Of a stretch of DNA of 64,000 nucleotides, positions 1 through 64,000 are shown piece after piece. The first letter of the stretch is position 1, and each line of letters opens with the position of its first letter. Source of the DNA: Protonemura montana (Eukaryota; Arthropoda; Insecta; Plecoptera; Nemouridae). The translations under genes and the position numbers were made by a program. The notes under the pieces are model-generated. The model was not told the DNA's origin, made no database searches, and saw only the letters and a program-made list of their open reading frames with translations. The stretch lies in NCBI GenBank assembly GCA_947568835.1, contig OX387606.1:20809225-20873224 (forward strand), in the 5' to 3' direction.

Positions 1-40
1 AACATTTCACCTCTTCGTATTTACGTTGTGAACTTTACAG

Positions 41-1322
41 TGTGCGCCTGATGGTGAGGAAGCCGCAAACTACTCGCTTTCAGTGGACTAGCTTTCTATC
101 ACCGTTCGCACCAGAACTCTGGCTCAGTATCCTCGGCTCCGTCATTTTGTCCAGTTTATTTTTGGCCTTTATCTACCACATCGGCTGCCACCACAGCCAA
201 GAAAAGCAAAGGCGACAGCAAAAGTTCTGCCTTACCAATGTGTTCTTTCACGTTCTTGGAATTTTCTGCGCTCAAGGTGAGCAGATTAAACACGAGACGG
301 TGGTCTTACAGGACTCTAATTAGCTGTTTAATGACCGCTTTAGGGAGTAGGCAGAAAACAAATCAGATAATTAAATACGCGCATAATTAAATCCAAATTT
401 GTTCACCCTTTCCCAAGGAACCCCATTCGAGCCCCGTGCGGTATCGTGCCGCACTGTGCTGCTCCTGGCGGGTCTTACCTCGACCGTGGTGTTGGCTGCC
501 TACTCAGGAGCACTAACCTCCTTCATCACCGTACAGAAGCTAGACCTGCCCTACGAGACCATACAGGAGTACGCCGATGACCCCAACTACCAACTGGAGA
601 TGTCGCCGGGCTCCTTTTGGCTCTATGTTGATGTAAAACGTCTGCGATAGGATGTGATTTGCATCATTTGCAATTTTGGCTATTTTCACTAGTCTTCTAT
701 TTTCAGAATCCACGTATTGATTTGAATCGCAAGTTATACGAACGAATGGCGCACAAAGTGAGTGACTTGCCAAGTAGTAAAAATTATGGGGCCAGCAAGA
801 TTTGCAATGAAAGAAATTACGGCTGGTTCAGCACAAATACATATAACAGTGAGTTTTTTAAATCTCTAAGCTGTGATCTAATTGAAGTGCCCGAGCAGTT
901 TATCGTCAACTCCGAGTCGATCATCATGACAAAGCACAGTCCATACCGACAGCTTTTCAATCGACAGTAAGTGCAAACATGTTAACCAAATTGGATCTGT
1001 GGCATTACAAAACCTATCCAATTGAATCCAATTAATCCAATTCAATTTCAGCGTGAGCTTTTTGCGTACCTCTGGCATTTTGGTAAACTTTGCTCGAACC
1101 TTGTGGAAAACGCACGAAACAGAACAGCAAAGTCCTTTGCCGAGAGCGAATTTGCAACAAGTATTGCCAGTAATTCTCATAATTTTGTCAGGACTCGCGC
1201 TAAGCGTAATGACAACACTCGGTGAAATGATCTACGCAAAGTTCGCCAGGAGAAAATGCTCGAAGGCAAATACGCGCTTGATCCCATTAAGTGGTTTTCC
1301 CGACAAACCGCCGATTTTCTAA
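41..1322 (+). CDS. IR gene 1, ionotropic receptor, 3' half only
   Basis: Last four exons of an ionotropic receptor, a ligand-gated cation channel of chemosensory neurons; the 5' half lies before the window. Exons: 41-276, 418-632, 707-966, 1052-1322, all GT-AG, with intron phases 1, 0 and 2 as in every other copy here. The first exon shown carries M1 (ELWLSILGSVILSSLFLAFI) and the start of the pore loop (FHVLGIFCAQG); the second carries the pore/M3 exon with AAYSGALTSFITVQ, the counterpart of the SYTANLAAF motif of glutamate receptors; the third is S2 with the paired-Cys region (SLSCDLIEVPEQF); the last holds M4 (VLPVILIILSGLALSVM) and a short basic tail. No breaks are seen. Closest relative in the window is gene 2: the M1 and S2 exons are nearly the same, while the M4 exon has drifted further. 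Confidence 0.9.
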
Positions 1323-1630
1323 ACAAATTTTTTCTATATAGTGTACAGGAAGAGGCAAAAACAATTCCACTTAGCACTCTAAGCCATTGTATACTGGACA
1401 GAGATGGAGGGGGACATCAACCAGGAAGCTAGACATTTACTATGTGCACACTTCCGGCACATCTAACAGATTCAATGTCGACACACAACACTCCGCGAAG
1501 ACCATCGGAAGGTGTTGACTTGTTGTCGATTTATTTTTTGTTTACAGCGCTTATAGCCTAGCGATAGTTGACTTTTATTTGAATTCCTGGAATTAAACAA
1601 GCTTACTCAATGCCTGCAGAAGCAATTGTT

Positions 1631-1636
1631 AATAAA
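1631..1636 (+). promoter_or_regulatory. Candidate poly(A) signal of IR gene 1
   Basis: Canonical AATAAA 309 nt after the stop codon of gene 1. AATAAA is common by chance in AT-rich DNA, so the assignment is tentative. Confidence 0.35.
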
Positions 1637-1942
1637 CGCAAATTACATTTAAAATCACAGATTTACAGATGTTGCATTACATATGTCGTCAGCTCCGACA
1701 ATAAACTGCAATTCGATTGTCAGGGTTCGAAGTAATTTGCAAAGATAGGGAGTTAAAATTTTACATTGTCCTCAAATAAATATTAATCAAATATCAAGGT
1801 TAACTAGTCGTCAAGATTGACAAGAAAAAAATACAATGGGAGAAAAATTAGATGTACTTATCTTTGACAGATCCTTATAGAAGATAGTTTTATTGAAGAC
1901 GATTTTCCAAATACTTAATTTTTTGAAAAGTCATGCAAAGTT

Positions 1943-2063
1943 TGCCTTACGGGCTGCGTCTGCGAGTAAGTTGGTGGAGGAGCCGAGTTTGCTTAGCGGG
2001 CTGCATTTAGGAGCTTAAGGTTGGCGTAGCCGAGTGTATTTTGCGGTCTGCGTCTAGGAGTTT
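1943..2063. repeat. Three-copy 47-bp tandem repeat
   Basis: The motif GGGCTGCGTCTGCGAG recurs with changes at 1951, 1998 and about 2045, spaced 47 bp, each copy followed by a GGAG/GCCGAGT segment. A similar GCGGGCTGCATTCAGGAG string occurs at about 53253-53270 inside intron 3 of IR gene 12, so this is probably part of a dispersed repeat. Confidence 0.55.
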
Positions 2064-2411
2064 GTAGGTATGGGTCCTTGAAATCTTCAACCTCTTCTCT
2101 TTCTACTCAAAATTCCACATTTGTAACGAGAAGTAACACTTGACAGTCATTTATATTTCATTCGGACACATTTGATTTACACGAATCATATGGAATATTT
2201 CCGTCTACCTGAACAAACATCCTTTGAATCGGGGCAAACATCATAAGAACATCGTCACCACTATCATAGTTAAACAACAGATTATAAATCGCTTAGCCTA
2301 AAAAGCTGCGAAGAACCGAAAATGAGTTTGCTTTGTCAAAGGCATTTAATTTGAATCGACACAATCATTTTGAGCAACCATTTTGCTGAAGTGAATTATA
2401 GTATGTTTCTG

Positions 2412-2420
2412 TATAAATAG
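2412..2420 (+). promoter_or_regulatory. Candidate TATA box of IR gene 2
   Basis: TATAAATAG about 180 nt before the chosen ATG of gene 2, in a stretch with no other coding signal. The position is reasonable for a TATA promoter with a 5' UTR of about 150 nt. There is no initiator or transcript evidence. Confidence 0.35.
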
Positions 2421-2600
2421 CTTCATTGTTGCGCTTGGTTTCGTAAAGTGTCAATAAACAAGGGTTTGGTAAATTCAAATCAATTTAAGGCAATCGCCTA
2501 ATGCACCCGTTCTAGGACGCAATGGTAGATTTATTTCAACAAAAATACTTATTGCCTTTAAGCCACACAAGGTTTGTTGACAAGCGAGGATTCGGTCAAA

Positions 2601-5147
2601 ATGTATAACTTAGTGGTTTTGGTTTTGGTTGTTTTTTCATCGTGCTATGCTCAGAAAGATGCGACGCATGATTGGCAAGAATATGCAAACTTCGTGTACG
2701 ACATGAAGATACGCTACAGCTCGGAATGCTTGTACGTTGTCAGCTCTCAAATGTTTTCGAGTGAGAAAACATTGACAGAGATTTGTAAAGTGCTTTCTAA
2801 AAAGTTGATTGCCACAACCAACCTTGGAGTTGTTGAAAGTGTTGACGAACGCCGCTGTCAGCGAAACAGACCACTTAACATTCTTCTTGGTGGAGAAATT
2901 TCAAAAAAAGATCTCAAAATGATACACATGGTATGTTTTATCGACCCTGCAATATTCGATATGTGTAAAAGTTCAAGTGGCTTAGTTTTTTTATATCTTT
3001 TTTTTACATCTCAAGTCGATTTTACTTTCTTACCTTTTATACAAAATATCTTGTATATATTTGTATTAGCATTTCTTTCCTTCTAGCTACCATCGTATCC
3101 TCGCTGGCTTCTAATTCCTGACACATTTGTTACACACGAACAACTTCTAGAAGAGATTTACGTACCATTTAACTGCGAGTTGATTGTCGCTGAACCGATC
3201 GAAACCGAACTACGACTGACCGAAGTCTATCAAGTGGCTGCTGACTTTCCTCTTCGAAAACACAACTTCGGACGCTGGAGCCAGCAAGATGGTCTCGTTT
3301 GTGTCAAAGAGTCGCTCTATGACAGAAGAGCCAACTTAGAGGGACTTGTTCTCACAGCAATTTGTCTCGAGGTAGAAACATTTTTTTTGTTTTCAATCTT
3401 ATTGTTTCGTCAAGGGTTACTGTAATAAAAAATTGCAACAGTTTCAGCCGGAAACGATTCTTTTACTAGATGAAAACCAAAAACTTTCTGTCGGAGGATT
3501 ATATGGAATGATTTGGAACTCTTTCGAAGAAAGCTTCAACTTTTCGTAAGAAATAAACTAGGATCTGTTATTTTAAAAAGCACTTACTGAAAGCTAGCTT
3601 CATTACAATTATCAATCAATTTCCAACAGGACAAAAATATTAGAAGCGTCTGCTCAGGATTTTGGATATCTTTCAAACGGTTCTTGGGTCGGAATGCTCT
3701 CTACGGTGGTCGACGGTTCCAATGACGTTGGAATAAACGGCTATACGTACGACCACGAGAGGATGAAAGCTGTCGACTTCCTCACCCCGATCACTAAGAC
3801 CACGTATAACAATGTCTTTAATTGATCCTTGTAATTACCGAATACGTGTTGACCTATTTGTTGTTTGTGATTTAATATTTACCTACAGAGTGCGTCTTAT
3901 GGTGAGGAAGCCGCAAACGACCCGCTTTCAATGGACTTGCTTCCTGTCACCGTTCGCATCAGAACTCTGGCTCAGTATCCTCGGCTCCGTCATTTTGTCC
4001 AGTTTGTTTCTGTCTTTCATCTATCACTTTGGTTGCCACCACAGCCTAGAGGAGCGGAGACAACAGCAAGAGTTCTGTCTGCCAAATGCCATCTTCAAAG
4101 TCCTCGGTATTTACTGCGCTCAAGGTGAGAGTTTAGGTGGTATGGTTTCTAGATTGCTATCCTTCGACCGCTTTAAAAATTGGTAGAAAATAACCGTGAA
4201 TGCTAATATATATATATGTTTATTCTCTCACTCTTTTCCCAGGTTTTCCTTTTGAGCCCCGTGCGGTATCATGCCGCATTGTGCTGCTCCTGGCGGGTCT
4301 TACCTCGACCGTGGTGTTGGCTGCCTACTCAGGAGCGCTAATCTCCTTCATCACCGTGCAGAAGCTAGACCTGCCCTACGATACCGTACAGGAGTACGTC
4401 GACGACCCCAACTACAAGCTGGAGATGTCGCCGAACTCTTTCTGGCTCTACGTTAATGTAAAATGTCTGCGAAAGGTTGCTGAATGGCGTGAGATTAATT
4501 ATTTCCCTTTTTGGACTAAATTTTGAAATATCTTTTTTCAGAATCCTCGGGTTGATTTGAATCGCAAGTTATACGAACGATTGGCGCACAGAGTGAGTGA
4601 CTTGCCAAGCAGTAAACATTATGGGGCCAGCAAGATTTGCAATGAAAGAAATTACGGCTGGTTCGCCACAAATACGTTTAGCAGCGAGTTTTTAAAATCT
4701 CTGAGTTGCGATCTAATTGAAGTGCCCGAGCAGTATATTGTCGACTCCGAGTCGATCATCATGACAAAGCACAGTCCATACCGACAGCTTTTCAATCGAC
4801 AGTAAGTGCAAACATGTTAACCAAATAGCACCTGTGACGTTACAACACTTATCCATTACACAACTGATTGCAGGCTGAACTTTTTGCGTGCATCGGGGAT
4901 TTTGGTAAACCTTGTTCGCACCATGAAAAAGACACACGAGATACAAAATGAAAATCCTTTGCCGAAAGCAAATTTACAGCAAGTTTTGCCCATATTTCTC
5001 ATCGTTTTGTCAGGATTCGTGCTAAGCGTATTGACAACGTTTGGTGAAATGTTCTACGCAAAGTTCGCCAAGAGAAAACGCGAGCGGGCAAACAGGCGCT
5101 TGATCCCATTCGTCAATTTGCTGGACAATCCCGCTGTCACTACTTAG
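2601..5147 (+). CDS. IR gene 2, ionotropic receptor, complete
   Basis: Reference gene for the array. Exons: 2601-2930, 3087-3371, 3442-3545, 3630-3803, 3889-4124, 4243-4457, 4542-4801, 4874-5147 (625 residues); intron phases 0,0,2,2,1,0,2. ATG 2601 opens a signal peptide (MYNLVVLVLVVFSSCYAQ). Residues 1-205 are the N-terminal region; exon 2 contains LTEVYQV and RRANLEGLVLTAICLE, typical of the stretch before S1. S1 spans exons 3-4 (NGSWVGMLS, then HERMKAVDFLTPI, where the Arg matches the residue that grips ligand in glutamate receptors). M1 is in exon 5, pore and M3 in exon 6 (AAYSGALISFITVQ), S2 in exon 7, M4 in exon 8 (VLPIFLIVLSGFVLSVL). Exon 4 is 6 nt shorter than in other copies. Probably an odorant or tastant tuning subunit in a dendritic membrane; the ligand is unknown. 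Confidence 0.9.
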
Positions 5148-5550
5148 CAAGTCACAATAGGAGCCGGCACGCGATTTTCGAAATATAGTTTGCAGGGAGA
5201 GGTGACAACAAAGCCACTTGGCACACAATACTCCTGGAACATAATTCTCTTATTACGTTATGAGGCTTTAATATGTTTGGTATAACACTGACCCAGTGAT
5301 CTATGCCAATATATTACAGTCCTTTAATTTCTCTGTATTCTATTTGCACAAGTGTGAAGGCCAAAGGTTTATATCGAAATTGCAAATGATTTATGTACTA
5401 TTATAATTTAGCAGTGGACTAGCAAATACTGATCACGCACTGAAATGTGTGAGAGACCTAAGAAAGTTTATGTAGCAGAAGGTACCACGAGGTTCTGAAG
5501 TTAAACTTTTCGCTTAGAACAAGTGTTAGAGGCAGTCGAAACTCTTTGAA
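5148..5550. other. Intergenic region after IR gene 2
   Basis: AT-rich spacer of about 400 bp between the stop of gene 2 and the decayed first exon at 5551. No coding exon or clear regulatory element is seen. Confidence 0.5.
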
Positions 5551-5895
5551 ATGAAAATAACTAATTTCCAATACTTGTTCATTGCACTTTGCTATTCTTA
5601 TTGTGTCGCTTATGACAACACGCTTTCAATTAACCATAGCGTCGGATTAGGTTTAGCTCTGAGGCAGTGGTACCACGCTAAATGTCTTGTTTTAGTTTAT
5701 TCAAACAAGTTTGCCAGTGCTGATAAATCAGTGAAATATTCTAAAACCCTATCACAGAGTGAAATCATGATATCTAGTCTTAAAAATGACAAATTAAATC
5801 AGACTTCGAACGAATAAAAATGTCAAGGCAACAAGCCACTCTTTTTGCTGATCGATGGCAATGAAATGAAGAAGATCCTGCAATCCATGAAGAAG
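5551..5895 (+). pseudogene. IR gene 3: isolated first exon with in-frame stop
   Basis: A full-length IR first exon: ATG 5551, hydrophobic leader, VGLGLALRQWYHAKCLVLVY and GNKPLFLLIDGNEM, ending at a GT donor at 5896 in phase 0. It aligns throughout with the first exons of genes 5 and 7 (WYHAECMLLV, NKPLYLLIDGYEM) but has TAA at 5815-5817 where they have TAC. No second exon follows in the next kilobases; the next IR exon is exon 2 at 23705, which belongs to the same subgroup and itself lacks a first exon. The simplest reading is that 5551-5895 and 23705-26367 were one gene whose intron 1 grew to 17.8 kb and which then decayed. It could instead be the remnant of a separate gene. Confidence 0.8.
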
Positions 5896-6727
5896 GTAAT
5901 AATGTGACTATCTATAGAATACGGAACCAAATTAAGGCCCATCATTCCCGCGGGTAAAATCGTTAAAAATGGGTCTCAAACGGGTATATAGTGTTTGTAT
6001 TATGTTAATGACAAGGAAAAATAAGTGCCGGAAAATTGGTGAGTTTTCCGGGAAAATTAAAAATCAAATCCTTTGTACAAAACAGCACCGCAAAAATATG
6101 AGTTAAAGAGTCCGCGATTTTTTTCCGTAGTGCCTGAACTTGGTTTTCTTAGACAAACAATTTTGGTAGTCACAGCTAAAAAATTGATTGAGATATCAAT
6201 TTTCAAAAACTCTTTTATTAATCTCAAAAAGTTCCTGGTTTTAAACAGATCGTCAGTTGCACAAAAAGTTACCCGTGGCTTACTTACCTGATAACACCCG
6301 AATGTAGAAAAATAATTGTGAGGTAGAAAATCAATATGGATATGGATACTTTAGGCTGTAAGCAATTGTGATATTGCCAAACCTTTTGTGTAACCTTTGC
6401 ACTAGTTTTTAAAACAAACAATATCTTAACTGTTCATTTTGGTGAACAAGAAGAAAGGACAAGGAATTGAGATATGGAATACAGAGATAATACGGCTTGT
6501 GATTTTGTGTAGGGAGAAAACAGCAATAAAGTAAAAACAGTAAAAAAAAAAATAATAATACAGCAACGAATCCAACGTCAAATTGGAGTTATTCGAGTTT
6601 GACATGTTGTGACGTGATATAGCGTCACTAGAATCAGAGTGACTGTGGGTATTCACAGCCTCTTGGTTCTACTCCTTGGAGAACTGTCATTCTCATCAAA
6701 TACACTAAAATCGTTTAAAAAAGCCAG
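5896..6727. other. AT-rich sequence without recognised genes
   Basis: Start of the long interval separating the IR exon at 5551 from exon 2 at 23705. Only short chance reading frames are seen. No repeat or coding signal was recognised. Confidence 0.4.
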
Positions 6728-6843
6728 TGTCCAAGTAGCTCAATGGTTTAGAGCAACACCCGCGATAGGTGGAGATCGGGGTTCGAGTCCCCGTTTGGGC
6801 ATACATTTTTGAGACGGTTATAGTGTTGATAATAAAAAAAAAA
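6728..6843 (+). repeat. tRNA-like sequence with A-rich tail (possible tRNA-derived SINE head)
   Basis: 6728-6801 folds as a tRNA: the 7-bp acceptor stem TGTCCAA/TTGGGCA pairs with one G-T pair, GCTC/GAGC forms a D stem, and CGGGG-TTCGAGT-CCCCG is a perfect T arm with a good B box; TAGCTCAATGG is a good A box. The anticodon loop has only a 4-bp perfect stem and a G where U33 is expected, and about 25 nt downstream comes an A-run (6832-6843). This favours a tRNA pseudogene or SINE head over a working tRNA. Confidence 0.5.
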
Positions 6844-7086
6844 GTAATTATTCCCATTTATTACAATCAAGACAAATGTGAACTGTCTGTATAGAAGGCC
6901 TGTAAAGGCTAAGTCAACTTTCTATCATAGCCTTTGCTACTTGCTAAATGAAGTGTTAGCTATGGAAAATTTATATTGACAACAGCTTTTAAGTGTTTCA
7001 AACAACAGACAGGTTATTGATATTTTTTGGCATTCAATTTCAAAGTTTTTTGTTTGGCTACAGTACTGTGAAGTGCCTGTAGCGGC

Positions 7087-7192
7087 ACTGGAAATGATGT
7101 AGCACAGCCGGCTAGCAGTGGCCTCGGGAGCCCTGAAGTAGGAGCTGCAAAGAAAAGCTTGCCTGCGCCTGCTATCACGCCACCAGCTCAGG
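7087..7192 (+). other. Possible orphan exon upstream of the 7542 coding block
   Basis: A GC-richer segment between a possible acceptor at about 7060-7087 and a donor CAG|GTTAGT at 7193. One frame reads openly through it, rich in Ser, Gly, Ala and Pro and ending KKSLPAPAITPPAQ. If joined to 7542 it would enter a frame that closes within about 220 nt, so the pairing is uncertain. The product is not recognised. Confidence 0.3.
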
Positions 7193-7541
7193 TTAGTCTC
7201 TTATCAGCTGCAGTAGTAGCGGCATGAGTAATCGTGCAATGAAGTCTTGGTTTATGTTCAGTTATATTTATAGCATTTTTGTTCAATCCTACGAAAAGAT
7301 ATTAAGAATGATATTTTTTTCGGAAAGGATTATTTTTTACAATTTTTGGTTGAAAAGGTTACAGCCAGCTCAAGACACATCAACAACCAATTACAGTTAA
7401 TTAGGTACTTCCATTTTTATCTTAACCAGAAGTTATCTTTGAACTTGGATATTCCCAAGCAGACAAATGACTGAACAGCAAATCGTAGCTTGGAACACTT
7501 GGCCAATTGCTACTTTGACAGCCTACTCCTTGTTCCTTCCA

Positions 7542-8147
7542 GGTGCCAATTCCTGCCTCCACGATCAAGACATACACAGCTGAAGAAGAATTTGAGGCGT
7601 GCCAAGAGATCGTACCCGGAACTCGTTGCAGACGCGCCCGTCAAGAAAAAGACGATGACCGACTTCTACCCGAAGGCGACGGCTGTGCTGAAAGTGCGCA
7701 AGGAGCCAAAACCAGTACACCCGTCGTTGATGGTGAACGGGAAAAAGTGGAAACCACCTAAACTTGCCCGGCCGTCTCAGTGGTGCACTGACAGGCTCTA
7801 CTCGTTTGTGCAGAAACGGACTACGGAACTGTATGGGGAGCTTAAGACGCGCCGTAAGTCAGAAGAATTTCTTACTGCATTGGCATATAGCGTGAAAAAG
7901 GCTATTCGTTGCAAAAAGAATTTTGTGCCGCATGTGCTTAGAGTTGTGTACTTGTTAAAAAGGCTTGGTTTAATAGAATCACTCAGGATTTCTATGTTTT
8001 CGTCGAGAATGACATGGCATATGATTTCTCTGAGGTGGCAGTACCAAAGACGAGGGCTTACGGCGTTATCACCGGTCCCAAGTGCTTTGTCGGTGCCAAT
8101 GTCATAGAACCTTTAGATTTTTCCAAGTTCCCTGATTTTGAGAAATG
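7542..8147 (+). pseudogene. Unidentified coding-like terminal exon with PIP-box-like motif
   Basis: After an acceptor TTCCTTCCAG (7541), the frame beginning G|TGC reads CQFLPPRSRHTQLKKNL, then VKKKTMTDFYPKA, GKKWKPPKLARPSQW and RLYSFVQKRTTELYG up to about 7977. A second frame then continues (AYDFSEVAVPKTRAYG, GPKCFVGANVIEPLDFSK) to a stop at 8145-8147, so one frameshift is inferred near 7975. TMTDFY resembles the core of a PCNA-interacting (PIP) degron, with Lys in place of the usual first Gln. I do not recognise the family. The start of this exon resembles the exon at 20063 (RxTQxKKNLxR at the same distance from the acceptor). It could be a degraded host gene, or a gene piece carried by a transposon. 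Confidence 0.45.
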
Positions 8148-8164
8148 ATTCGTTTCATATTTCA

Positions 8165-10240
8165 TTCAATTCAATTCAATTCAATTTATTTTCCTTTCAT
8201 TGTACATATTGCATACATATCTACACGCTCTTAATGCAAGGTTTTTTAAAAAATAAATCTTACGAGCATTGAAAGTTGTCAAAGAGTTAAAAAAATGTGT
8301 TGTATATATACAAAATAAAAGGTTTAACAAATAATGGATTCAAATATTCTACCTAGATGCATGTGCAACTAAATCAAAAATCTAAATCTAAAACTAAAAA
8401 CTAAATCTAAAAACTAAATCAAAATTTATAAAAAAGTTTCATCCATTTATACAGTATTCACATTTACAATTGTCTCTAAATAAAAACTCGTCGGTGCTAT
8501 AAAAACTATAGGCAATAAGAAAACCTTTCACTTTTTTTTGTACTCTATTCTATTTAGACGATCTTCTTTAAGACTCGTCGGCAGATGGTTGAAAAATATT
8601 GGTCCCATGTGTGAAATTTCTCTTCTTCCTACCTCAGTTTTACTTTTTTTTGGACGAAGGTGATCTTTGCCCCTAGTATCACGATCATGTATATCTTTGT
8701 TCTTTTGGAATCGCTCCGGGTTATCTTTCATAGACAATAGAACAGCTAAAATGTATAGGCTGGGTACCGTCAATATATTCAACTCTTTAAATAATTTACG
8801 GCACGATCGCCTTCTCCTAACTCCCTTTATTATCCTAACAGCCTTTTTTTGGGTAAATAACACCTTACTTGCTGCTGGCCACCCACCCCATACAATTATT
8901 CAATAACTAAGTATGGATTGTATATTTGCATGAAAAGCAATTTTTAATGTGGTGACATGTACATGGTTTGCTAGCATTTTCAAGGCAAAACAAGCCGAGT
9001 TTAGCCTATTAATAATCTTTCTCGCGTGATCCTTCCAATTTAATCTATAATCAATCTGCACACCTAGAAAAGTACACTCTTCCACCGTTTTATTCGCCTG
9101 CTCTGTTATCGTGGTTGCTGGTCCTCCCTTGACTTTAAAGTTCATGACATTGGTTTTGTTTACATTTAATTTAAGCATGTTAGGCTGAAACCATTTTCCT
9201 ATGTCGTCTAGGGTCTGGGCCATGTTATCTCTTAGTTCTTCTGCACTACTGCCACCAACCAATAGACTTGTGTCATCGGTATATAAAATAGCATTGGCCA
9301 TGTGACAGTTTATATTAGTCGGGAGGTCATTTATGGAAAGACTAAATAGGGTCGGAGCCAATAATGAGCCTTGCGGGATTCCTGTTGGGCTAGTTTCCCA
9401 TCTGGACGACACATTTCCTTTATCGGTGTTAATAATCACTTTCTGCTCCCTGCCATTCAGGTATGATTGCAACCATTCCCCTGCTTTGTCTTTGGTCCCA
9501 TAGAATTTAGTTTTTTCTACTAACACCGCATGGTTTATAGTATCAAATGCTTTAGTGAGATCACACATGATTGCACTAACATGTAACCTTTTTTCCAATG
9601 CCTCTGTTATTCTACTAACCATTTCACAAATTGCCAAAGCTGTTGAAAACCCTTTTCGAAATTCATGTTGTTAATCCGTTGTTTTCCGTTAAAAAGCTAG
9701 TCAGTCTAATTAAGAAAGCTCTTTCCAGTATCTTTAAAAAAAAAGTAGTGAGTGCGATCGGTCTATAGTTATCTATATTCGTCCTTGCGCCTTTCTTATA
9801 TATTGCTTTAATTATTGCCCATTTTGCTTGAGTTGGAAATTGGCCGGTCATGAATGAGAACTTGATAAGGTGGGCTACAGGGGTGGCAATTTGTAAGCTT
9901 ACCCCTTTAATTACCTTACTTGGGACCTCATCCCACCCAGAGGATTTTTTTCTTAGAGTTCCCTTATTATCTGCATTACCTCCCTCTCATCTGTAACTTC
10001 CAAGACCATTGTCTTATCCCACTTTCTGTTTCCCATTTTCACTACGCAATCTTGTAGAGAGACTGCGGTATCTCCCATTGTTCTGGCAGCTACTGTCGCA
10101 AAATATTCATTCAAGGTGTTTGCAACCTCTTCTGGATCTGTTACAAGTTTTCCATTTTTCTGCACACTTAACTTCTTGTAATCTACTTGACTCCTCGTTT
10201 TCTGTTTTCCTGTATTAGAGTCTATAAAATCCTTACCCAG
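8165..10240 (-). mobile_element. Decayed 5'-truncated LINE (jockey/CR1/L2-like reverse transcriptase)
   Basis: Read on the - strand from about 10240 to a 3' tail of ATTGA repeats at 8165-8187. Pieces in order: 10165-9953 (TDPEEVANTLNEYFATVAART, the pre-RT region), 9851-9663 (PTQAKWAIIKAIYKKG, NYRPIALT), 9637-8900 with the main reverse transcriptase blocks (DLTKAFDTINHAVL, GIPQGSLLAPTLFSL, LYTDDTSLL), and 8863-8528 (FTQKKAVRIIKGVRRRRSC, LFKELNILTVPSLYI), the usual C-terminal block of this LINE group. The catalytic box is YTDD where YADD is normal. At least three frame or stop breaks separate the pieces, and there is no endonuclease domain, so the copy is dead and 5' truncated. Confidence 0.85.
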
Positions 10241-10740
10241 ATCAATTTACTTTCATGAAACAAACTATCTGGGCAAGTTTCACTTGGCATCTGAAATCGG
10301 TTGAAAACGGCACGAAATTGTGTTTATTTCTGGCAAGGTGAGATTTTTGACACTTCAAAATGGAATTAATTAATAATTGAAAATATGAACTATCTGTCTG
10401 TCAATTTAAAATCTCGGTGCGTGTCTTTATTCTGTTTTTCGTAAATAGTTTGGTACGAACTACCTTGATTTGTTTTCAACCCAAAGAACTAGCAGTATGT
10501 TTTGAGATACAATCAATATCTAGTTTTAAACTTTGACCACCGAATGAATGCACTCGAGGTCTGATAGCTTCTCGTCTCCCATTAGCCCCAGATGTTTTCT
10601 AAAGGCTAGGCAATAGGCATTGAAGATGATGAGCTCGAATCACGTATCCCCGAATGATAATGACTTTTGAATTATGACTAATTCCAACTCACCGATGCAG
10701 TGGTCAATATTGGATTGGATTTTCCACCCTCACCTGCACC
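10241..10740. other. Unassigned sequence between two LINE fragments
   Basis: About 500 bp with no convincing reading frame or repeat. It may include flanking genomic DNA of both LINE insertions. Confidence 0.35.
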
Positions 10741-11382
10741 CTCATTCAAATAGCCAGCACCCTAGTCCGAACTCATCCCCTTCTCTTCCCCCTGAACTCC
10801 TCCGTACACACTCATGAAACCAGAAGTAGGAAAGAAATCCGCATCGTCCCACACCTCACCTCCCTCTTCACACATAGTCCCCCCTACTTATGTACAAAAA
10901 TATACAACCACCTCCCTACTCACATCAAAGAATCACAGCACAGCGCCTTCGATTCCTCTCTACGAAACTTCCTCATCCAGAACCCCTTCTACAACCTCGA
11001 GGAATATCTCGCTACACCAATACACCATGTCCCCCTGGCCCCTCTACAATGAAGTCTAACTAAACCTAGTCTAAACTTACAGCCTAATTTAAAGCCTAAT
11101 TAAATACTACCATATTAGTATTAATATTATTATTATTATTACTTTTACTATAAGTACCATTACCATCGCTACCATCTCTACGAAGAACTATTGTACAGTT
11201 CTAGTCTAAATTGATAGTCTAATGTTTAACTATTTCATTAGTATTAATATAATCACCATATTATACCATATTACCATATTACTATATTACCATATACCAC
11301 ATAACTATATTATATAGCTCATACAGATACATTGTACCTGTCCGCAGCAAATAAAAAATAAATAAAAAATAAAAAATAAAGT
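10741..11382 (+). mobile_element. 3' end of a second LINE, + strand
   Basis: The frame ending at the TGA at 11048-11050 reads RIVPHLTSLFTHSPPYLCTK, IYNHLPTHIKESQHSAFDSS and NFLIQNPFYNLEEYLA. This is the typical C-terminal tail of non-LTR retrotransposon ORF2 proteins, where a line about household-sized names such as LPTHIK and FYNLEEYL recurs. A 3' UTR rich in ATTATT and ending in an AAATAAAAAATAAA-type tail follows to about 11382. The rest of the element is missing, so it is a 5'-truncated copy of a different family from the - strand LINE at 8165-10240. Confidence 0.65.
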
Positions 11383-11942
11383 GTCTATTAAAGTAAAATT
11401 CTGCGCTTTGTTGTCGCAGTTTAGCAAGTCAATCTCAACAGAGCGAGTCTGATACTCACCACAACATTCACCCACAGCTCTGAACCACTTCACCAAACCA
11501 ATTTGTGATTAGAATAATTCCCTCGATATTTAGCTGAGCTAAAAACAAATGGTTTAAACATTTTACACCAACTGGCAGCCCGGGTGGTTTAGTTTAAACT
11601 TGTTTCATCTCGCGGTACATAATCTGAACTGCTGCTGCCATCTAGCAACAAATTGTGACACTTTTAGGAAATAATTTAAGTGTAAAAATTTGCTACTAGA
11701 TGACAGAAGCGTTCAGAATTAGATACAAATGCTTACTAAGCCGAGATGATAAGCGATCCATACTCTCTCAAAGGATACTTTTCTTATATCTTCAATTTGG
11801 CCTGAAATTAAAGCGAAGTATTTTTCCACGCAAGGAATTTCAATAGAGATATAATTTTAGTAGGAATCGAGTGCAAACACCAGTTTTTCTCTCATGTTAA
11901 AACTGGGGGAGTTTTTCAAGTTTGCTTTCAAGTTTGGAAGCC
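11383..11942. other. Unassigned sequence left of the foldback element
   Basis: No clear gene. Its last bases (11943-11950) are the target sequence duplicated by the foldback element. Confidence 0.35.
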
Positions 11943-11950
11943 CTGCTTGA
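11943..11950 (+). repeat. Left 8-bp target-site duplication (CTGCTTGA)
   Basis: CTGCTTGA immediately precedes the left terminus of the foldback element, and the identical 8 bases immediately follow the right terminus at 16343-16350. Confidence 0.85.
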
Positions 11951-12106
11951 ACCAACGTGAAGTGCGCCCGGAAAGTGCGCCCGCGGCCCGGTAAACGGGC
12001 CCGGGAATCATCTCGACATAACGCAGCAAAAAGAAACACCATCAAAACAAGACTCGGAAAATAAAAAGGAACAGAAATTCATTTCTACGAACTTTTCAAC
12101 AATCCC

Positions 12107-14565
12107 TGACATGTACAAGAACCAAAATTGCACAAAATGTGGCCCTCATTATTGCCAACAATATCCTGCGTTCAGATCGCTTTGTACACATCTCGTTCCA
12201 GCGCAACAATGGTCAACAATAAAAATCATTATGCAAATTTCTTACAAATCCCTGACATGTACAAGCACCAATATTGCACAAAATGTGGCCCTCATTATTG
12301 CCAACAATATCCTGCGTTCAGATCGCTTTGTACACATCTCGTTCCAGCGCAACAATGGTCAACAATAAAAATCAATTATGCAAATTTCTTACAAATCCCT
12401 GATATGTACAAGCACCAAAATTGCACAAAATGTGGCCCTTGTTATTGCCAACAATATCCTGCGTTCAGATCACTTTGTACACATCTCGTTTCAGCGCAAC
12501 AATGGTCAACAATACAAATCAATTATGCAAATTCCTTACAAATCCCTGATATGTACAAGCACCAAAATTGCACAAAATGTGGCCCCTATTATTGCCAACA
12601 ATATCCTGCGTTCAGATCGCTTTGTACACATCTCGTTCCAGCGCAACAATGGTCAACAATAAAAATCAATTATGCAAATTTCTTACAAATCCCTGATATG
12701 TACAAGCACCAAAATTGCACAAAATGTGGCCCTTGTTATTGCCAACAATATCCTGCGTTCAGATCGCTTTGTACACATCTCTTTCCAGCGCAACAATGGT
12801 CAACAATAAAAATCAATTATGCAAATTTCTTACAAATCCCTGATATGTACAAGCACCGAAATTGCACAAAATGTGGCCCTTGTTATTGCCAACAATATCC
12901 TGCGTTCAGATCGCTTTGTACACATCTCGTTCCAGCGCAACAATGGTCAACAATAAAAATCAATTATGCAAATTTCTTACAAATCCCTGATATGTACAAG
13001 CACCAAAATTGCACAAAATGTGGCCCCTATTATTGCCACCAATATCCTGCGTTCAGATCGCTTTGTACACATCTCGTTCTAGCGCAACAATGGTCAACAA
13101 TAAAAATCAATTATGCAAATTTCTTACAAATCCCTGATATGTACAAGCACCAAAATTGCACAAAATGTGGCCCTTGTTATTGCCAACAATATCCTGCGTT
13201 CAGATCACTTTGTACACATCTCGTTTCAGCGCAACAATGGTCAACAATACAAATCAATTATGCAAATTCCTTACAAATCCCTGATATGTACAAGCACCAA
13301 AATTGCACAAAATGTGGCCCCTATTATTGCCAACAATATCCTGCGTTCAGATCGCTTTGTACACATCTCGTTCCAGCGCAACAATGGTCAACAATAAAAA
13401 TCAATTATGCAAATTTCTTACAAATCCCTGATATGTACAAGCACCAAAATTGCACAAAATGTGGCCCTTGTTATTGCCAACAATATCCTGCGTTCAGATC
13501 ACTTTGTACACATCTCGTTTCAGCGCAACAATGGTCAACAATACAAATCAATTATGCAAATTCCTTACAAATCCCTGATATGTACAAGCACCAAAATTGC
13601 ACAAAATGTGGCCCCTATTATTGCCAACAATATCCTGCGTTCAGATCGCTTTGTACACATCTCGTTCCAGCGCAACAATGGTCAACAATAAAAATCAATT
13701 ATGCAAATTTCTTACAAATCCCTGATATGTACAAGCACCAAAATTGCACAAAATGTGGCCCTTGTTATTGCCAACAATATCCTGCGTTCAGATCGCTTTG
13801 TACACATCTCTTTCCAGCGCAACAATGGTCAACAATAAAAATCAATTATGCAAATTTCTTACAAATCCCTGATATGTACAAGCACCGAAATTGCACAAAA
13901 TGTGGCCCCTATTATTGCCAACAATATCCTGCGTTCAGATCGCTTTGTACACATCTCGTTCTAACGCAACAATGGTCAACAATAAAAATCAATTATGCAA
14001 ATTTCTTACAAATCCCTGATATGTACAAGCACCAAAATTGCACAAAATGTGGCCCTTGTTATTGCCAACAATATCCTGCGTTCAGATCGCTTTGTACACA
14101 TCTCTTTCCAGCGCAACAATGGTCAACAATAAAAATCAATTATGCAAATTTCTTACAAATCCCTGATATGTACAAGCACCGAAATTGCACAAAATGTGGC
14201 CCCTATTATTGCCAACAATATCCTGCGTTCAGATCGCTTTGTACACATCTCGTTCTAACGCAACAATGGTCAACAATAAAAATCAATTATGCAAATTTCT
14301 TACAAATCCCTGATATGTACAAGCACCGAAATTGCACAAAATGTGGCCCTTGTTATTGCCACCAATATCCTGCGTTCAGATCGCTTTGTACACATCTCGT
14401 TCCAGCGCAACAATGGTCAACAATAAAAATCAATTATGCAAATTTCTTACAAATCCCTGATATGTACAAGCACCAAAATTGCACAAAATGTGGCCCCTAT
14501 TATTGCCAACAATATCATGCGTTCAGATCGCTTTGTACACATCTCGTTCTAGCGCAACAATGGTC
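12107..14565 (+). repeat. Left-arm 147-bp tandem array (about 17 units)
   Basis: About 16.7 copies of a 147-bp unit containing ATGTACAAGCACCAAAATTG. Because 147 is a multiple of three and one frame lacks stops, the array forms an 821-codon open frame (12128-14593) whose 49-residue period reads MYKHQNCTKCGPCYCQQYPA and onward. Higher-order structure is visible: two-unit blocks with identical sequence recur at 12378, 13113 and 13407, which are 5 and 2 units apart. Unit variants differ at a few sites (TTGTTATT versus CTATTATT after TGTGGCC, CACCAAAA versus CACCGAAA). Confidence 0.9.
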
Positions 14566-16190
14566 GTCAGGGATTTGTAAGAAATTTGCATAATTGATTT
14601 TTATTTTTGACCATTGTTGCGCTAGAACGAGATGTGTACAAAGCGATCTGAACGCAGGACATTGTTGGCATTATTAAAGGCCACATTTTGTGCAATTTTG
14701 GTGCTTGTACATATCAGGGATTTGTAAGAAATTTGCATAATTGATTTTTATTGTTGACCATTGTTGCGCTGGAACAAGATGTGTAGAAAGCGATCTGAAC
14801 GCAGGATATTGTTGGCAATAACAAGGGCCACATTTTGTGCAATTTCGGTGCTTGTACATATCAGGGATTTGTAAGAAATATGCATAATTGATTTTTATTG
14901 TTGACCATTGTTGCGTTAGAACGAGATGTGTACAAAGCGATCTGAACGCAGGATATTGTTGGCAATAACAAGGGCCACATTTTGTGCAATTTCGGTGCTT
15001 GTACATATCAGGGATTTGTAAGAAATTTGCATAATTGATTTTTATTGTTGACCATTGTTGCGCTAGAACGAGATGTGTACAAAGCGATCTGAACGCAGGA
15101 TATTGTTGGCAATAACAAGGGCCACATTTTGTGCAATTTTGGTGCTTGTACATATCAGGGATTTGTAAGAAATTTGCATAATTGATTTTTATTGTTGACC
15201 ATTGTTGCGTTAGAACGAGATGTGTACAAAGCGATCTGAACGCAGGATATTGTTGGCATTATTAAAGGCCACATTTTGTGCAATTTTGGTGCTTGTACAT
15301 GTCAGGGATTTGTAAGAAATTTGCATAATTGATTTTTATTGTTGACCATTGTTGCGCTGGAACAAGATGTGTACAAAGCGATCTGAACGCAGGATATTGT
15401 TGGCAATAACAAGGGCCACATTTTGTGCAATTTCGGTGCTTGTACATATCAGGGATTTGTAAGAAATTTGCATAATTGATTGTTATTGTTGACCATTGTT
15501 GCGTTAGAACGAGATGTGTACAAAGCGATCTGAACGCAGGATATTGTTGGCATTATTAAAGGCCACATTTTGTGCAATTTTGGTGCTTGTACATATCAGG
15601 GATTTGTAAGAAATTTGCATAATTGATTTTTATTGTTGACCATTGTTGCGCTGAAACGAGATGTGTACAAAGCGATCTGAACGCAGGATATTGTTGGCAA
15701 TAACAAGGGCCACATTTTGTGCAATTTTGGTGCTTGTACATGTCAGGGATTTGTAAGAAATTTGCATAATTGATTTTTATTGTTGACCATTGTTGCGTTA
15801 GAACGAGATGTGTACAAAGCGATCTGAACGCAGGATATTGTTGGCAATAACAAGGGCCACATTTTGTGCAATTTTGGTGCTTGTACATATCAGGGATTTG
15901 TAAGAAATTTGCATAATTGATTTTTATTGTTGACCATTGTTGCGTTAGAACGAGATGTGTACAAAGCGATCTGAACGCAGGACATTGTTGGCATTATTAA
16001 AGGCCACATTTTGTGCAATTTTGGTGCTTGTACATATCAGGGATTTGTAAGAAATTTGCATAATTGATTTTTATTGTTGACCATTGTTGCGCTGGAACAA
16101 GATGTGTAGAAAGCGATCTGAACGCAGGATATTGTTGGCAATAACAAGGGCCACATTTTGTGCAATTTCGGTGCTTGTACATGGCAGGGA
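14566..16190 (-). repeat. Right-arm 147-bp tandem array (about 11 units, inverted)
   Basis: The same 147-bp unit in reverse orientation. Four units (near 14670, 15257, 15551 and 15992) carry a variant reading GGCCTTTAATAATGCC in unit sense, which puts TAA in the frame that stays open in the left arm. These are spaced 4, 2 and 3 units. The first and last of the four also share the linked variant GTGTAGAAAG, 9 units apart, which suggests block duplication within the arm. Confidence 0.9.
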
Positions 16191-16342
16191 TTGTTGAAAA
16201 GTTCGTAGAAATGAATTTCTGTTCCTTTTTTTTTTCCGAGTCTTGTGTTGATTGTGTTTCTTTTTGCTGCGTTATGTCGAGATGATTCCCGGGCCCGTTT
16301 ACCGGGCCGCGGGCGCACTTTCCGGGCGCACTTCACGTTGGT

Positions 16343-16350
16343 CTGCTTGA
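16343..16350 (+). repeat. Right 8-bp target-site duplication (CTGCTTGA)
   Basis: Exact match of 11943-11950. Removing the element and one copy gives a continuous empty site reading GAAGCCCTGCTTGACGTACT. Confidence 0.85.
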
Positions 16351-17818
16351 CGTACTCAGCGCCGGTGAAATGCTTACTTCACATCAGCATCGCTCATGGG
16401 CTTTCCTGCGTTTCAGTATGTCCAATATTATTTCTAATTACGGTACTATGTCATTTAAGATATTGCCAGTCTGGTTCTACATGTTATATCGAACTATGAG
16501 ATTGATAATTTTATTCTTGTTTGGGTAAGTCTTTTAAAATAGTCCATATTTAATTCAGTAGGGTTATGGGAATAGTTCCTACCTCGTGGCCTAAATCTAT
16601 TTGTTACGTGTAGACCTAAATTCCTTGCCAGGCGAGGGTTTTCTATAGTTATAGGTCCTATGACCTATGGAGGGTGACACAATTCTTAAAGAATCAGGGT
16701 TCTATCGGTGGTAAAACATTCGGAGAACAAGCACCGAATCTTGTGATTGGACGCTAAGTTTCTTTCCACCGACCCGTGCATACATTTCTAGGTTTTAAGT
16801 GAAAGTTGTTTTGCTTTAAGGATACTGCTGATGTCGATTGAATCGTGAGCAAAGTAATAAGATGGGTGGTATCGTCATAAATTCAGCAATGGAGCAAGAT
16901 ATCTTTGTAACTGCCAGCTAGTTTCAGAGACTTGCAATGCGGTCACTAGACTATAAAACTGCAGTCTGCTACAGGTGACTTTTTATGCTTTTTCTGTATT
17001 TTCTATCTGTAATTTATTTTTGTTAAAATTGTCAAGTGCCTGCCTATAAGACTTAATGTTGAATAGAAGGCATTGCCCCTGGCTGACAAGCTTCAGATTG
17101 CAGCTTTATCTGGATGAACTATCAAATATTTTGTCTCTGTCTGTAAGATGATATCTTCTGCTGTCTGGCTGCCACCAACAATGCAGTATCATTGACTGAT
17201 GGCATCAGGGAGACTACTTGGACTTACGCTTAGAATTATTAAGTTACATCCGTAGAAGAATGGACTCGTGTGGGATCTCAACCATTCATGAAAGATTTTA
17301 CCAGTGTCTAAACCAATTGCTCCAAACTAAAGGTACTTGTATTTGTTCCTATTAAAACTATGAGATAATAGTAAAGATAACTGTGAAGGGTTCAGTTTAC
17401 AAGAAAGTCAGTTCCAGAACATCTGGTATCTGGGGAATTAATTGCTGGGTCAAGGAATTGGATAATTATTTAATTCTAGCAGATTTGTACATTTTAAACA
17501 GTGTCTTAGAAATTTCACACCATCTTAGCGTTTCAGATCTTACAATATATCTTTTAACAGCTTCCTAAAACTATTGACATTCTTTGTCACCTGTTCCCAA
17601 TCACTTAAACCCATTCCACTATTCAACATCTGATTTTATAAAATTCCAATACCTTTCCAAATTTTCTGCCCATTAGCGTATATATTCATGTCCAATTTTC
17701 TATCTGTCTGTTAAACCTGCCAAATAAATCATTTTTATGTTTGATCGTAAGGCCTGCGATTTATACAATGTATTTTATGTTTTGGTATTAATTTATCGTT
17801 TGTTTCTATTGCAGCAAA
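16351..17818. other. Unassigned sequence right of the foldback element
   Basis: About 1.5 kb of AT-rich sequence without a convincing exon or repeat. It ends at an acceptor (TTTCTATTGCAG) that begins the coding-like exon at 17816. Confidence 0.4.
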
Positions 17819-18172
17819 CGCAGTCCAAGGATGGCTTCTAGCACCAGCAACACATTGTTGGATGCATTAGGGATTCAAGAACCACCGACTCACTTTGAAT
17901 ACAACTTTAAACAAGGTTAGTTGAAGTTCATACAATTGCTTTGAAACCAACGAGAAGCTGTTGATGTCTGAGTCATGAATTCTTTCTTCTAGATTGCTGT
18001 CAACGGCTGCTGGAGACCTGCTCTTGTGAAAGACCAACAACAGAGACTGTCCCGGAGTTTCCATCAACAAAGCTTGTCATGTCTCCTGAAGGTGAGCAAT
18101 TCAGAGCCATTCTTGACATCTATATTTTAACAAATGTCACTCTTTTTGCCTCAGTTCAGGAATTTTTAGAGC
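17816..18172 (+). other. Unidentified gene fragment: exons at 17816 and 17994
   Basis: Two coding-like exons with good splice sites. The first (about 17816-17917) contains ATG 17833 and MASSTSNTLLDALGIQEPPT, then HFEYNFKQ, with donor CAAG|GTTAGT. The second (about 17994-18091) follows a pyrimidine-rich acceptor and reads in phase DCCQRLLETCSCERPTTETV then STKLVMSPE, with donor GAAG|GTGAGC. A third short exon may start at about 18155 (VQEFLEHALPTRLHAR) and run into the first unit of the 58-bp array. The family is not recognised. The phase agreement across two introns argues for a genuine, at least formerly expressed gene on the + strand, lying within the gap between IR exon 1 (5551) and exon 2 (23705). 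Confidence 0.45.
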
Positions 18173-19879
18173 ATGCACTGCCTACAAGACTGCATGCCAG
18201 GTATGTTTTACAGGCTTACTGTCCAGTCGAATGCACTGCCTATAAGAGTGCATGCCAGGTATGTTTTACAGGCTTACTGTCCAGTCGAATGCACTGCCTA
18301 TAAGAGTGCATGCCAGGTATGTTTTACAGGCTTACTGTCCAGTCGAATGCACTGCCTATAAGAGTGCATGCCAGGTATGTTTTACAGGCTTACTGTCCAG
18401 TCGAATGCACTGCCTATAAGAGTGCATGCCAGGTATGTTTTACAGGCTTACTGTCCAGTCGAATGCACTGCCTATAAGAGTGCATGCCAGGTATGTTTTA
18501 CAGGCTTACTGTCCACTCGAATGCACTGCCTATAAGAGTGCATGCCAGGTATGTTTTACAGGCTTACTGTCCAGTCGAATGCACTGCCTATAAGAGTGCA
18601 TGCCAGGTATGTTTTACAGGCTTACTGTCCAGTCAAATGCACTGCCTATAAGAGTGCATGCCAGGTATGTTTTACAGGCTTACTGTCCAGTCGAATGCAC
18701 TGCCAATAAGAGTGCATGCCAGGTATGTTTTACAGGCTTACTGTCCAGTCGAATGCACTGCCTATAAGAGTGCATGCCAGGTATGTTTTACAGGCTTACT
18801 GTCCAGTCGAATGCACTGCCTATAAGAGTGCATGCCAGGTATGTTTTACAGGCTTACTGTCCACTCGAATGCACTGCCTATAAGAGTGCATGCCAGGTAT
18901 GTTTTACAGGCTTACTGTCCAGTCGAATGCACTGCCTATAAGAGTGCATGCCAGGTATGTTTTACAGGCTTACTGTCCAGTCGAATGCACTGCCTATAAG
19001 AGTGCATGCCAGGTATGTTTTACAGGCTTACTGTCCAGTCGAATGCAATGCCTATAAGAGTGCATGCCAGGTATGTTTTACAGGCTTACTGTCCAGTCGA
19101 ATGCACTGCCTATAAGAGTGCATGCCAGGTATGTTTTACAGGCTTACTGTCCAGTCGAATGCACTGCCTATAAGAGTGCATGCCAGGTATGTTTTACAGG
19201 CTTACTGTCCAGTCAAATGCACTGCCCATAAGAGTGCATGCCAGGTATGTTTACAGGCTTACTGTCCAGTCGAATTCACTGCCTATAAGAGTGCATGCCA
19301 GGTATGTTTTACAGGCTTACTGTCCAGTCGAATGCACTGCCTATAAGAGTGCATGCCAGGTATGTTTTACAGACTTACTGTCCAGTCGAATGCACTGCCT
19401 ATAAGAGTGCATGCCAGGTATGTTTTACAGGCTTACTGTCCAGTCGAATGCACTGCCTAAAAGAGTGCATGCCAGGTATGTTTTACAGGCTTACTGTCCA
19501 GTCAAATGCACTGCCTATAAGAGTGCATGCCAGGTATGTTTTACAGGCTTACTGTCCAGTCGAATGAACTGCCTATAAGAGTGCATGCCAGGTATGTTTT
19601 ACAGGCTTACTGTCCAGTCGAATGCACTGCCTATAAGAGTGCATGCCAGGTATGTTTTACAGGCTGATTGTGCAGTCGAATGCACTGCCTATAAGAGTGC
19701 ATGCCAGGTATGTTTTACAGACTTATTGTGCAGTCGAATGCACTGCCTATAAGAGTGCATGCCAGGTATGTTTTACAAGCTTACTGTCCAGTCGAATGCA
19801 CTGCCTATAAGAGTGCATGCCAGGTATGTTTTACAGGCTTACTGTCCAGTCAAATGCACTGCCTATAAGAGTGCATGCC
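18172..19879 (+). repeat. 58-bp tandem array, about 29 copies
   Basis: Unit GCATGCCAGGTATGTTTTAC followed by AGGCTTACTGTCCAGTCGAA and TGCACTGCCTATAAGAGT (58 bp). Copies are very uniform, with scattered single changes; one near 19250 is a base short. Every unit holds a donor-like CCAG|GTATGT and, 13 nt on, an acceptor-like TTTTACAG|GC. The array starts within or next to a possible exon and ends where a SINE-like element begins. Confidence 0.9.
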
Positions 19880-20010
19880 CTTCTAGGCAAGGTTAGGTTC
19901 ATCATCCCACTCATTCACCAATGCCACTAGACCAGTGCCACATGGATTGTTGTCAAAACAGTGCTATTTTAAATCACAACATGCAGTGTTGCCACCTGTT
20001 AGCTTGCCAG
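19880..20010 (-). repeat. SINE-like element, partial copy
   Basis: Read on the - strand it matches the copy at 40545 through the segments CACTGGTCTA-TGGC, GGTGAATGAGTGGGATGAT, GAACCTAAC and GCCTAGAAGGG, as well as CACTGTTTTGACA upstream. It is truncated where it meets the 58-bp array. Confidence 0.65.
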
Positions 20011-20062
20011 TCTGGCACAGTTGGCTATCCTGACATGTCTAAATGTTTCCCTTATTTTGCAG

Positions 20063-20190
20063 GTTGGTATTCCCTCCCATCTCGGTCCGCTGCACCCAAC
20101 GGAAGAAGAACTTGACTCGGGAAACATCGACCTACGTCAACGCAAGACCAGCAGCTTTGTCCACTTTCCGTCCCTCGGGGAGAAAAGCAA
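20063..20190 (+). other. Unidentified coding-like exon, paralogous to the 7542 exon
   Basis: Preceded by acceptor TTATTTTGCAG and followed by donor AGCAAG|GTTTTT. Two frames are open. The frame beginning G|TTG reads LVFPPISVRCTQRKKNLTRE and lines up with CQFLPPRSRHTQLKKNLRRA of the exon at 7542, with F, P, R, T, Q, K, K, N, L and R at matching positions from the splice site. The other frame reads VGIPSHLGPLHPTEEELDSG. Shared position and residues suggest two copies of one unidentified gene family on either side of the foldback element. Confidence 0.4.
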
Positions 20191-21188
20191 GGTTTTTATT
20201 TTATCACTGTGATCGATTCTCGGCTCTAGAAAAAAAGCATATTTATAAACGAAAATATAACTAAGTTATTTAAAATTAATTTTGACCTTGACCGACTCTG
20301 AATTTCATGAAATTAGCCAAAAACCCCCCATAACTTTTGAACTCTTCGAGTAAAAAAAAAAAAATGCTTTTACCCAAAGCAACATTCTGAACAAGTGAGA
20401 TGTCATGAAATTCCGAGTCGGTCAAGGTCAAGGTCGGTTCTATTTGACATGGAATGACCCGCAAGCTTTGTTAGGAATAAAACAACCGCAGGATAAGGAT
20501 GAAAATGTCACTGTGACAGAGATCTCGGGAAACTGTCAGCTGTTTTTTAGCTTCCTCCAATCAAAAGCACCGGTTAACTGGAATTTTGATTTTGTTTATT
20601 GAACGTAGCGACCCAATAGTTTCCAGGACTGTCTGAAATCCTTGTTGTCTTCTGTTTTCAACTTGAGATGGTTGTTTCGAGAAAACCTCTTTTCAATTTG
20701 TTTTTTGAATGCAAAGCAAAGAAAAAGTAATTTTCCCAACGTTTACCAACATTATTTGTTAGGGTAATTATTTAAGTAAAAGTAATTGTTGATATTTTTG
20801 TGTTTTTTTTTTGTTATCAAAGAAATGTCAGAATTGCTTTCACCCTCGATAAAGTAACAGGCATGAGTTGTAGAACTTTAGGAAAATGAGTTGTTTTCAC
20901 TTAGCATTGAAAAAACCCAGTTGTAGAAAGTTATTGCAAATGTGATTTTGTTGCTGCTTATGATGATGAAATGTATTGCTAAAATATTACGTCCCATTAT
21001 AACAACTCTTATCAAGTAAATATTGTTTTAAAATATTATTAAAATGTACATTTATTTGGGTTTTTTTATCGTTGAGGAAATCGTTATCACGTTGATGAAA
21101 TGTAACGCAACGACTTGCAATAAAAACAAATACTCTTACAAACTGTTTTATTTTTATTTCAAAACGCTTACCCCTTATTCTGTCCGCG
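20191..21188. other. AT-rich unassigned sequence
   Basis: No coding signal seen. It contains a near-perfect 28-bp inverted repeat (20283-20310 with 20403-20430). Confidence 0.4.
20283..20430. repeat. Short hairpin, 28-bp arms
   Basis: TGACCTTGACCGACTCTGAA plus TTTCATGA at 20283-20310 is the reverse complement of 20403-20430 with one mismatch. The loop is 92 nt. It may be the remnant of a small miniature inverted-repeat element; no flanking duplication was identified. Confidence 0.6.

Positions 21189-21233
<45 letters not shown>
21189..21233 (+). repeat. A45 homopolymer
   Basis: Forty-five consecutive A. Its length in the assembly is unlikely to be exact. It lies beside a - strand tRNA-like sequence. 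Confidence 0.8.
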
Positions 21234-21237
<4 letters not shown>

Positions 21238-21260
21238 AGAACTGGAACCAAAACGTAGTT

Positions 21261-21339
21261 TCGACCGTATTCGAACCTAGGATTATAAATCCGTGTGCAG
21301 CACTGAAGCCAGCACTTTACCATTGAGCCACGCTGCCCC
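21261..21339 (-). repeat. tRNA-like sequence 1 of a four-member cluster
   Basis: On the - strand: an A-box-like TGGCTCAATGG and a B-box-like AGGTTCGAAT at tRNA-like spacing, starting GGGGCAGCG. Stems beyond the boxes are imperfect, so a tRNA-derived repeat is likelier than a gene. Confidence 0.4.
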
Positions 21340-21493
21340 GATATTGATCTAGTGGTTTAACTTGTATATGAGGCACTTTGGACTTAGTAAAAAAAAAAAA
21401 AAAATCTTTATCAAAATACTGCTCATTATTTTTCGAGTTCTCCTTCAATGGAAATTTATTTTTAATGAGGTGTTGCAGAAAACAAAACATGAA

Positions 21494-21562
21494 GGTGTCG
21501 GGGATCGAACCCCGAACTCTTCCATCAGAAGACGTAAACCATACCACTGAGCTACATGGACA
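21494..21562 (-). repeat. tRNA-like sequence 2 of a four-member cluster
   Basis: On the - strand: TGTCCATGTAGCTCAGTGG (A box) and CGGGGTTCGATCCCCG (perfect T arm and B box). The 3' acceptor half does not pair well with the 5' half. Confidence 0.45.
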
Positions 21563-21862
21563 CTTGATATGATGGTGATTTATTAGCCAACATAAGATGC
21601 AATTTATCTTTTGTAATGAATTACAGTCGCGACTTGAAGAACAAAAAGCAGATCAGTGAATCCATTCACTCTGAGATTGTCATTCGCTGATGACGATTGC
21701 AACCCAACAAGCCGTGCACACGAGTCGACGTTTTCGAGTTGTCACATGATGATCTCGATGAAACTGACTAGAGATGGAAAGTCATATTGTTGACAGCTGA
21801 ATACACGCACACACACACGCACTATTTGTTACTTACCTTGTGACATAGCTTCGCTGTCAGAT

Positions 21863-21931
21863 GAGTCGGGGATCGAACTGGGGACCCCTCGTACTGAAGA
21901 TGAAGAACATCCCACTCGGCCACATAGCGTC
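21863..21931 (-). repeat. tRNA-like sequence 3 of a four-member cluster
   Basis: On the - strand: GACGCTATGTGGCCGAGTGG, which has a Leu/Ser-type A box, and CAGTTCGATCCCCGACTC (B box). It is short for a type II tRNA. Confidence 0.45.
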
Positions 21932-22015
21932 ATGCAATCAGGAAGGATTTATTAACTAACACGTGGTGTCAATCACTGAAAATTAATTCTATATTCTCTG
22001 ATAAACAAAAAGCGA

Positions 22016-22095
22016 AGCGGCCGGGAATCGAACCCGAGACCGCGAGTTGCCGATCTCATGAAGCAACTTCTGCAAAGAGCCACCAAGACACGATG
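22016..22095 (-). repeat. tRNA-like sequence 4 of a four-member cluster
   Basis: On the - strand: GTCTTGGTGGCTC near the 5' end and CGGGTTCGATTCCCGGCCG (B box and T arm). It lies about 85 bp from the third member, in the same orientation. Confidence 0.45.
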
Positions 22096-22365
22096 ATATT
22101 GAAGAGAAATAAGATATTGTTAAACAATGGAGTTGGCTGCAGTGTAAAAACAGTTGATTGTAAGAGTTAGTTGAGAAATAAAACGAGATATAAATAGATA
22201 ATTTCTGACGATAATATTGATTTGCGAATCCTGATGGGTAGGCAACCCATCGTACACGTGTGCGCTGATGTGCTGCTGATGGTGCAGGCGTTGGGGTCAA
22301 TGAACTCAGATTCTCAGAAAAAATGCAAGAAATACGGGGTAAGTTTTCATCGCAGGTAATAACGG

Positions 22366-23664
22366 GGGCGTGCATTCGACTCCCCTTGAAATTCTACCCC
22401 TGTTGACACCCCTCGTAGGTCATAATCTGTCAGTCCAATTTTTACTTAAAAAATATTGAAAAAATCAATGATTTTTAAAGATTCGCCCATACTGTGGTCT
22501 AATGGGTAGTTTGCACCCCCGAACACGATGGGCTAATTAGATTTTGCGTTAGCCTCATACTTTAGCCACTATATTGATTTTTAACATTAAAACTTGAATA
22601 ACTCCCTAAATATTATTCTGAGACAAAATCAGAGGGGTGCATTCGACTTCCTTTGAAATTCTACCCCTGTTGACACCCCTCGCGGGTCAAAATCCATCAC
22701 TTGAAATTCCACTCAAAAAATATTGAAAAAATCAATGGACTAACCCCTTACGCTTTTTCTTGATTTTTGAAGATTCGCCCATACTGTGGTCTAAGGGGTA
22801 GTTTGCACCCCCGAACACGATGGGCTAATTAGATTTTGCGTTAGCCTCATACTTTAGCCACTATATTGATTTTTAACATTAAAACTTGAATAAATCCCTA
22901 AATATTATTCTGAGACAAAATCAGAGGACTATGGAAAATCAATGGACTATCAATGGACTAACCCCTTACGCTTTTTCTTGATTTTTGAAGATTCGCCCAT
23001 ACTGTGGTCTAAGGGGTAGTTTGCACCCCCGAACACGATGGGCTAATTAGATTTTGTGTTAGCCTCATACTTTAGCCACTATATTGATTTTTAACATTAA
23101 AACTTGAATAACTCCCTAAATATTATTCTGAGACAAAATCAGAGGGGTGCATTCGACTTACTTTGAAATTCTACCCCTGTTGACACCCCTCGCGGGTCAA
23201 AATCCATCACTTGAAATTCCACTCAAAAAATATTGAAAAAATCAATGGACTAACCTTACGCTTTTTCTTGATTTTTGAAGATTCGCCCATACTGTGGTCT
23301 AATGGGTAGTTTGCACCCCCGAACACGATGAGCTAATTAGATTTTGCGTTAGCCTCATACTTTAGCCACTATATTGATTTTAAACATTAAAACTTAAATA
23401 ACTCCCTAAATATTATTCTGAGACAAAATCAGAGGGGTGCATTCGACTTCCTTTGAAATTCTACCCCTGTTGACACCCCTCGCGGGTCAAAATCCATCAC
23501 TTGAAATTCCACTCAAAAAATATTGAAAAAATCAATGGACTAACCCCTTACGCTTTTTCTTGATTTTCGAAGATTTGCCCGTACTGTGACCGAAGGAGTA
23601 GTTTGCACCCCCGAACACGATGGGCTAATTAGATTTTGCGTTAGCCTCATACTTTAGCCACTCT
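22366..23664 (+). repeat. Approximately 293-bp tandem array
   Basis: Four to five copies of a unit containing GTGCATTCGACTTCCTTTG, CTACCCCTGTTGACACCCCT, CCCATACTGTGGTCTAA and CACCCCCGAACACGATGGGC. Copies of the third motif lie at about 22488, 22781, 22990, 23287 and 23579; the short step reflects a unit lacking about 85 bp. The array stops within 40 bp of exon 2 of IR gene 4. Confidence 0.85.
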
Positions 23665-23704
23665 TGTGGAACCCCCGGTTACAAACTTGGTATATATTTT
23701 CATG

Positions 23705-26367
23705 ATACCTTCTTACCCACGATGGGTAATATTCTGCGATGAGTCTCAAGCAATCGCGGAGATGTTTCAAAACATCTTCGTGCCCTTCAACTGTGAGGTG
23801 CTGGTTGCTCAGCACTTTGGCTCGGCAGTCACGTTGACGGAAGTGTATCAAGTTGCTGAAGATTTCCCTCTGACTGTCAATCACTTCGGCAGCTGGAGCC
23901 AGGAGCAGGGGCTGATGGCCCCAACTGTGTCTTTGTATGACAGAGGACGCGACTTACATGGACTGGTTATCAAAGCAGTTTGCATGGAGGTGACAATCAG
24001 ACCGGTGCGGCTACATAAAGATAAAACTCGACAAGAACATGGTTAAATATAATTACTCTCATTCGCTTTCCAGTTTGCACCGATGTCCATTATGACACGT
24101 GACAGCAACGAACACATTGTCGTTCATGGTTCTTACGGGCTGGCTTGGAAGTCACTAGAGCGCCGACTCAACTTTTCGCAAGGCCACGTTCTGCAACGAT
24201 AACCACCGAGATGGGGGAGATGGGGAATTGTATTGCCTAATTATTTTGCAGAACATCCGTGACAAATTCCACTGATGCTTTTGGAAAGTTCGGTTCTTTG
24301 GTAAACGGAACGTGGACTGGAATGCTATCGACTGTTCTTGCCGGCGAAGCAAATGTCGCTTTGAATGCCTTTACTTATCAGAACGAAAGAATGGACGCGG
24401 TGGACTTTCTTTCGCCGATATCGCACTCTAAGTAAAATATTAATGCTTCCCAGTAAAATAAGTGCTTGCTGATATGTTTTAGTAAGTGTCCCTTCCGAGG
24501 ACAATCGCATGTTACTGGTATGCATAAAGGGCTTGAAGGTGAAACACTTGCTTGCAGGTGATTGAGAACCCACAAAAGGTTTACACTCACTTACTGCAGC
24601 ATGTCATGAAACAGATCAAAATTATCGTTCATAAGATTACCGCCATGCCGTAGGATAAACCGTTGCCTCAGGGTTCTCTTGATTGTGAGGAAGCCAACCA
24701 GAGAGCGTTTCCAGTGGACCAGCTTCTTATCACCATTTGAAACGTATATTTGGCTGGGAGTACTCGCTTCGACTCTCGCCTCCGGTGTCTTGTTAGCATC
24801 ATCTTACATGCTAGAAATCCGGCAACGAACGGAAGGGCAATGTGGAGATGATATGTTCCTTGCCACCAGCGCTCTTTTTCACGTTTTCGGTCTTTTCTGT
24901 TCACAAGGTTAGAATTGAATGTATGAAACAATAAGAAATCGAGGCAAAGAAGTTTTTTCAAGTGTTCCAGCCTTATCACAGCCAATCTTATAAAGTAACA
25001 AAATGATTTGACTGCTGCTTAACACAAAAATTTTGGTGTGAATTTAAGGAGTCCCATTTGAGCCTCGAGCAGTGTCTTGTCGCACTGTGCTGCTCCTGGC
25101 GGGTCTTACCTCGACCGTGGTGTTGGCCGCCTACTCAGGAGCGCTAACCTCCTTCATCACCGTGCAGAAGCTGGACCTGCTCTACGAGACAATAATGGAG
25201 TACGTCGACGACCCCAACTACCAGCTGGAAATGTCGCCGAACTCATTTTGGCTCTACTTAAAGGTATTTGTTGCAGAATCTAGCACAAAATCCGTTACAA
25301 ACTAGTGTCAGGTGATATACACAAAGAAATAATCACACATATAAATTAAAGTAAGGAACCAACGTGTAAAATAAGTTTATTGAATTTTAATGTAGTTTCA
25401 GATGGAAAATCAGAATATAATCAACCATCAGACACGCATACATGACATATAATTGTTTTGATAGATTGTCTCATACTCTAGAATCCTCGCAACGACCTAT
25501 TTCACGTCCTACACAAGCGAATGATCGAAGACATAAACGACATGCCGGCAGACAGGAAGCAAGGGGTGGAAAAAATCTGCACCTCCAGAAAGCCGTTCGG
25601 TTTTATTTCCCCGTTCCAGCTCTTGGAAGGGTTTGGTAGAGCTGAGACTTGTGAGTTTGTGGCCGTTCCAGGCCATGTGATGGTCGACACCGACTCTATC
25701 GTCGTTACCAAGGGCTTACCATTTTTGCCCATTTTCAATCGCAAGTAAGTCGAAATAAATTCAATAACGAAAAGCCATCATCGAAGCTAATGAGCAATCA
25801 AGTTTCGAGCGAGACAGCAAACACCAAGATCAGATTGTATTCAGGAAGCTTACAGTCGCGACGTCGAGCTCAAATTTGCCCACCTTTTTATATCATCATT
25901 GAAAAGTCTGTGAAGATAATCAAATAATCTAAATTGATGGATTTTGATTAATCGAATACAGTGATTTTCTGCGCTTACAACTGCTGTCCTGCTCACTCTA
26001 GCTAAACGACGCAGCGAACCGGACTTGCATCATATTCATTACATGTGAAATTAATTTCAATAAAACTTTGTCTTCACTCCCTTGTCTGACTTTCATTTAA
26101 GTTAACTTTATAACCTAAACATTTGCAATAAAAACCATAGAAACACAGAAAGGTCATGCTAACGTCCCATTTAGGCTTGATTTTTGTAGCCTGCAGCATT
26201 TACGCGTTGCTGGTGTCCTGCAACGTTTCAACCGCCTCGCCTGGCCGGCACCGCTGACCAGGCTAGACGTGCCCCTGCCTAACGTGCAACTCGACCAAGT
26301 GGTGCCCATCATCGCCGTGCTGATCACCGGGATGGTCATCAGCGTGCTGCAAGCGACCTTCCAGTGA
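23705..26367 (+). pseudogene. IR gene 4: exons 2-8, no linked first exon
   Basis: Seven open exons: 23705-23989, 24074-24177, 24252-24431, 24672-24907, 25049-25263, 25482-25744, 26190-26367, with family phases kept. Content: PSYPRWVIFCDES, LTEVYQV; S1 with NGTWTGML and NERMDAVDFLSPI (ligand Arg kept); M1 (IWLGVLASTLASGVLLASSY); pore/M3 (AAYSGALTSFITVQ); S2 (TCEFVAVPGH); M4 (VVPIIAVLITGMVIS). Oddities: exon 2 is preceded by TTTTCATG where genes 5 and 7 have TATTTAAG, so the acceptor AG is missing; the donor after exon 3 is GC not GT; 12 nt are missing after M4 relative to gene 6. The nearest plausible first exon is the stop-bearing one at 5551. An ATG at 23702 could start a leaderless protein. 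Probably a recent pseudogene. Confidence 0.75.
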
Positions 26368-27150
26368 TACGCGTGTGACCGCGTTTTGGAGGCAGTGGAA
26401 GAGTGGACCGTTTTCATCTTGGAATATTTACGCTAGATCCCCATGTAGCGTAGCTGGCATCTGTGGAATGAAAATTGTTTTATTTTTAAATGTCAGGAAA
26501 TTGGGCAAAAGTTTGTGAAATTTTTTGAAACATTAAGTTCTTGTAAAAATTCTAGTAAAAAATTTTGAAGTTCTAGTAAATAATATTAGAAAAAGTACCA
26601 TAAAAATGGAACGAATTAGCTTACTATTAAAAAAAAACCCGGTTTACTTTTCTGTGTTCCCATTAACAAGTTCATAAACGTAGTAATATTTGTGAACACT
26701 CTGATGATGTGTTTATTGTAAATTGTTAAAATATATTATAACGAAATCTTCGAAGCTGTGATCTCAAAATCGCCAAGCAAATTTAACCATATTCAGACAA
26801 AAAATACAGCAAAAAACTGAATAAAAGACCCAAGGAAACGATATTGTATATTGATAGGATATTTCTGGTACCAAGATAGCATACATTGATCAATAATTGG
26901 CGAATTTCTGTAAGCTTTCGTACTTGTGCACACTACTTGTTGAAATTACCACTTAGTTTAAGTGACATAAACAAAGTCATAGACAAGTTTGTTCTTCGAT
27001 GTGTGTTATTTTATCCATGCATATGAGTCAGCAAACGATGTTTTGATGGACAAAAGAAGAGTCTGAGTTAATGCAGTCAAATCCAGGACAATATTCGTGC
27101 TTAAAAAAAGTAAAAACAGTAAGTTTTAAAAGTTGTGCAGGTTTATCGTC
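26368..27150. other. Intergenic region, IR gene 4 to gene 5
   Basis: AT-rich, no coding exon. Nearly the same sequence recurs at 33357-34166 as part of the approximately 7 kb tandem duplication, with scattered substitutions and small indels. Confidence 0.6.
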
Positions 27151-29877
27151 ATGTGGACAAGATTTGTTGTCTTGTGGTACTTGTTTTCTGGTTGCTTGGC
27201 TGATTTGACACCGGAAAGGTACGTCGGGTTAGGATTAGCGCTGAAGCAGTGGTACCACGCTGAATGCATGCTTTTAGTTAATTCTAACGTGTTTACAAGC
27301 GTTGATAAAAGTATCGAAATAACAAAAACCTTCTCGAGATATTATACCATGACATCTGTTCTCCAACATGAAAAGTTGAATGCAATATCAAACGAATACA
27401 AGTGTAAAGGCAACAAGCCACTCTATTTGCTGATTGACGGTTATGAAATGAAGAATGCCTCTCGATTTATAAAACAGGTAAAATTTTATATTAAATAAAC
27501 CGAGCTAAAATGCTGTGCGGAATCTCGTTAAAACTCGTGCTTTATATTTAAGATGCCATCTTACCCACGATGGGTAATATTCTGCGATGAGTCGCAAGCA
27601 ATCGCAGAGATGTTTCAAAACATCTTCGTGCCCTTCAACTGTGAGGTGCTGGTTGCTCAGCACGTTGGCTCGGCAGTCACGTTGACGGAAGTGTATCAAG
27701 TTGCTGAAGATTTCCCTCTGACTGTCAATCACTTCGGCAGCTGGAGCCAGGAGCAGGGGCTGATGGCCCCAATTGTATCTTTGTATGACAGAAGACGCGA
27801 CTTACAAGGACTGGTTATCAAAGCAGTTTGCATGGAGGTAAGAGCGAGAACGTTAGCGCTCTTACCAACTGCGATTTGGTAAATCGGTATAATCTTTAAT
27901 TTTGTTTTAGTTTCCTCCAGAGACAATCTTGACAACAAACAGCAACCATAAAACTGTGGTTGGTGGTTTCTACGGGAATATTTGGACGATACTAGAGCGT
28001 CGGCTCAATTTTTCGTAAGGCTTTTTTGTCTACCGAGAAAATATTGATGTGTCAATACACCTTGAAGTTCTGACAATATCGCTGTATCTTCAGGACGATG
28101 GTGATCAATTCAACTGCCGCGTATGGCGACTTTGGATCGCTAGTTAACGGAACATGGATTGGAATGCTATCGATGGTTGTCAATGGCAAAGCTGACGTTT
28201 CTATCAACGCATACACTTATCAAAACGAACGGATGGATGTCTTGGATTTCCTTCTTCCAATTTCATACTCCAGGTAAAATGGCTATCCGAATTCAAATCT
28301 GCTCTACCCAATGTCCGTGCACGAATTGGTGTTTGAATATTTCAGGGTGCACATGGTAGTTAAGAAACCAACCAGCATGCGTTTCCATTGGGCCAGTTTC
28401 TTATCACCGTTCGAGCCTATTCTGTGGCTAGTGGTCCTCGCTTCGATTCTCCTTTGTAGCGGCCTACTAGCGATGTCTTATAAAATTGGACATCAGGAGA
28501 GAGTAGAGGGTGAAGACAATTCGAGTCTGATCACCACCTCGGTCTTTCACATTTTTGGTCTCTTCTGCTCTCAAGGTATGGTTAACGACACCGACGTAGA
28601 AAAATGGATAATGCAATACTTTGAAAATGTCTTATCTTTCTTAATTTGATAGCAGAGAGAAAAGAAACTTGAGTTCATGATAACTACTTAAAAAAAGAGA
28701 AAAATTTGCTCAAGGTATCCCAATCGAGCCTCGAGCTGTGTCATGCCGCACTGTGCTGCTCCTGGCGGGTCTTACCTCAACCGTGGTGTTGGCCGCCTAC
28801 TCAGGAGCGCTAACCTCATTCATCACCGTGCAGAAGCTAGACCTGCCCTACGATACCGTACAGGAGTACGTCGACGACCCTAGCTACAAGCTAGAAATGA
28901 CTGCTACAGCTTTTTGGCTTTATACGAAGGTGAAAAATGTTGCATTTATTTTGCAACTAATCGTACGTACATTTATGCTACTTTCACTTATTTTTTATTT
29001 CAAAACCGTAAAGATTTAATCGCTTAATTGATTATTTCAATGAATGTTCTCACCTTTGTTTAAATTTCCAGTACGATTGTGTTTTAGAATACCCGGAGTG
29101 AGTTGTTTCTCGCCCTTCACAAGCGTATGATTGATAAAGTTAACGACATGCCGGCCAACTGGTGGATAGGTATAAAAAGACTGTGTGCGTCCGAGACTCC
29201 CTTCGGGTTTATTTCGCACTTTGAGTTCATCGACCACTTCGGTCGTGAAAACGCCTGCGAGTTCGTTACAGTGCCAGGACAATTGCTGCTAGACACCGAG
29301 TCAGTCGCTGTCACCAAGGGATTTCCGTACGTCCAAGTACTCAATCGAAAGTAAGTTAATATAGTAATTGTTTACGCATCTTTTTGTTACTTACTCATCA
29401 AACGCTGCAGATCATTTTTGTTTTAAATCTTGTTTTTAAGATAGATACAGTAGATCTATAATATTTAACTACAGTGTTTCTGGCTTAGAATTTATGATTG
29501 CCAAAAACGGAATAAGCTTATTGCTAAAATGTGTTCTCTTTCACATTGCGCTAGCAACCATTGGTTAACAGGACTTCGGTTTTAAAACATTTTCGCTCGA
29601 CAAGATAAGAGAAACGCATTCATTTTCACCATGTAGAGAATTCTTACTTTGACTCATTCGTAGCTAAAGGTTTCATACATGTTGCAGCCTTCAGCATTTA
29701 CGCGTAGCTGGTGTCCTGCAACGTTTCAACCGCCTCGCCTGGCCGGCACCGCTGACCAGGCTAGACGTGCCCCTGCCAAACGTGCAACTCTACCAAGTGG
29801 TACCCATCATCGCCGTGCTGATCACCGGGATGGTCATCAGCGTGCTGCTGGTCCTGGCCGAAGCCTTCTTTCAATGA
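27151..29877 (+). CDS. IR gene 5, ionotropic receptor, complete
   Basis: Exons: 27151-27477, 27553-27837, 27911-28014, 28094-28273, 28346-28575, 28715-28929, 29088-29350, 29688-29877 (597 residues), all GT-AG. ATG 27151 opens a signal peptide (MWTRFVVLWYLFSGCLAD); no ATG lies upstream in frame. Exon 2 has LTEVYQVAEDFPL and YDRRRDLQGLVIKAVCME. S1: NGTWIGMLSMVVNGKADVS and NERMDVLDFLLPI, with the ligand Arg. M1: LWLVVLASILLCSGLLAMSY. Pore: FHIFGLFCSQG then AAYSGALTSFITVQ. S2: ACEFVTVPGQLLLDTESVAV. M4: VVPIIAVLITGMVISVLLVL. Exon 3 reads FPPETILTTNSNHK. It is the twin of gene 7, identical in exons 1-4, and its third exon sets it apart from genes 6 and 8 (FEPES start). Confidence 0.92.
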
Positions 29878-30480
29878 TGTTAAAAAGTGAAGGGATATTA
29901 CGTGTTAAAAAGTGTTTGATGTGTCAGCTTTTGTGTGGTTTTCAATTGAATTAGGTTCTATGACCAACTTGCACGTAATACTTTAAATAATCAGTTATGG
30001 ATTATCTAAGTAAGATTACTTTTCACTTTTTTTATGAAAGGGAAGGTCAATTTTCAATTTTAGGGAATGAAATGTTTGGTACATGTTTCCTAAAGACCCA
30101 CACGTTTAGCACTTTCAAGCATTCGATAGAACTTATATCGTTGTGTGTTTTTCATTCTCAGAAGCAATTTAATCAAAATGCGCTAAAACTAGCACAATAG
30201 TTGGTAGTGTAAGCCACTAGTGTAATAACTTTGTTGGTTGTTTGTGTTTGCTCTGTAGACTGCCATGTCAAGTGTTCCAGACTCGGTGTTGACATGTGTA
30301 CTCATGTCAATATTTAGAGGGAAATTAAAATGTTGAGCGGATCTAGTCACTTGAACGAGGGAATATTTCTAGGAGTGTAAAATTTAAAATACGATTCCAG
30401 TGCTGAGGTAGAACTACGTTACTAAGCATATTGACAAACCAAGCTTATGTGGTTATAGATAAGTTTAAAAAAAAATAATT
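29878..30480. other. Intergenic region, IR gene 5 to gene 6
   Basis: No coding exon seen. Homologous to 36891-37506, with moderate divergence. Confidence 0.55.
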
Positions 30481-33356
30481 ATGAAAAGCATTTTCTTCTT
30501 TTGTATCTTATTATTTAAATGCTTTTTGATAGATGGTTATTTAACGACAAACCAGTAGGTTGAGCTAAGTTTGGCAATTAGGGATTAAATCACTCAGAAT
30601 GCATATTTCTAGAACACTTCGACTTGTTCACATTCGATTACCAAGCCGTGAAGATCACAAAAGCTCTTTCTAGAAATGCAACAAGTGCAGGGCATGTCAA
30701 TGCATTACACTTGAACGTCACTGTCAACGACATCAAGTGTCGCGGGAATAAACCAATGTTTATATTGTTTGGTTGTCTGAAAACCCTGGATATCTCAAAG
30801 TTTATTTCCAAGGAAAGACGCACCTCAAGAGGACGTTAGGTCGGTTACTTGAAACGAGCTACTTTTCACAAAACTCCCATGTTTATTTGCAATCTGTCAT
30901 CGTACCCGAGATGGGTGGTGTTCCTATGCCCATCTCAAACTACCGAAGAGTTTTTCCAACACATATACGTGCCATTTAACTGCGAGGTGTTGGTCGCGCA
31001 AACCGTCGGCGTCGATATCAAACTAACAGAGGTTTACCAAGTTGCTGAAGGCTTTCCACTCAATGATCGCCTCTTTGGAAGCTGGAGCCAGGAGCAGGGA
31101 TTGAACGCCACTGCAATGTCACTGTACGAGAGGAGGCGTGATCTCGAAGGATTGGTCATCAAGGCGATATGCATGGAAGTAAGATTTAAATCATAACTAT
31201 CAAATGACTTGTCTCTGATACTTGGTTTTGGTAGTAACGGTTCTCTGGTTTCCTGCAGTTTGAGCCAGAGTCCACCATGATTCGCGATAGCAACGGGAAC
31301 ATATCAGTGCATGGACTGTACGGAACGGTGTGGAGAAACCCGACTCAACTTCAAGTAGGAACGCACATCCCAAAGGAGAGTCTTATCATAACAACCGCAC
31401 CTTGATTGGACTTTCCGTGAATTTTTAGGACTGTTGTGATAAATTCAACGGACAAATATGGAGAATTTGGCGCGTTGGTAAACGGGACATGGCACGGGCT
31501 AGTTGCCAACGTGTTCCACGGAGAGGTGGACGTCGCCCTGAACGCCATGACTTACCAGAACGAGAGAATGGACGCCGTCACGTTTCTTTTCCCGATAACA
31601 CACTCGAGGTAGGTTAAATCTGATTAAAGGTTCACATTTCCTATAATTATCAAAATTAATTTATGACGAAATTGTCTGTTTGTGAAGGGTGAACTTGATT
31701 GTACGAAAACCAACCAGCGTGCGGTTCCAATGGACCAGTTTCCTGTCACTGTTTGATTCCTCTCTGTGGCTCGTGGTTCTCTCTTCGATTCTCCTATCAG
31801 GCAATTTGCTAGCGCTGTCGTACACAATGGGAACCACTGGAAGAATGCCACAGCGTAATAGAAATGAGTTCCGGTTGGGCAGCGCTCTCTTTCACATTTT
31901 TGGCCTCTATTGTACTCAAGGTTCGATTCAAAACTATCGAGAAAGAATTTAAAACGATAAAGATCACCCATTTTCAGGCCGATCGAAAAGATAATCAAAC
32001 ATAATTTTTTAATTGTCTTCGAAGGAGTTCCTCTCGAGCCCCGTGCGGTATCATGTCGCACGGTGATACTCTTGTCGGGTCTTACCTCGACCGTGGTGTT
32101 GGCTGCCTACTCAGGAGCGCTAACCTCCTTCATCACCGTGCAGAAGCTAGACCTGCTCTACGAGACAATACAGGAGTACGTCGACGACCCCAACTACCAG
32201 CTGGAAATGTCGCCGAACTCATTTTGGCTCTACTTGAAGGTATTCCCGCAGAATCTAGCACAAAATCCGTTACAAACTAGTGTCAGCTGATTAACACAAA
32301 TAAAGAATCACACATTAAAATTAAAGTAAGGAACCAACGTGTAAAATAAGTTCATTGAATTTTAATGTAGTTTTAGATGAAAAATCGGGATATAATCAAC
32401 CATCAGACACGCATACATGACATATAATTGTTTTGATAGATTGTCTCATACTTTAGAATCCTCGCAACGACCTGTTTCACGCCCTACACAAGCGAATGAT
32501 CGAAGACATAAACGACATGCCGGCAGACTGGAAGCAGGGGGTGGAAAAAATCTGCACCTCCAGAAAGCCGTTCGGTTTTATTTCCCCGTTCCAGCTCTTG
32601 GAAGGGTTTGGTAGAGCTGAGACGTGCGAGTTTGTGGCCGTTCCAGGTCACTTGATGGTCGACACCGAGTCTATCGTCGTTCCCAAGGGCTTTCCATTTA
32701 TGCCCATTTTCAATCGCAAGTAAGTCGAAATAAATTTAAATGCGAAAAGCCATCATCGAAGCTTATGAGCAATCAAGTTTTGAGCGAGACAGCAAACACC
32801 AAGATCAGATTGTATTCAGGAAGCTTACAGTCGCGATGTCGAGCTCAAATTTGCCCACCTTTTTATATCATCATTGAAAAGTCTGTGAAGATAATCAAAT
32901 AATCTAAATTGATGGCTTTTGATTGAACGAATACAGTGATTTTCTACGCTTACAACTGCTATCCTCCTCACTCTAGCTAAACGACGCAGCAATCCTGACT
33001 TGCATCATATTAATAACATGTGACATTAATTTCAAATACCTTTTTGTCTTCACTCCCTTGTCTGACTTTCATTTAAGTTAACTTTATAACCTAAACATTT
33101 GCAATAAAAAACCATAGAAACACAGAAAGGTCATGCTTACGTCCCATTTAGACATGATTTTTGTAGCCTGCAGCATTTACGCGTTGCTGGTGTCCTGCAA
33201 CGTTTCAACCGCCTCGCCTGGCCGGCACCGCTGACCAGGCTAGACGTGCCCCTGCCTATCGTGCAACTCGACCAAGTGGTGCCCATCATCGCCGTGCTGA
33301 TCACCGGGATGGTCATCAGCGTGCTGCTGGTCCTGGCCGAAGCGACCTTCCAGTAA
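30481..33356 (+). pseudogene. IR gene 6: chimeric IR pseudogene
   Basis: Exon equivalents: 30481-30812, 30894-31178, 31259-31354, 31429-31608, 31688-31920, 32025-32239, 32457-32719, 33167-33356. Broken relative to gene 8: TAG in place of TAC and a 1-nt loss in exon 1, donor GT to GA after exon 1, acceptor AAG to AAT before exon 2, and 8 nt missing in exon 3. Exons 4-8 remain open, with NGTWHGLVANV, NERMDAVTFL, AAYSGALTSFITVQ and VVPIIAVLITGMVIS. Exons 1-5 and the first part of exon 6 match gene 8; from about 32150 on, exon 6, exons 7-8, introns and 3' flank match gene 4 instead. It is therefore a hybrid made at the junction of the approximately 7 kb tandem duplication. Confidence 0.88.
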
Positions 33357-34166
33357 TACGCGTGTGACCGCGTTTTGGAGGCAGTGGAAGAGTGGACCGT
33401 TTTCATCGTGGAATATTGAAGCAAGATCCCCATGTAGCGTAGCTGGCATCTGTGGAATGAACTTTGTTTTATTATTAAATGTCAGGAAATTGGGCAAAAG
33501 TTTGTGAAATTTTTTGAAACATTAAGTTCTTGTAAAAATTCTAGTAACAAATTTTGAAGTTCTAGTAAAAAATATTAGAAAATGTACCATAAAAATGGAA
33601 CGAATTAGTTTACTATAAAAAAAAAACCCGGTTTATTTTTCTGTGTTCCCATAACAAGTAAGATTTAAAAAGTACTCAGATATTTGTTCATAAACGTAGT
33701 AAAATTTGTGAACACTCTGAAGATGTGTTTATGGTAAATTGTTAAAATATATTATAACGAAATCTTCGAAGCTGTGATCTCAAAATCGCCAAGCAAATTT
33801 AACCAAATTCAGACAAAAAATACAGCAAAAAAACTGAATAAAAGACCCAAGGAAACGATATTGTATATTGATAGGATATTTCTGGTACCAAGATAGCATA
33901 CATTGATCAATAATTGGCGAGTTTCTGTAAGCTTTCGCACTTGCGCACACTACTTGTTGAAATTACCACTTAGTGTAAGTGACATAAACAAAGTCATAGA
34001 CATGTTTGTTCTTCGATGTGTGTTATTTTATCCATGCATATGAGTCAGCAAACGATGTTTTGATGGACAAAAGAAGAGTCTGAGTTAATGAGTCAAATCC
34101 AGGACAATATTCGTGCTTAAAAAAAGTAAAAACAGTAAGTTTTAAAAGTTGTGCAGGTTTATCGTC
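33357..34166. other. Intergenic region, IR gene 6 to gene 7
   Basis: Duplicate of 26368-27150. It carries a short extra segment near 33660 absent from the other copy. No exon seen. Confidence 0.6.
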
Positions 34167-36890
34167 ATGTGGACAAGATTTGTTGTCTTGTGGTACTTGT
34201 TTTCTGGTTGCTTGGCTGATTTGACACCGGAAAGGTACGTCGGGTTAGGATTAGCGCTGAAGCAGTGGTACCACGCTGAATGCATGCTTTTAGTTAATTC
34301 TAACGTGTTTACAAGCGTTGATAAAAGTATCGAAATAACAAAAACCTTCTCGAGATATTATACCATGACATCTGTTCTCCAACATGAAAAGTTGAATGCA
34401 ATATCAAACGAATACAAGTGTAAAGGCAACAAGCCACTCTATTTGCTGATTGACGGTTATGAAATGAAGAATGCCTCTCGATTTATAAAACAGGTAAAAT
34501 TTTATATTAAATAAACCGAGCTAAAATGCTGTGCGGAATCTCGTTAAAACTCGTGCTTTATATTTAAGATGCCATCTTACCCACGATGGGTAATATTCTG
34601 CGATGAGTCGCAAGCAATCGCAGAGATGTTTCAAAACATCTTCGTGCCCTTCAACTGTGAGGTGCTGGTTGCTCAGCACGTTGGCTCGGCAGTCACGTTG
34701 ACGGAAGTGTATCAAGTTGCTGAAGATTTCCCTCTGACTGTCAATCACTTCGGCAGCTGGAGCCAGGAGCAGGGGCTGATGGCCCCAATTGTATCTTTGT
34801 ATGACAGAAGACGCGACTTACAAGGACTGGTTATCAAAGCAGTTTGCATGGAGGTAAGAGCGAGAACGTTAGCGCTCTTACCAACTGCGATTTGGTAAAT
34901 CGGTATAATCTTTAATTTTGTTTTAGTTTCCTCCAGAGACAATCTTGACAACAAACAGCAACCATAAAACTGTGGTTGGTGGTTTCTACGGGAATATTTG
35001 GACGATACTAGAGCGTCGGCTCAATTTTTCGTAAGGCTTTTTTGTCTACCGAGAAAATATTGATGTGTCAATACACCTTGAAGTTCTGACAATATCGCTG
35101 TATCTTCAGGACGATGGTGATCAATTCAACTGCCGCGTATGGCGACTTTGGATCGCTAGTTAACGGAACATGGATTGGAATGCTATCGATGGTTGTCAAT
35201 GGCAAAGCTGACGTTTCTATCAACGCATACACTTATCAAAACGAACGGATGGATGTCTTGGATTTCCTTCTTCCAATTTCATACTCCAGGTAAAATGGCT
35301 ATCCGAATTCAAATCTGCTCTACCCAATGTCCGAGCACGAATTGGTGTTTGAATATTTCAGGGTGCACATGGTAGTTAAGAAACCAACCAGCATGCGTTT
35401 CCGTTGGGCCAGTTTCTTATCACCGTTCGAGCCTATTCTGTGGCTAGTGGTCCTCGCTTCGATTTTCCTTTGTAGCAGCATACTAGCGATGTCTTATAAA
35501 TTTGGACATCAGGAGAGAGTAGAGGGTGAAGACAGTTCGAGTCTGATCACCACCTCGGTCTTTCACATTTTTGGTCTCTTCTGCTCTCAAGGTATGGTTA
35601 ACGACACCGACGTAGAAAAAAGGGCAATGTGATACTTTGAAAATGTCTAATCTTTCCTAATTTGATAGCAGAGAGAAAAGAAACTTGAGTTCATGATACT
35701 ACTTAAAAAAAGAGAAATTTTGCTCAAGGTATCCCAATCGAGCCTCGAGCTGTGTCGTGCCGCACTGTGCTGCTCCTGGCGGGTCTTACCTCAACCGTGG
35801 TCTTGGCCGCCTACTCAGGAGCGCTAACCTCCTTCATCACCGTGCAGAAGCTCGACCTGCCCTACGATACCGTACAGGAGTACGTCGACGACCCTAGCTA
35901 CAAGCTAGAAATGACTGCTACAGCTTTTTGGCTTTATACGAAGGTGAAAAATGTTGGATTTATTTAGCAACTAATCGTACGTACATTTATGCTACTTACA
36001 CTTATTTTTTATCTAAAACTGTAAAGATTAAATCGCTTGATTGATTATTTCAATGAATTTTCTCACCTTGGTTTAAATGTCCAGTACGATTGTGTTTTAG
36101 AATACCCGCAATGAGTTGTTTCTCGCCCTTCACAAGCGTATGATTGATGAAGTTAACGACATGCCGGCCAACTGGTCTATAGGTATAAAAAGACTGTGTG
36201 CGTCCGAGACTCCCTTCGGGTTTATTTCGCCCATTGAGTTCATCGACCGCTTCGGTCGTGAAAAAGCCTGCGAGTTCGTTACAGTGCCAGGACAATTGCT
36301 GCTAGACACCGAGTCGGTCGCTGTCACCAAGGGATTTCCGTACGTCCAAGTACTCAATCGAAAGTAAGTTAATATAGTAATTGTTTAAGCATCTTTTTGT
36401 TACTTACTCATCAAACGCTGCAGATCATTTTTGTTTTAAATCCTGTTTTTAAGATAGATCCAGTAGATCTATAATATTCAACTACAGTGTTTCTGACTTA
36501 GAATTTATGATTGCCAAAAACGGAATAAGCTTATTACTGCAATGCGTTCTCTTTCACATTGCGCTAGCAACCATTGGTTAACAGGAATTTGGTTTTAAAA
36601 CATTTTCGCTCGACAAGATAAGAGAAACGCATTCATTTTCTCCATGTAGAGAATTCTTACTTTGACTCATTCGTAGCTAAAGGTTTCATACATGTTGCAG
36701 CCTGCAGCATTTACGCGTTGCTGGTGTTCTGCAACGCCTCAACCGCCTCGCCTGGCCGGCACCGCTGACCAGGCTAGACGTGCTCCTGCCTAACGTGCAA
36801 CTCTACCAAGTGGTACCCATCATCGCCGTGCTGATCACCGGGATGGTCATCAGCGTGCTGCTGGTCCTGGCCGAAGCCTTCTTTCGATGA
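34167..36890 (+). CDS. IR gene 7, ionotropic receptor, complete (twin of gene 5)
   Basis: Exons: 34167-34493, 34569-34853, 34927-35030, 35110-35289, 35362-35591, 35729-35943, 36101-36363, 36701-36890 (597 residues). Exons 1-4 encode the same residues as gene 5 and introns 1-3 look identical too. From exon 5 on there are substitutions: M1 is SIFLCSSILAMSYKF rather than SILLCSGLLAMSYKI, and S2 has ISPIEFIDRFGREKACEF rather than ISHFEFIDHFGRENACEF. Pore and M3 are unchanged. Ligand Arg (NERMDVLDF) and signal peptide as in gene 5. With an identical N-terminal half but changed S2, the two receptors could differ in ligand preference. Confidence 0.92.
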
Positions 36891-37506
36891 TGTTAACTTT
36901 ACACGTGTTAAAAAGTGTTTGAAGTGACAGCTTTGGTGTCGTTTTCAATTAAATCAGGTTCTATGACCAACTTGCGCGTAATATTTTAAGTAATCAACTA
37001 TAGATTAACTAAGAGGCAATAAGAATACTTTTCAATTTTTTTCTGAAAGTGAAGGTCCCAATATCAGGCAATCAATCGTTATTTTTAGGGAATGCAATGT
37101 TTGTAAATGGCTCCTAAAGACCCACATGTTTAGCACTTTTAAGCATTCAATAGAACGTATATCGTTGTGTGTTTTTCATTCTCAGAAGCAATTTAATCAA
37201 AATATGCAAAAACTAGCACAATAGTTGGTAGTGTAAGCCACTAGTGTAATAACTTTGTTGGTTGTTTGTGTTTGCTCTGTAGACTGCCATGTCAAATGTT
37301 TACACGACACAGTATTGACATGTGTACTCATATCAATATTTAGAGAGAAATAAAAAGGTTGAGCGGATCTAGTCACTTGAACCAGGTAATATTTCCAGGA
37401 ATGTAAAATTAAAAATGCGATTTCAGTGCTGAGGCAGAACTACGTTACTTAGCATATTGAAAAACCAAGCTTATGTGATTTTAGATAAGTTTAAAAAAAA
37501 TTAATT
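36891..37506. other. Intergenic region, IR gene 7 to gene 8
   Basis: Duplicate of 29878-30480 with substitutions and indels. No exon seen. Confidence 0.55.
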
Positions 37507-39894
37507 ATGAAAAGCATTTTATTCTTTTGTACCTTAATATTTGGAAGCTTTTCGATAGAGGGGTATTTTACGACAAACCAGTACGTTGAGCTAAGTTTGG
37601 CAATAAAGGAATTATATCACTCAGAATGCATATTTCTAGAACACTTTGACTTGTTCGCCTTCGATTATCAAGCCGTGGAGATCACAAAAGCTCTTTCTAG
37701 AAATGCAACAAGTACAGGGCATGTCAATGCGTTACACTTAAACGTCACTGTCAATGACTTCAAGTGTCGCGGGAATAAACCAATGTTTATATTGTTTGGT
37801 TGTTTGAAAACCCTGGATATCTCAAAGTTTATTTCCAAGGTAAGACGCACCTCAAGAGGACGTTACGTCGGTTACTTGAAACGAGCTACTTTTCACAAAA
37901 CTCCCATGTTTATTTGCAAGCTGTCATCGTACCCGAGATGGGTGGTGTTCCTATGCCCATCTCAAACTACCGAAGAGTTTTTCCAACACATATACGTGCC
38001 ATTTAACTGCGAGGTTTTGGTTGCGCAAACCGTCGGCTTCGATATCAAACTAACAGAGGTTTACCAAGTTGCTGAAGGCTTTCCACTCAATGATCGCCCC
38101 TTTGGAAGCTGGAGCCAGGAGCAGGGATTGAACGCCACTGCAATGTCACTGTACGAGAGGAGGCGTGATCTCGAAGGAGTGGTCATCAAGGCGATATGCA
38201 TGGAAGTAAGAGTTAAAACAGAACTGTCAAATGACTTGTTTCTGATACGTGGTTTTGGTAGTAACAGTTCTCTAATTTTCTGCAGTTTGAGCCAGAGTCC
38301 ATCATGATTCGCGACAGCAACGGGAACATATCAGTGCATGGACTGTACGGAACGGTGTGGAGATACCTGGAAACCCGGCTCAACTTCAAGTAGGAACGCT
38401 CATCCCAAAGGAGAGTCTTATCATAACAACCGCACCTTGATTGGACTTTCCGTGAATTTTTAGGACTGTTGTGATAAATTCAACGGACAAATATGGAGAA
38501 TTTGGCGCGTTGGTAAACGGGACATGGCACGGGCTAGTTGCCAACGTGTTCCACGGAGAGGTGGACGTCGCCCTGAACGCCATGACTTACCAGAACGAGA
38601 GAATGGACGCCGTCACGTTTCTTTCCCCGATAACACACTCGAGGTAGGTTAAATCTGATCAAAGGTTCACATTTCCTAAAATTATCAAAATTAATTTATG
38701 ACGAAATTGTCTGTTTGTTAAGGGTGAACTTGATTGTACGAAAACCAACCAGCGTGCGGTTCCAATGGACCAGTTTCCTGTCACCGTTTGATTCCTCTCT
38801 GTGGCTCGTGGTCCTCGCTTCGATTCTCCTATCAGGCGGTTTGCTAGCGATGTCGTATACAATGGGAACCACTGAACGAATGCAACAGCGTAATGGAAAT
38901 GAGTTCCGGTTGGGCAGCGCTCTTTTTCACATTTTTGGCCTCTATTGTACTCAAGGTTCGATTCAAAACAGCTATAGAGAACGAATTTAAAACAATAAAG
39001 ATCACCCATATTCAGGCCGATCGAAAAGATAATCAAATATAATTTTTTAATTGTCTTCGAAGGAGTTCCTCTCGAGCCCCGTGCGGTATCATGTCGCACG
39101 GTGATACTCTTGTCGGGTCTTACCTCGACCGTGGTGTTGGCTGCCTACTCAGGAGCGCTAACTTCCTTCATCACCGTGCAGAAGCTAGACCTGCCCTACG
39201 AGACCGTACAGGAGTACGTCGACGACCCTAGCTACAAGCTGGAGATGTCGCCTAGTGCATTCTGGCTTTATCTTAAGGTAAGTTCCTCTCTTCCTTGGAG
39301 AGTTAACAATTTGCAAACGTATGCTCGAAGCCACACGTTTATATTATAGAATCCTCGCAATGATCTTTACCGCACCCTGTACCAACGAATGATTGACGGG
39401 GCAGACGACATGCCTTCTAATTGGTGGCTGGGAGTAAAGAGGATGTGTCACTCCAAGACCCCCTACGGATGGATTGCTCAGTACCATTTCGTCGATCGGT
39501 TCGTGCGAGCCAACAGCTGCGACTTCGTTGCCGTGCCCAATCAACTGCTGGTAGACACCGAGTCGATTATTGTCTCGAAGGGTTTCCCGTATGTAGAGCT
39601 CTTCAATCGCAAGTAGGTTACTAACATCGTTTGCATTAATCAATTCATATTGGAAGCCGTGGAATGGGATAGGAAATCCACTTCTGTCGCAGCTTGCAGC
39701 ACATGAGAGTGTCTGGGGTATTGCATCGCATTCACCAGCTCGCATGGCCGGCGTCTCTAACCAATCTGGACGTCCCCCTGCCAAACGTGCAACTCTACCA
39801 AGTGGTCCCCATCATCGCCGTGCTGATCACCGGGATGGTCATCAGTGGGCTGCTGGTCCTGGCCGAGACGGCCTGTAGGTCCAATTATCACTAG
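37507..39894 (+). CDS. IR gene 8, ionotropic receptor, complete
   Basis: Exons: 37507-37839, 37921-38205, 38286-38389, 38464-38643, 38723-38955, 39063-39277, 39350-39612, 39693-39894 (604 residues). Signal peptide MKSILFFCTLIFGSFSIEG. Intron 1 (37840-37920) is 81 nt, divisible by three and stop-free, so exons 1 and 2 also form one continuous frame of 266 codons; GTAAGA/TTGCAAG borders and the other family members favour splicing. S1: NGTWHGLVANVFHGEVDVAL and NERMDAVTFLSPI (Arg kept; Asp replaced by Thr after it). M1: LWLVVLASILLSGGLLAMSY. Pore/M3: AAYSGALTSFITVQ. S2: SCDFVAVPNQLLVDTESIIV. M4: VVPIIAVLITGMVISGLLVL with tail ETACRSNYH. It gives the intact version of the 5' part of pseudogene 6. 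Confidence 0.92.
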
Positions 39895-40544
39895 TTTAAT
39901 TATCACTTGCTTAAATTATTCATGCATTAAGAATTGCTTTGCTCTTTAAATTAGATTGCATGAGATTTCGATGTAGAATTTAGAAATTGTACTAAATTGG
40001 CCTCAACTTGAACGGCTGGATTTGTAAGTTAAATTTGTTAGAATACGCCTCGCATTGACAATCTCAGACATTTCGTGTGATGTTTCGCTGTAGATTTGTT
40101 GCTTTATGTTGCGTTTGTTGGTGTGAACAATAACAATATAAAATAAAAATAAAGTTATAGCAAAGAGGAATGTCTTTATTGCACATCGAATATTTGGAAT
40201 CAATGAGTGTTTGCCATAATTTCCAAGAAGCAACACAAAGAACGACAAACGTTGCAATTGTATTTTAGCTGGGATATTAGTCGACCAAAACGCTATCTTC
40301 GAAAGTGAAACAGAAAATGTAATATGTTTGTCAAAAGAGGTAACACTTTATGTTTATAATTAGTCAATACGTTCCAAAAGTTGTTGTTTACCAGAATAAT
40401 CTGATCAGTTAAACATCTTAGAGAGGAAACAAAAAAGAATAAGCAATTAAAATTTTCACACATCGATGTTAAAAGATAAGATTTAGGTATATTTGTATTT
40501 TGGTAACGTTGTGCTACTCCCACACTAAATTTTCAGCCGGTATT
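39895..40544. other. Intergenic region after IR gene 8
   Basis: AT-rich unique sequence with no coding exon, ending at the SINE-like element at 40545. Confidence 0.5.
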
Positions 40545-40840
40545 TATTTGTGGTGTTTAACGACGCACTGTTTTGACATCTGGCCATGCGGCACTGGTCT
40601 AATGGCGTCGGTGAATGAGTGGGATGATGATGAACCTAACATAGCCTAGAAGGGAGGAGGGAAAACCCGGTGCCGGCACGTAGCCCACTTCTGTCGAAGA
40701 GCACCAAGGGGACCACCAGCTTTACGTCCCTTCCGAAGGACGGCACAACTCAAACAGCAGGATTCCTCCACTAATCCATGCTGTCGAGAGGTTGATAAGT
40801 GAACTTCGGTGAACAAACGAGAACCGGTGTTTCCAACACG
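40545..40840 (+). repeat. SINE-like element, best copy
   Basis: Starts near TGGTGTTTAACGACGCACTG, continues GGCACTGGTCTAATGGCGTC, AACCCGGTGCCGGCACGTAG, TTACGTCCCTTCCGAAGGAC and ends near CATGCTGTCGAGAGGTTGAT. Related copies are at 19880-20010 (- strand), about 48050-48420, about 49290-49480 and about 56270-56400. TGGTCTAATGG resembles a pol III A box, but no B box was found. It runs directly into the relic first exon of gene 9. Confidence 0.6.
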
Positions 40841-42177
40841 CCTAACCGTTCGGTCTTTCAGCCGGATGTAGGTCTGATTTCTGCAATCAAACGTTGGTAC
40901 CGGTCGGAGTGTTTGTTTTCTGTGAACCTTAACGAGGTTGCAACGGAAAGTGAGCGTCAACATTCCAAAAATTTAAATTACAATCAGACAACTTTAGCAC
41001 AATACCATTTCCAATAAGAGTTGACGCGCTGAACAAGACTTCTCGGGAATACGAGTGTACCAAAAACAAACCACTCTACGTGGTGCTGGTCGGTGAAAAG
41101 TCACGTGATCTCCACACATTCCTGGACAAGGTTAGATCACTTTTTCTAAAGACAAATCATGTGGTCAATGCACGCGGTGTACGCAGTCTACCCAGTATTG
41201 CAGGCTGGTTGTACCCCCACTTCCACAACATAGGGGAACCTCTTAGGTATTTACAATTTTAAACTGTTGCAATGGGGACTTAAAATTATCTGGGTTGTAA
41301 AATTCTATGAATCCAGCCCCATCCAATTTTTTAAGGCGGTAAATCACTCCCACCTTACTTTTCTCAGCACTACTCCACTGTCTAACGATAATTAATCCAA
41401 ACTTTCCATGAAAATACCTGTGTTTGTGTTTACAGCTGCTTCCTACCCATGATGGCTGGTATTCGGATAATACTACTGTGACAAGCATTAGATTCACGAC
41501 TTTATGTGCTTGTGAAGAATCTTTTTTTATGAGATGCATTTAATAACTTGTAGAAAATCCATGAGTCAACACAGCTACGTTCTTCTGGACTCTCTGACTC
41601 CTTGGAATCCTCGAGGAGCCTGAGAGCTTCTTATATTTACTTCTGTAAACTACCCCTCGTCTTCAACATCACCACTGCTCCGCCACAGCCTTTCTGGAGG
41701 CCATCAATACTGACTCTCGTGGAAGTTTGTAATTTTCATAATTTGTTACTACTCTCCAGAATACTACTACCTTCTTGCCCATCGTCACCTCAGCACCCAT
41801 CGAAAGTGCTTCTAATAACGCCATAAAAATATTTTAGAATTAAAGAGATCAAAACGAGTTAAAATTGAATATAAGCAGTAATAGTATGCTTCAACAAATA
41901 ACAATAAAAAGCATAAAGTACAGAGGGAAATGTATTTATTTTTACATTATATGTTCAATTTCATTCTGAATGTCTCTTATGGTTTTAGCTTGGTCTCCTT
42001 GCGTACCACAGGCGCTCCGACCACATCCACCAGCTGACATGGTCGGGCCCCTTGGTAAATGCAGACAATGCATTGCCCGAGGTGGAGATCTCCCAAGTTC
42101 TACCCATCTTAGCTATCTTGGTCGCTGGTATAGCAATCAGCTTAGTCGTTGTCGCGATCGAGTTAATTTACCCGTGA
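40835..42177 (+). pseudogene. IR gene 9: gutted IR relic
   Basis: Three parts survive. (1) A first exon without leader or ATG: VGLISAIKRWYRSECLF at about 40866, then after a frame break KNKPLYVVLVGEKSRDLHTF to donor 41131. (2) The start of exon 2 at 41437 (CTGCTTCCTACCCATGATGG, compare CTGCCGTCCTACCCTCGATGG in gene 11), soon unreadable. (3) Exon 8 at 41989-42177, encoding NADNALPEVEISQVLPILAI and the M4 segment, with one base lost near 42020 relative to gene 10. Exons 3-7 are gone. The SINE-like element at 40545 sits where the signal peptide should be. Exon 8 and its 3' flank match genes 10 and 11, so this was a member of their subgroup. Confidence 0.75.
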
Positions 42178-42781
42178 ATTTATTCCTGTGATAATGACAA
42201 CACTTTTTTGACAGTTTTCTTTACAAGTAAAATTGGCTTGTAAAATTGTACACAATGGCTAGTAGCCACTTTGCAGTGTAAACACTTAAAATTTCAATGA
42301 AGGCTGCTCTAACCTACATGTAGGATATTGGATCGGTTTGCTTGGTAGACCGAAACTGCCATAATGAATCTCGGGATTAATGAGTTAGCTTTGAAACAGC
42401 AGAGGTTTAATGCAATTTTGCACAGCTTTTCCCCTTCAGGTACGTTTTTCTTATTGATTTTTATTAACAGACACAGCCAATCAGATTTATGAACCTAAAC
42501 TCAGACCTGTTTTTTTTTTTATTTCATAAGACGTAAAAGCAGTCTCAGAAACTCATTTAATGATATAAGTAAATTTATGACTAAGTATAATGATTTTGTT
42601 TCATAGAGGAAGCGATTGCCATTCTATTGATTGTCTTGGGTAAATAGGCCACTATGAAATATTTTGTTTGTTATTCGATTAGTAAAAACAAAATTTATAA
42701 CCCACATATTTCCAGCACAATTTGACACAATTGAGCTCTTGATTCTCACCAAACTATTTTACTCAAAGGCGAGCTACACTC
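42178..42781. other. Intergenic region before IR gene 10
   Basis: The first part is homologous to the 3' flanks of genes 10 and 11 (GGGTTAGCTNTGAAACAG-like strings). The end (about 42750-42781) is homologous to the 5' flank of gene 13 (CTATTTTACTCAAAGGCGAG). No exon seen. Confidence 0.55.
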
Positions 42782-42818
42782 ATGAGAAGACCTTGAGAAA
42801 ACCATGAGAAGACCATGA
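42782..42818 (+). promoter_or_regulatory. Two mini upstream frames before IR gene 10
   Basis: 42782-42796 and 42804-42818 each read ATG AGA AGA CCN TGA (Met-Arg-Arg-Pro-stop). The second overlaps the chosen start at 42815. They look like tandem micro-duplications of the start region and could lower translation. The chosen ATG is the one in frame with the signal peptide. Confidence 0.4.
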
Positions 42819-45800
42819 GACGACCAACGCTTCTAATCGTAGCGTACATGTTAGCAGTTCATGCTGAACAAAGTGTCTTCACTGCTCACCAATACACGGG
42901 AGTTATTAACGACATCAGAGGAAGGTTCAACGCCGAGTGTTTGATTCTCGTTTTTTCAAATTCACAGACACAACATTCTCTGATTGCCGAAATTACTAAA
43001 GAGCTGTCCAAAATGGGAGTTAAGATATCGTTTTTAGAAGTATCTAGCCTGCAAAGCACAACTACAAACAATGTCTGTGAAAAGAATCGACCAATCTACG
43101 TTCTTAATTCAGATGCAGAATCAAAAGATCACGTGGAAACCATGCACAAGGTAAGTTCTTCCGCCAGGATTGTTTAGATTATGAGATTAAAAAACACTCA
43201 CAAGAACCTTCTTATTAAAAATTGTGTTTAAAGCTGCCGTCCTACCCTCGATGGCTGATATTCCTCGACGCGTCCCAAACAATCGACGACTTCTTTCTCA
43301 ACATCTACGTGCCGTTCGACTGCGAGGTGCTGGTCGCACAAAACCTCGGTGCCGCCATCCAACTGACCGAGGTGTATCAAGTGACCGAAGACTTGCCTCT
43401 GCGCAAGCGCCACTTCGGCACGTGGACGGCCGAGACAGGTCTGCACGCCACTGTGTTGGCCTTGTATGACAGGCGAAATGACCTTGAAGGAATTGTCTTT
43501 AAAGCAGTCTGCATGGATGTAAGGATATTTTGTCATTTAAAAATAAATTTTCATATAGTCTCAGAGTCACTTAATTACTAGTCGTGTCTGCTGATTGTTT
43601 CCGATTGACTTTCAGTATCAGCCCGATACGATTCTGAAAAGAGACGACAGCCAAACAGTGTCAGTCCACGGACTTTACGGTTTGGTGTGGCAAATTCTGG
43701 AACGACGACTTAATTTCTCGTAAGAGTTTTTTACAAATCTAGTGAAAGCGATTCGTAGGACAGGGAAATAACTAGTTTGCATCTAAAAACCTTCTAGGAC
43801 AGTTGTGGAAGTCTCGACCGTGAAGAACGGCGTTTTTGGCTCTCTTATCAACCACACCTGGCATGGAATGATTGCAAGGGTACTCTCCGGGCACGCAGAC
43901 GTCTCCGTGAACGGGTACTCCTACAAGTCTGATCGCATGGCGGTGGTCGACTTTCTGGTTCCACTGAGAATCACGAGGTAACACACTCAAATCATTTAAG
44001 TTCTGAACGTACAGACGCCGAAGGTCTAAGTTATTGAATTGCAATGTTTTTCGACGCTTGAAGCCGTGTCCGTCCCTGTCGGTAAAGTTATTAAGTTTTA
44101 ATAGAAGAAGGGGAATCAATGTGTCAGAACAAAGCACACTCTTTGCAAAAAAAATCATTAGCCATGAGGGGCGCACAAGATAGACGTTCTTTTCACAAGA
44201 AGGTATAACTCTGTGGTATAACGTAAACAACAGGATCCAGCCACTCATGCATGATATAGAATTATTTTATACGCTTCCTTGCCTTCACCATTTCTTTAAG
44301 AAAACTTGACTTACGTTTGATGGTTACTCTAGATTTAGCGCAGTTTTGCTTATCTTTAAAGACCTTACGGAAGTGTGTGTTTCCAATGCGGTAATTTGTG
44401 ATAGTGTCTACTAAAATGTTTCAGAATCAGCCTTGTTGTGAGAAAGCCAAGCGCTACTCAGTCTTACTGGAAAAGTTTTCTCACGCCATTTAATTTGCAT
44501 CTCTGGCTGGCGATCCTCGGTTCGATTCTCGTGGCAAGCGTTTTGTTAACGTGCACGTCATTCTTTGTGTCTCGCTACCGCGAGCAGGAAGAACGGAGAG
44601 TGTCGGATGAGACACGACTTTTTTATTCCTTCTTTCACGTGTTTGGTATATATTGCACACAAGGTAAGTCTGTGCATGTACCAAAGAGCTCTATAGAAAG
44701 TAATTTCTAGTGACGCCATGTCTAGCATATCGTGGATTTTTATACAGAGATTTACTTTAAATTGTTCGGAATTGATAACCTATCCGAAGGTCCATCATTC
44801 GAACCCCGTGCGGCGTCTTGTCGCACGGTGCTGCTCCTGGCGGGTCTTACCTCGACCGTGGTGTTGGCTGCCTACTCAGGAGCGCTAACCTCATTCATCA
44901 CCGTGCAGAAGCTTAACCTGCCCTACGAGACAATACAGGAGTATGTCGACGACCCAAACTACCAGCTGGAGATGCCACCGAACGCGTTCTTGCTCTACCT
45001 AAATGTGTGAAACAAGAATTACATTACTGGAGTTGCATGGACCTGACCAGAGCTTGCCTCACTCCATGTCTCATTTTGTTTCAGAACCCTCAGAACGACC
45101 TGTATCGAGGTTTGGCCAAGCGATTGGAGGGAAAGTTGAATGAAATGCCTCTAAACAAACAAGACGGGTTAAGAAAATTGTGCGAATCTAAGAGACCTTT
45201 CGGATGGTTTGCTGTAGTCGACTTCGATGATAGTTTCTTGAGGTCGCTTAGTTGCGAAATCATGCCCGTGCCAGGTCACTTGGTATTTGATACAGAATCT
45301 ATCATTATTACTAAGAAGAGTCCTTTCACGCAAGTCTTGAATCACTAGTAAGTTCAAGATAGAGCGGTTGCTCAGGTATTTTAATATATTAACAGTCAAT
45401 CAGTTTGGTGCCGATATTTCACTATCACTTAAAGTAAACAACCGACCATACCCAAATAAAACATGTTTTGATTGTTTGCTGCCAATATATATAGTATATT
45501 TTCACCCTATACTATATATGTTGTACACTGTGGCTTCTTGCCTTTGCAATACTTTTTTTTTCATATATTTTATTTTATATATGTAAATATATATATATAA
45601 TATACAATATATTTACAGACATTTTACATACAAATTATGTAAATTAAATTAGTAATTAAAATTAAACCATTAAATTCTGTACTAACAATTAGTTTTGTAA
45701 AGATAATAATTCTTCTTGATGTATGTATGGATAATTCTATACTTTATATTAAAACCACCTAAAGTTTTATAAAAGCCACAACACTTGCTAAATTCAAGAA

Positions 45801-46080
45801 ATAAAAAAAATGCCGGCTAGCATCAAGCATTTTTCAACTACAATTGCAAGAGCAGCTGTAGTGTTATTGGGATTGTCTCTATGGTTTCAGCTTGCTATCC
45901 TTGCGTACCACGGGCGCTCTTCGCCACATCCACCAGCTTATGTGGCCGGACCCCTTGGTAAATGCAGACAATGCATTGCCCGATGTGGAGATCTCCCAAA
46001 TTCTACCCATCTTAGCTATCTTGGTCGCTGGTATAGCAATCAGCTTAGTCGTTGTCGCTGTCGAGTTTATTCGTTCATGA
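42815..46080 (+). CDS. IR gene 10, ionotropic receptor, complete
   Basis: Exons: 42815-43150, 43234-43518, 43616-43719, 43798-43977, 44425-44663, 44790-45004, 45085-45347, 45891-46080 (603 residues). Signal peptide MRRPTLLIVAYMLAVHAEQ. Exon 2: PSYPRWLIFLDASQTIDDFF and LTEVYQVTEDLPLRKRHFG. S1: NHTWHGMIARVLSGHADVSV and SDRMAVVDFLVPL (Arg kept). M1: LHLWLAILGSILVASVLLTC. Pore: FHVFGIYCTQG then AAYSGALTSFITVQ. S2: SLSCEIMPVPGHLVFDTESI. M4: EISQILPILAILVAGIAISL. The donor after exon 6 is GTGTGA and exon 7 ends in CACTA|GTAAGT, so read-through would stop at once. Introns 4 (447 nt) and 7 (543 nt) are longer than usual; intron 7 holds an AT-rich tract. It pairs with gene 11 as the closest intact relative. 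Confidence 0.92.
45540..45660. repeat. Low-complexity TA-rich tract in intron 7 of IR gene 10
   Basis: Runs of TATATA and TTTATA dominate, including ATATATATATATAATATA near 45583-45602. No coding or regulatory meaning is evident. Confidence 0.6.
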
Positions 46081-46335
46081 CATGTTACCTATGTGATGAT
46101 GGCAACGTGTGTTTCTTAGTTTTATCTTATTTTTTAAGGTTATATTAGTACCACATAGTAACACAAAGTTGACTTAAATGGATCTTGGAACCGTGGGTTA
46201 GCTCTGAAACAGCTCTGGCTTCTTGCCTCTGCAATATTTGTGCGCGTGTTTTTTTTTTCATGAGAGGGTTGCAAGGTGTCGGTGTTACCTTCTATTAAAC
46301 GTGTGAAGACCAAACCCAAAATGTACAGCGTCTGC

Positions 46336-46341
46336 AATAAA
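46336..46341 (+). promoter_or_regulatory. Candidate poly(A) signal of IR gene 10
   Basis: AATAAA 256 nt after the stop, at the position that aligns with the AATAAA behind gene 11 (51419-51424). Conservation between the duplicates supports it. Confidence 0.5.
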
Positions 46342-46485
46342 TGTGTGGAAAATAACAGAATTCACCTTTTTTGGTTTGGTTCTTGGGTTGGAGTTGTTGT
46401 CCCTTAAGTTTGTAGGGAAAAGGTTCACAAGTCTCGACGGAAGCTCGTTAGAAGAGAGATCCAGATTTTAACTAGAATCGCACAC
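46341..46485 (+). pseudogene. Relic first exon of an IR gene 12-like gene
   Basis: Sequence just after the poly(A) signal of gene 10 aligns with the first exon of gene 12, which sits at the same place behind gene 11: GGTTCTTGGGTTGGAGTTGT against AGTTCTTGGGGATGAGGTGT, then TTCACAAGTCTCGACGGAAG against TTCGCAAGCTTGAGTCAAGA. No frame is open and the ATG is lost. It shows that the unit copied to give genes 10 and 11 included the beginning of the next gene. Confidence 0.5.
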
Positions 46486-47635
46486 ATTTTGATAATTCGT
46501 GAGTGTCGAAAAAATCGTCGTGAGCAACCCCCAAAATAAGTAACGATTTAACCAACATTTTAGTTAACTTGAACTTTTACCTTTACACGTAGCGTACCTA
46601 AGAATATGAAAAATAATAATTTCCACACAAAAGGTCCACACAATGCTTGTGATATCGCCAAGCTTATGTGGACTTGACAAATTTCATATCAGGATAAAAA
46701 GAATACCCATTTCCAGGGACCTTTACCTTTCTAGCTGTCATCGACAGTACTAAGTCTCATTCATAACTTAACTGGAGCAATGAGTCTCAAGACACTTCAA
46801 GCATTTAAATACGTTTTGAATAAAACAGAATTAAGATACAGTTTCATGACAGTGATTACCAGCGTTCTTTTACTCTATATAATCAATTGGCGGTGGGATT
46901 GAAATAGCTTATCAGTTCATTTCATGACTAGCTGTCAAAAACTATCAATATCAAGTTTCCCCGATTTGAAAGAAGTAATGTCCATGCTCGAATAACATAT
47001 GATCTGATAGCGCTAACAAGTACTAACTATCAAGGTTCAAATATTGCCAGACAAATTGTATGGAATAAAAGTGAATAAAGGAAAAATGTCATTAATTAAG
47101 AATGTAGATAATTTGCATTTTAATCCACTTTGACATTGTACTGGTTGGTAAAGCAGTCATTATGTACCAGGAAATTTTTCTTTTCTGATACTGCCTGTTT
47201 CAACACGTAGGTCGTTGGTAAGCTTAGATCGAATCTCCTCGATAAATTATAACATAAAGTTTTCATTCGTCAGCTATTCATCAGTCATTTTTTTACAGCA
47301 TTGAAGCTGTCATGGTGGTTGAGCCAAAACAAAGCCCGAAACGAATTCTTTCAGAAAACGTAAGACCTGCCATCTGCCAAACAGACTAGCTTTAAGTTAT
47401 TGCTAAATATAGAAGTGAAGTGCTTCCATTTTAAGAGAGCGGTTGGCATGCGATTGATTGTATTGTGTAAAAAAACACTATAAAGAATTATATTGGCTGG
47501 TGAAAACAAAGTACAAAAAACTGAACGGTACAAAAAAAATGGCAAGCATTCAATTGTTATCGATTCATCCCAAATGAATTACATCAAAAGCGGGCTGTAT
47601 ATCAGGACAACCGTTGAAACGCCCATAAGATCGCA
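46486..47635. other. Intergenic region before IR gene 11
   Basis: About 1.1 kb, AT-rich, with no recognisable exon. It presumably contains the lost body of the relic gene beginning at 46341, but no further exon could be aligned by eye. Confidence 0.45.
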
Positions 47636-50600
47636 ATGAGAAGAGCAACGCTTCTCATCGTAGCGTGCATGTTCGTAGTTCAAGCTGAACAAAGTGTCTT
47701 CACTGCTCACCAATACATGGGAGTTATTACCGACATCAGAGGCAGGTTCAACGCCGAGTGTTTGATTCTTGTTTTTCCAAATTCACTGACACAACATTCT
47801 CTGATTGTTGAAACCAGTAAAGAGATGTCCAAAAAAGGAGTTAAGACATCATTTCTTGAAGTAACTAGGCTGCAAAAAACAGCTAAAATCCATACCTGCG
47901 AAAAAAATCGACCAATCTACGTTCTTAATTCAGATACAATAACAAAAGCTCACATGGAAACTATCCACAAGGTAGGTAATTTAAAATTTTGCTCTCCTTG
48001 TTTATCTTTTCCTGGCAGAATTTTAAAGATTTTAAGCTACATTTGAGAAATCCCTATTAATGTTTTTTTAAGTGATGTTAACAACGACGCAGTATGTTAA
48101 CAACAAGCACTGTAGCACTAGTTTTATTGCAATGTGGCATAAGTGGTTAAATGGTAATGACGAAATTTTAGTCCTCCACAGAAAAGGGAAAGCCTGGTGT
48201 CAGCACAAAGCATGCTCCTGTCTATAAATGCCATCAGAATTCAACCGCTTGTACAACAACTGTCAACCTTAACCTGACAGTCGAGATCAAAGAGTGTCAA
48301 GCAGATCAAGAACAACTTATCTGCCAATACCTCCAACCTATCTTCTGAACGGAACTAGTCATTAGTAAGATGGTTCACCATCCAATACCTGACTCAGTAA
48401 AATTTTGCCTAACCATTAATCTCTGAAAAGAACCTTCTTATTAAAGTTTGTGTTTAAAGCTGCCGTCCTACCCTCGATGGCTGATATTCCTCGATGCGTC
48501 CCAAACAATCGACGACTTCTTTCTCAACATCTACGTGCCGTTCGACTGCGAGGTACTGGTCGCACAAAACCTCGGTGCCGCCATCCAACTGACCGAGGTG
48601 TATCAAGTGTCCGAAGACTTGCCTCTGCGCAAGCGCCACTTCGGCACGTGGACGGCCGAGATTGGTCTGCACGCCACTGAGTTGGCCTTGTATGACAGGC
48701 GAAATGACCTTGAAGGAATTGTTCTTAGAGCAGTTTGCATGGAAGTAAGGCTGTCTTCTCATTTTTTTAAGTCATCGTTTTAATGAATCAACATCATCCA
48801 ATATCCAGTTGTGACGTGTGATCCTTTGTGATCCCACTTTCAGATGTATCCCGAGACAAAAATAAAGAGAAATGACAACCAAACAGTGTCAGTCCGCGGA
48901 CTATATAGTTCGGTTTGGGCAAGTTTGGAACGACGACTTAATTTCTCGTAAGAGTCTTTTTACTATAGGTTTAAAGCAATTCTAAGGAAGGAAAAAAAGT
49001 TACTTTTAAATACCTTCCAGGACAATTGTGAACGTCTCGACCACAGAGAAAGGCGTTCTCGGCTCTCTAAGGAACGGAACCTGGCACGGAATGATTGCTA
49101 CGGTTATTTCTGGGCAAGCGGACCTCTCCCTAAACGGGTTAACCTTCCAGTCTGAGCGTCGGAAGGTGGTTGACTTTCTGGCTCCGATAAAAATTTCCAG
49201 GTAACACACTCAAATTATTTATATTTTCAGACTCATTAAAAGCTTCTCATTAACATATTTGTTGTGCCAATCGTTGCACTGTTTGCACTTTTTACTGTAG
49301 TGGGGTTTGTTGGTCGTTGCACAACGTTCCAGGAGAGAGATTCATTTCACTCCCCCCCCTGGGATGTTTAATACTTTTGTTGAAGAGGTACAAGAGGAAC
49401 GTTCAGTAATCATCTTAATTTTCAAGGAAGGAGCTGCTCAAACAGCATGGTTCTACCACTAGGGCATGATGTTGACTTAAATCAATTGCCTCAATCATTA
49501 TAACCTATCTATTGAACGTCACTGGACACCTCTGAATGAAGAAGTGTTGCACTTGTGATTTTGAAAAGATTCGTGAAACTATCGCAGCTAAACGTGAAAG
49601 TGTATCCTACAATGTTTCAGAATCAGCCTTATTGTGAGAAAGCCAACCGCTACGCAGTTTCACTGGAAAAGTTTCCTCGCGCCATTTAGTTTGCATCTTT
49701 GGCTGGCGGTCATCGGTTCGATTCTCGTGGCAAGCATTTTTTTAACGTGCACGTCATACTTTGTCTGTCGCTGCCAAGAGCAGGAAGAACGGCGAGTGGT
49801 GGATGAGACACGACTTATCCATTCCTTCTTTCAGGTGTTTGGTATATATTGTACTCAAGGTAAGTGTATTTAATTTTTACAAGACTTTATAGATAGTAAT
49901 AGCTAGAGTTGCAGTGCTTAGCAAGTCTTGTCGGTTTTAATTTAGGTGAAAGAGATTTACTTCAAAATCATTGAAATTACACCCATATCCCAAGGCAGCT
50001 CATTCGAACCCCGATCTGCGTTCTGTCGCACTGTGCTGCTCCTGGCGGGTCTTAGTTCGACCGTGGTGTTGGCTGCCTACTCAGGAGCGCTAACCTCCTT
50101 CATCACCGTGCAGAAGCTCGACCTGCCCTACGAGACCATACAGGAGTACGTCGACGACCCCAACTACCGGCTGGAGATCCCTCTGAACGCGTTCTTGTTG
50201 TACTTAAAAGTATGGAATTAAGTGACATAATTTGTATTTAATTGTGCTCTGAGCTTGATTTGACAAGTAAAATCCCCGTCCCATTTAATTTCAGAACCCG
50301 CGAAACGATCTGTATCGAGGTTTGTCCAAGCGATTGGAGGGAAAGTTGAGTGAAATGCCTCTAAACAAACAAGACGGGTTAAGAAAATTGTGCGAATCTA
50401 AGAGACCTTTCGGATGGTTTGCTGTGTTCGACTTCGATGATAGTTTCTTGAAGTCGCTTAGTTGCGAAGTCGTGCCCGTGCCAGATCACTTGGTTTTTGG
50501 CATGGAATCCATGATTATTACTAAGCAAAGTCCTTTCACACATCTCTTAAATCGCAAGTATGTTTATTACTGTGCATTTGCCCATCTTATTTCATAGACA

Positions 50601-51062
50601 ATGCAGGTCAGCCAATTAGTTTGGTGCCTTTTTTTTTACTGTCACTTTAAGTAATTAACAGACAGTTAACAAACAAAATGCTACGTTCGAATGGCAAATA
50701 ACAAAGCATATAAGAAACAAACCGATTGTTAGGTTCTTAGCGGACCACTCAAATACCGGTCTTTAGTTTTTGTGTTAGTTTTTAGAAAAATAACGTCTTT
50801 ATGAACAAGAATATTGCAACTACAAATGAAACTGCAGCTGCAGTGTAATTCTGGTTGTCTTTCTGGTTTCAGCATTGTCTCCTTGCGTACTTCGGGCAAT
50901 CTCCGGCACATTCACCAAGAAATTTGGCCGGAACCCTTGGTAAATGCAGACAATGCATTGACCGATGTGGAGATCTCCCAAGTTCTACCCATCTTAGCTA
51001 TCTTGGTCGCTGGTATAGCAATCAGCTTAGTCGTTGTCGCTGTCGAGTTTATTCGTCCATGA
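47636..51062 (+). CDS. IR gene 11, ionotropic receptor, complete
   Basis: Exons: 47636-47971, 48460-48744, 48844-48947, 49021-49200, 49621-49859, 49995-50209, 50295-50557, 50873-51062 (603 residues). Signal peptide MRRATLLIVACMFVVQAEQ. S1: NGTWHGMIATVISGQADLSL and SERRKVVDFLAPI; the ligand Arg is kept and followed by a second Arg. M1: LHLWLAVIGSILVASIFLTC. Pore/M3: FQVFGIYCTQG, AAYSGALTSFITVQ. S2: SLSCEVVPVPDHLVFGMESM, where most copies have D(T)ES, a change in the S2 region that could affect ligand binding. M4: EISQVLPILAILVAGIAISL. Introns 1 (488 nt) and 4 (420 nt) contain decayed SINE-like copies. Same subgroup as genes 9 and 10. Confidence 0.92.
48050..48420 (+). repeat. Decayed SINE-like copy in intron 1 of IR gene 11
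   Basis: Traces of the 40545 element in order: AACGACGCAGTATG, GGCATAAGTGGTTAAATGG, GCCTGGTGTCAGCACAAAGC, GCTCCTGTC. Strongly diverged. Confidence 0.4.
49290..49480 (+). repeat. Decayed SINE-like 3' part in intron 4 of IR gene 11
   Basis: AAGGAAGGAGCTGCTCAAAC and CAGCATGGTTCTACCACTAG align with the CGAAGGACGGCACAACTCAA / CAGCAGGATTCCTCCACTAA part of the 40545 element. Confidence 0.4.
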
Positions 51063-51425
51063 TGTGTTAGTCCATGTCCACGATGTTAACAAGTGTTTGC
51101 CAGTTTACTTTAGAAGTGAAAGTAGTTTTTTACAATAGCACTAATTTGTTAGCTGCCACTGAACATGCAAACATGAAACTGACAATGGAGGTTGATTTAA
51201 CCTCCGTGTAAGAAATTAGGTGATGGATAATATTATATAGGCTTGCTTGGCATATCCAATGCGCAGTAATGAACCTCGGAACCCTGGGTTAGCTTAGAAA
51301 CAGCTGCTTCTTCTTGCCTTGTGCAGTACTTATGTTTCTTTCATGTGAGGGTTGCTTAGTGCTGGCATTGTCTTCAATTAAACGCGTAGAAACCAGACCT
51401 AGAAGGTTTTGCCACTGAAATAAAT
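51063..51425. other. Spacer between IR genes 11 and 12
   Basis: 363 bp, homologous to the 3' flanks of genes 9 and 10. It ends with a poly(A) signal that almost touches the start codon of gene 12. Confidence 0.6.
51419..51424 (+). promoter_or_regulatory. Candidate poly(A) signal of IR gene 11, adjoining gene 12 start
   Basis: AATAAA 357 nt after the stop of gene 11 and one base before ATG 51426 of gene 12. If used, the gene 11 transcript would end inside the first exon of gene 12. Confidence 0.4.
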
Positions 51426-54400
51426 ATGTGTTATAAAAAAGCGTTATTTTTGTGTGTTCTAGTTCTTGGGGATGAGGTGTTTTCTCTTAATTGTGTAACA
51501 AAACAATTCGCAAGCTTGAGTCAAGACGTTTCAAATTTATTCCACTCAAAGTGTGTTTTTCAAATTCATACAAATAGTTTAGCTCATCAGTTGCAAAATG
51601 TTGAATTAAAAAAAAGGCTTTCCCAATTGCCAACGTTGTTTTTTTCTCTCGATTTTAACGACGTTGCAATGGATGCCCCTGAATTCAGTTGCAACAATAA
51701 CAGGCCAACTATTGCATTGTTGTCTTCTAGTATTATTAGAATAAACATTACATTCATGAGAGTGGTAAGTTTAAATAAACACGCAATGTTACAATGATAT
51801 TCGTATTTAAAAAGGCAATTAATTAAAAGAACAGTGAACATTTTATTTAAATTATTAAGTTTCCTTTATTTACCTTTAAAAATTGTATTCATTTAAGCTG
51901 CCTTGCCATCCTCGATGGCTCATATTTCTCAATACATCCCAAACGTTGGGAGAGTATTTTCACAAAGTCTACATTCCGTTCAACTGCGAAGTGCTTGTCG
52001 TTCAAGATCTAGGCTCCGTCTTCCAACTGACAGAGGTTTATCAAGTAGGTGTTGAAACGCCTCTTAGGAGTCACATCTTTGGAACTTGGAGTCCTGAAAC
52101 CGGTCTTCTCGTCTCCAAACTCTCCCTGAACGAGAGAAGGAACAACCTGGAAGGGTTGGAGTTGCGGGCAGTTGGTATGGATGTAAGTGAACCTCTTAAA
52201 GGTTTAAGGAATTGATTTCCGTTTCATTGCACTCTTTCTATATTAATGTGCATGATGCACTCCCTATTAAGCCCTGTAATTTGTTTTCGCAGCTCATACC
52301 TCTTTTCACTTTGGTCCGAGACAGCGAAGATAAGATTGTTGTAACCGGGCTTTACGGAATGGTTTGGAACGTCCTGGAGAATCAGCTTAATTTCAGGTTA
52401 GAGTTGTATAAATTATTAACGGATTACAGTCCAAGCATTTGTCACTGAATTTAGTTCGCCTCGTGCACAGAAAATTTCCTCAGTTTGTGACTTAAGGAGA
52501 CAAATTTTCTCAACGGTGTAAAAAATTTTATCTTTTTCATTAAAGAGAAGGTTAATTATCTTTGTATGAATTTTTACTGGAATCGCCAAAATCGTTACGA
52601 AACAGGTTCCCACTTAAGAGAATCGGTCCCTAACATTGTTTGCCGGTTTTTTTCGGTAGACTTCCTGGGATGCCTGATATTGATTTTTGTTTGTAAACTA
52701 TTGTAGTTTTTTTTCGTTGAATGGACAAGAAAAAAAAGCGAAACGCGACAATTAGATCTTAATTAAAACGATACTTTGACTAGTAAAAATTACACCCTAC
52801 TAAATATGTTAAAGAGAGAGTGGAATCTGATGCTCCGTAGTCGATTGGTCATTATTGGGCTTTAAATAATTAAGTTATAGCCGTAAATCTACACGTTCAG
52901 TGTTTTGCAACCGATTTCCTTTTCTTCAAAAGAAGGTTAATAACTGCACGAAGACCTGTTCCCACGAGGGACGACTGTGGTACACCGTACAAGACTGAAC
53001 AAGAGTTATTTGCTGCGTGATGCAATTTTGCTGGTAGAAAAATCTGTAAGAACTAGTATATGAAAGTGCGTGCAAGGACCCTGTACTCCAAACCATGGAC
53101 CCCAAAGAGCACCCCATATGTTTTCCTTCCCAAAATGGGCCACATGCAAGACTTTATGGATCTTGGGGGTCCGTACAGACCACTTTAGTAAGCCATGCTT
53201 TATTGTGTACTTTAAAATAACAAGGCGTCCATGGAGGTGCCAGGATTGCTCTGCGGGCTGCATTCAGGAGCCGGTTCCAAATTGATTTCTTATATTCCTT
53301 TTTTAAATGTTGTTAGCACCAGTGTGATGAATTCTACCAAAGATATTGAGGAATACGGGTCTTTGATTAATGGTTCTTGGAACGGCTTGGTTTCCATGGT
53401 GGTGTCCGGCGAGGTGGACCTCGCTTTGGCCGATTTTTCATACAATAAAGACAGGATGATGGCAGTGGACTACTTGGCGCCTATCAACCTCGAAAGGTAA
53501 CAAAAAACACCAAACACGAACCCAAATCAATTTATGTGTGTACAACGTGCAAAGTCAGTTTTCAACTATGCTTTGTTGCGGCAGATCTTAAAAGAAATAT
53601 TAACATCATGTTTCAACATTTCAGAGTACGTTTGTTCGTAAAAAGACCTGTCAGCGTTCGGTTCCAATGGACTTGTTTCCTATTTCCATTTGAGTCGCGA
53701 CTCTGGCTGGTGGTTCTGGCTTCGATTATCCTCTCCGGCGGCTTGCTTGCGTCATCATATATGCTTATTGATCGTAAACAAGCAGAAAATCATAGTCTAG
53801 ATGAAAATATTCACTTACTGGACGCTGTTTTTCACGTCTTCGGTCTCTACTGCTCTCAAGGTGTTAAAAGCCCCCAGAAAATTTACTTCAAAAGTATTTC
53901 ACTAGCAACATAATGATTTTCATACAACCGATTCTTGCCTAGGGGTCCCGGTGTTGCCCCGTGCGGTATCATGCCGCACGGTGCTGCTCCTGGTGGGTCT
54001 TACCTCGACCGTGGTGTTGGCTGCCTACTCAGGAGCGCTAACCTCCTTCATCACCGTGCAGAAGCTAGACCTGCCCTACGAGACCATACAAGAGTACGCC
54101 GATGACCCCAACTACCAGCTGGAGATGTCACCTATTGCATTCTGGCTGCATTTCAATGTATGTTGAACGTGCCAGCCTGCAGAGCATACTTATTGTGGTT
54201 GGTCTCTGGCCCACAATATCTCCAGCAAGCTCTCAATATTGTCTCTGTCATAGGACCCAAGGAACGATCGCGACCGGGCCGTTAACGCACGCTTAGTGGA
54301 CCGCGCCCATGATTTACCCATCAACAGCCACATCGGATTGCAAAAGATCTGTGATGCAAAGGAACCGTTTGCATGGATTTCAACTGAAGATCTTGGGAAA

Positions 54401-55120
54401 CTTGTGAAAATTAGCTGTGAAATAGTGGCAGTCCCTGAAATTCTTATAGTTGAAACTGAATCAGTTATTCTCAGCAAACGGAGTCCATACACGGAGTTAC
54501 TCAAACACAGGTGCATTTCCATTTCACATTTTATATTTATAATTTTACAGGGTAATCGCATTTGTTTTTTAAGAAGACAATTTTTTTCAGAAAACCTTTT
54601 TAAAAACTTGAATTTTTATTGCTTAGTTTCAATATTTTCCAACATTTCTATATGTTCTTGTTTTTGAAGAAAACTAAGCTCAGCTTTTATTCTTGATAAA
54701 ATAACTTACATTATAAAATTTAGGGAAAATTTAGTTTTCTTTACTTAGTATTCCAAACCAGGTGCTAATAAAGTGTTTTTGAAAACTTGTCCTAAAATTA
54801 GATAAAGTAGACATGAGCCTAAATCCATTATAAAGTTTTTTCTTGGAAGCTCCGCTGCACTTAGCTCTCTTTTTCCAAGCCCTGGTTTCTCCTGCAGGCT
54901 GCTGCTCATGCGTGATACGGGTGTCCTGAAGCGCATCACGCATGTCACGCGTCCAGAAGCACCTGTCAACGCAGACAACGCATTTCCCGGCGTCGAGTTG
55001 TTCCAGGTCGTTCCTGTCTTTGCGATCCTTGGAGCAGGAATCGCATGCAGCCTGTTGCTTGTTTGCGTGGAACGTTCCCGATTTGGGCGACACTTGCCAG
55101 GCGGGAAGTTACACGCATGA
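51426..55120 (+). CDS. IR gene 12, ionotropic receptor, complete
   Basis: Exons: 51426-51764, 51898-52182, 52293-52396, 53317-53496, 53625-53860, 53943-54157, 54254-54510, 54898-55120 (612 residues). Signal peptide MCYKKALFLCVLVLGDEVFS. Exon 2: PCHPRWLIFLNTSQTLGEYF and NERRNNLEGLELRAVGMD. S1: NGSWNGLVSMVVSGEVDLAL and KDRMMAVDYLAPI (Arg kept). M1: LWLVVLASIILSGGLLASSY. Pore/M3: FHVFGLYCSQG, AAYSGALTSFITVQ. S2: KISCEIVAVPEILIVETESV. M4: VVPVFAILGAGIACSLLLVC with a basic tail RSRFGRHLPG. Exon 7 is two codons shorter than in genes 4-11. Intron 3 is unusually long (920 nt). Closest relative is gene 14. Confidence 0.9.
52397..53316. other. Enlarged intron 3 of IR gene 12
   Basis: Contains a GC-richer block at about 53060-53280 (ACCATGGACCCCAAAGAGCA, GCGGGCTGCATTCAGGAG) unlike its surroundings, which shares its last motif with the 47-bp repeat at 1943-2063. 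Probably a decayed transposable element; no protein is recognised. Confidence 0.4.
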
Positions 55121-55834
55121 AATATCATAGCCCTTTTTTGAGCGAATTAATTAAAATTTCGCTCCAATTTTGTCAAATTGCTATTTTGTTTCTATTGTGT
55201 ACATAATTGGCACATGAACAAACTGTAGCCAAATGTATGATACCTCTTGAGTTTTTTTCAACATGGAAAATGGGTTAGAAGAGATTTGCTGTGAGGAAAG
55301 TAGCCTATCTAAAGGTATGATTAATGCAAGCGATAGAAGAAACCATTTATGCTCTTCGTTTAATCTTTAGCAGAAGGTCTGGTACTTTTTATCATCTTTA
55401 CTCTTTGTAGGTAGGTACACAAAATATGTAGCGCTCTAAATAACACCTGCTTTAAATATTTTTAAAAAATATAGCCACTTTCTTATCACTAAGAAAATCT
55501 GTGGTTTTTCGCGATTTTTGGTGAAAAATGTCACAGCTAATACAAATGTTACTTGACATCTTCTCTTGCTACTTATTTATTTAATGGGCATTAGAAAATT
55601 GCCACAAGAAAGTACATTTATCTTCTAAATGACTAAAACATTGTTGTTTTTTTGTTTCACGTGAAAGATGTTGACATGTTATTGATTGGCTTGTGTTTCT
55701 AAGCCACTGTGAAGTATTGTGTTTGTTGTTTGTTATTTGAAATGAAAACAAAGTACAAACTGACTAGCGCTAGTGTTCCCTCGGTTCTCACCAAGCTATT
55801 TTACTCAAAGGCGAGCAACATATATGACAACACC
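55121..55834. other. Intergenic region before IR gene 13
   Basis: No exon seen. The last 60 bp (GTTCTCACCAAGCTATTTTA onward) match the region upstream of gene 10. Confidence 0.5.
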
Positions 55835-58473
55835 ATGAGAAGACCAACGCTTCTCATCGTAGCGTTCATGTTCGCAATTCATGCTGAACAAAGTGTCTTC
55901 ACTGCACACCAATACATGGAAGTTATTAACGACATAAGAGGCAGGTTCAACGCCGAGTGTTTATTTCTCGTTTTTTCAAATTCACAGACACAACATTCTC
56001 TGATTGTCGAAACCAGTAAAGTTTTGTCTAAAACGAGAGTTAAGACATCGTTTTTAGAAGTGAGTAATTTGCTAAAGACAGCTACAAGCCTTGTCTGCGA
56101 GAAGAATCGACCAATCTACGTTCTTAATTCAGATGCAATAACAAAAGATCACGTGGAAACCATGCACAAGGTAGGTTCTTCAGAGTCTTGCACTTTTTGT
56201 CTTTCCTGTTTTGCCAGAATGTACAGGCTTTAGAGATATATAAAAGCAAATTTTCGTTATTTTATTGATTCGATATTTTAAACAACGCACTGTTTAGTCA
56301 ATTTGGAGCCTATGCCACTCGTCCAATGAAGTTGATTAATCAGTGGGTAATGCTGAGGTTACTCTTGCTTTGCCTAAAAGTGAAAGTTCTATCTAAAAAT
56401 TCTATCACGAGGATCTGCTTGTAATGATTTGTGTTTAAAGCTGCCGTCCTACCCTCGATGGCTGATATTCCTCGACGCGTCCCAAACAATCGACGACTTC
56501 TTTCTCAACATCTACGTGCCGTTCGACTGCGAGGTGCTGGTCGCACAAAACCTCGGTGTCGCCATCCAACTGACCGAGGTGTATCAAGTGTCCGAAGACT
56601 TGCCTCTGCGCAAGCGCCACTTCGGCACGTGGACGGCCGAGACTGGTCTGCACGCCACTAAAATCGCATTCTACGATAGGAGGAGCGACCTCGAAGGACT
56701 GGTCTTGAAAGCAATCTCGCTTGAAGTAAGAAACTTTGCAGTGGTCCAAGACCTTGATTAGGCGTAACAATAAAACTAGCTGTGTTAATTCTAGGGCAGC
56801 TTTGCTAATGAAAAAAAAAATCCTGTGTGTATTACAGTTCATAAATCCGGATTCTTCATATCCGTTAGACCTAACAGAGAGGATGAATATGGAAGGAATA
56901 TACCACATCATCTGGAAATACTTGGAACAACGCCTCAATTTCTCGTAAGGCGAGAAAGGAGAAACCTAAAGAAAATCATTGAGACAAGTAGTAGATTGAG
57001 ATTTGTGACTAGTGACATTCCGGGACTCTAAATGTTGCAGGACATCTAATGTCATAAGACACCAAGGAAACATTCCACGGGGTTTCCTGAAGAATGGCAT
57101 TTTCAACTATATGGTCAACATGACTGCGGGCAACGAGGTGGATGTGGCCATCGACGGATTTGCATATCAAGACGAACGAATAGACATCGTTGACTTTGCA
57201 ACTCCAATTAAACGCTCTCGGTAATCACAATAATGTTGTTCATGGTCAGCAGCGAGGTTGCTACCAAACCCAAACTCGACATCTCTTTCCCAGGGTGAGT
57301 CTGATTGTGCGAAAACCAACCACCGTGCGCTTCCAGTGGACCAGTTTCCTGGCATCGTTTGTCCCTCGTCTATGGCTGGGAGTGATCGGCTCGCTGGTTC
57401 TCTGCGGGGCTTTGCTGACGCTCTCCTACCAAGTGGGACGCCGTCAAGGAGCGGAGGAGGAGGCGCGAGAAGACCACGAGTTTCAGCTCCTCAGCTCGCT
57501 TTTCCACGTGTTTGGGCTGTATTGCTTACAGGGTTGGTCTAACTCAGGTGACATGAACCAGGTTCAGATTCAATTCTTACAATTTTAATCTTTTGGTTGT
57601 GTTTCGAAGGGGTTCCTATGTTGCCCAGTACGGTGTCCTGCCGCACTGTGCTACTCATGGCGGGTCTTACCTCGATCGTGTTCACGGCCGCCTACTCAGG
57701 AGCGCTAACCTCCTTCATCACAGTGCACAAGCTTGACCTGCCCTACGAGACCATACAGGAGTACGTCGACGACCCTAACTACCGGCTGGAGATGTCGCCG
57801 AACGCGTTCTGGCTATACCTTAGTGTACGTATTTACTTAAATAACAGTCTCAAAATTTAGCAAACTTGCAAAAAAAAAAAGGTTACTTAAGAGAGAACCC
57901 TGCTTTAGGATCGGCGCAATGAAATGAAACGCACACTGTTCAAACGCTTGTCCCATCGGCTAAACGAACTGCCGACAACAAGGTGGGACGGCGTGAAAAA
58001 GTTGTGCAACTTTACCTCACCCTACGGCTGGGTCGGCTCCTTCAGCTTTGGAGCCAGCTTCTTGAAAGACCTGAGCTGCGAGATCGTCACGGTGCCAGAT
58101 TACTTCTCAATAGACAGTGACTCCATTATCCTCCCGAAAAAAAGTCCGTATAAGAAGCTCATCGACTACAAGTATTTGAGATTGTTTGTTACTTTTTGTA
58201 TTCCTAGTTCACTCTGGACGATATTACTGCTGATCCTCAATATCCCTTTGCAGCCTGATCTCTATGCGGGAGACTGGAGTTTTGCAGCGCTTGTCCCTCC
58301 TGGCTTCGCCGCCTCCTTTGGTGAACGCGAGCGATCCCCCGCCAAGCCTGAAGCTCTACCAAGTAGTCCCCATCCACGCCGTGCTGATGTTTGGGATGGC
58401 GCTCAGTAGCCTGGCCATCCTTGCTGAGTTGTCGCTGTCTCGAAAGCACGGTCTTTGTCAGAAATATCTTTGA
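55835..58473 (+). CDS. IR gene 13, ionotropic receptor, complete, mosaic
   Basis: Exons: 55835-56170, 56441-56725, 56838-56944, 57041-57220, 57294-57532, 57610-57824, 57909-58171, 58254-58473 (614 residues). ATG 55835 begins the leader MRRPTLLIVAFMFAIHAEQ; in-frame ATG 55742 would add 31 residues without homology, so the later start was chosen. Exons 1-2 are nearly those of genes 10 and 11 (PSYPRWLIFLDASQTIDDFF), but exons 3-8 are distinct: exon 3 is one codon longer, S1 has KNGIFNYMVNMTAGNEVDVA and DERIDIVDFATPI (Arg kept), M1 LWLGVIGSLVLCGALLTLSY, pore FHVFGLYCLQG, M3 TAAYSGALTSFITVHK with unusual MAGLTSIVF, S2 LSCEIVTVPDYFSIDSDSII, M4 VVPIHAVLMFGMALSSLAIL. The gene looks like a fusion of a subgroup C front end with a divergent channel half. 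Confidence 0.9.
56270..56400 (+). repeat. Decayed SINE-like copy in intron 1 of IR gene 13
   Basis: AACAACGCACTGTTTAGTCA, GCCACTCGTCCAATG and AATCAGTGGGTAATG follow the order of GACGCACTGTTTTGACA, GGCACTGGTCTAATGG and GAATGAGTGGGATGA in the 40545 element. Confidence 0.45.
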
Positions 58474-59594
58474 ATGTCATCTTGATCAACAACTGTTCTG
58501 GGACGAGATGCCGACCGGGAAGCTCCTCTTCCTAGGATTTATATTTCTGTATTTGTTCTGAATTAGCGATGCTGGAATGAAATAAAGATTTGGCTCTTAG
58601 CTGTCACTCGAACGGAAATTGCAACGAGTCTTTCGCTTTTGATTGTTTTACATCGATGTTATTTTGGTCCCAAAAATAATTACGGGTATTTTACATGGGT
58701 TTACCAAATTGGCTAAAAAATATTGTATTGCAGGTAGTTATTGTAACCAATGTTTTTTAATCCAGTTTTTTTGGCATTAAAAGTCTAAAATACCCTGAAC
58801 GCTAATTTTACAACCCTTATTGATTTGTTGGCGCAAATGCAGACAATTCTTATTTTATTGTAATTATAGACTATGTAACTCTACCCTTAGCAAGTATTTC
58901 ACTGGAGCCAGCATCGTTTCTGTACATTCTAGCTCCACGCTTTTTGTCGTCCATTTGGAATTACCATGCGTTTTATTTTTTATCTTTCTAATATATTTTC
59001 TAATCGCTTTGCTATTGGATTTGTATCTGTATTGTATTTTATTTGTATTTAATTAGCTGTCTATTACATTTTTCAGTGTGTATACATTGTCATCTAGTAT
59101 TCAAATCTCTCACTTAATAATCTTTATTTATTATAATTGATCTAAATTAAAAAATTCTCCTTGGAGAAGGAAGATGGTTATACCAAGTTGTATATACCAA
59201 GTAGGTTATAGCAAGTATAAGTTTGAGATGGTTAGAACGAAGTATAGTAATATTGTTTTCACCATCGCTACAGCCGTCACCTGCTTGAGTAGCATTGCAC
59301 AGAGGTGTACAATGGAGCAGTTTTCAAGCATCGCCGCCCAACAAAAACACCTTTGTAGTCACGTCAGAGGTAACAGGCGAGCGATGAGATGGCCTGGACA
59401 GGACTGTTTGACCCAGATATTATGGCAATATATTGAGAAGATATTTTCCTCCGCGAATTGAAATTATCACTAGAGCTTATCTGGCTCTCACACACTACCG
59501 ATTTCTGAACCAAGGTACGACTTTTTTTAAGTGCTGATATTTTTTTCATGCGTTCACTAGGACCAATGAGAAAATTTTAAGCTTTGCTTTAAAA
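58474..59594. other. Intergenic region, IR gene 13 to gene 14
   Basis: Holds a poly(A) signal at 58581-58586 for gene 13. The rest is AT-rich; a 95-codon frame near 59174 shows no recognisable features and is not called. Confidence 0.5.
58581..58586 (+). promoter_or_regulatory. Candidate poly(A) signal of IR gene 13
   Basis: AATAAA 108 nt after the stop codon. Confidence 0.5.
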
Positions 59595-62428
59595 ATGAGG
59601 TGCCAAGTACCTTTGATTGCGTGCGTTCTTGTTATGGTACATGATGTTTGGTCGTATCATTTCGTCGCTCAGCAAATAGCAAGCATAAGTCATGATGTTT
59701 CGGGGTTGTTTCACTCAAAATGTTTGGTCTTGGTGCACACTGATAGCTTAGCGCAACAAGAACAATTGATCGAAGTGAATAAATTACTGATGAAGAGGCA
59801 CACTATGGTTGGTAGCTTGAGCATTGGCAACTTAAACCACACTCCTCAAGATGTTAATATTATTGGCGGCAGACACTTGCTTGTTATGAAGTCAGAAGAA
59901 ACAACTAAAAATGATTTCACTTTGTTGCGTGTGGTAAGTTGAAGTATAGTAAAGTGACACTTGTCCTAAGCTGGCGCAAAAGTGTTACTTTTTATATTTG
60001 TTTTTATACCAGCTGCCTTGCCACCCTCGATGGCTTATATTCCTCAACACTTCCGAATCGCTGGAAGAGTATTTTCACAAAGTCTACATTCCGTTCAACT
60101 GCGAAGTGCTTGTCGTTCAAGAACTAGGCTCCGTCTTCCAACTGACAGAGGTTTATCAAATAGGCGTTGAAACTCCTTTAAGGAGTAATATCTTTGGAAC
60201 CTGGAGTTATGAAACCGGCTTTCTCGTCTCCAAACTCTCCCTATATGAGAGAAGGAACAACCTGGAAGGTCTAGAGTTGCGGGGAGTTAGTATGGAAGTA
60301 AGTGAAGCTGCATTTTCATACCACTTTGGGTCTAAAAGCGCTTATCAGAATTTTTATATTTGCTTCCAAAAAAAATTGTTTTTAAATTTCTGCTCCAGCT
60401 CAAGCCATTTTCTACGATGGAACGCGACAGCAAGCAAAATATTTTGGTGAGAGGTTTCTTCGGAATAGTTTGGAACGTCTTGGAAAGTCAACATAACTTT
60501 AAGTATGAATTATTTTTGTTCATACTTTTTTCTCATGATATAACAGTGTAAAAAATATAACCATAAGTAAATAGCACCGGTTTACCCATCGTAATTCCGC
60601 TTTCCTCACAGCTTCGGTCAACGCATAGCCTGATAACGTTTGCTGCAAACGTTGGTAGCAATGGAAAGGAAGTTAGACTAGAATGTTTGCTAGCTTGTAA
60701 CCATGATCATTTACAACGATCATTTAATGATTCTTATTTTTGTTTTTCAGTACAATTTTAACCAATTCCACTAAAGGTTTCGAGCAGTATGGGTCTCTGC
60801 GAAACGGGACGTGGAACGGTTTGGTATCAATGCTGGTTTCTGGTGAGATGGACGTAGCTCTGAATGGATTTGCTTACCACAAAGACAGGATGGACGCAGT
60901 CGATTATCTCATGCCAATCACCCATACAAAGTACAACTCACACTTATATCACGTCTTAAAACATTGTATGTGTAACGCTTTGTTGCAACGTTTATTACTG
61001 AATCCGTTTTAAGAAAATCATTTACTTGGTGCAAACGAAGATCCAAAAATTAATATTTTAATTTCACTGTCAGCAGTTTAAAAAGAGCTAGACAGCACAA
61101 GAATCCCAAAAGTTTCGGTCACGCACAACTAAAACTTGGTCTGATAATTCCAGACTCTACCTTTACGTTAAGAAACCATCTAGCGCGCGTTTCCAGTGGA
61201 CAAGTTTCCTATCGCCTTTTGAGACTAAACTCTGGCTTGTGGTCCTCGCTTCGATTCTCATCTCCGGTGGTATGCTAGCGACGTCACACAAAGTAGAAAG
61301 CCGTGCAGGAACAAGAATGCAGAACAGTGAAGATGAAATTACCACTGTGACTGGTCTGTTTCACATCCTAGGACTGTACTGCACACAAGGTTTGAATCCT
61401 ACTTAACATTTTGTTTCCACCAAACTACCCTGAAAGCCCTAAGAACATAAGCTAAACAAGATAACAAAGCGTTTTACATTTAATTTTGGTATTTCACCAA
61501 TCGCGTGTTCCCAAGGGGTCCCCATACTGCCTCGGGAGGTGTCTAGCCGCACTGTGCTGCTCCTAGCGGGTCTTACCTCGACCGTGGTGTTGGCCGCCTA
61601 CTCAGGAGCGCTAACATCCTTCATCACCGTACAGAAGCTCGACCTGCCCTACGATACCATACAGGAGTACGTCGACGACCCCAACTACCAACTGGAGATG
61701 ACGCCGAACACCTACTGGTTCCAGTTTAACGTAAGTGGTACACTGTAGATACGCCTTAGCTCATAGAAAACCGGTACTGATAAGAACAAAGAGTATTTTA
61801 GCATATTATTGTTCTTCGTTTTCAGCGGCCCCGCTCTGCCAGCGAACGAGGAGTTCACGACAGACTGGTGGATCACCTGCAAGAGTTACCACCCAACGGG
61901 CTCATTGGCTTTCAGAAGATCTGTGACTCGAAGAGACCCTATGGTTGGATCGCTGCTAGCTACATTGCAAGTCTGGTGAAAATCAGTTGCGAAGTAGTGG
62001 CTGTGCCCAAAATGTTGGTCGCTTTGACAGAGTCCATGATATTGACTAAACGGAACCCATACACGCAGCTTTTCAAACACAAGTGCGTACAAAACTAAAA
62101 TAAACTGCAATACAATTCACGTTGCGAAATACCGTTGTGGTTGAAGAGAAAATGATTTTCTTGGTGGCCTTGCACTTTGATGCATTCCTTAAGATCTGTT
62201 TTCTCCTGCAGACTGCTGCTCATGCGTAACACGGGTGTCCTGCAACGTATCACGCGTGCTACGTGGCCCGCCGCCCCCGTCAACGTAGACAAAGCTTTTC
62301 CCGGGGTCAAGTTGTTCCAGATCGCTCCTATCTTTGCGATCCTTGGAGCAGGAATCGCATGCAGCCTGTTACTTTTTTGCGTAGAACGTTCCCGATTTGG
62401 GTGGCTCCAGCCTCAGTCCGTCAATTAG
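59595..62428 (+). CDS. IR gene 14, ionotropic receptor, complete
   Basis: Exons: 59595-59933, 60013-60297, 60399-60502, 60751-60930, 61154-61389, 61516-61730, 61826-62082, 62212-62428 (610 residues). Signal peptide MRCQVPLIACVLVMVHDVWS. Exon 2: PCHPRWLIFLNTSESLEEYF, with YERRNNLEGLELRGVSME. S1: NGTWNGLVSMLVSGEMDVAL and KDRMDAVDYLMPI (Arg kept). Exon 5, which starts KLYLYVKKPSSARFQWTSFL, has M1 LWLVVLASILISGGMLATSH and FHILGLYCTQG. Pore/M3 exon: SSRTVLLLAGL, with Ser in place of the usual Cys, then AAYSGALTSFITVQ. S2: KISCEVVAVPKMLVALTESM. M4: IAPIFAILGAGIACSLLLFC. Exon 7 opens RPRSASERGVHDRL where most copies have NPRNDL. Sister of gene 12; between them lies gene 13 of a different type. Confidence 0.9.
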
Positions 62429-63050
62429 GAACTTGGTAGTAAAGTATAGATTTTCGTGAAAAATTACCCATTTTGCTATTAACAAAAAAAAATCCTCAAT
62501 TTTGACACTGTGACAATTTTAGCAATTGCGCACACTACGTGTTGGTTGATTACGCAATTCTTTGGTCGTTTGTTTTTCAAGTAATTGTGAAGATGTCAAC
62601 ACTGTATGTCATTTATGTCCAATGTTTGTAAGTGCATCATGTAAAAATAAGAAAGTCAAGACTAATATTTGTAGAATTTCATAGATTGCTTGCGATTGCA
62701 AAGTTGTTAAAGAATACACGTTTTCACAAAACAAGCTGCTCAAAATTATGTCATTTTTCGATTATGTAACCATCCATTTTTATCACAATATTGTACCAAA
62801 AATAACAAGCGTTTACCGTCAACGCGTTCGGTGGCGTGACTCGTTTGTTTGTACTTCCATCCAATAATCTTTAAGTGATTAATTAAATTAATTTTAATGC
62901 TCCGGAAATATATTTAAGTGTCGTAGGAAAACAAGAACCCTCAGTGGCAGTAGATGAATGTCCTTTTGCGGGTTTCTGGCTTGGATAGCATATTTCCGGT
63001 ATTACTTAGTTTCTGAACTCAATCGGTTTCTATCACAGAAAGAGTAGACA
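62429..63050. other. Intergenic region, IR gene 14 to gene 15
   Basis: AT-rich, no exon. A TATA-like TATATTTAAG lies at about 62909, some 140 nt before the gene 15 start; it may be promoter sequence but is not distinctive. Confidence 0.45.
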
Positions 63051-64000
63051 ATGTTCTCAAGTTGGTCAGGGTGCTTGTGCATCATGATCCTGATAAGCAG
63101 TGCAATGGCACAGCTCCAGATCGACAACTTCGCAAGTCTTACCCTCGAGCTGAAGACTCGTTTTCAAGCACAGTGTATTTTTCTTGTCACCTCCGAAGAT
63201 CTTAACTATCAGCGAGACGCCGTTGAAGTCAGCAAGACTTTGTCGAAAAACGCAATCAAGATGTCAATTTTGAGCGGCAGAATTTTGAACAAGACTGCCA
63301 ATGAGTTCCGCTGTCGAGGAAATAGACCGATCTACATACTACTGGCTGATGATATGGTTAGGAGACACCTTCTCTTGATCCATAAGGTAAACTATTTCTT
63401 ATATGCTGGCCTTAAATGGGGATAAATATCTAAAAATCAAAAAAATTAAATTATATTTATAGGTATTTATTTCAAACAAACGTGTACTTCTTTTAACGCG
63501 TTTGAATATCTAATTGAACATCTTACAATTTTCAAACATTTTTCTTAACAATTTCCTATAAATCTTTATACCACGAGGAATATCCGGAGGAAAAATACAC
63601 TGGTATCAATCATAAGATCACAAGTCACAAGTCCTCTCACTTGAATAGCTGATCTCTTTAAATCACTTTCATTTTGACTTCAAGCTTAGGCGTTGTACGT
63701 CTGATATTAAATATCCACAACTATCAAAACCAAGAATGTTTCTCCTGTTGACAAAGATACCATCCTATCCTCGATGGGTCGTAGCTTTCGACCGTTCGCG
63801 CCCCTACGAGGACTTCTTCGCAGACATCTTCGTGCCCTTTGACTGTGAAATGCTTGTGGCCGAGATGCTAGGCTTCGAGCTGCGCCTTACGTACGTCTAC
63901 CGCGTAACCGAAGTCTCTCCGTTGAGCAAACAGCAATTCGGCACGTGGAGCTCCAGAAGAGGCTTAGAGGCGTCCAGAAATTACCTATACGCCACGAGGA
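63051..64000 (+). CDS. IR gene 15, ionotropic receptor, 5' part (cut by window end)
   Basis: Exon 1: 63051-63386 (ATG 63051, leader MFSSWSGCLCIMILISSAMA, then FASLTLELKTRFQAQCIFLV and RCRGNRPIYILLADD), donor GTAAAC. Exon 2 starts at 63757 after ACAAAG and reads IPSYPRWVVAFDRSRPYEDF, FVPFDCEMLVAEMLGFELRL and FGTWSSRRGLEAS to the window end. Intron 1 is 370 nt. LTEVYQV of other copies is LTYVYRV here, and the LYDRR stretch reads LYATR, so this is a more divergent member. No break is seen in the visible part. The channel half lies outside the window. Confidence 0.85.

What the first reader, a model, noticed from the sequence alone, without database searches (positions are those of the whole stretch)
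418..61730. Exon 6 (pore and M3) is homogenised at DNA level while other exons diverge
Exon 6 copies at 418, 4243, 25049, 28715, 32025, 35729, 39063, 44790, 49995, 53943, 57610 and 61516 share long identical strings, including synonymous sites (for example GTCTTACCTCGACCGTGGTG and CTACTCAGGAGCGCTAACCT), even between genes whose other exons are only distantly alike (2, 12, 13, 14). The exon is also more GC-rich than its surroundings. Purifying selection on the protein does not explain shared silent sites, so repeated exon-sized gene conversion (possibly GC-biased), or selection on the DNA or RNA itself, is implied.
Basis: partly seen in the sequence, partly recalled or inferred. Interest (0 to 1): 0.82.

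Follow-up and report, generated by a model that had tools for sequence, protein, structure and literature searches.

The report
Pore-exon conversion island in receptor array
In a cluster of insect-type smell/taste receptor genes, copies have overwritten one another in one short stretch that encodes the channel gate while the ligand-binding parts drifted apart, and that shared stretch also let two genes recombine into a hybrid.

Summary
Median synonymous difference (NG86 pS) over 66 gene pairs is 0.32 in E6 against 0.70-0.81 in the other seven exons (36-66 pairs each); in 53 of 53 distant pairs E6 is lower than both neighbours.

Interlocus gene conversion explains it best. E6 is not slow by nature: its pS is 0.71-0.73 to paralogs C3 and U1 (C13, D1, D2 intermediate), and in three recent duplicate pairs it matches its neighbours. 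PHI finds recombination in E6 (p = 0.0002), but this weakens to 0.011 without the hybrid gene G6, and the core alone is then not significant.

Corrections: the island is about 147 bp inside the exon (core pooled pS 0.18, edges 0.59 and 0.73); E1, E2 and E8 are also shared, in subgroups; GC bias is not shown.

Additions: a 7.2-kb duplication has both breakpoints in E6, making G6 a G8/G4 hybrid. A second IR cluster has its own island, in E5. The process is known from protocadherins; my searches showed no report for IRs.

The parts
418..632 (+). G1 E6 (homogenised core 453-599)
4243..4457 (+). G2 E6 (core 4278-4424)
25049..25263 (+). G4 E6 (core 25084-25230); left breakpoint of the 7.2-kb duplication
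28715..28929 (+). G5 E6 (core 28750-28896)
32025..32239 (+). G6 E6 (core 32060-32206): recombinant exon, G8-like to exon position 80, mixed 101-148, G4-like from 167 (212 matches neither)
   Evidence: site list
35729..35943 (+). G7 E6 (core 35764-35910)
39063..39277 (+). G8 E6 (core 39098-39244); right breakpoint of the 7.2-kb duplication
44790..45004 (+). G10 E6 (core 44825-44971)
49995..50209 (+). G11 E6 (core 50030-50176)
53943..54157 (+). G12 E6 (core 53978-54124)
57610..57824 (+). G13 E6 (core 57645-57791)
61516..61730 (+). G14 E6 (core 61551-61697)
37507..39894 (+). Reference IR gene G8: E1 37507-37839, E2 37921-38205, E3 38286-38389, E4 38464-38643, E5 38723-38955, E6 39063-39277, E7 39350-39612, E8 39693-39894
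   Evidence: spliced model; Pfam Lig_chan, Lig_chan-Glu_bd, IR75A_N
25046..32242 (+). First copy of segmental duplication (94.6% to 32022-39280); both ends lie in or at E6
32022..39280 (+). Second copy of the segmental duplication
30481..33356 (+). G6, hybrid gene at the duplication junction (E2, E4, E5 G8-like; E7, E8 G4-like); broken in E1 and E3
43234..43518 (+). G10 E2, shared at low pS with G11 (48460-48744) and G13 (56441-56725)
   Evidence: pS .07-.21
26190..26367 (+). G4 E8, shared at low pS with E8 of G5, G6, G7 and partly G8
   Evidence: pS .00-.15 (with G8 .47)

Best explanation
A tandem array of IR75-like ionotropic receptor genes has undergone interlocus gene conversion, most likely repeatedly, and at least one unequal crossover, in a ~147-bp island inside the exon that runs from just behind the pore through M3 to the start of the second ligand-binding lobe. 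Shown: the twelve copies are far more alike at silent sites in this island than in the outer ~33 bp at each end of the same exon and in the neighbouring exons, and more alike than their introns; the exon is not generally slow; one duplication has its breakpoints in the exon and left a hybrid gene. Inferred: that conversion still goes on; and that the island persists because protein constraint on pore/M3 held DNA identity high enough for recombination and each conversion renewed it, whereas ligand-binding exons fell below the threshold or were protected by selection for different ligands. Expected effect: uniform gating machinery, diverging ligand-binding lobes, and a joint between lobes S1 and S2 at which halves can be swapped.
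For: (1) E6 median pS .32 vs .70-.81 elsewhere; 53 of 53 distant pairs. (2) Not an intrinsically slow exon: E6 pS to non-array paralogs C3 .71 and U1 .73 (U1 ends about 2.1 kb upstream of the window and is outside the pool); in a second IR cluster E6 pooled pS is .68 over 5 pairs; in three genes at C1:29.5 Mb E6 pooled pS .31 is like E5 .34 and E7 .33 (3 pairs). (3) The ratio of E6 to E5+E7 pS is 0.42 in 53 distant pairs but 1.00 pooled over 3 recent pairs. G5-G7 have 0 of 244 silent differences in E1-E5 but 4 of 56 in E6 (Fisher p = .001), and for 4 of 4 both variants occur in other array genes. (4) PHI, all 12 genes: E6 p = .0002-.0008, core .0012-.0038; E5 .24, E7 .76, E8 .16. (5) GENECONV-like run test on 8 representatives with C3, U1 and C13 added: 18 of 28 array pairs significant, all in E6; third positions only, 11 of 28, all in E6; outgroup-outgroup pairs 0 of 10, G13 against each of three outgroups 0 of 3. 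(6) Duplication breakpoints in E6 and hybrid G6. (7) Longest exact in-register match in distant pairs: E6 median 41 (min 22) vs medians 7-11 in E2-E5, E7, E8, though maxima reach 108 in E2 and 71 in E8.
Against: PHI depends partly on G6: without it E6 p = .011 and the core p = .20; with 8 representatives E6 p = .046, core .062, and E8 becomes significant (.010). The run test without outgroups found no E6 tract among 8 representatives (6 of 28 pairs: 4 in E8, 2 in E5); with all 12, 19 of 66 pairs, of which 7 in E6 and one spanning E5-E6. I attribute this to loss of polymorphism where all copies are alike, but it is a negative result. In G5-G7 the E7+E8 rate equals the E6 rate (p = 1), and in G1-G2 E6 (.20) is below E5 (.49). 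C13 keeps extra silent likeness in the core (71% of shuffled expectation against 85-99% in its E2, E4, E5, E7, E8); D1 and D2 cores are at 84%; at fourfold sites the C3 core is at 81% and D2 at 73%. So mild silent constraint or codon bias may contribute. Windows from E6 codons 11 and 16 (outgroup pN .32.28) are as homogenised as more conserved ones from 26-36 (.08-.14), so the identity-threshold explanation is incomplete. No sister species or population data.
Confidence: 0.85

Rival explanations
1. Purifying selection on silent sites of E6 (splicing enhancers, codon use, small-RNA target or RNA structure) keeps the DNA alike without conversion.
For: C13, D1 and D2 show mildly reduced core silent divergence (71-84% of shuffled expectation; at fourfold sites C3 81%, D2 73%); array E6 GC3 is high.
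Against: By pS, C3 and U1 cores are at 93% and 95% of the shuffled expectation; two other IR clusters have no E6 dip; recent duplicates show no pooled reduction in E6; the edges of the same exon are not conserved; the one core folded (G6) has z = 0.54; no Rfam family reaches its gathering score there.
Confidence: 0.05
2. One past episode: E6 was spread through the array by a single wave of replacement and has since only diverged by mutation and ordinary duplication.
For: All 12 copies are alike; recent duplicates have E6 as diverged as their flanks, as after an old wave; without G6 the core gives no significant PHI (p = .20).
Against: E6 as a whole stays PHI-significant without G6 (p = .011); 106 of 276 core site pairs are incompatible in the full set; 4 of 4 G5-G7 differences use variants present elsewhere in the array; diversity grades at the edges instead of stepping.
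Confidence: 0.1
3. GC-biased gene conversion drives the island's composition as well as its homogeneity.
For: Array core GC3 .77 vs edges .60; minority silent variants in the core: 10 S to W over 26 S-majority sites, 2 W to S over 7 W-majority sites; differences to C13 are W(C13)/S(array) 7 vs S/W 3. C13, outside the pool, lacks the core-over-edge rise (.61/.68).
Against: C3 (.53/.36), U1 (.73/.68), D1 (.86/.73), D2 (.80/.68) and the C1 genes (.70/.59), none of them homogenised with the array, also have core above edge. Per-site S-to-W and W-to-S variant rates are similar. Counts are tiny and unpolarised.
Confidence: 0.25
4. Assembly artefact (collapse or copying of one exon).
For: Tandem arrays are hard to assemble.
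Against: All 12 copies differ, nucleotide identity .78-.98, with different flanking introns.
Confidence: 0.01

Closest known systems
Regional gene conversion in vertebrate clustered protocadherins (fugu: PMC1852091, passages seen)
   Same: Tandem receptor array; one region of each gene homogenised at synonymous sites among paralogs while the recognition region diverges; raised GC3 in the homogenised region.
   Different: There the homogenised region is the 3' part of the variable exons; here it is a ~147-bp island in the middle of an eight-exon ion-channel gene, between the ligand-binding lobes, and the GC3 rise cannot be tied to conversion.
Gene conversion in Drosophila divergent IRs (PMC4122928, passages seen)
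   Same: Same receptor superfamily; conversion signals found, possibly affecting gene-tree topology in two IR ortholog groups.
   Different: The passages report small overall effects; those I saw describe no array-wide island at the pore/M3 exon and no hybrid gene.
Unequal crossing-over making hybrid genes in tandem arrays (recalled, e.g. opsin genes; no call)
   Same: Crossover inside a homologous exon duplicates the intervening genes and leaves a hybrid at the junction.
   Different: The hybrid G6 is broken in E1 and E3, so a functional hybrid is not shown.

Membership tests
Ionotropic receptors, IR75-like | Ligand-gated channel domain | tested here: met
   G8 hits Pfam Lig_chan 1.6e-12, 47.9 bits, cutoff 30.8; the 60 PDB rows shown of 360 are ionotropic glutamate receptors, best GluD1 2.5e-27. 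Only G8 of 12 genes was scanned.
Ionotropic receptors, IR75-like | Split ligand-binding domain around the channel | tested here: met
   Lig_chan-Glu_bd 215-309, Lig_chan 325-431, SBP_bac_3 257-553 in G8
Ionotropic receptors, IR75-like | IR75a-type N-terminal domain | tested here: met
   IR75A_N 28.2 bits, cutoff 27; narrow margin, one gene (G8) scanned
Ionotropic receptors, IR75-like | Orthology to a named IR75 gene and co-receptor use | not testable with these tools
   no annotated insect genomes in the collections
Regional (interlocus) gene conversion in a tandem array | Silent divergence in one region far below flanks among paralogs | tested here: met
Regional (interlocus) gene conversion in a tandem array | Absence of matching constraint against paralogs outside the pool | tested here: met
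   C3 and U1 near saturation by pS; C13, D1, D2 at 71-84%, so partial
Regional (interlocus) gene conversion in a tandem array | Reticulation within the tract | tested here: inconclusive
   PHI p = .0002-.0038 in E6 and core with all 12; without G6 E6 .011 but core .20
Regional (interlocus) gene conversion in a tandem array | Species-wise rather than ortholog-wise grouping of the tract | not testable with these tools
   G000 has no relatives here
GC-biased gene conversion | GC3 rise specific to converted tract | tested here: inconclusive
   array core .77 vs edges .60, but core exceeds edges in 5 of 6 non-array sets too; E6 is the highest-GC3 exon in C13, C3, D1 and not in U1, D2, C1

The most novel reading that the evidence does not exclude
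Self-sustaining conversion islands in the channel-forming exons are a general feature of IR clusters: each cluster settles on its own island (M3 exon here, M1-to-pore exon in the C1:30.33-30.35 Mb cluster), which keeps the gate uniform and acts as a recombination joint at which S1 and S2 ligand-binding halves can be reassorted into new receptors.
Probability: 0.3. Interest if true: 0.72.

Novelty: new member of a known kind. Interest (0 to 1): 0.5.

Why it matters
IR gene trees built from whole proteins or from the channel domain would be misleading for such arrays, because pore/M3 reflects the pool and not descent. It also gives a concrete case of how a receptor family can keep a common gate while ligand-binding parts diverge, with a recombination joint placed between the two ligand-binding lobes. 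A second cluster with its own island in a neighbouring exon makes it testable whether this is a rule for tandem IRs.

Tried and rejected
RNA structure as cause: the E6 core of one gene of 12 (G6) folds no better than shuffles (z = 0.54); Rfam at gathering scores over the window finds only a tRNA at 6729. GC-biased conversion: not separable from other GC3 patterns. Dispersed donor copies of E6: a genome-wide DNA search at E up to 0.001 found the 12 array copies plus C13 (the tool calls such counts lower bounds). 'E6 is slow by nature': rejected by other IR clusters and by C3 and U1. Run test without outgroups: mostly E8 tracts, no E6 among 8 representatives, told as evidence against. First protein search of the genome was given a wrong reading frame by my mistake; repeated in frame, and nothing rests. 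Scripts failed on errors; rerun, changed, as 18 and 41 (41 uses E5-E8, since G1 has no E4 in the window). Models for G1 E1-E4 (upstream of the window), G3 and G9 (remnants) and the 5' end of G4 were not completed; some outgroup exons (for example E1 of C13, E1-E2 of C3, E1-E2 and E8 of D1 and D2) were not found and are missing from those comparisons.

Literature: searches. 'gene conversion' + 'ionotropic receptor' + 'concerted evolution' gave 2 papers; with exon and tandem instead of concerted evolution, 6. Passages by find were seen of PMC4122928, PMC1852091, PMC7944917 (yolk proteins), PMC7257214 (GC content) and PMC11526382 (a reference only); PMC6121795, PMC6444547, PMC5792627 and PMC11236287 were seen only as listings. 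Nothing seen describes a pore-exon island in IRs; most subscription papers are not in the library.
Full report
What the window is. The window is C4:20809225-20873224 of a 258-Mb genome in 34 contigs with abundant TTAGG repeats (6912 forward and 6102 reverse overlapping 30-mer matches), which fits an arthropod; the species is not known. It holds a tandem array of receptor genes on the + strand. The spliced protein of gene G8, the only one scanned, matches Pfam Lig_chan, Lig_chan-Glu_bd and, narrowly above cutoff, IR75A_N, and the solved structures listed are ionotropic glutamate receptors. So I take these to be IR75-like ionotropic receptors. E6 starts just behind the pore, contains M3 (AYSGALTSFITVQ aligned to SYTANLAAFLTVS of GluD1) and ends in the second ligand-binding lobe.

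The observation. Over array pairs the median NG86 synonymous difference is .76.72.77.81.70.32.79.74 for E1 to E8. Of 66 pairs, 53 have E5 and E7 both above .6; E6 is lower than both in 53 of 53. Saturation depends on composition, so I shuffled synonymous codons within each sequence: for distant pairs the E6 core is .187 against .552 expected (0 of 500 shuffles as low); E7 .806 against .826, E4 .786 against .803, E8 .716 against .761, E5 .747 against .818, E2 .641 against .816 (100 shuffles each; E1 and E3 not run). E2 is thus also below saturation, from its subgroups.

The tract is smaller than the exon. Splitting E6, the central 49 codons (exon positions 36-182) have median pS .18, the first 11 codons .61 and the last 11 .77 (pooled .18.59.73). 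Nucleotide diversity in 15-bp windows falls from about .7 in the introns to .01-.14 in the centre and rises again.

Conversion versus constraint. If silent sites of E6 were constrained, E6 should also be conserved against relatives outside the array. By pS, C3 and U1 are at .71 and .73 (core 93% and 95% of the shuffled expectation). C13, D1 and D2 are at 71%, 84% and 84%, and at fourfold sites C3 is at 81% and D2 at 73%, so a small contribution of codon bias or constraint, or for C13 a late split or exchange across chromosomes, remains possible. In another IR cluster (C1:30.33-30.35 Mb, five genes modelled) E6 pooled pS is .68 over 5 pairs; in three genes at C1:29.5 Mb E6 pooled pS .31 is like E5 .34 and E7 .33. 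A slow exon would also be slow in recent duplicates. Instead the E6 to flank ratio is 0.42 in the 53 distant pairs and 1.00 pooled over the three recent pairs G1-G2, G5-G7 and G10-G11; singly, E6 is above E5 and E7 in G5-G7 and G10-G11, and in G1-G2 (.20) below E5 (.49) and near E7 (.18). G5 and G7 have no silent difference in E1-E5 (0 of 244 sites) and four in E6 (of 56); for each of the four, both variants exist in other array genes. E7 and E8 of this pair are equally diverged as E6, and the 1.2-kb stretch around E1-E5 is itself 100% identical, probably a separate recent conversion.

Reticulation. The PHI statistic (own implementation, 5000 permutations) with all 12 genes is significant in E6 (p = .0002-.0008) and its core (.0012-.0038) and not in E5, E7 or E8 (.24.76.16). 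Without the hybrid G6, E6 stays significant (.011) but the core does not (.20); with 8 representatives E6 is .046, the core .062 and E8 .010. A GENECONV-like permutation test of shared runs gave no E6 tract among 8 representatives when only array genes were used (6 of 28 pairs significant, in E8 and E5), and 7 E6 tracts plus one E5-E6 tract among 19 significant of 66 pairs with all 12. Sites identical in all copies drop out of that test. With three outgroup paralogs added so that those sites count, 18 of 28 array pairs were significant, all in E6, and 11 of 28 with third positions only, again all in E6; 0 of 10 outgroup pairs and 0 of 3 G13-outgroup pairs were. Conversion is thus well supported; that it is repeated and ongoing is likely, not proven, and a single past wave is kept as a rival.

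Crossing-over in the same island. Window 25046-32242 matches 32022-39280 at 94.6%. Identity rises from about .58 to .87-.95 at E6 of G4/G6 and collapses within E6 of G6/G8. Site by site, G6 agrees with G8 through exon position 80, is mixed at 101-148, and agrees with G4 from 167 on, one site (212) matching neither; its E2, E4, E5 are G8-like (pS .03.00.07) and its E7, E8 G4-like (.11.00). The simplest history is an unequal crossover between E6 of G4 and E6 of G8 that duplicated the genes between and left G6 as the hybrid. G6 is broken in E1 and E3, so this does not show a working hybrid receptor.

Other exons. Homogenised exons also occur in subgroups: E1 and E2 in G10, G11, G13 (pS .07-.21) although E3-E5, E7 and E8 of G13 are far from those of G10 and G11 (.62-.86); E2 in G4, G5, G7 (.00-.06) and G12-G14 (.26); E8 in G4-G7 (.00-.15) and G12-G14 (.30). 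The array is an exon-wise patchwork; E6 is the one piece shared by all 12.

A second island. In the C1:30.33-30.35 Mb cluster, the 5 distant pairs among P2-P5 have pooled pS .69 in E4.68 in E6 and .70 in E7 (E7 from 2 of 5 pairs), but .41 in E5, with .20-.27 in windows over its codons 41-75 against .89 in its first 15. The fifth gene, P1, does not share it: its four pairs have E5 .61-.65 and E6 .62-.74. P2-P3 are recent duplicates. I chose these pairs after seeing the BLAST result. A third cluster (C2:24.10 Mb, three loci) was compared only by BLAST. So one other IR cluster has an island in the neighbouring channel exon.

Why here. Across 81 overlapping fifteen-codon windows, constraint against outgroups (pN to C3 and U1) correlates with array pS (Spearman .49.25, p = .04 without E6; windows overlap, so p values are optimistic). 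Distant pairs share exact in-register matches of median 41 bp in E6 against medians of 7-11 elsewhere, while E6 matches to U1, C3, C13 and D1 have medians of 10-12 and to D2 18.5. This fits a self-reinforcing identity threshold for recombination, but windows from codons 11 and 16 are weakly conserved and strongly homogenised, so it is an inference only.

Base composition. Array E6 has GC3 .72 against .41-.64 in other exons. E6 is also the highest-GC3 exon in C13, C3 and D1, but not in U1, D2 or the C1 genes. Core exceeds edge in 5 of 6 non-array sets, C13 being the exception. GC-biased conversion is left open.

Comparison with the known. Regional gene conversion with raised GC3 is documented for fugu protocadherin clusters (PMC1852091, passages). 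For Drosophila chemosensory families, conversion was detected (8 of 14 tested ortholog groups, two IR groups with possible effect on the tree) and judged of small effect on turnover rates (PMC4122928, passages). In the searches listed under Tried and rejected I saw no report of an array-wide pore-exon island in IRs. I file the process as a new member of a known kind.

Noticed in passing
12101-16192: 147-bp tandem repeat, about 17 copies in one orientation followed directly by about 11 inverted copies, making a large palindrome inside the receptor array.
   Followed up: no
18173-19879: 58-bp tandem repeat, about 29 copies at 97% matches.
   Followed up: no
22731-23662: Tandem repeats of 218 and 290 bp ending close to where gene G4 begins in E2; no E1 of G4 was found.
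   Followed up: partly
27092-28290 and 34108-35307: About 1.2 kb with 100% identity between G5 and G7 (E1 to about the start of E5) inside a duplication otherwise about 95% identical: a probable very recent long conversion.
   Followed up: partly
L073-L075, L066, L059 (C1:30.33-30.35 Mb): Second IR cluster with a homogenised 3' part of E5 (pS .20-.27) among four of five genes and diverged E4, E6 and E7.
   Followed up: yes
40883-42177 and 5614-5853: Receptor remnants: G9 keeps pieces of E1 and E8, with at most a scrap of E2; G3 an E1-like piece.
   Followed up: partly
8903-9637 (-): Reverse transcriptase fragment, Pfam RVT_1 3.9e-22, a retroelement remnant in the array gap.
   Followed up: no
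6728-6802: tRNA-Ser (CGA) in the gap after G2; could be a gene or a tRNA-derived repeat.
   Followed up: no
G000 whole genome: About 13,000 overlapping TTAGG 30-mer matches; those listed on C1 include places far from the contig ends.
   Followed up: no
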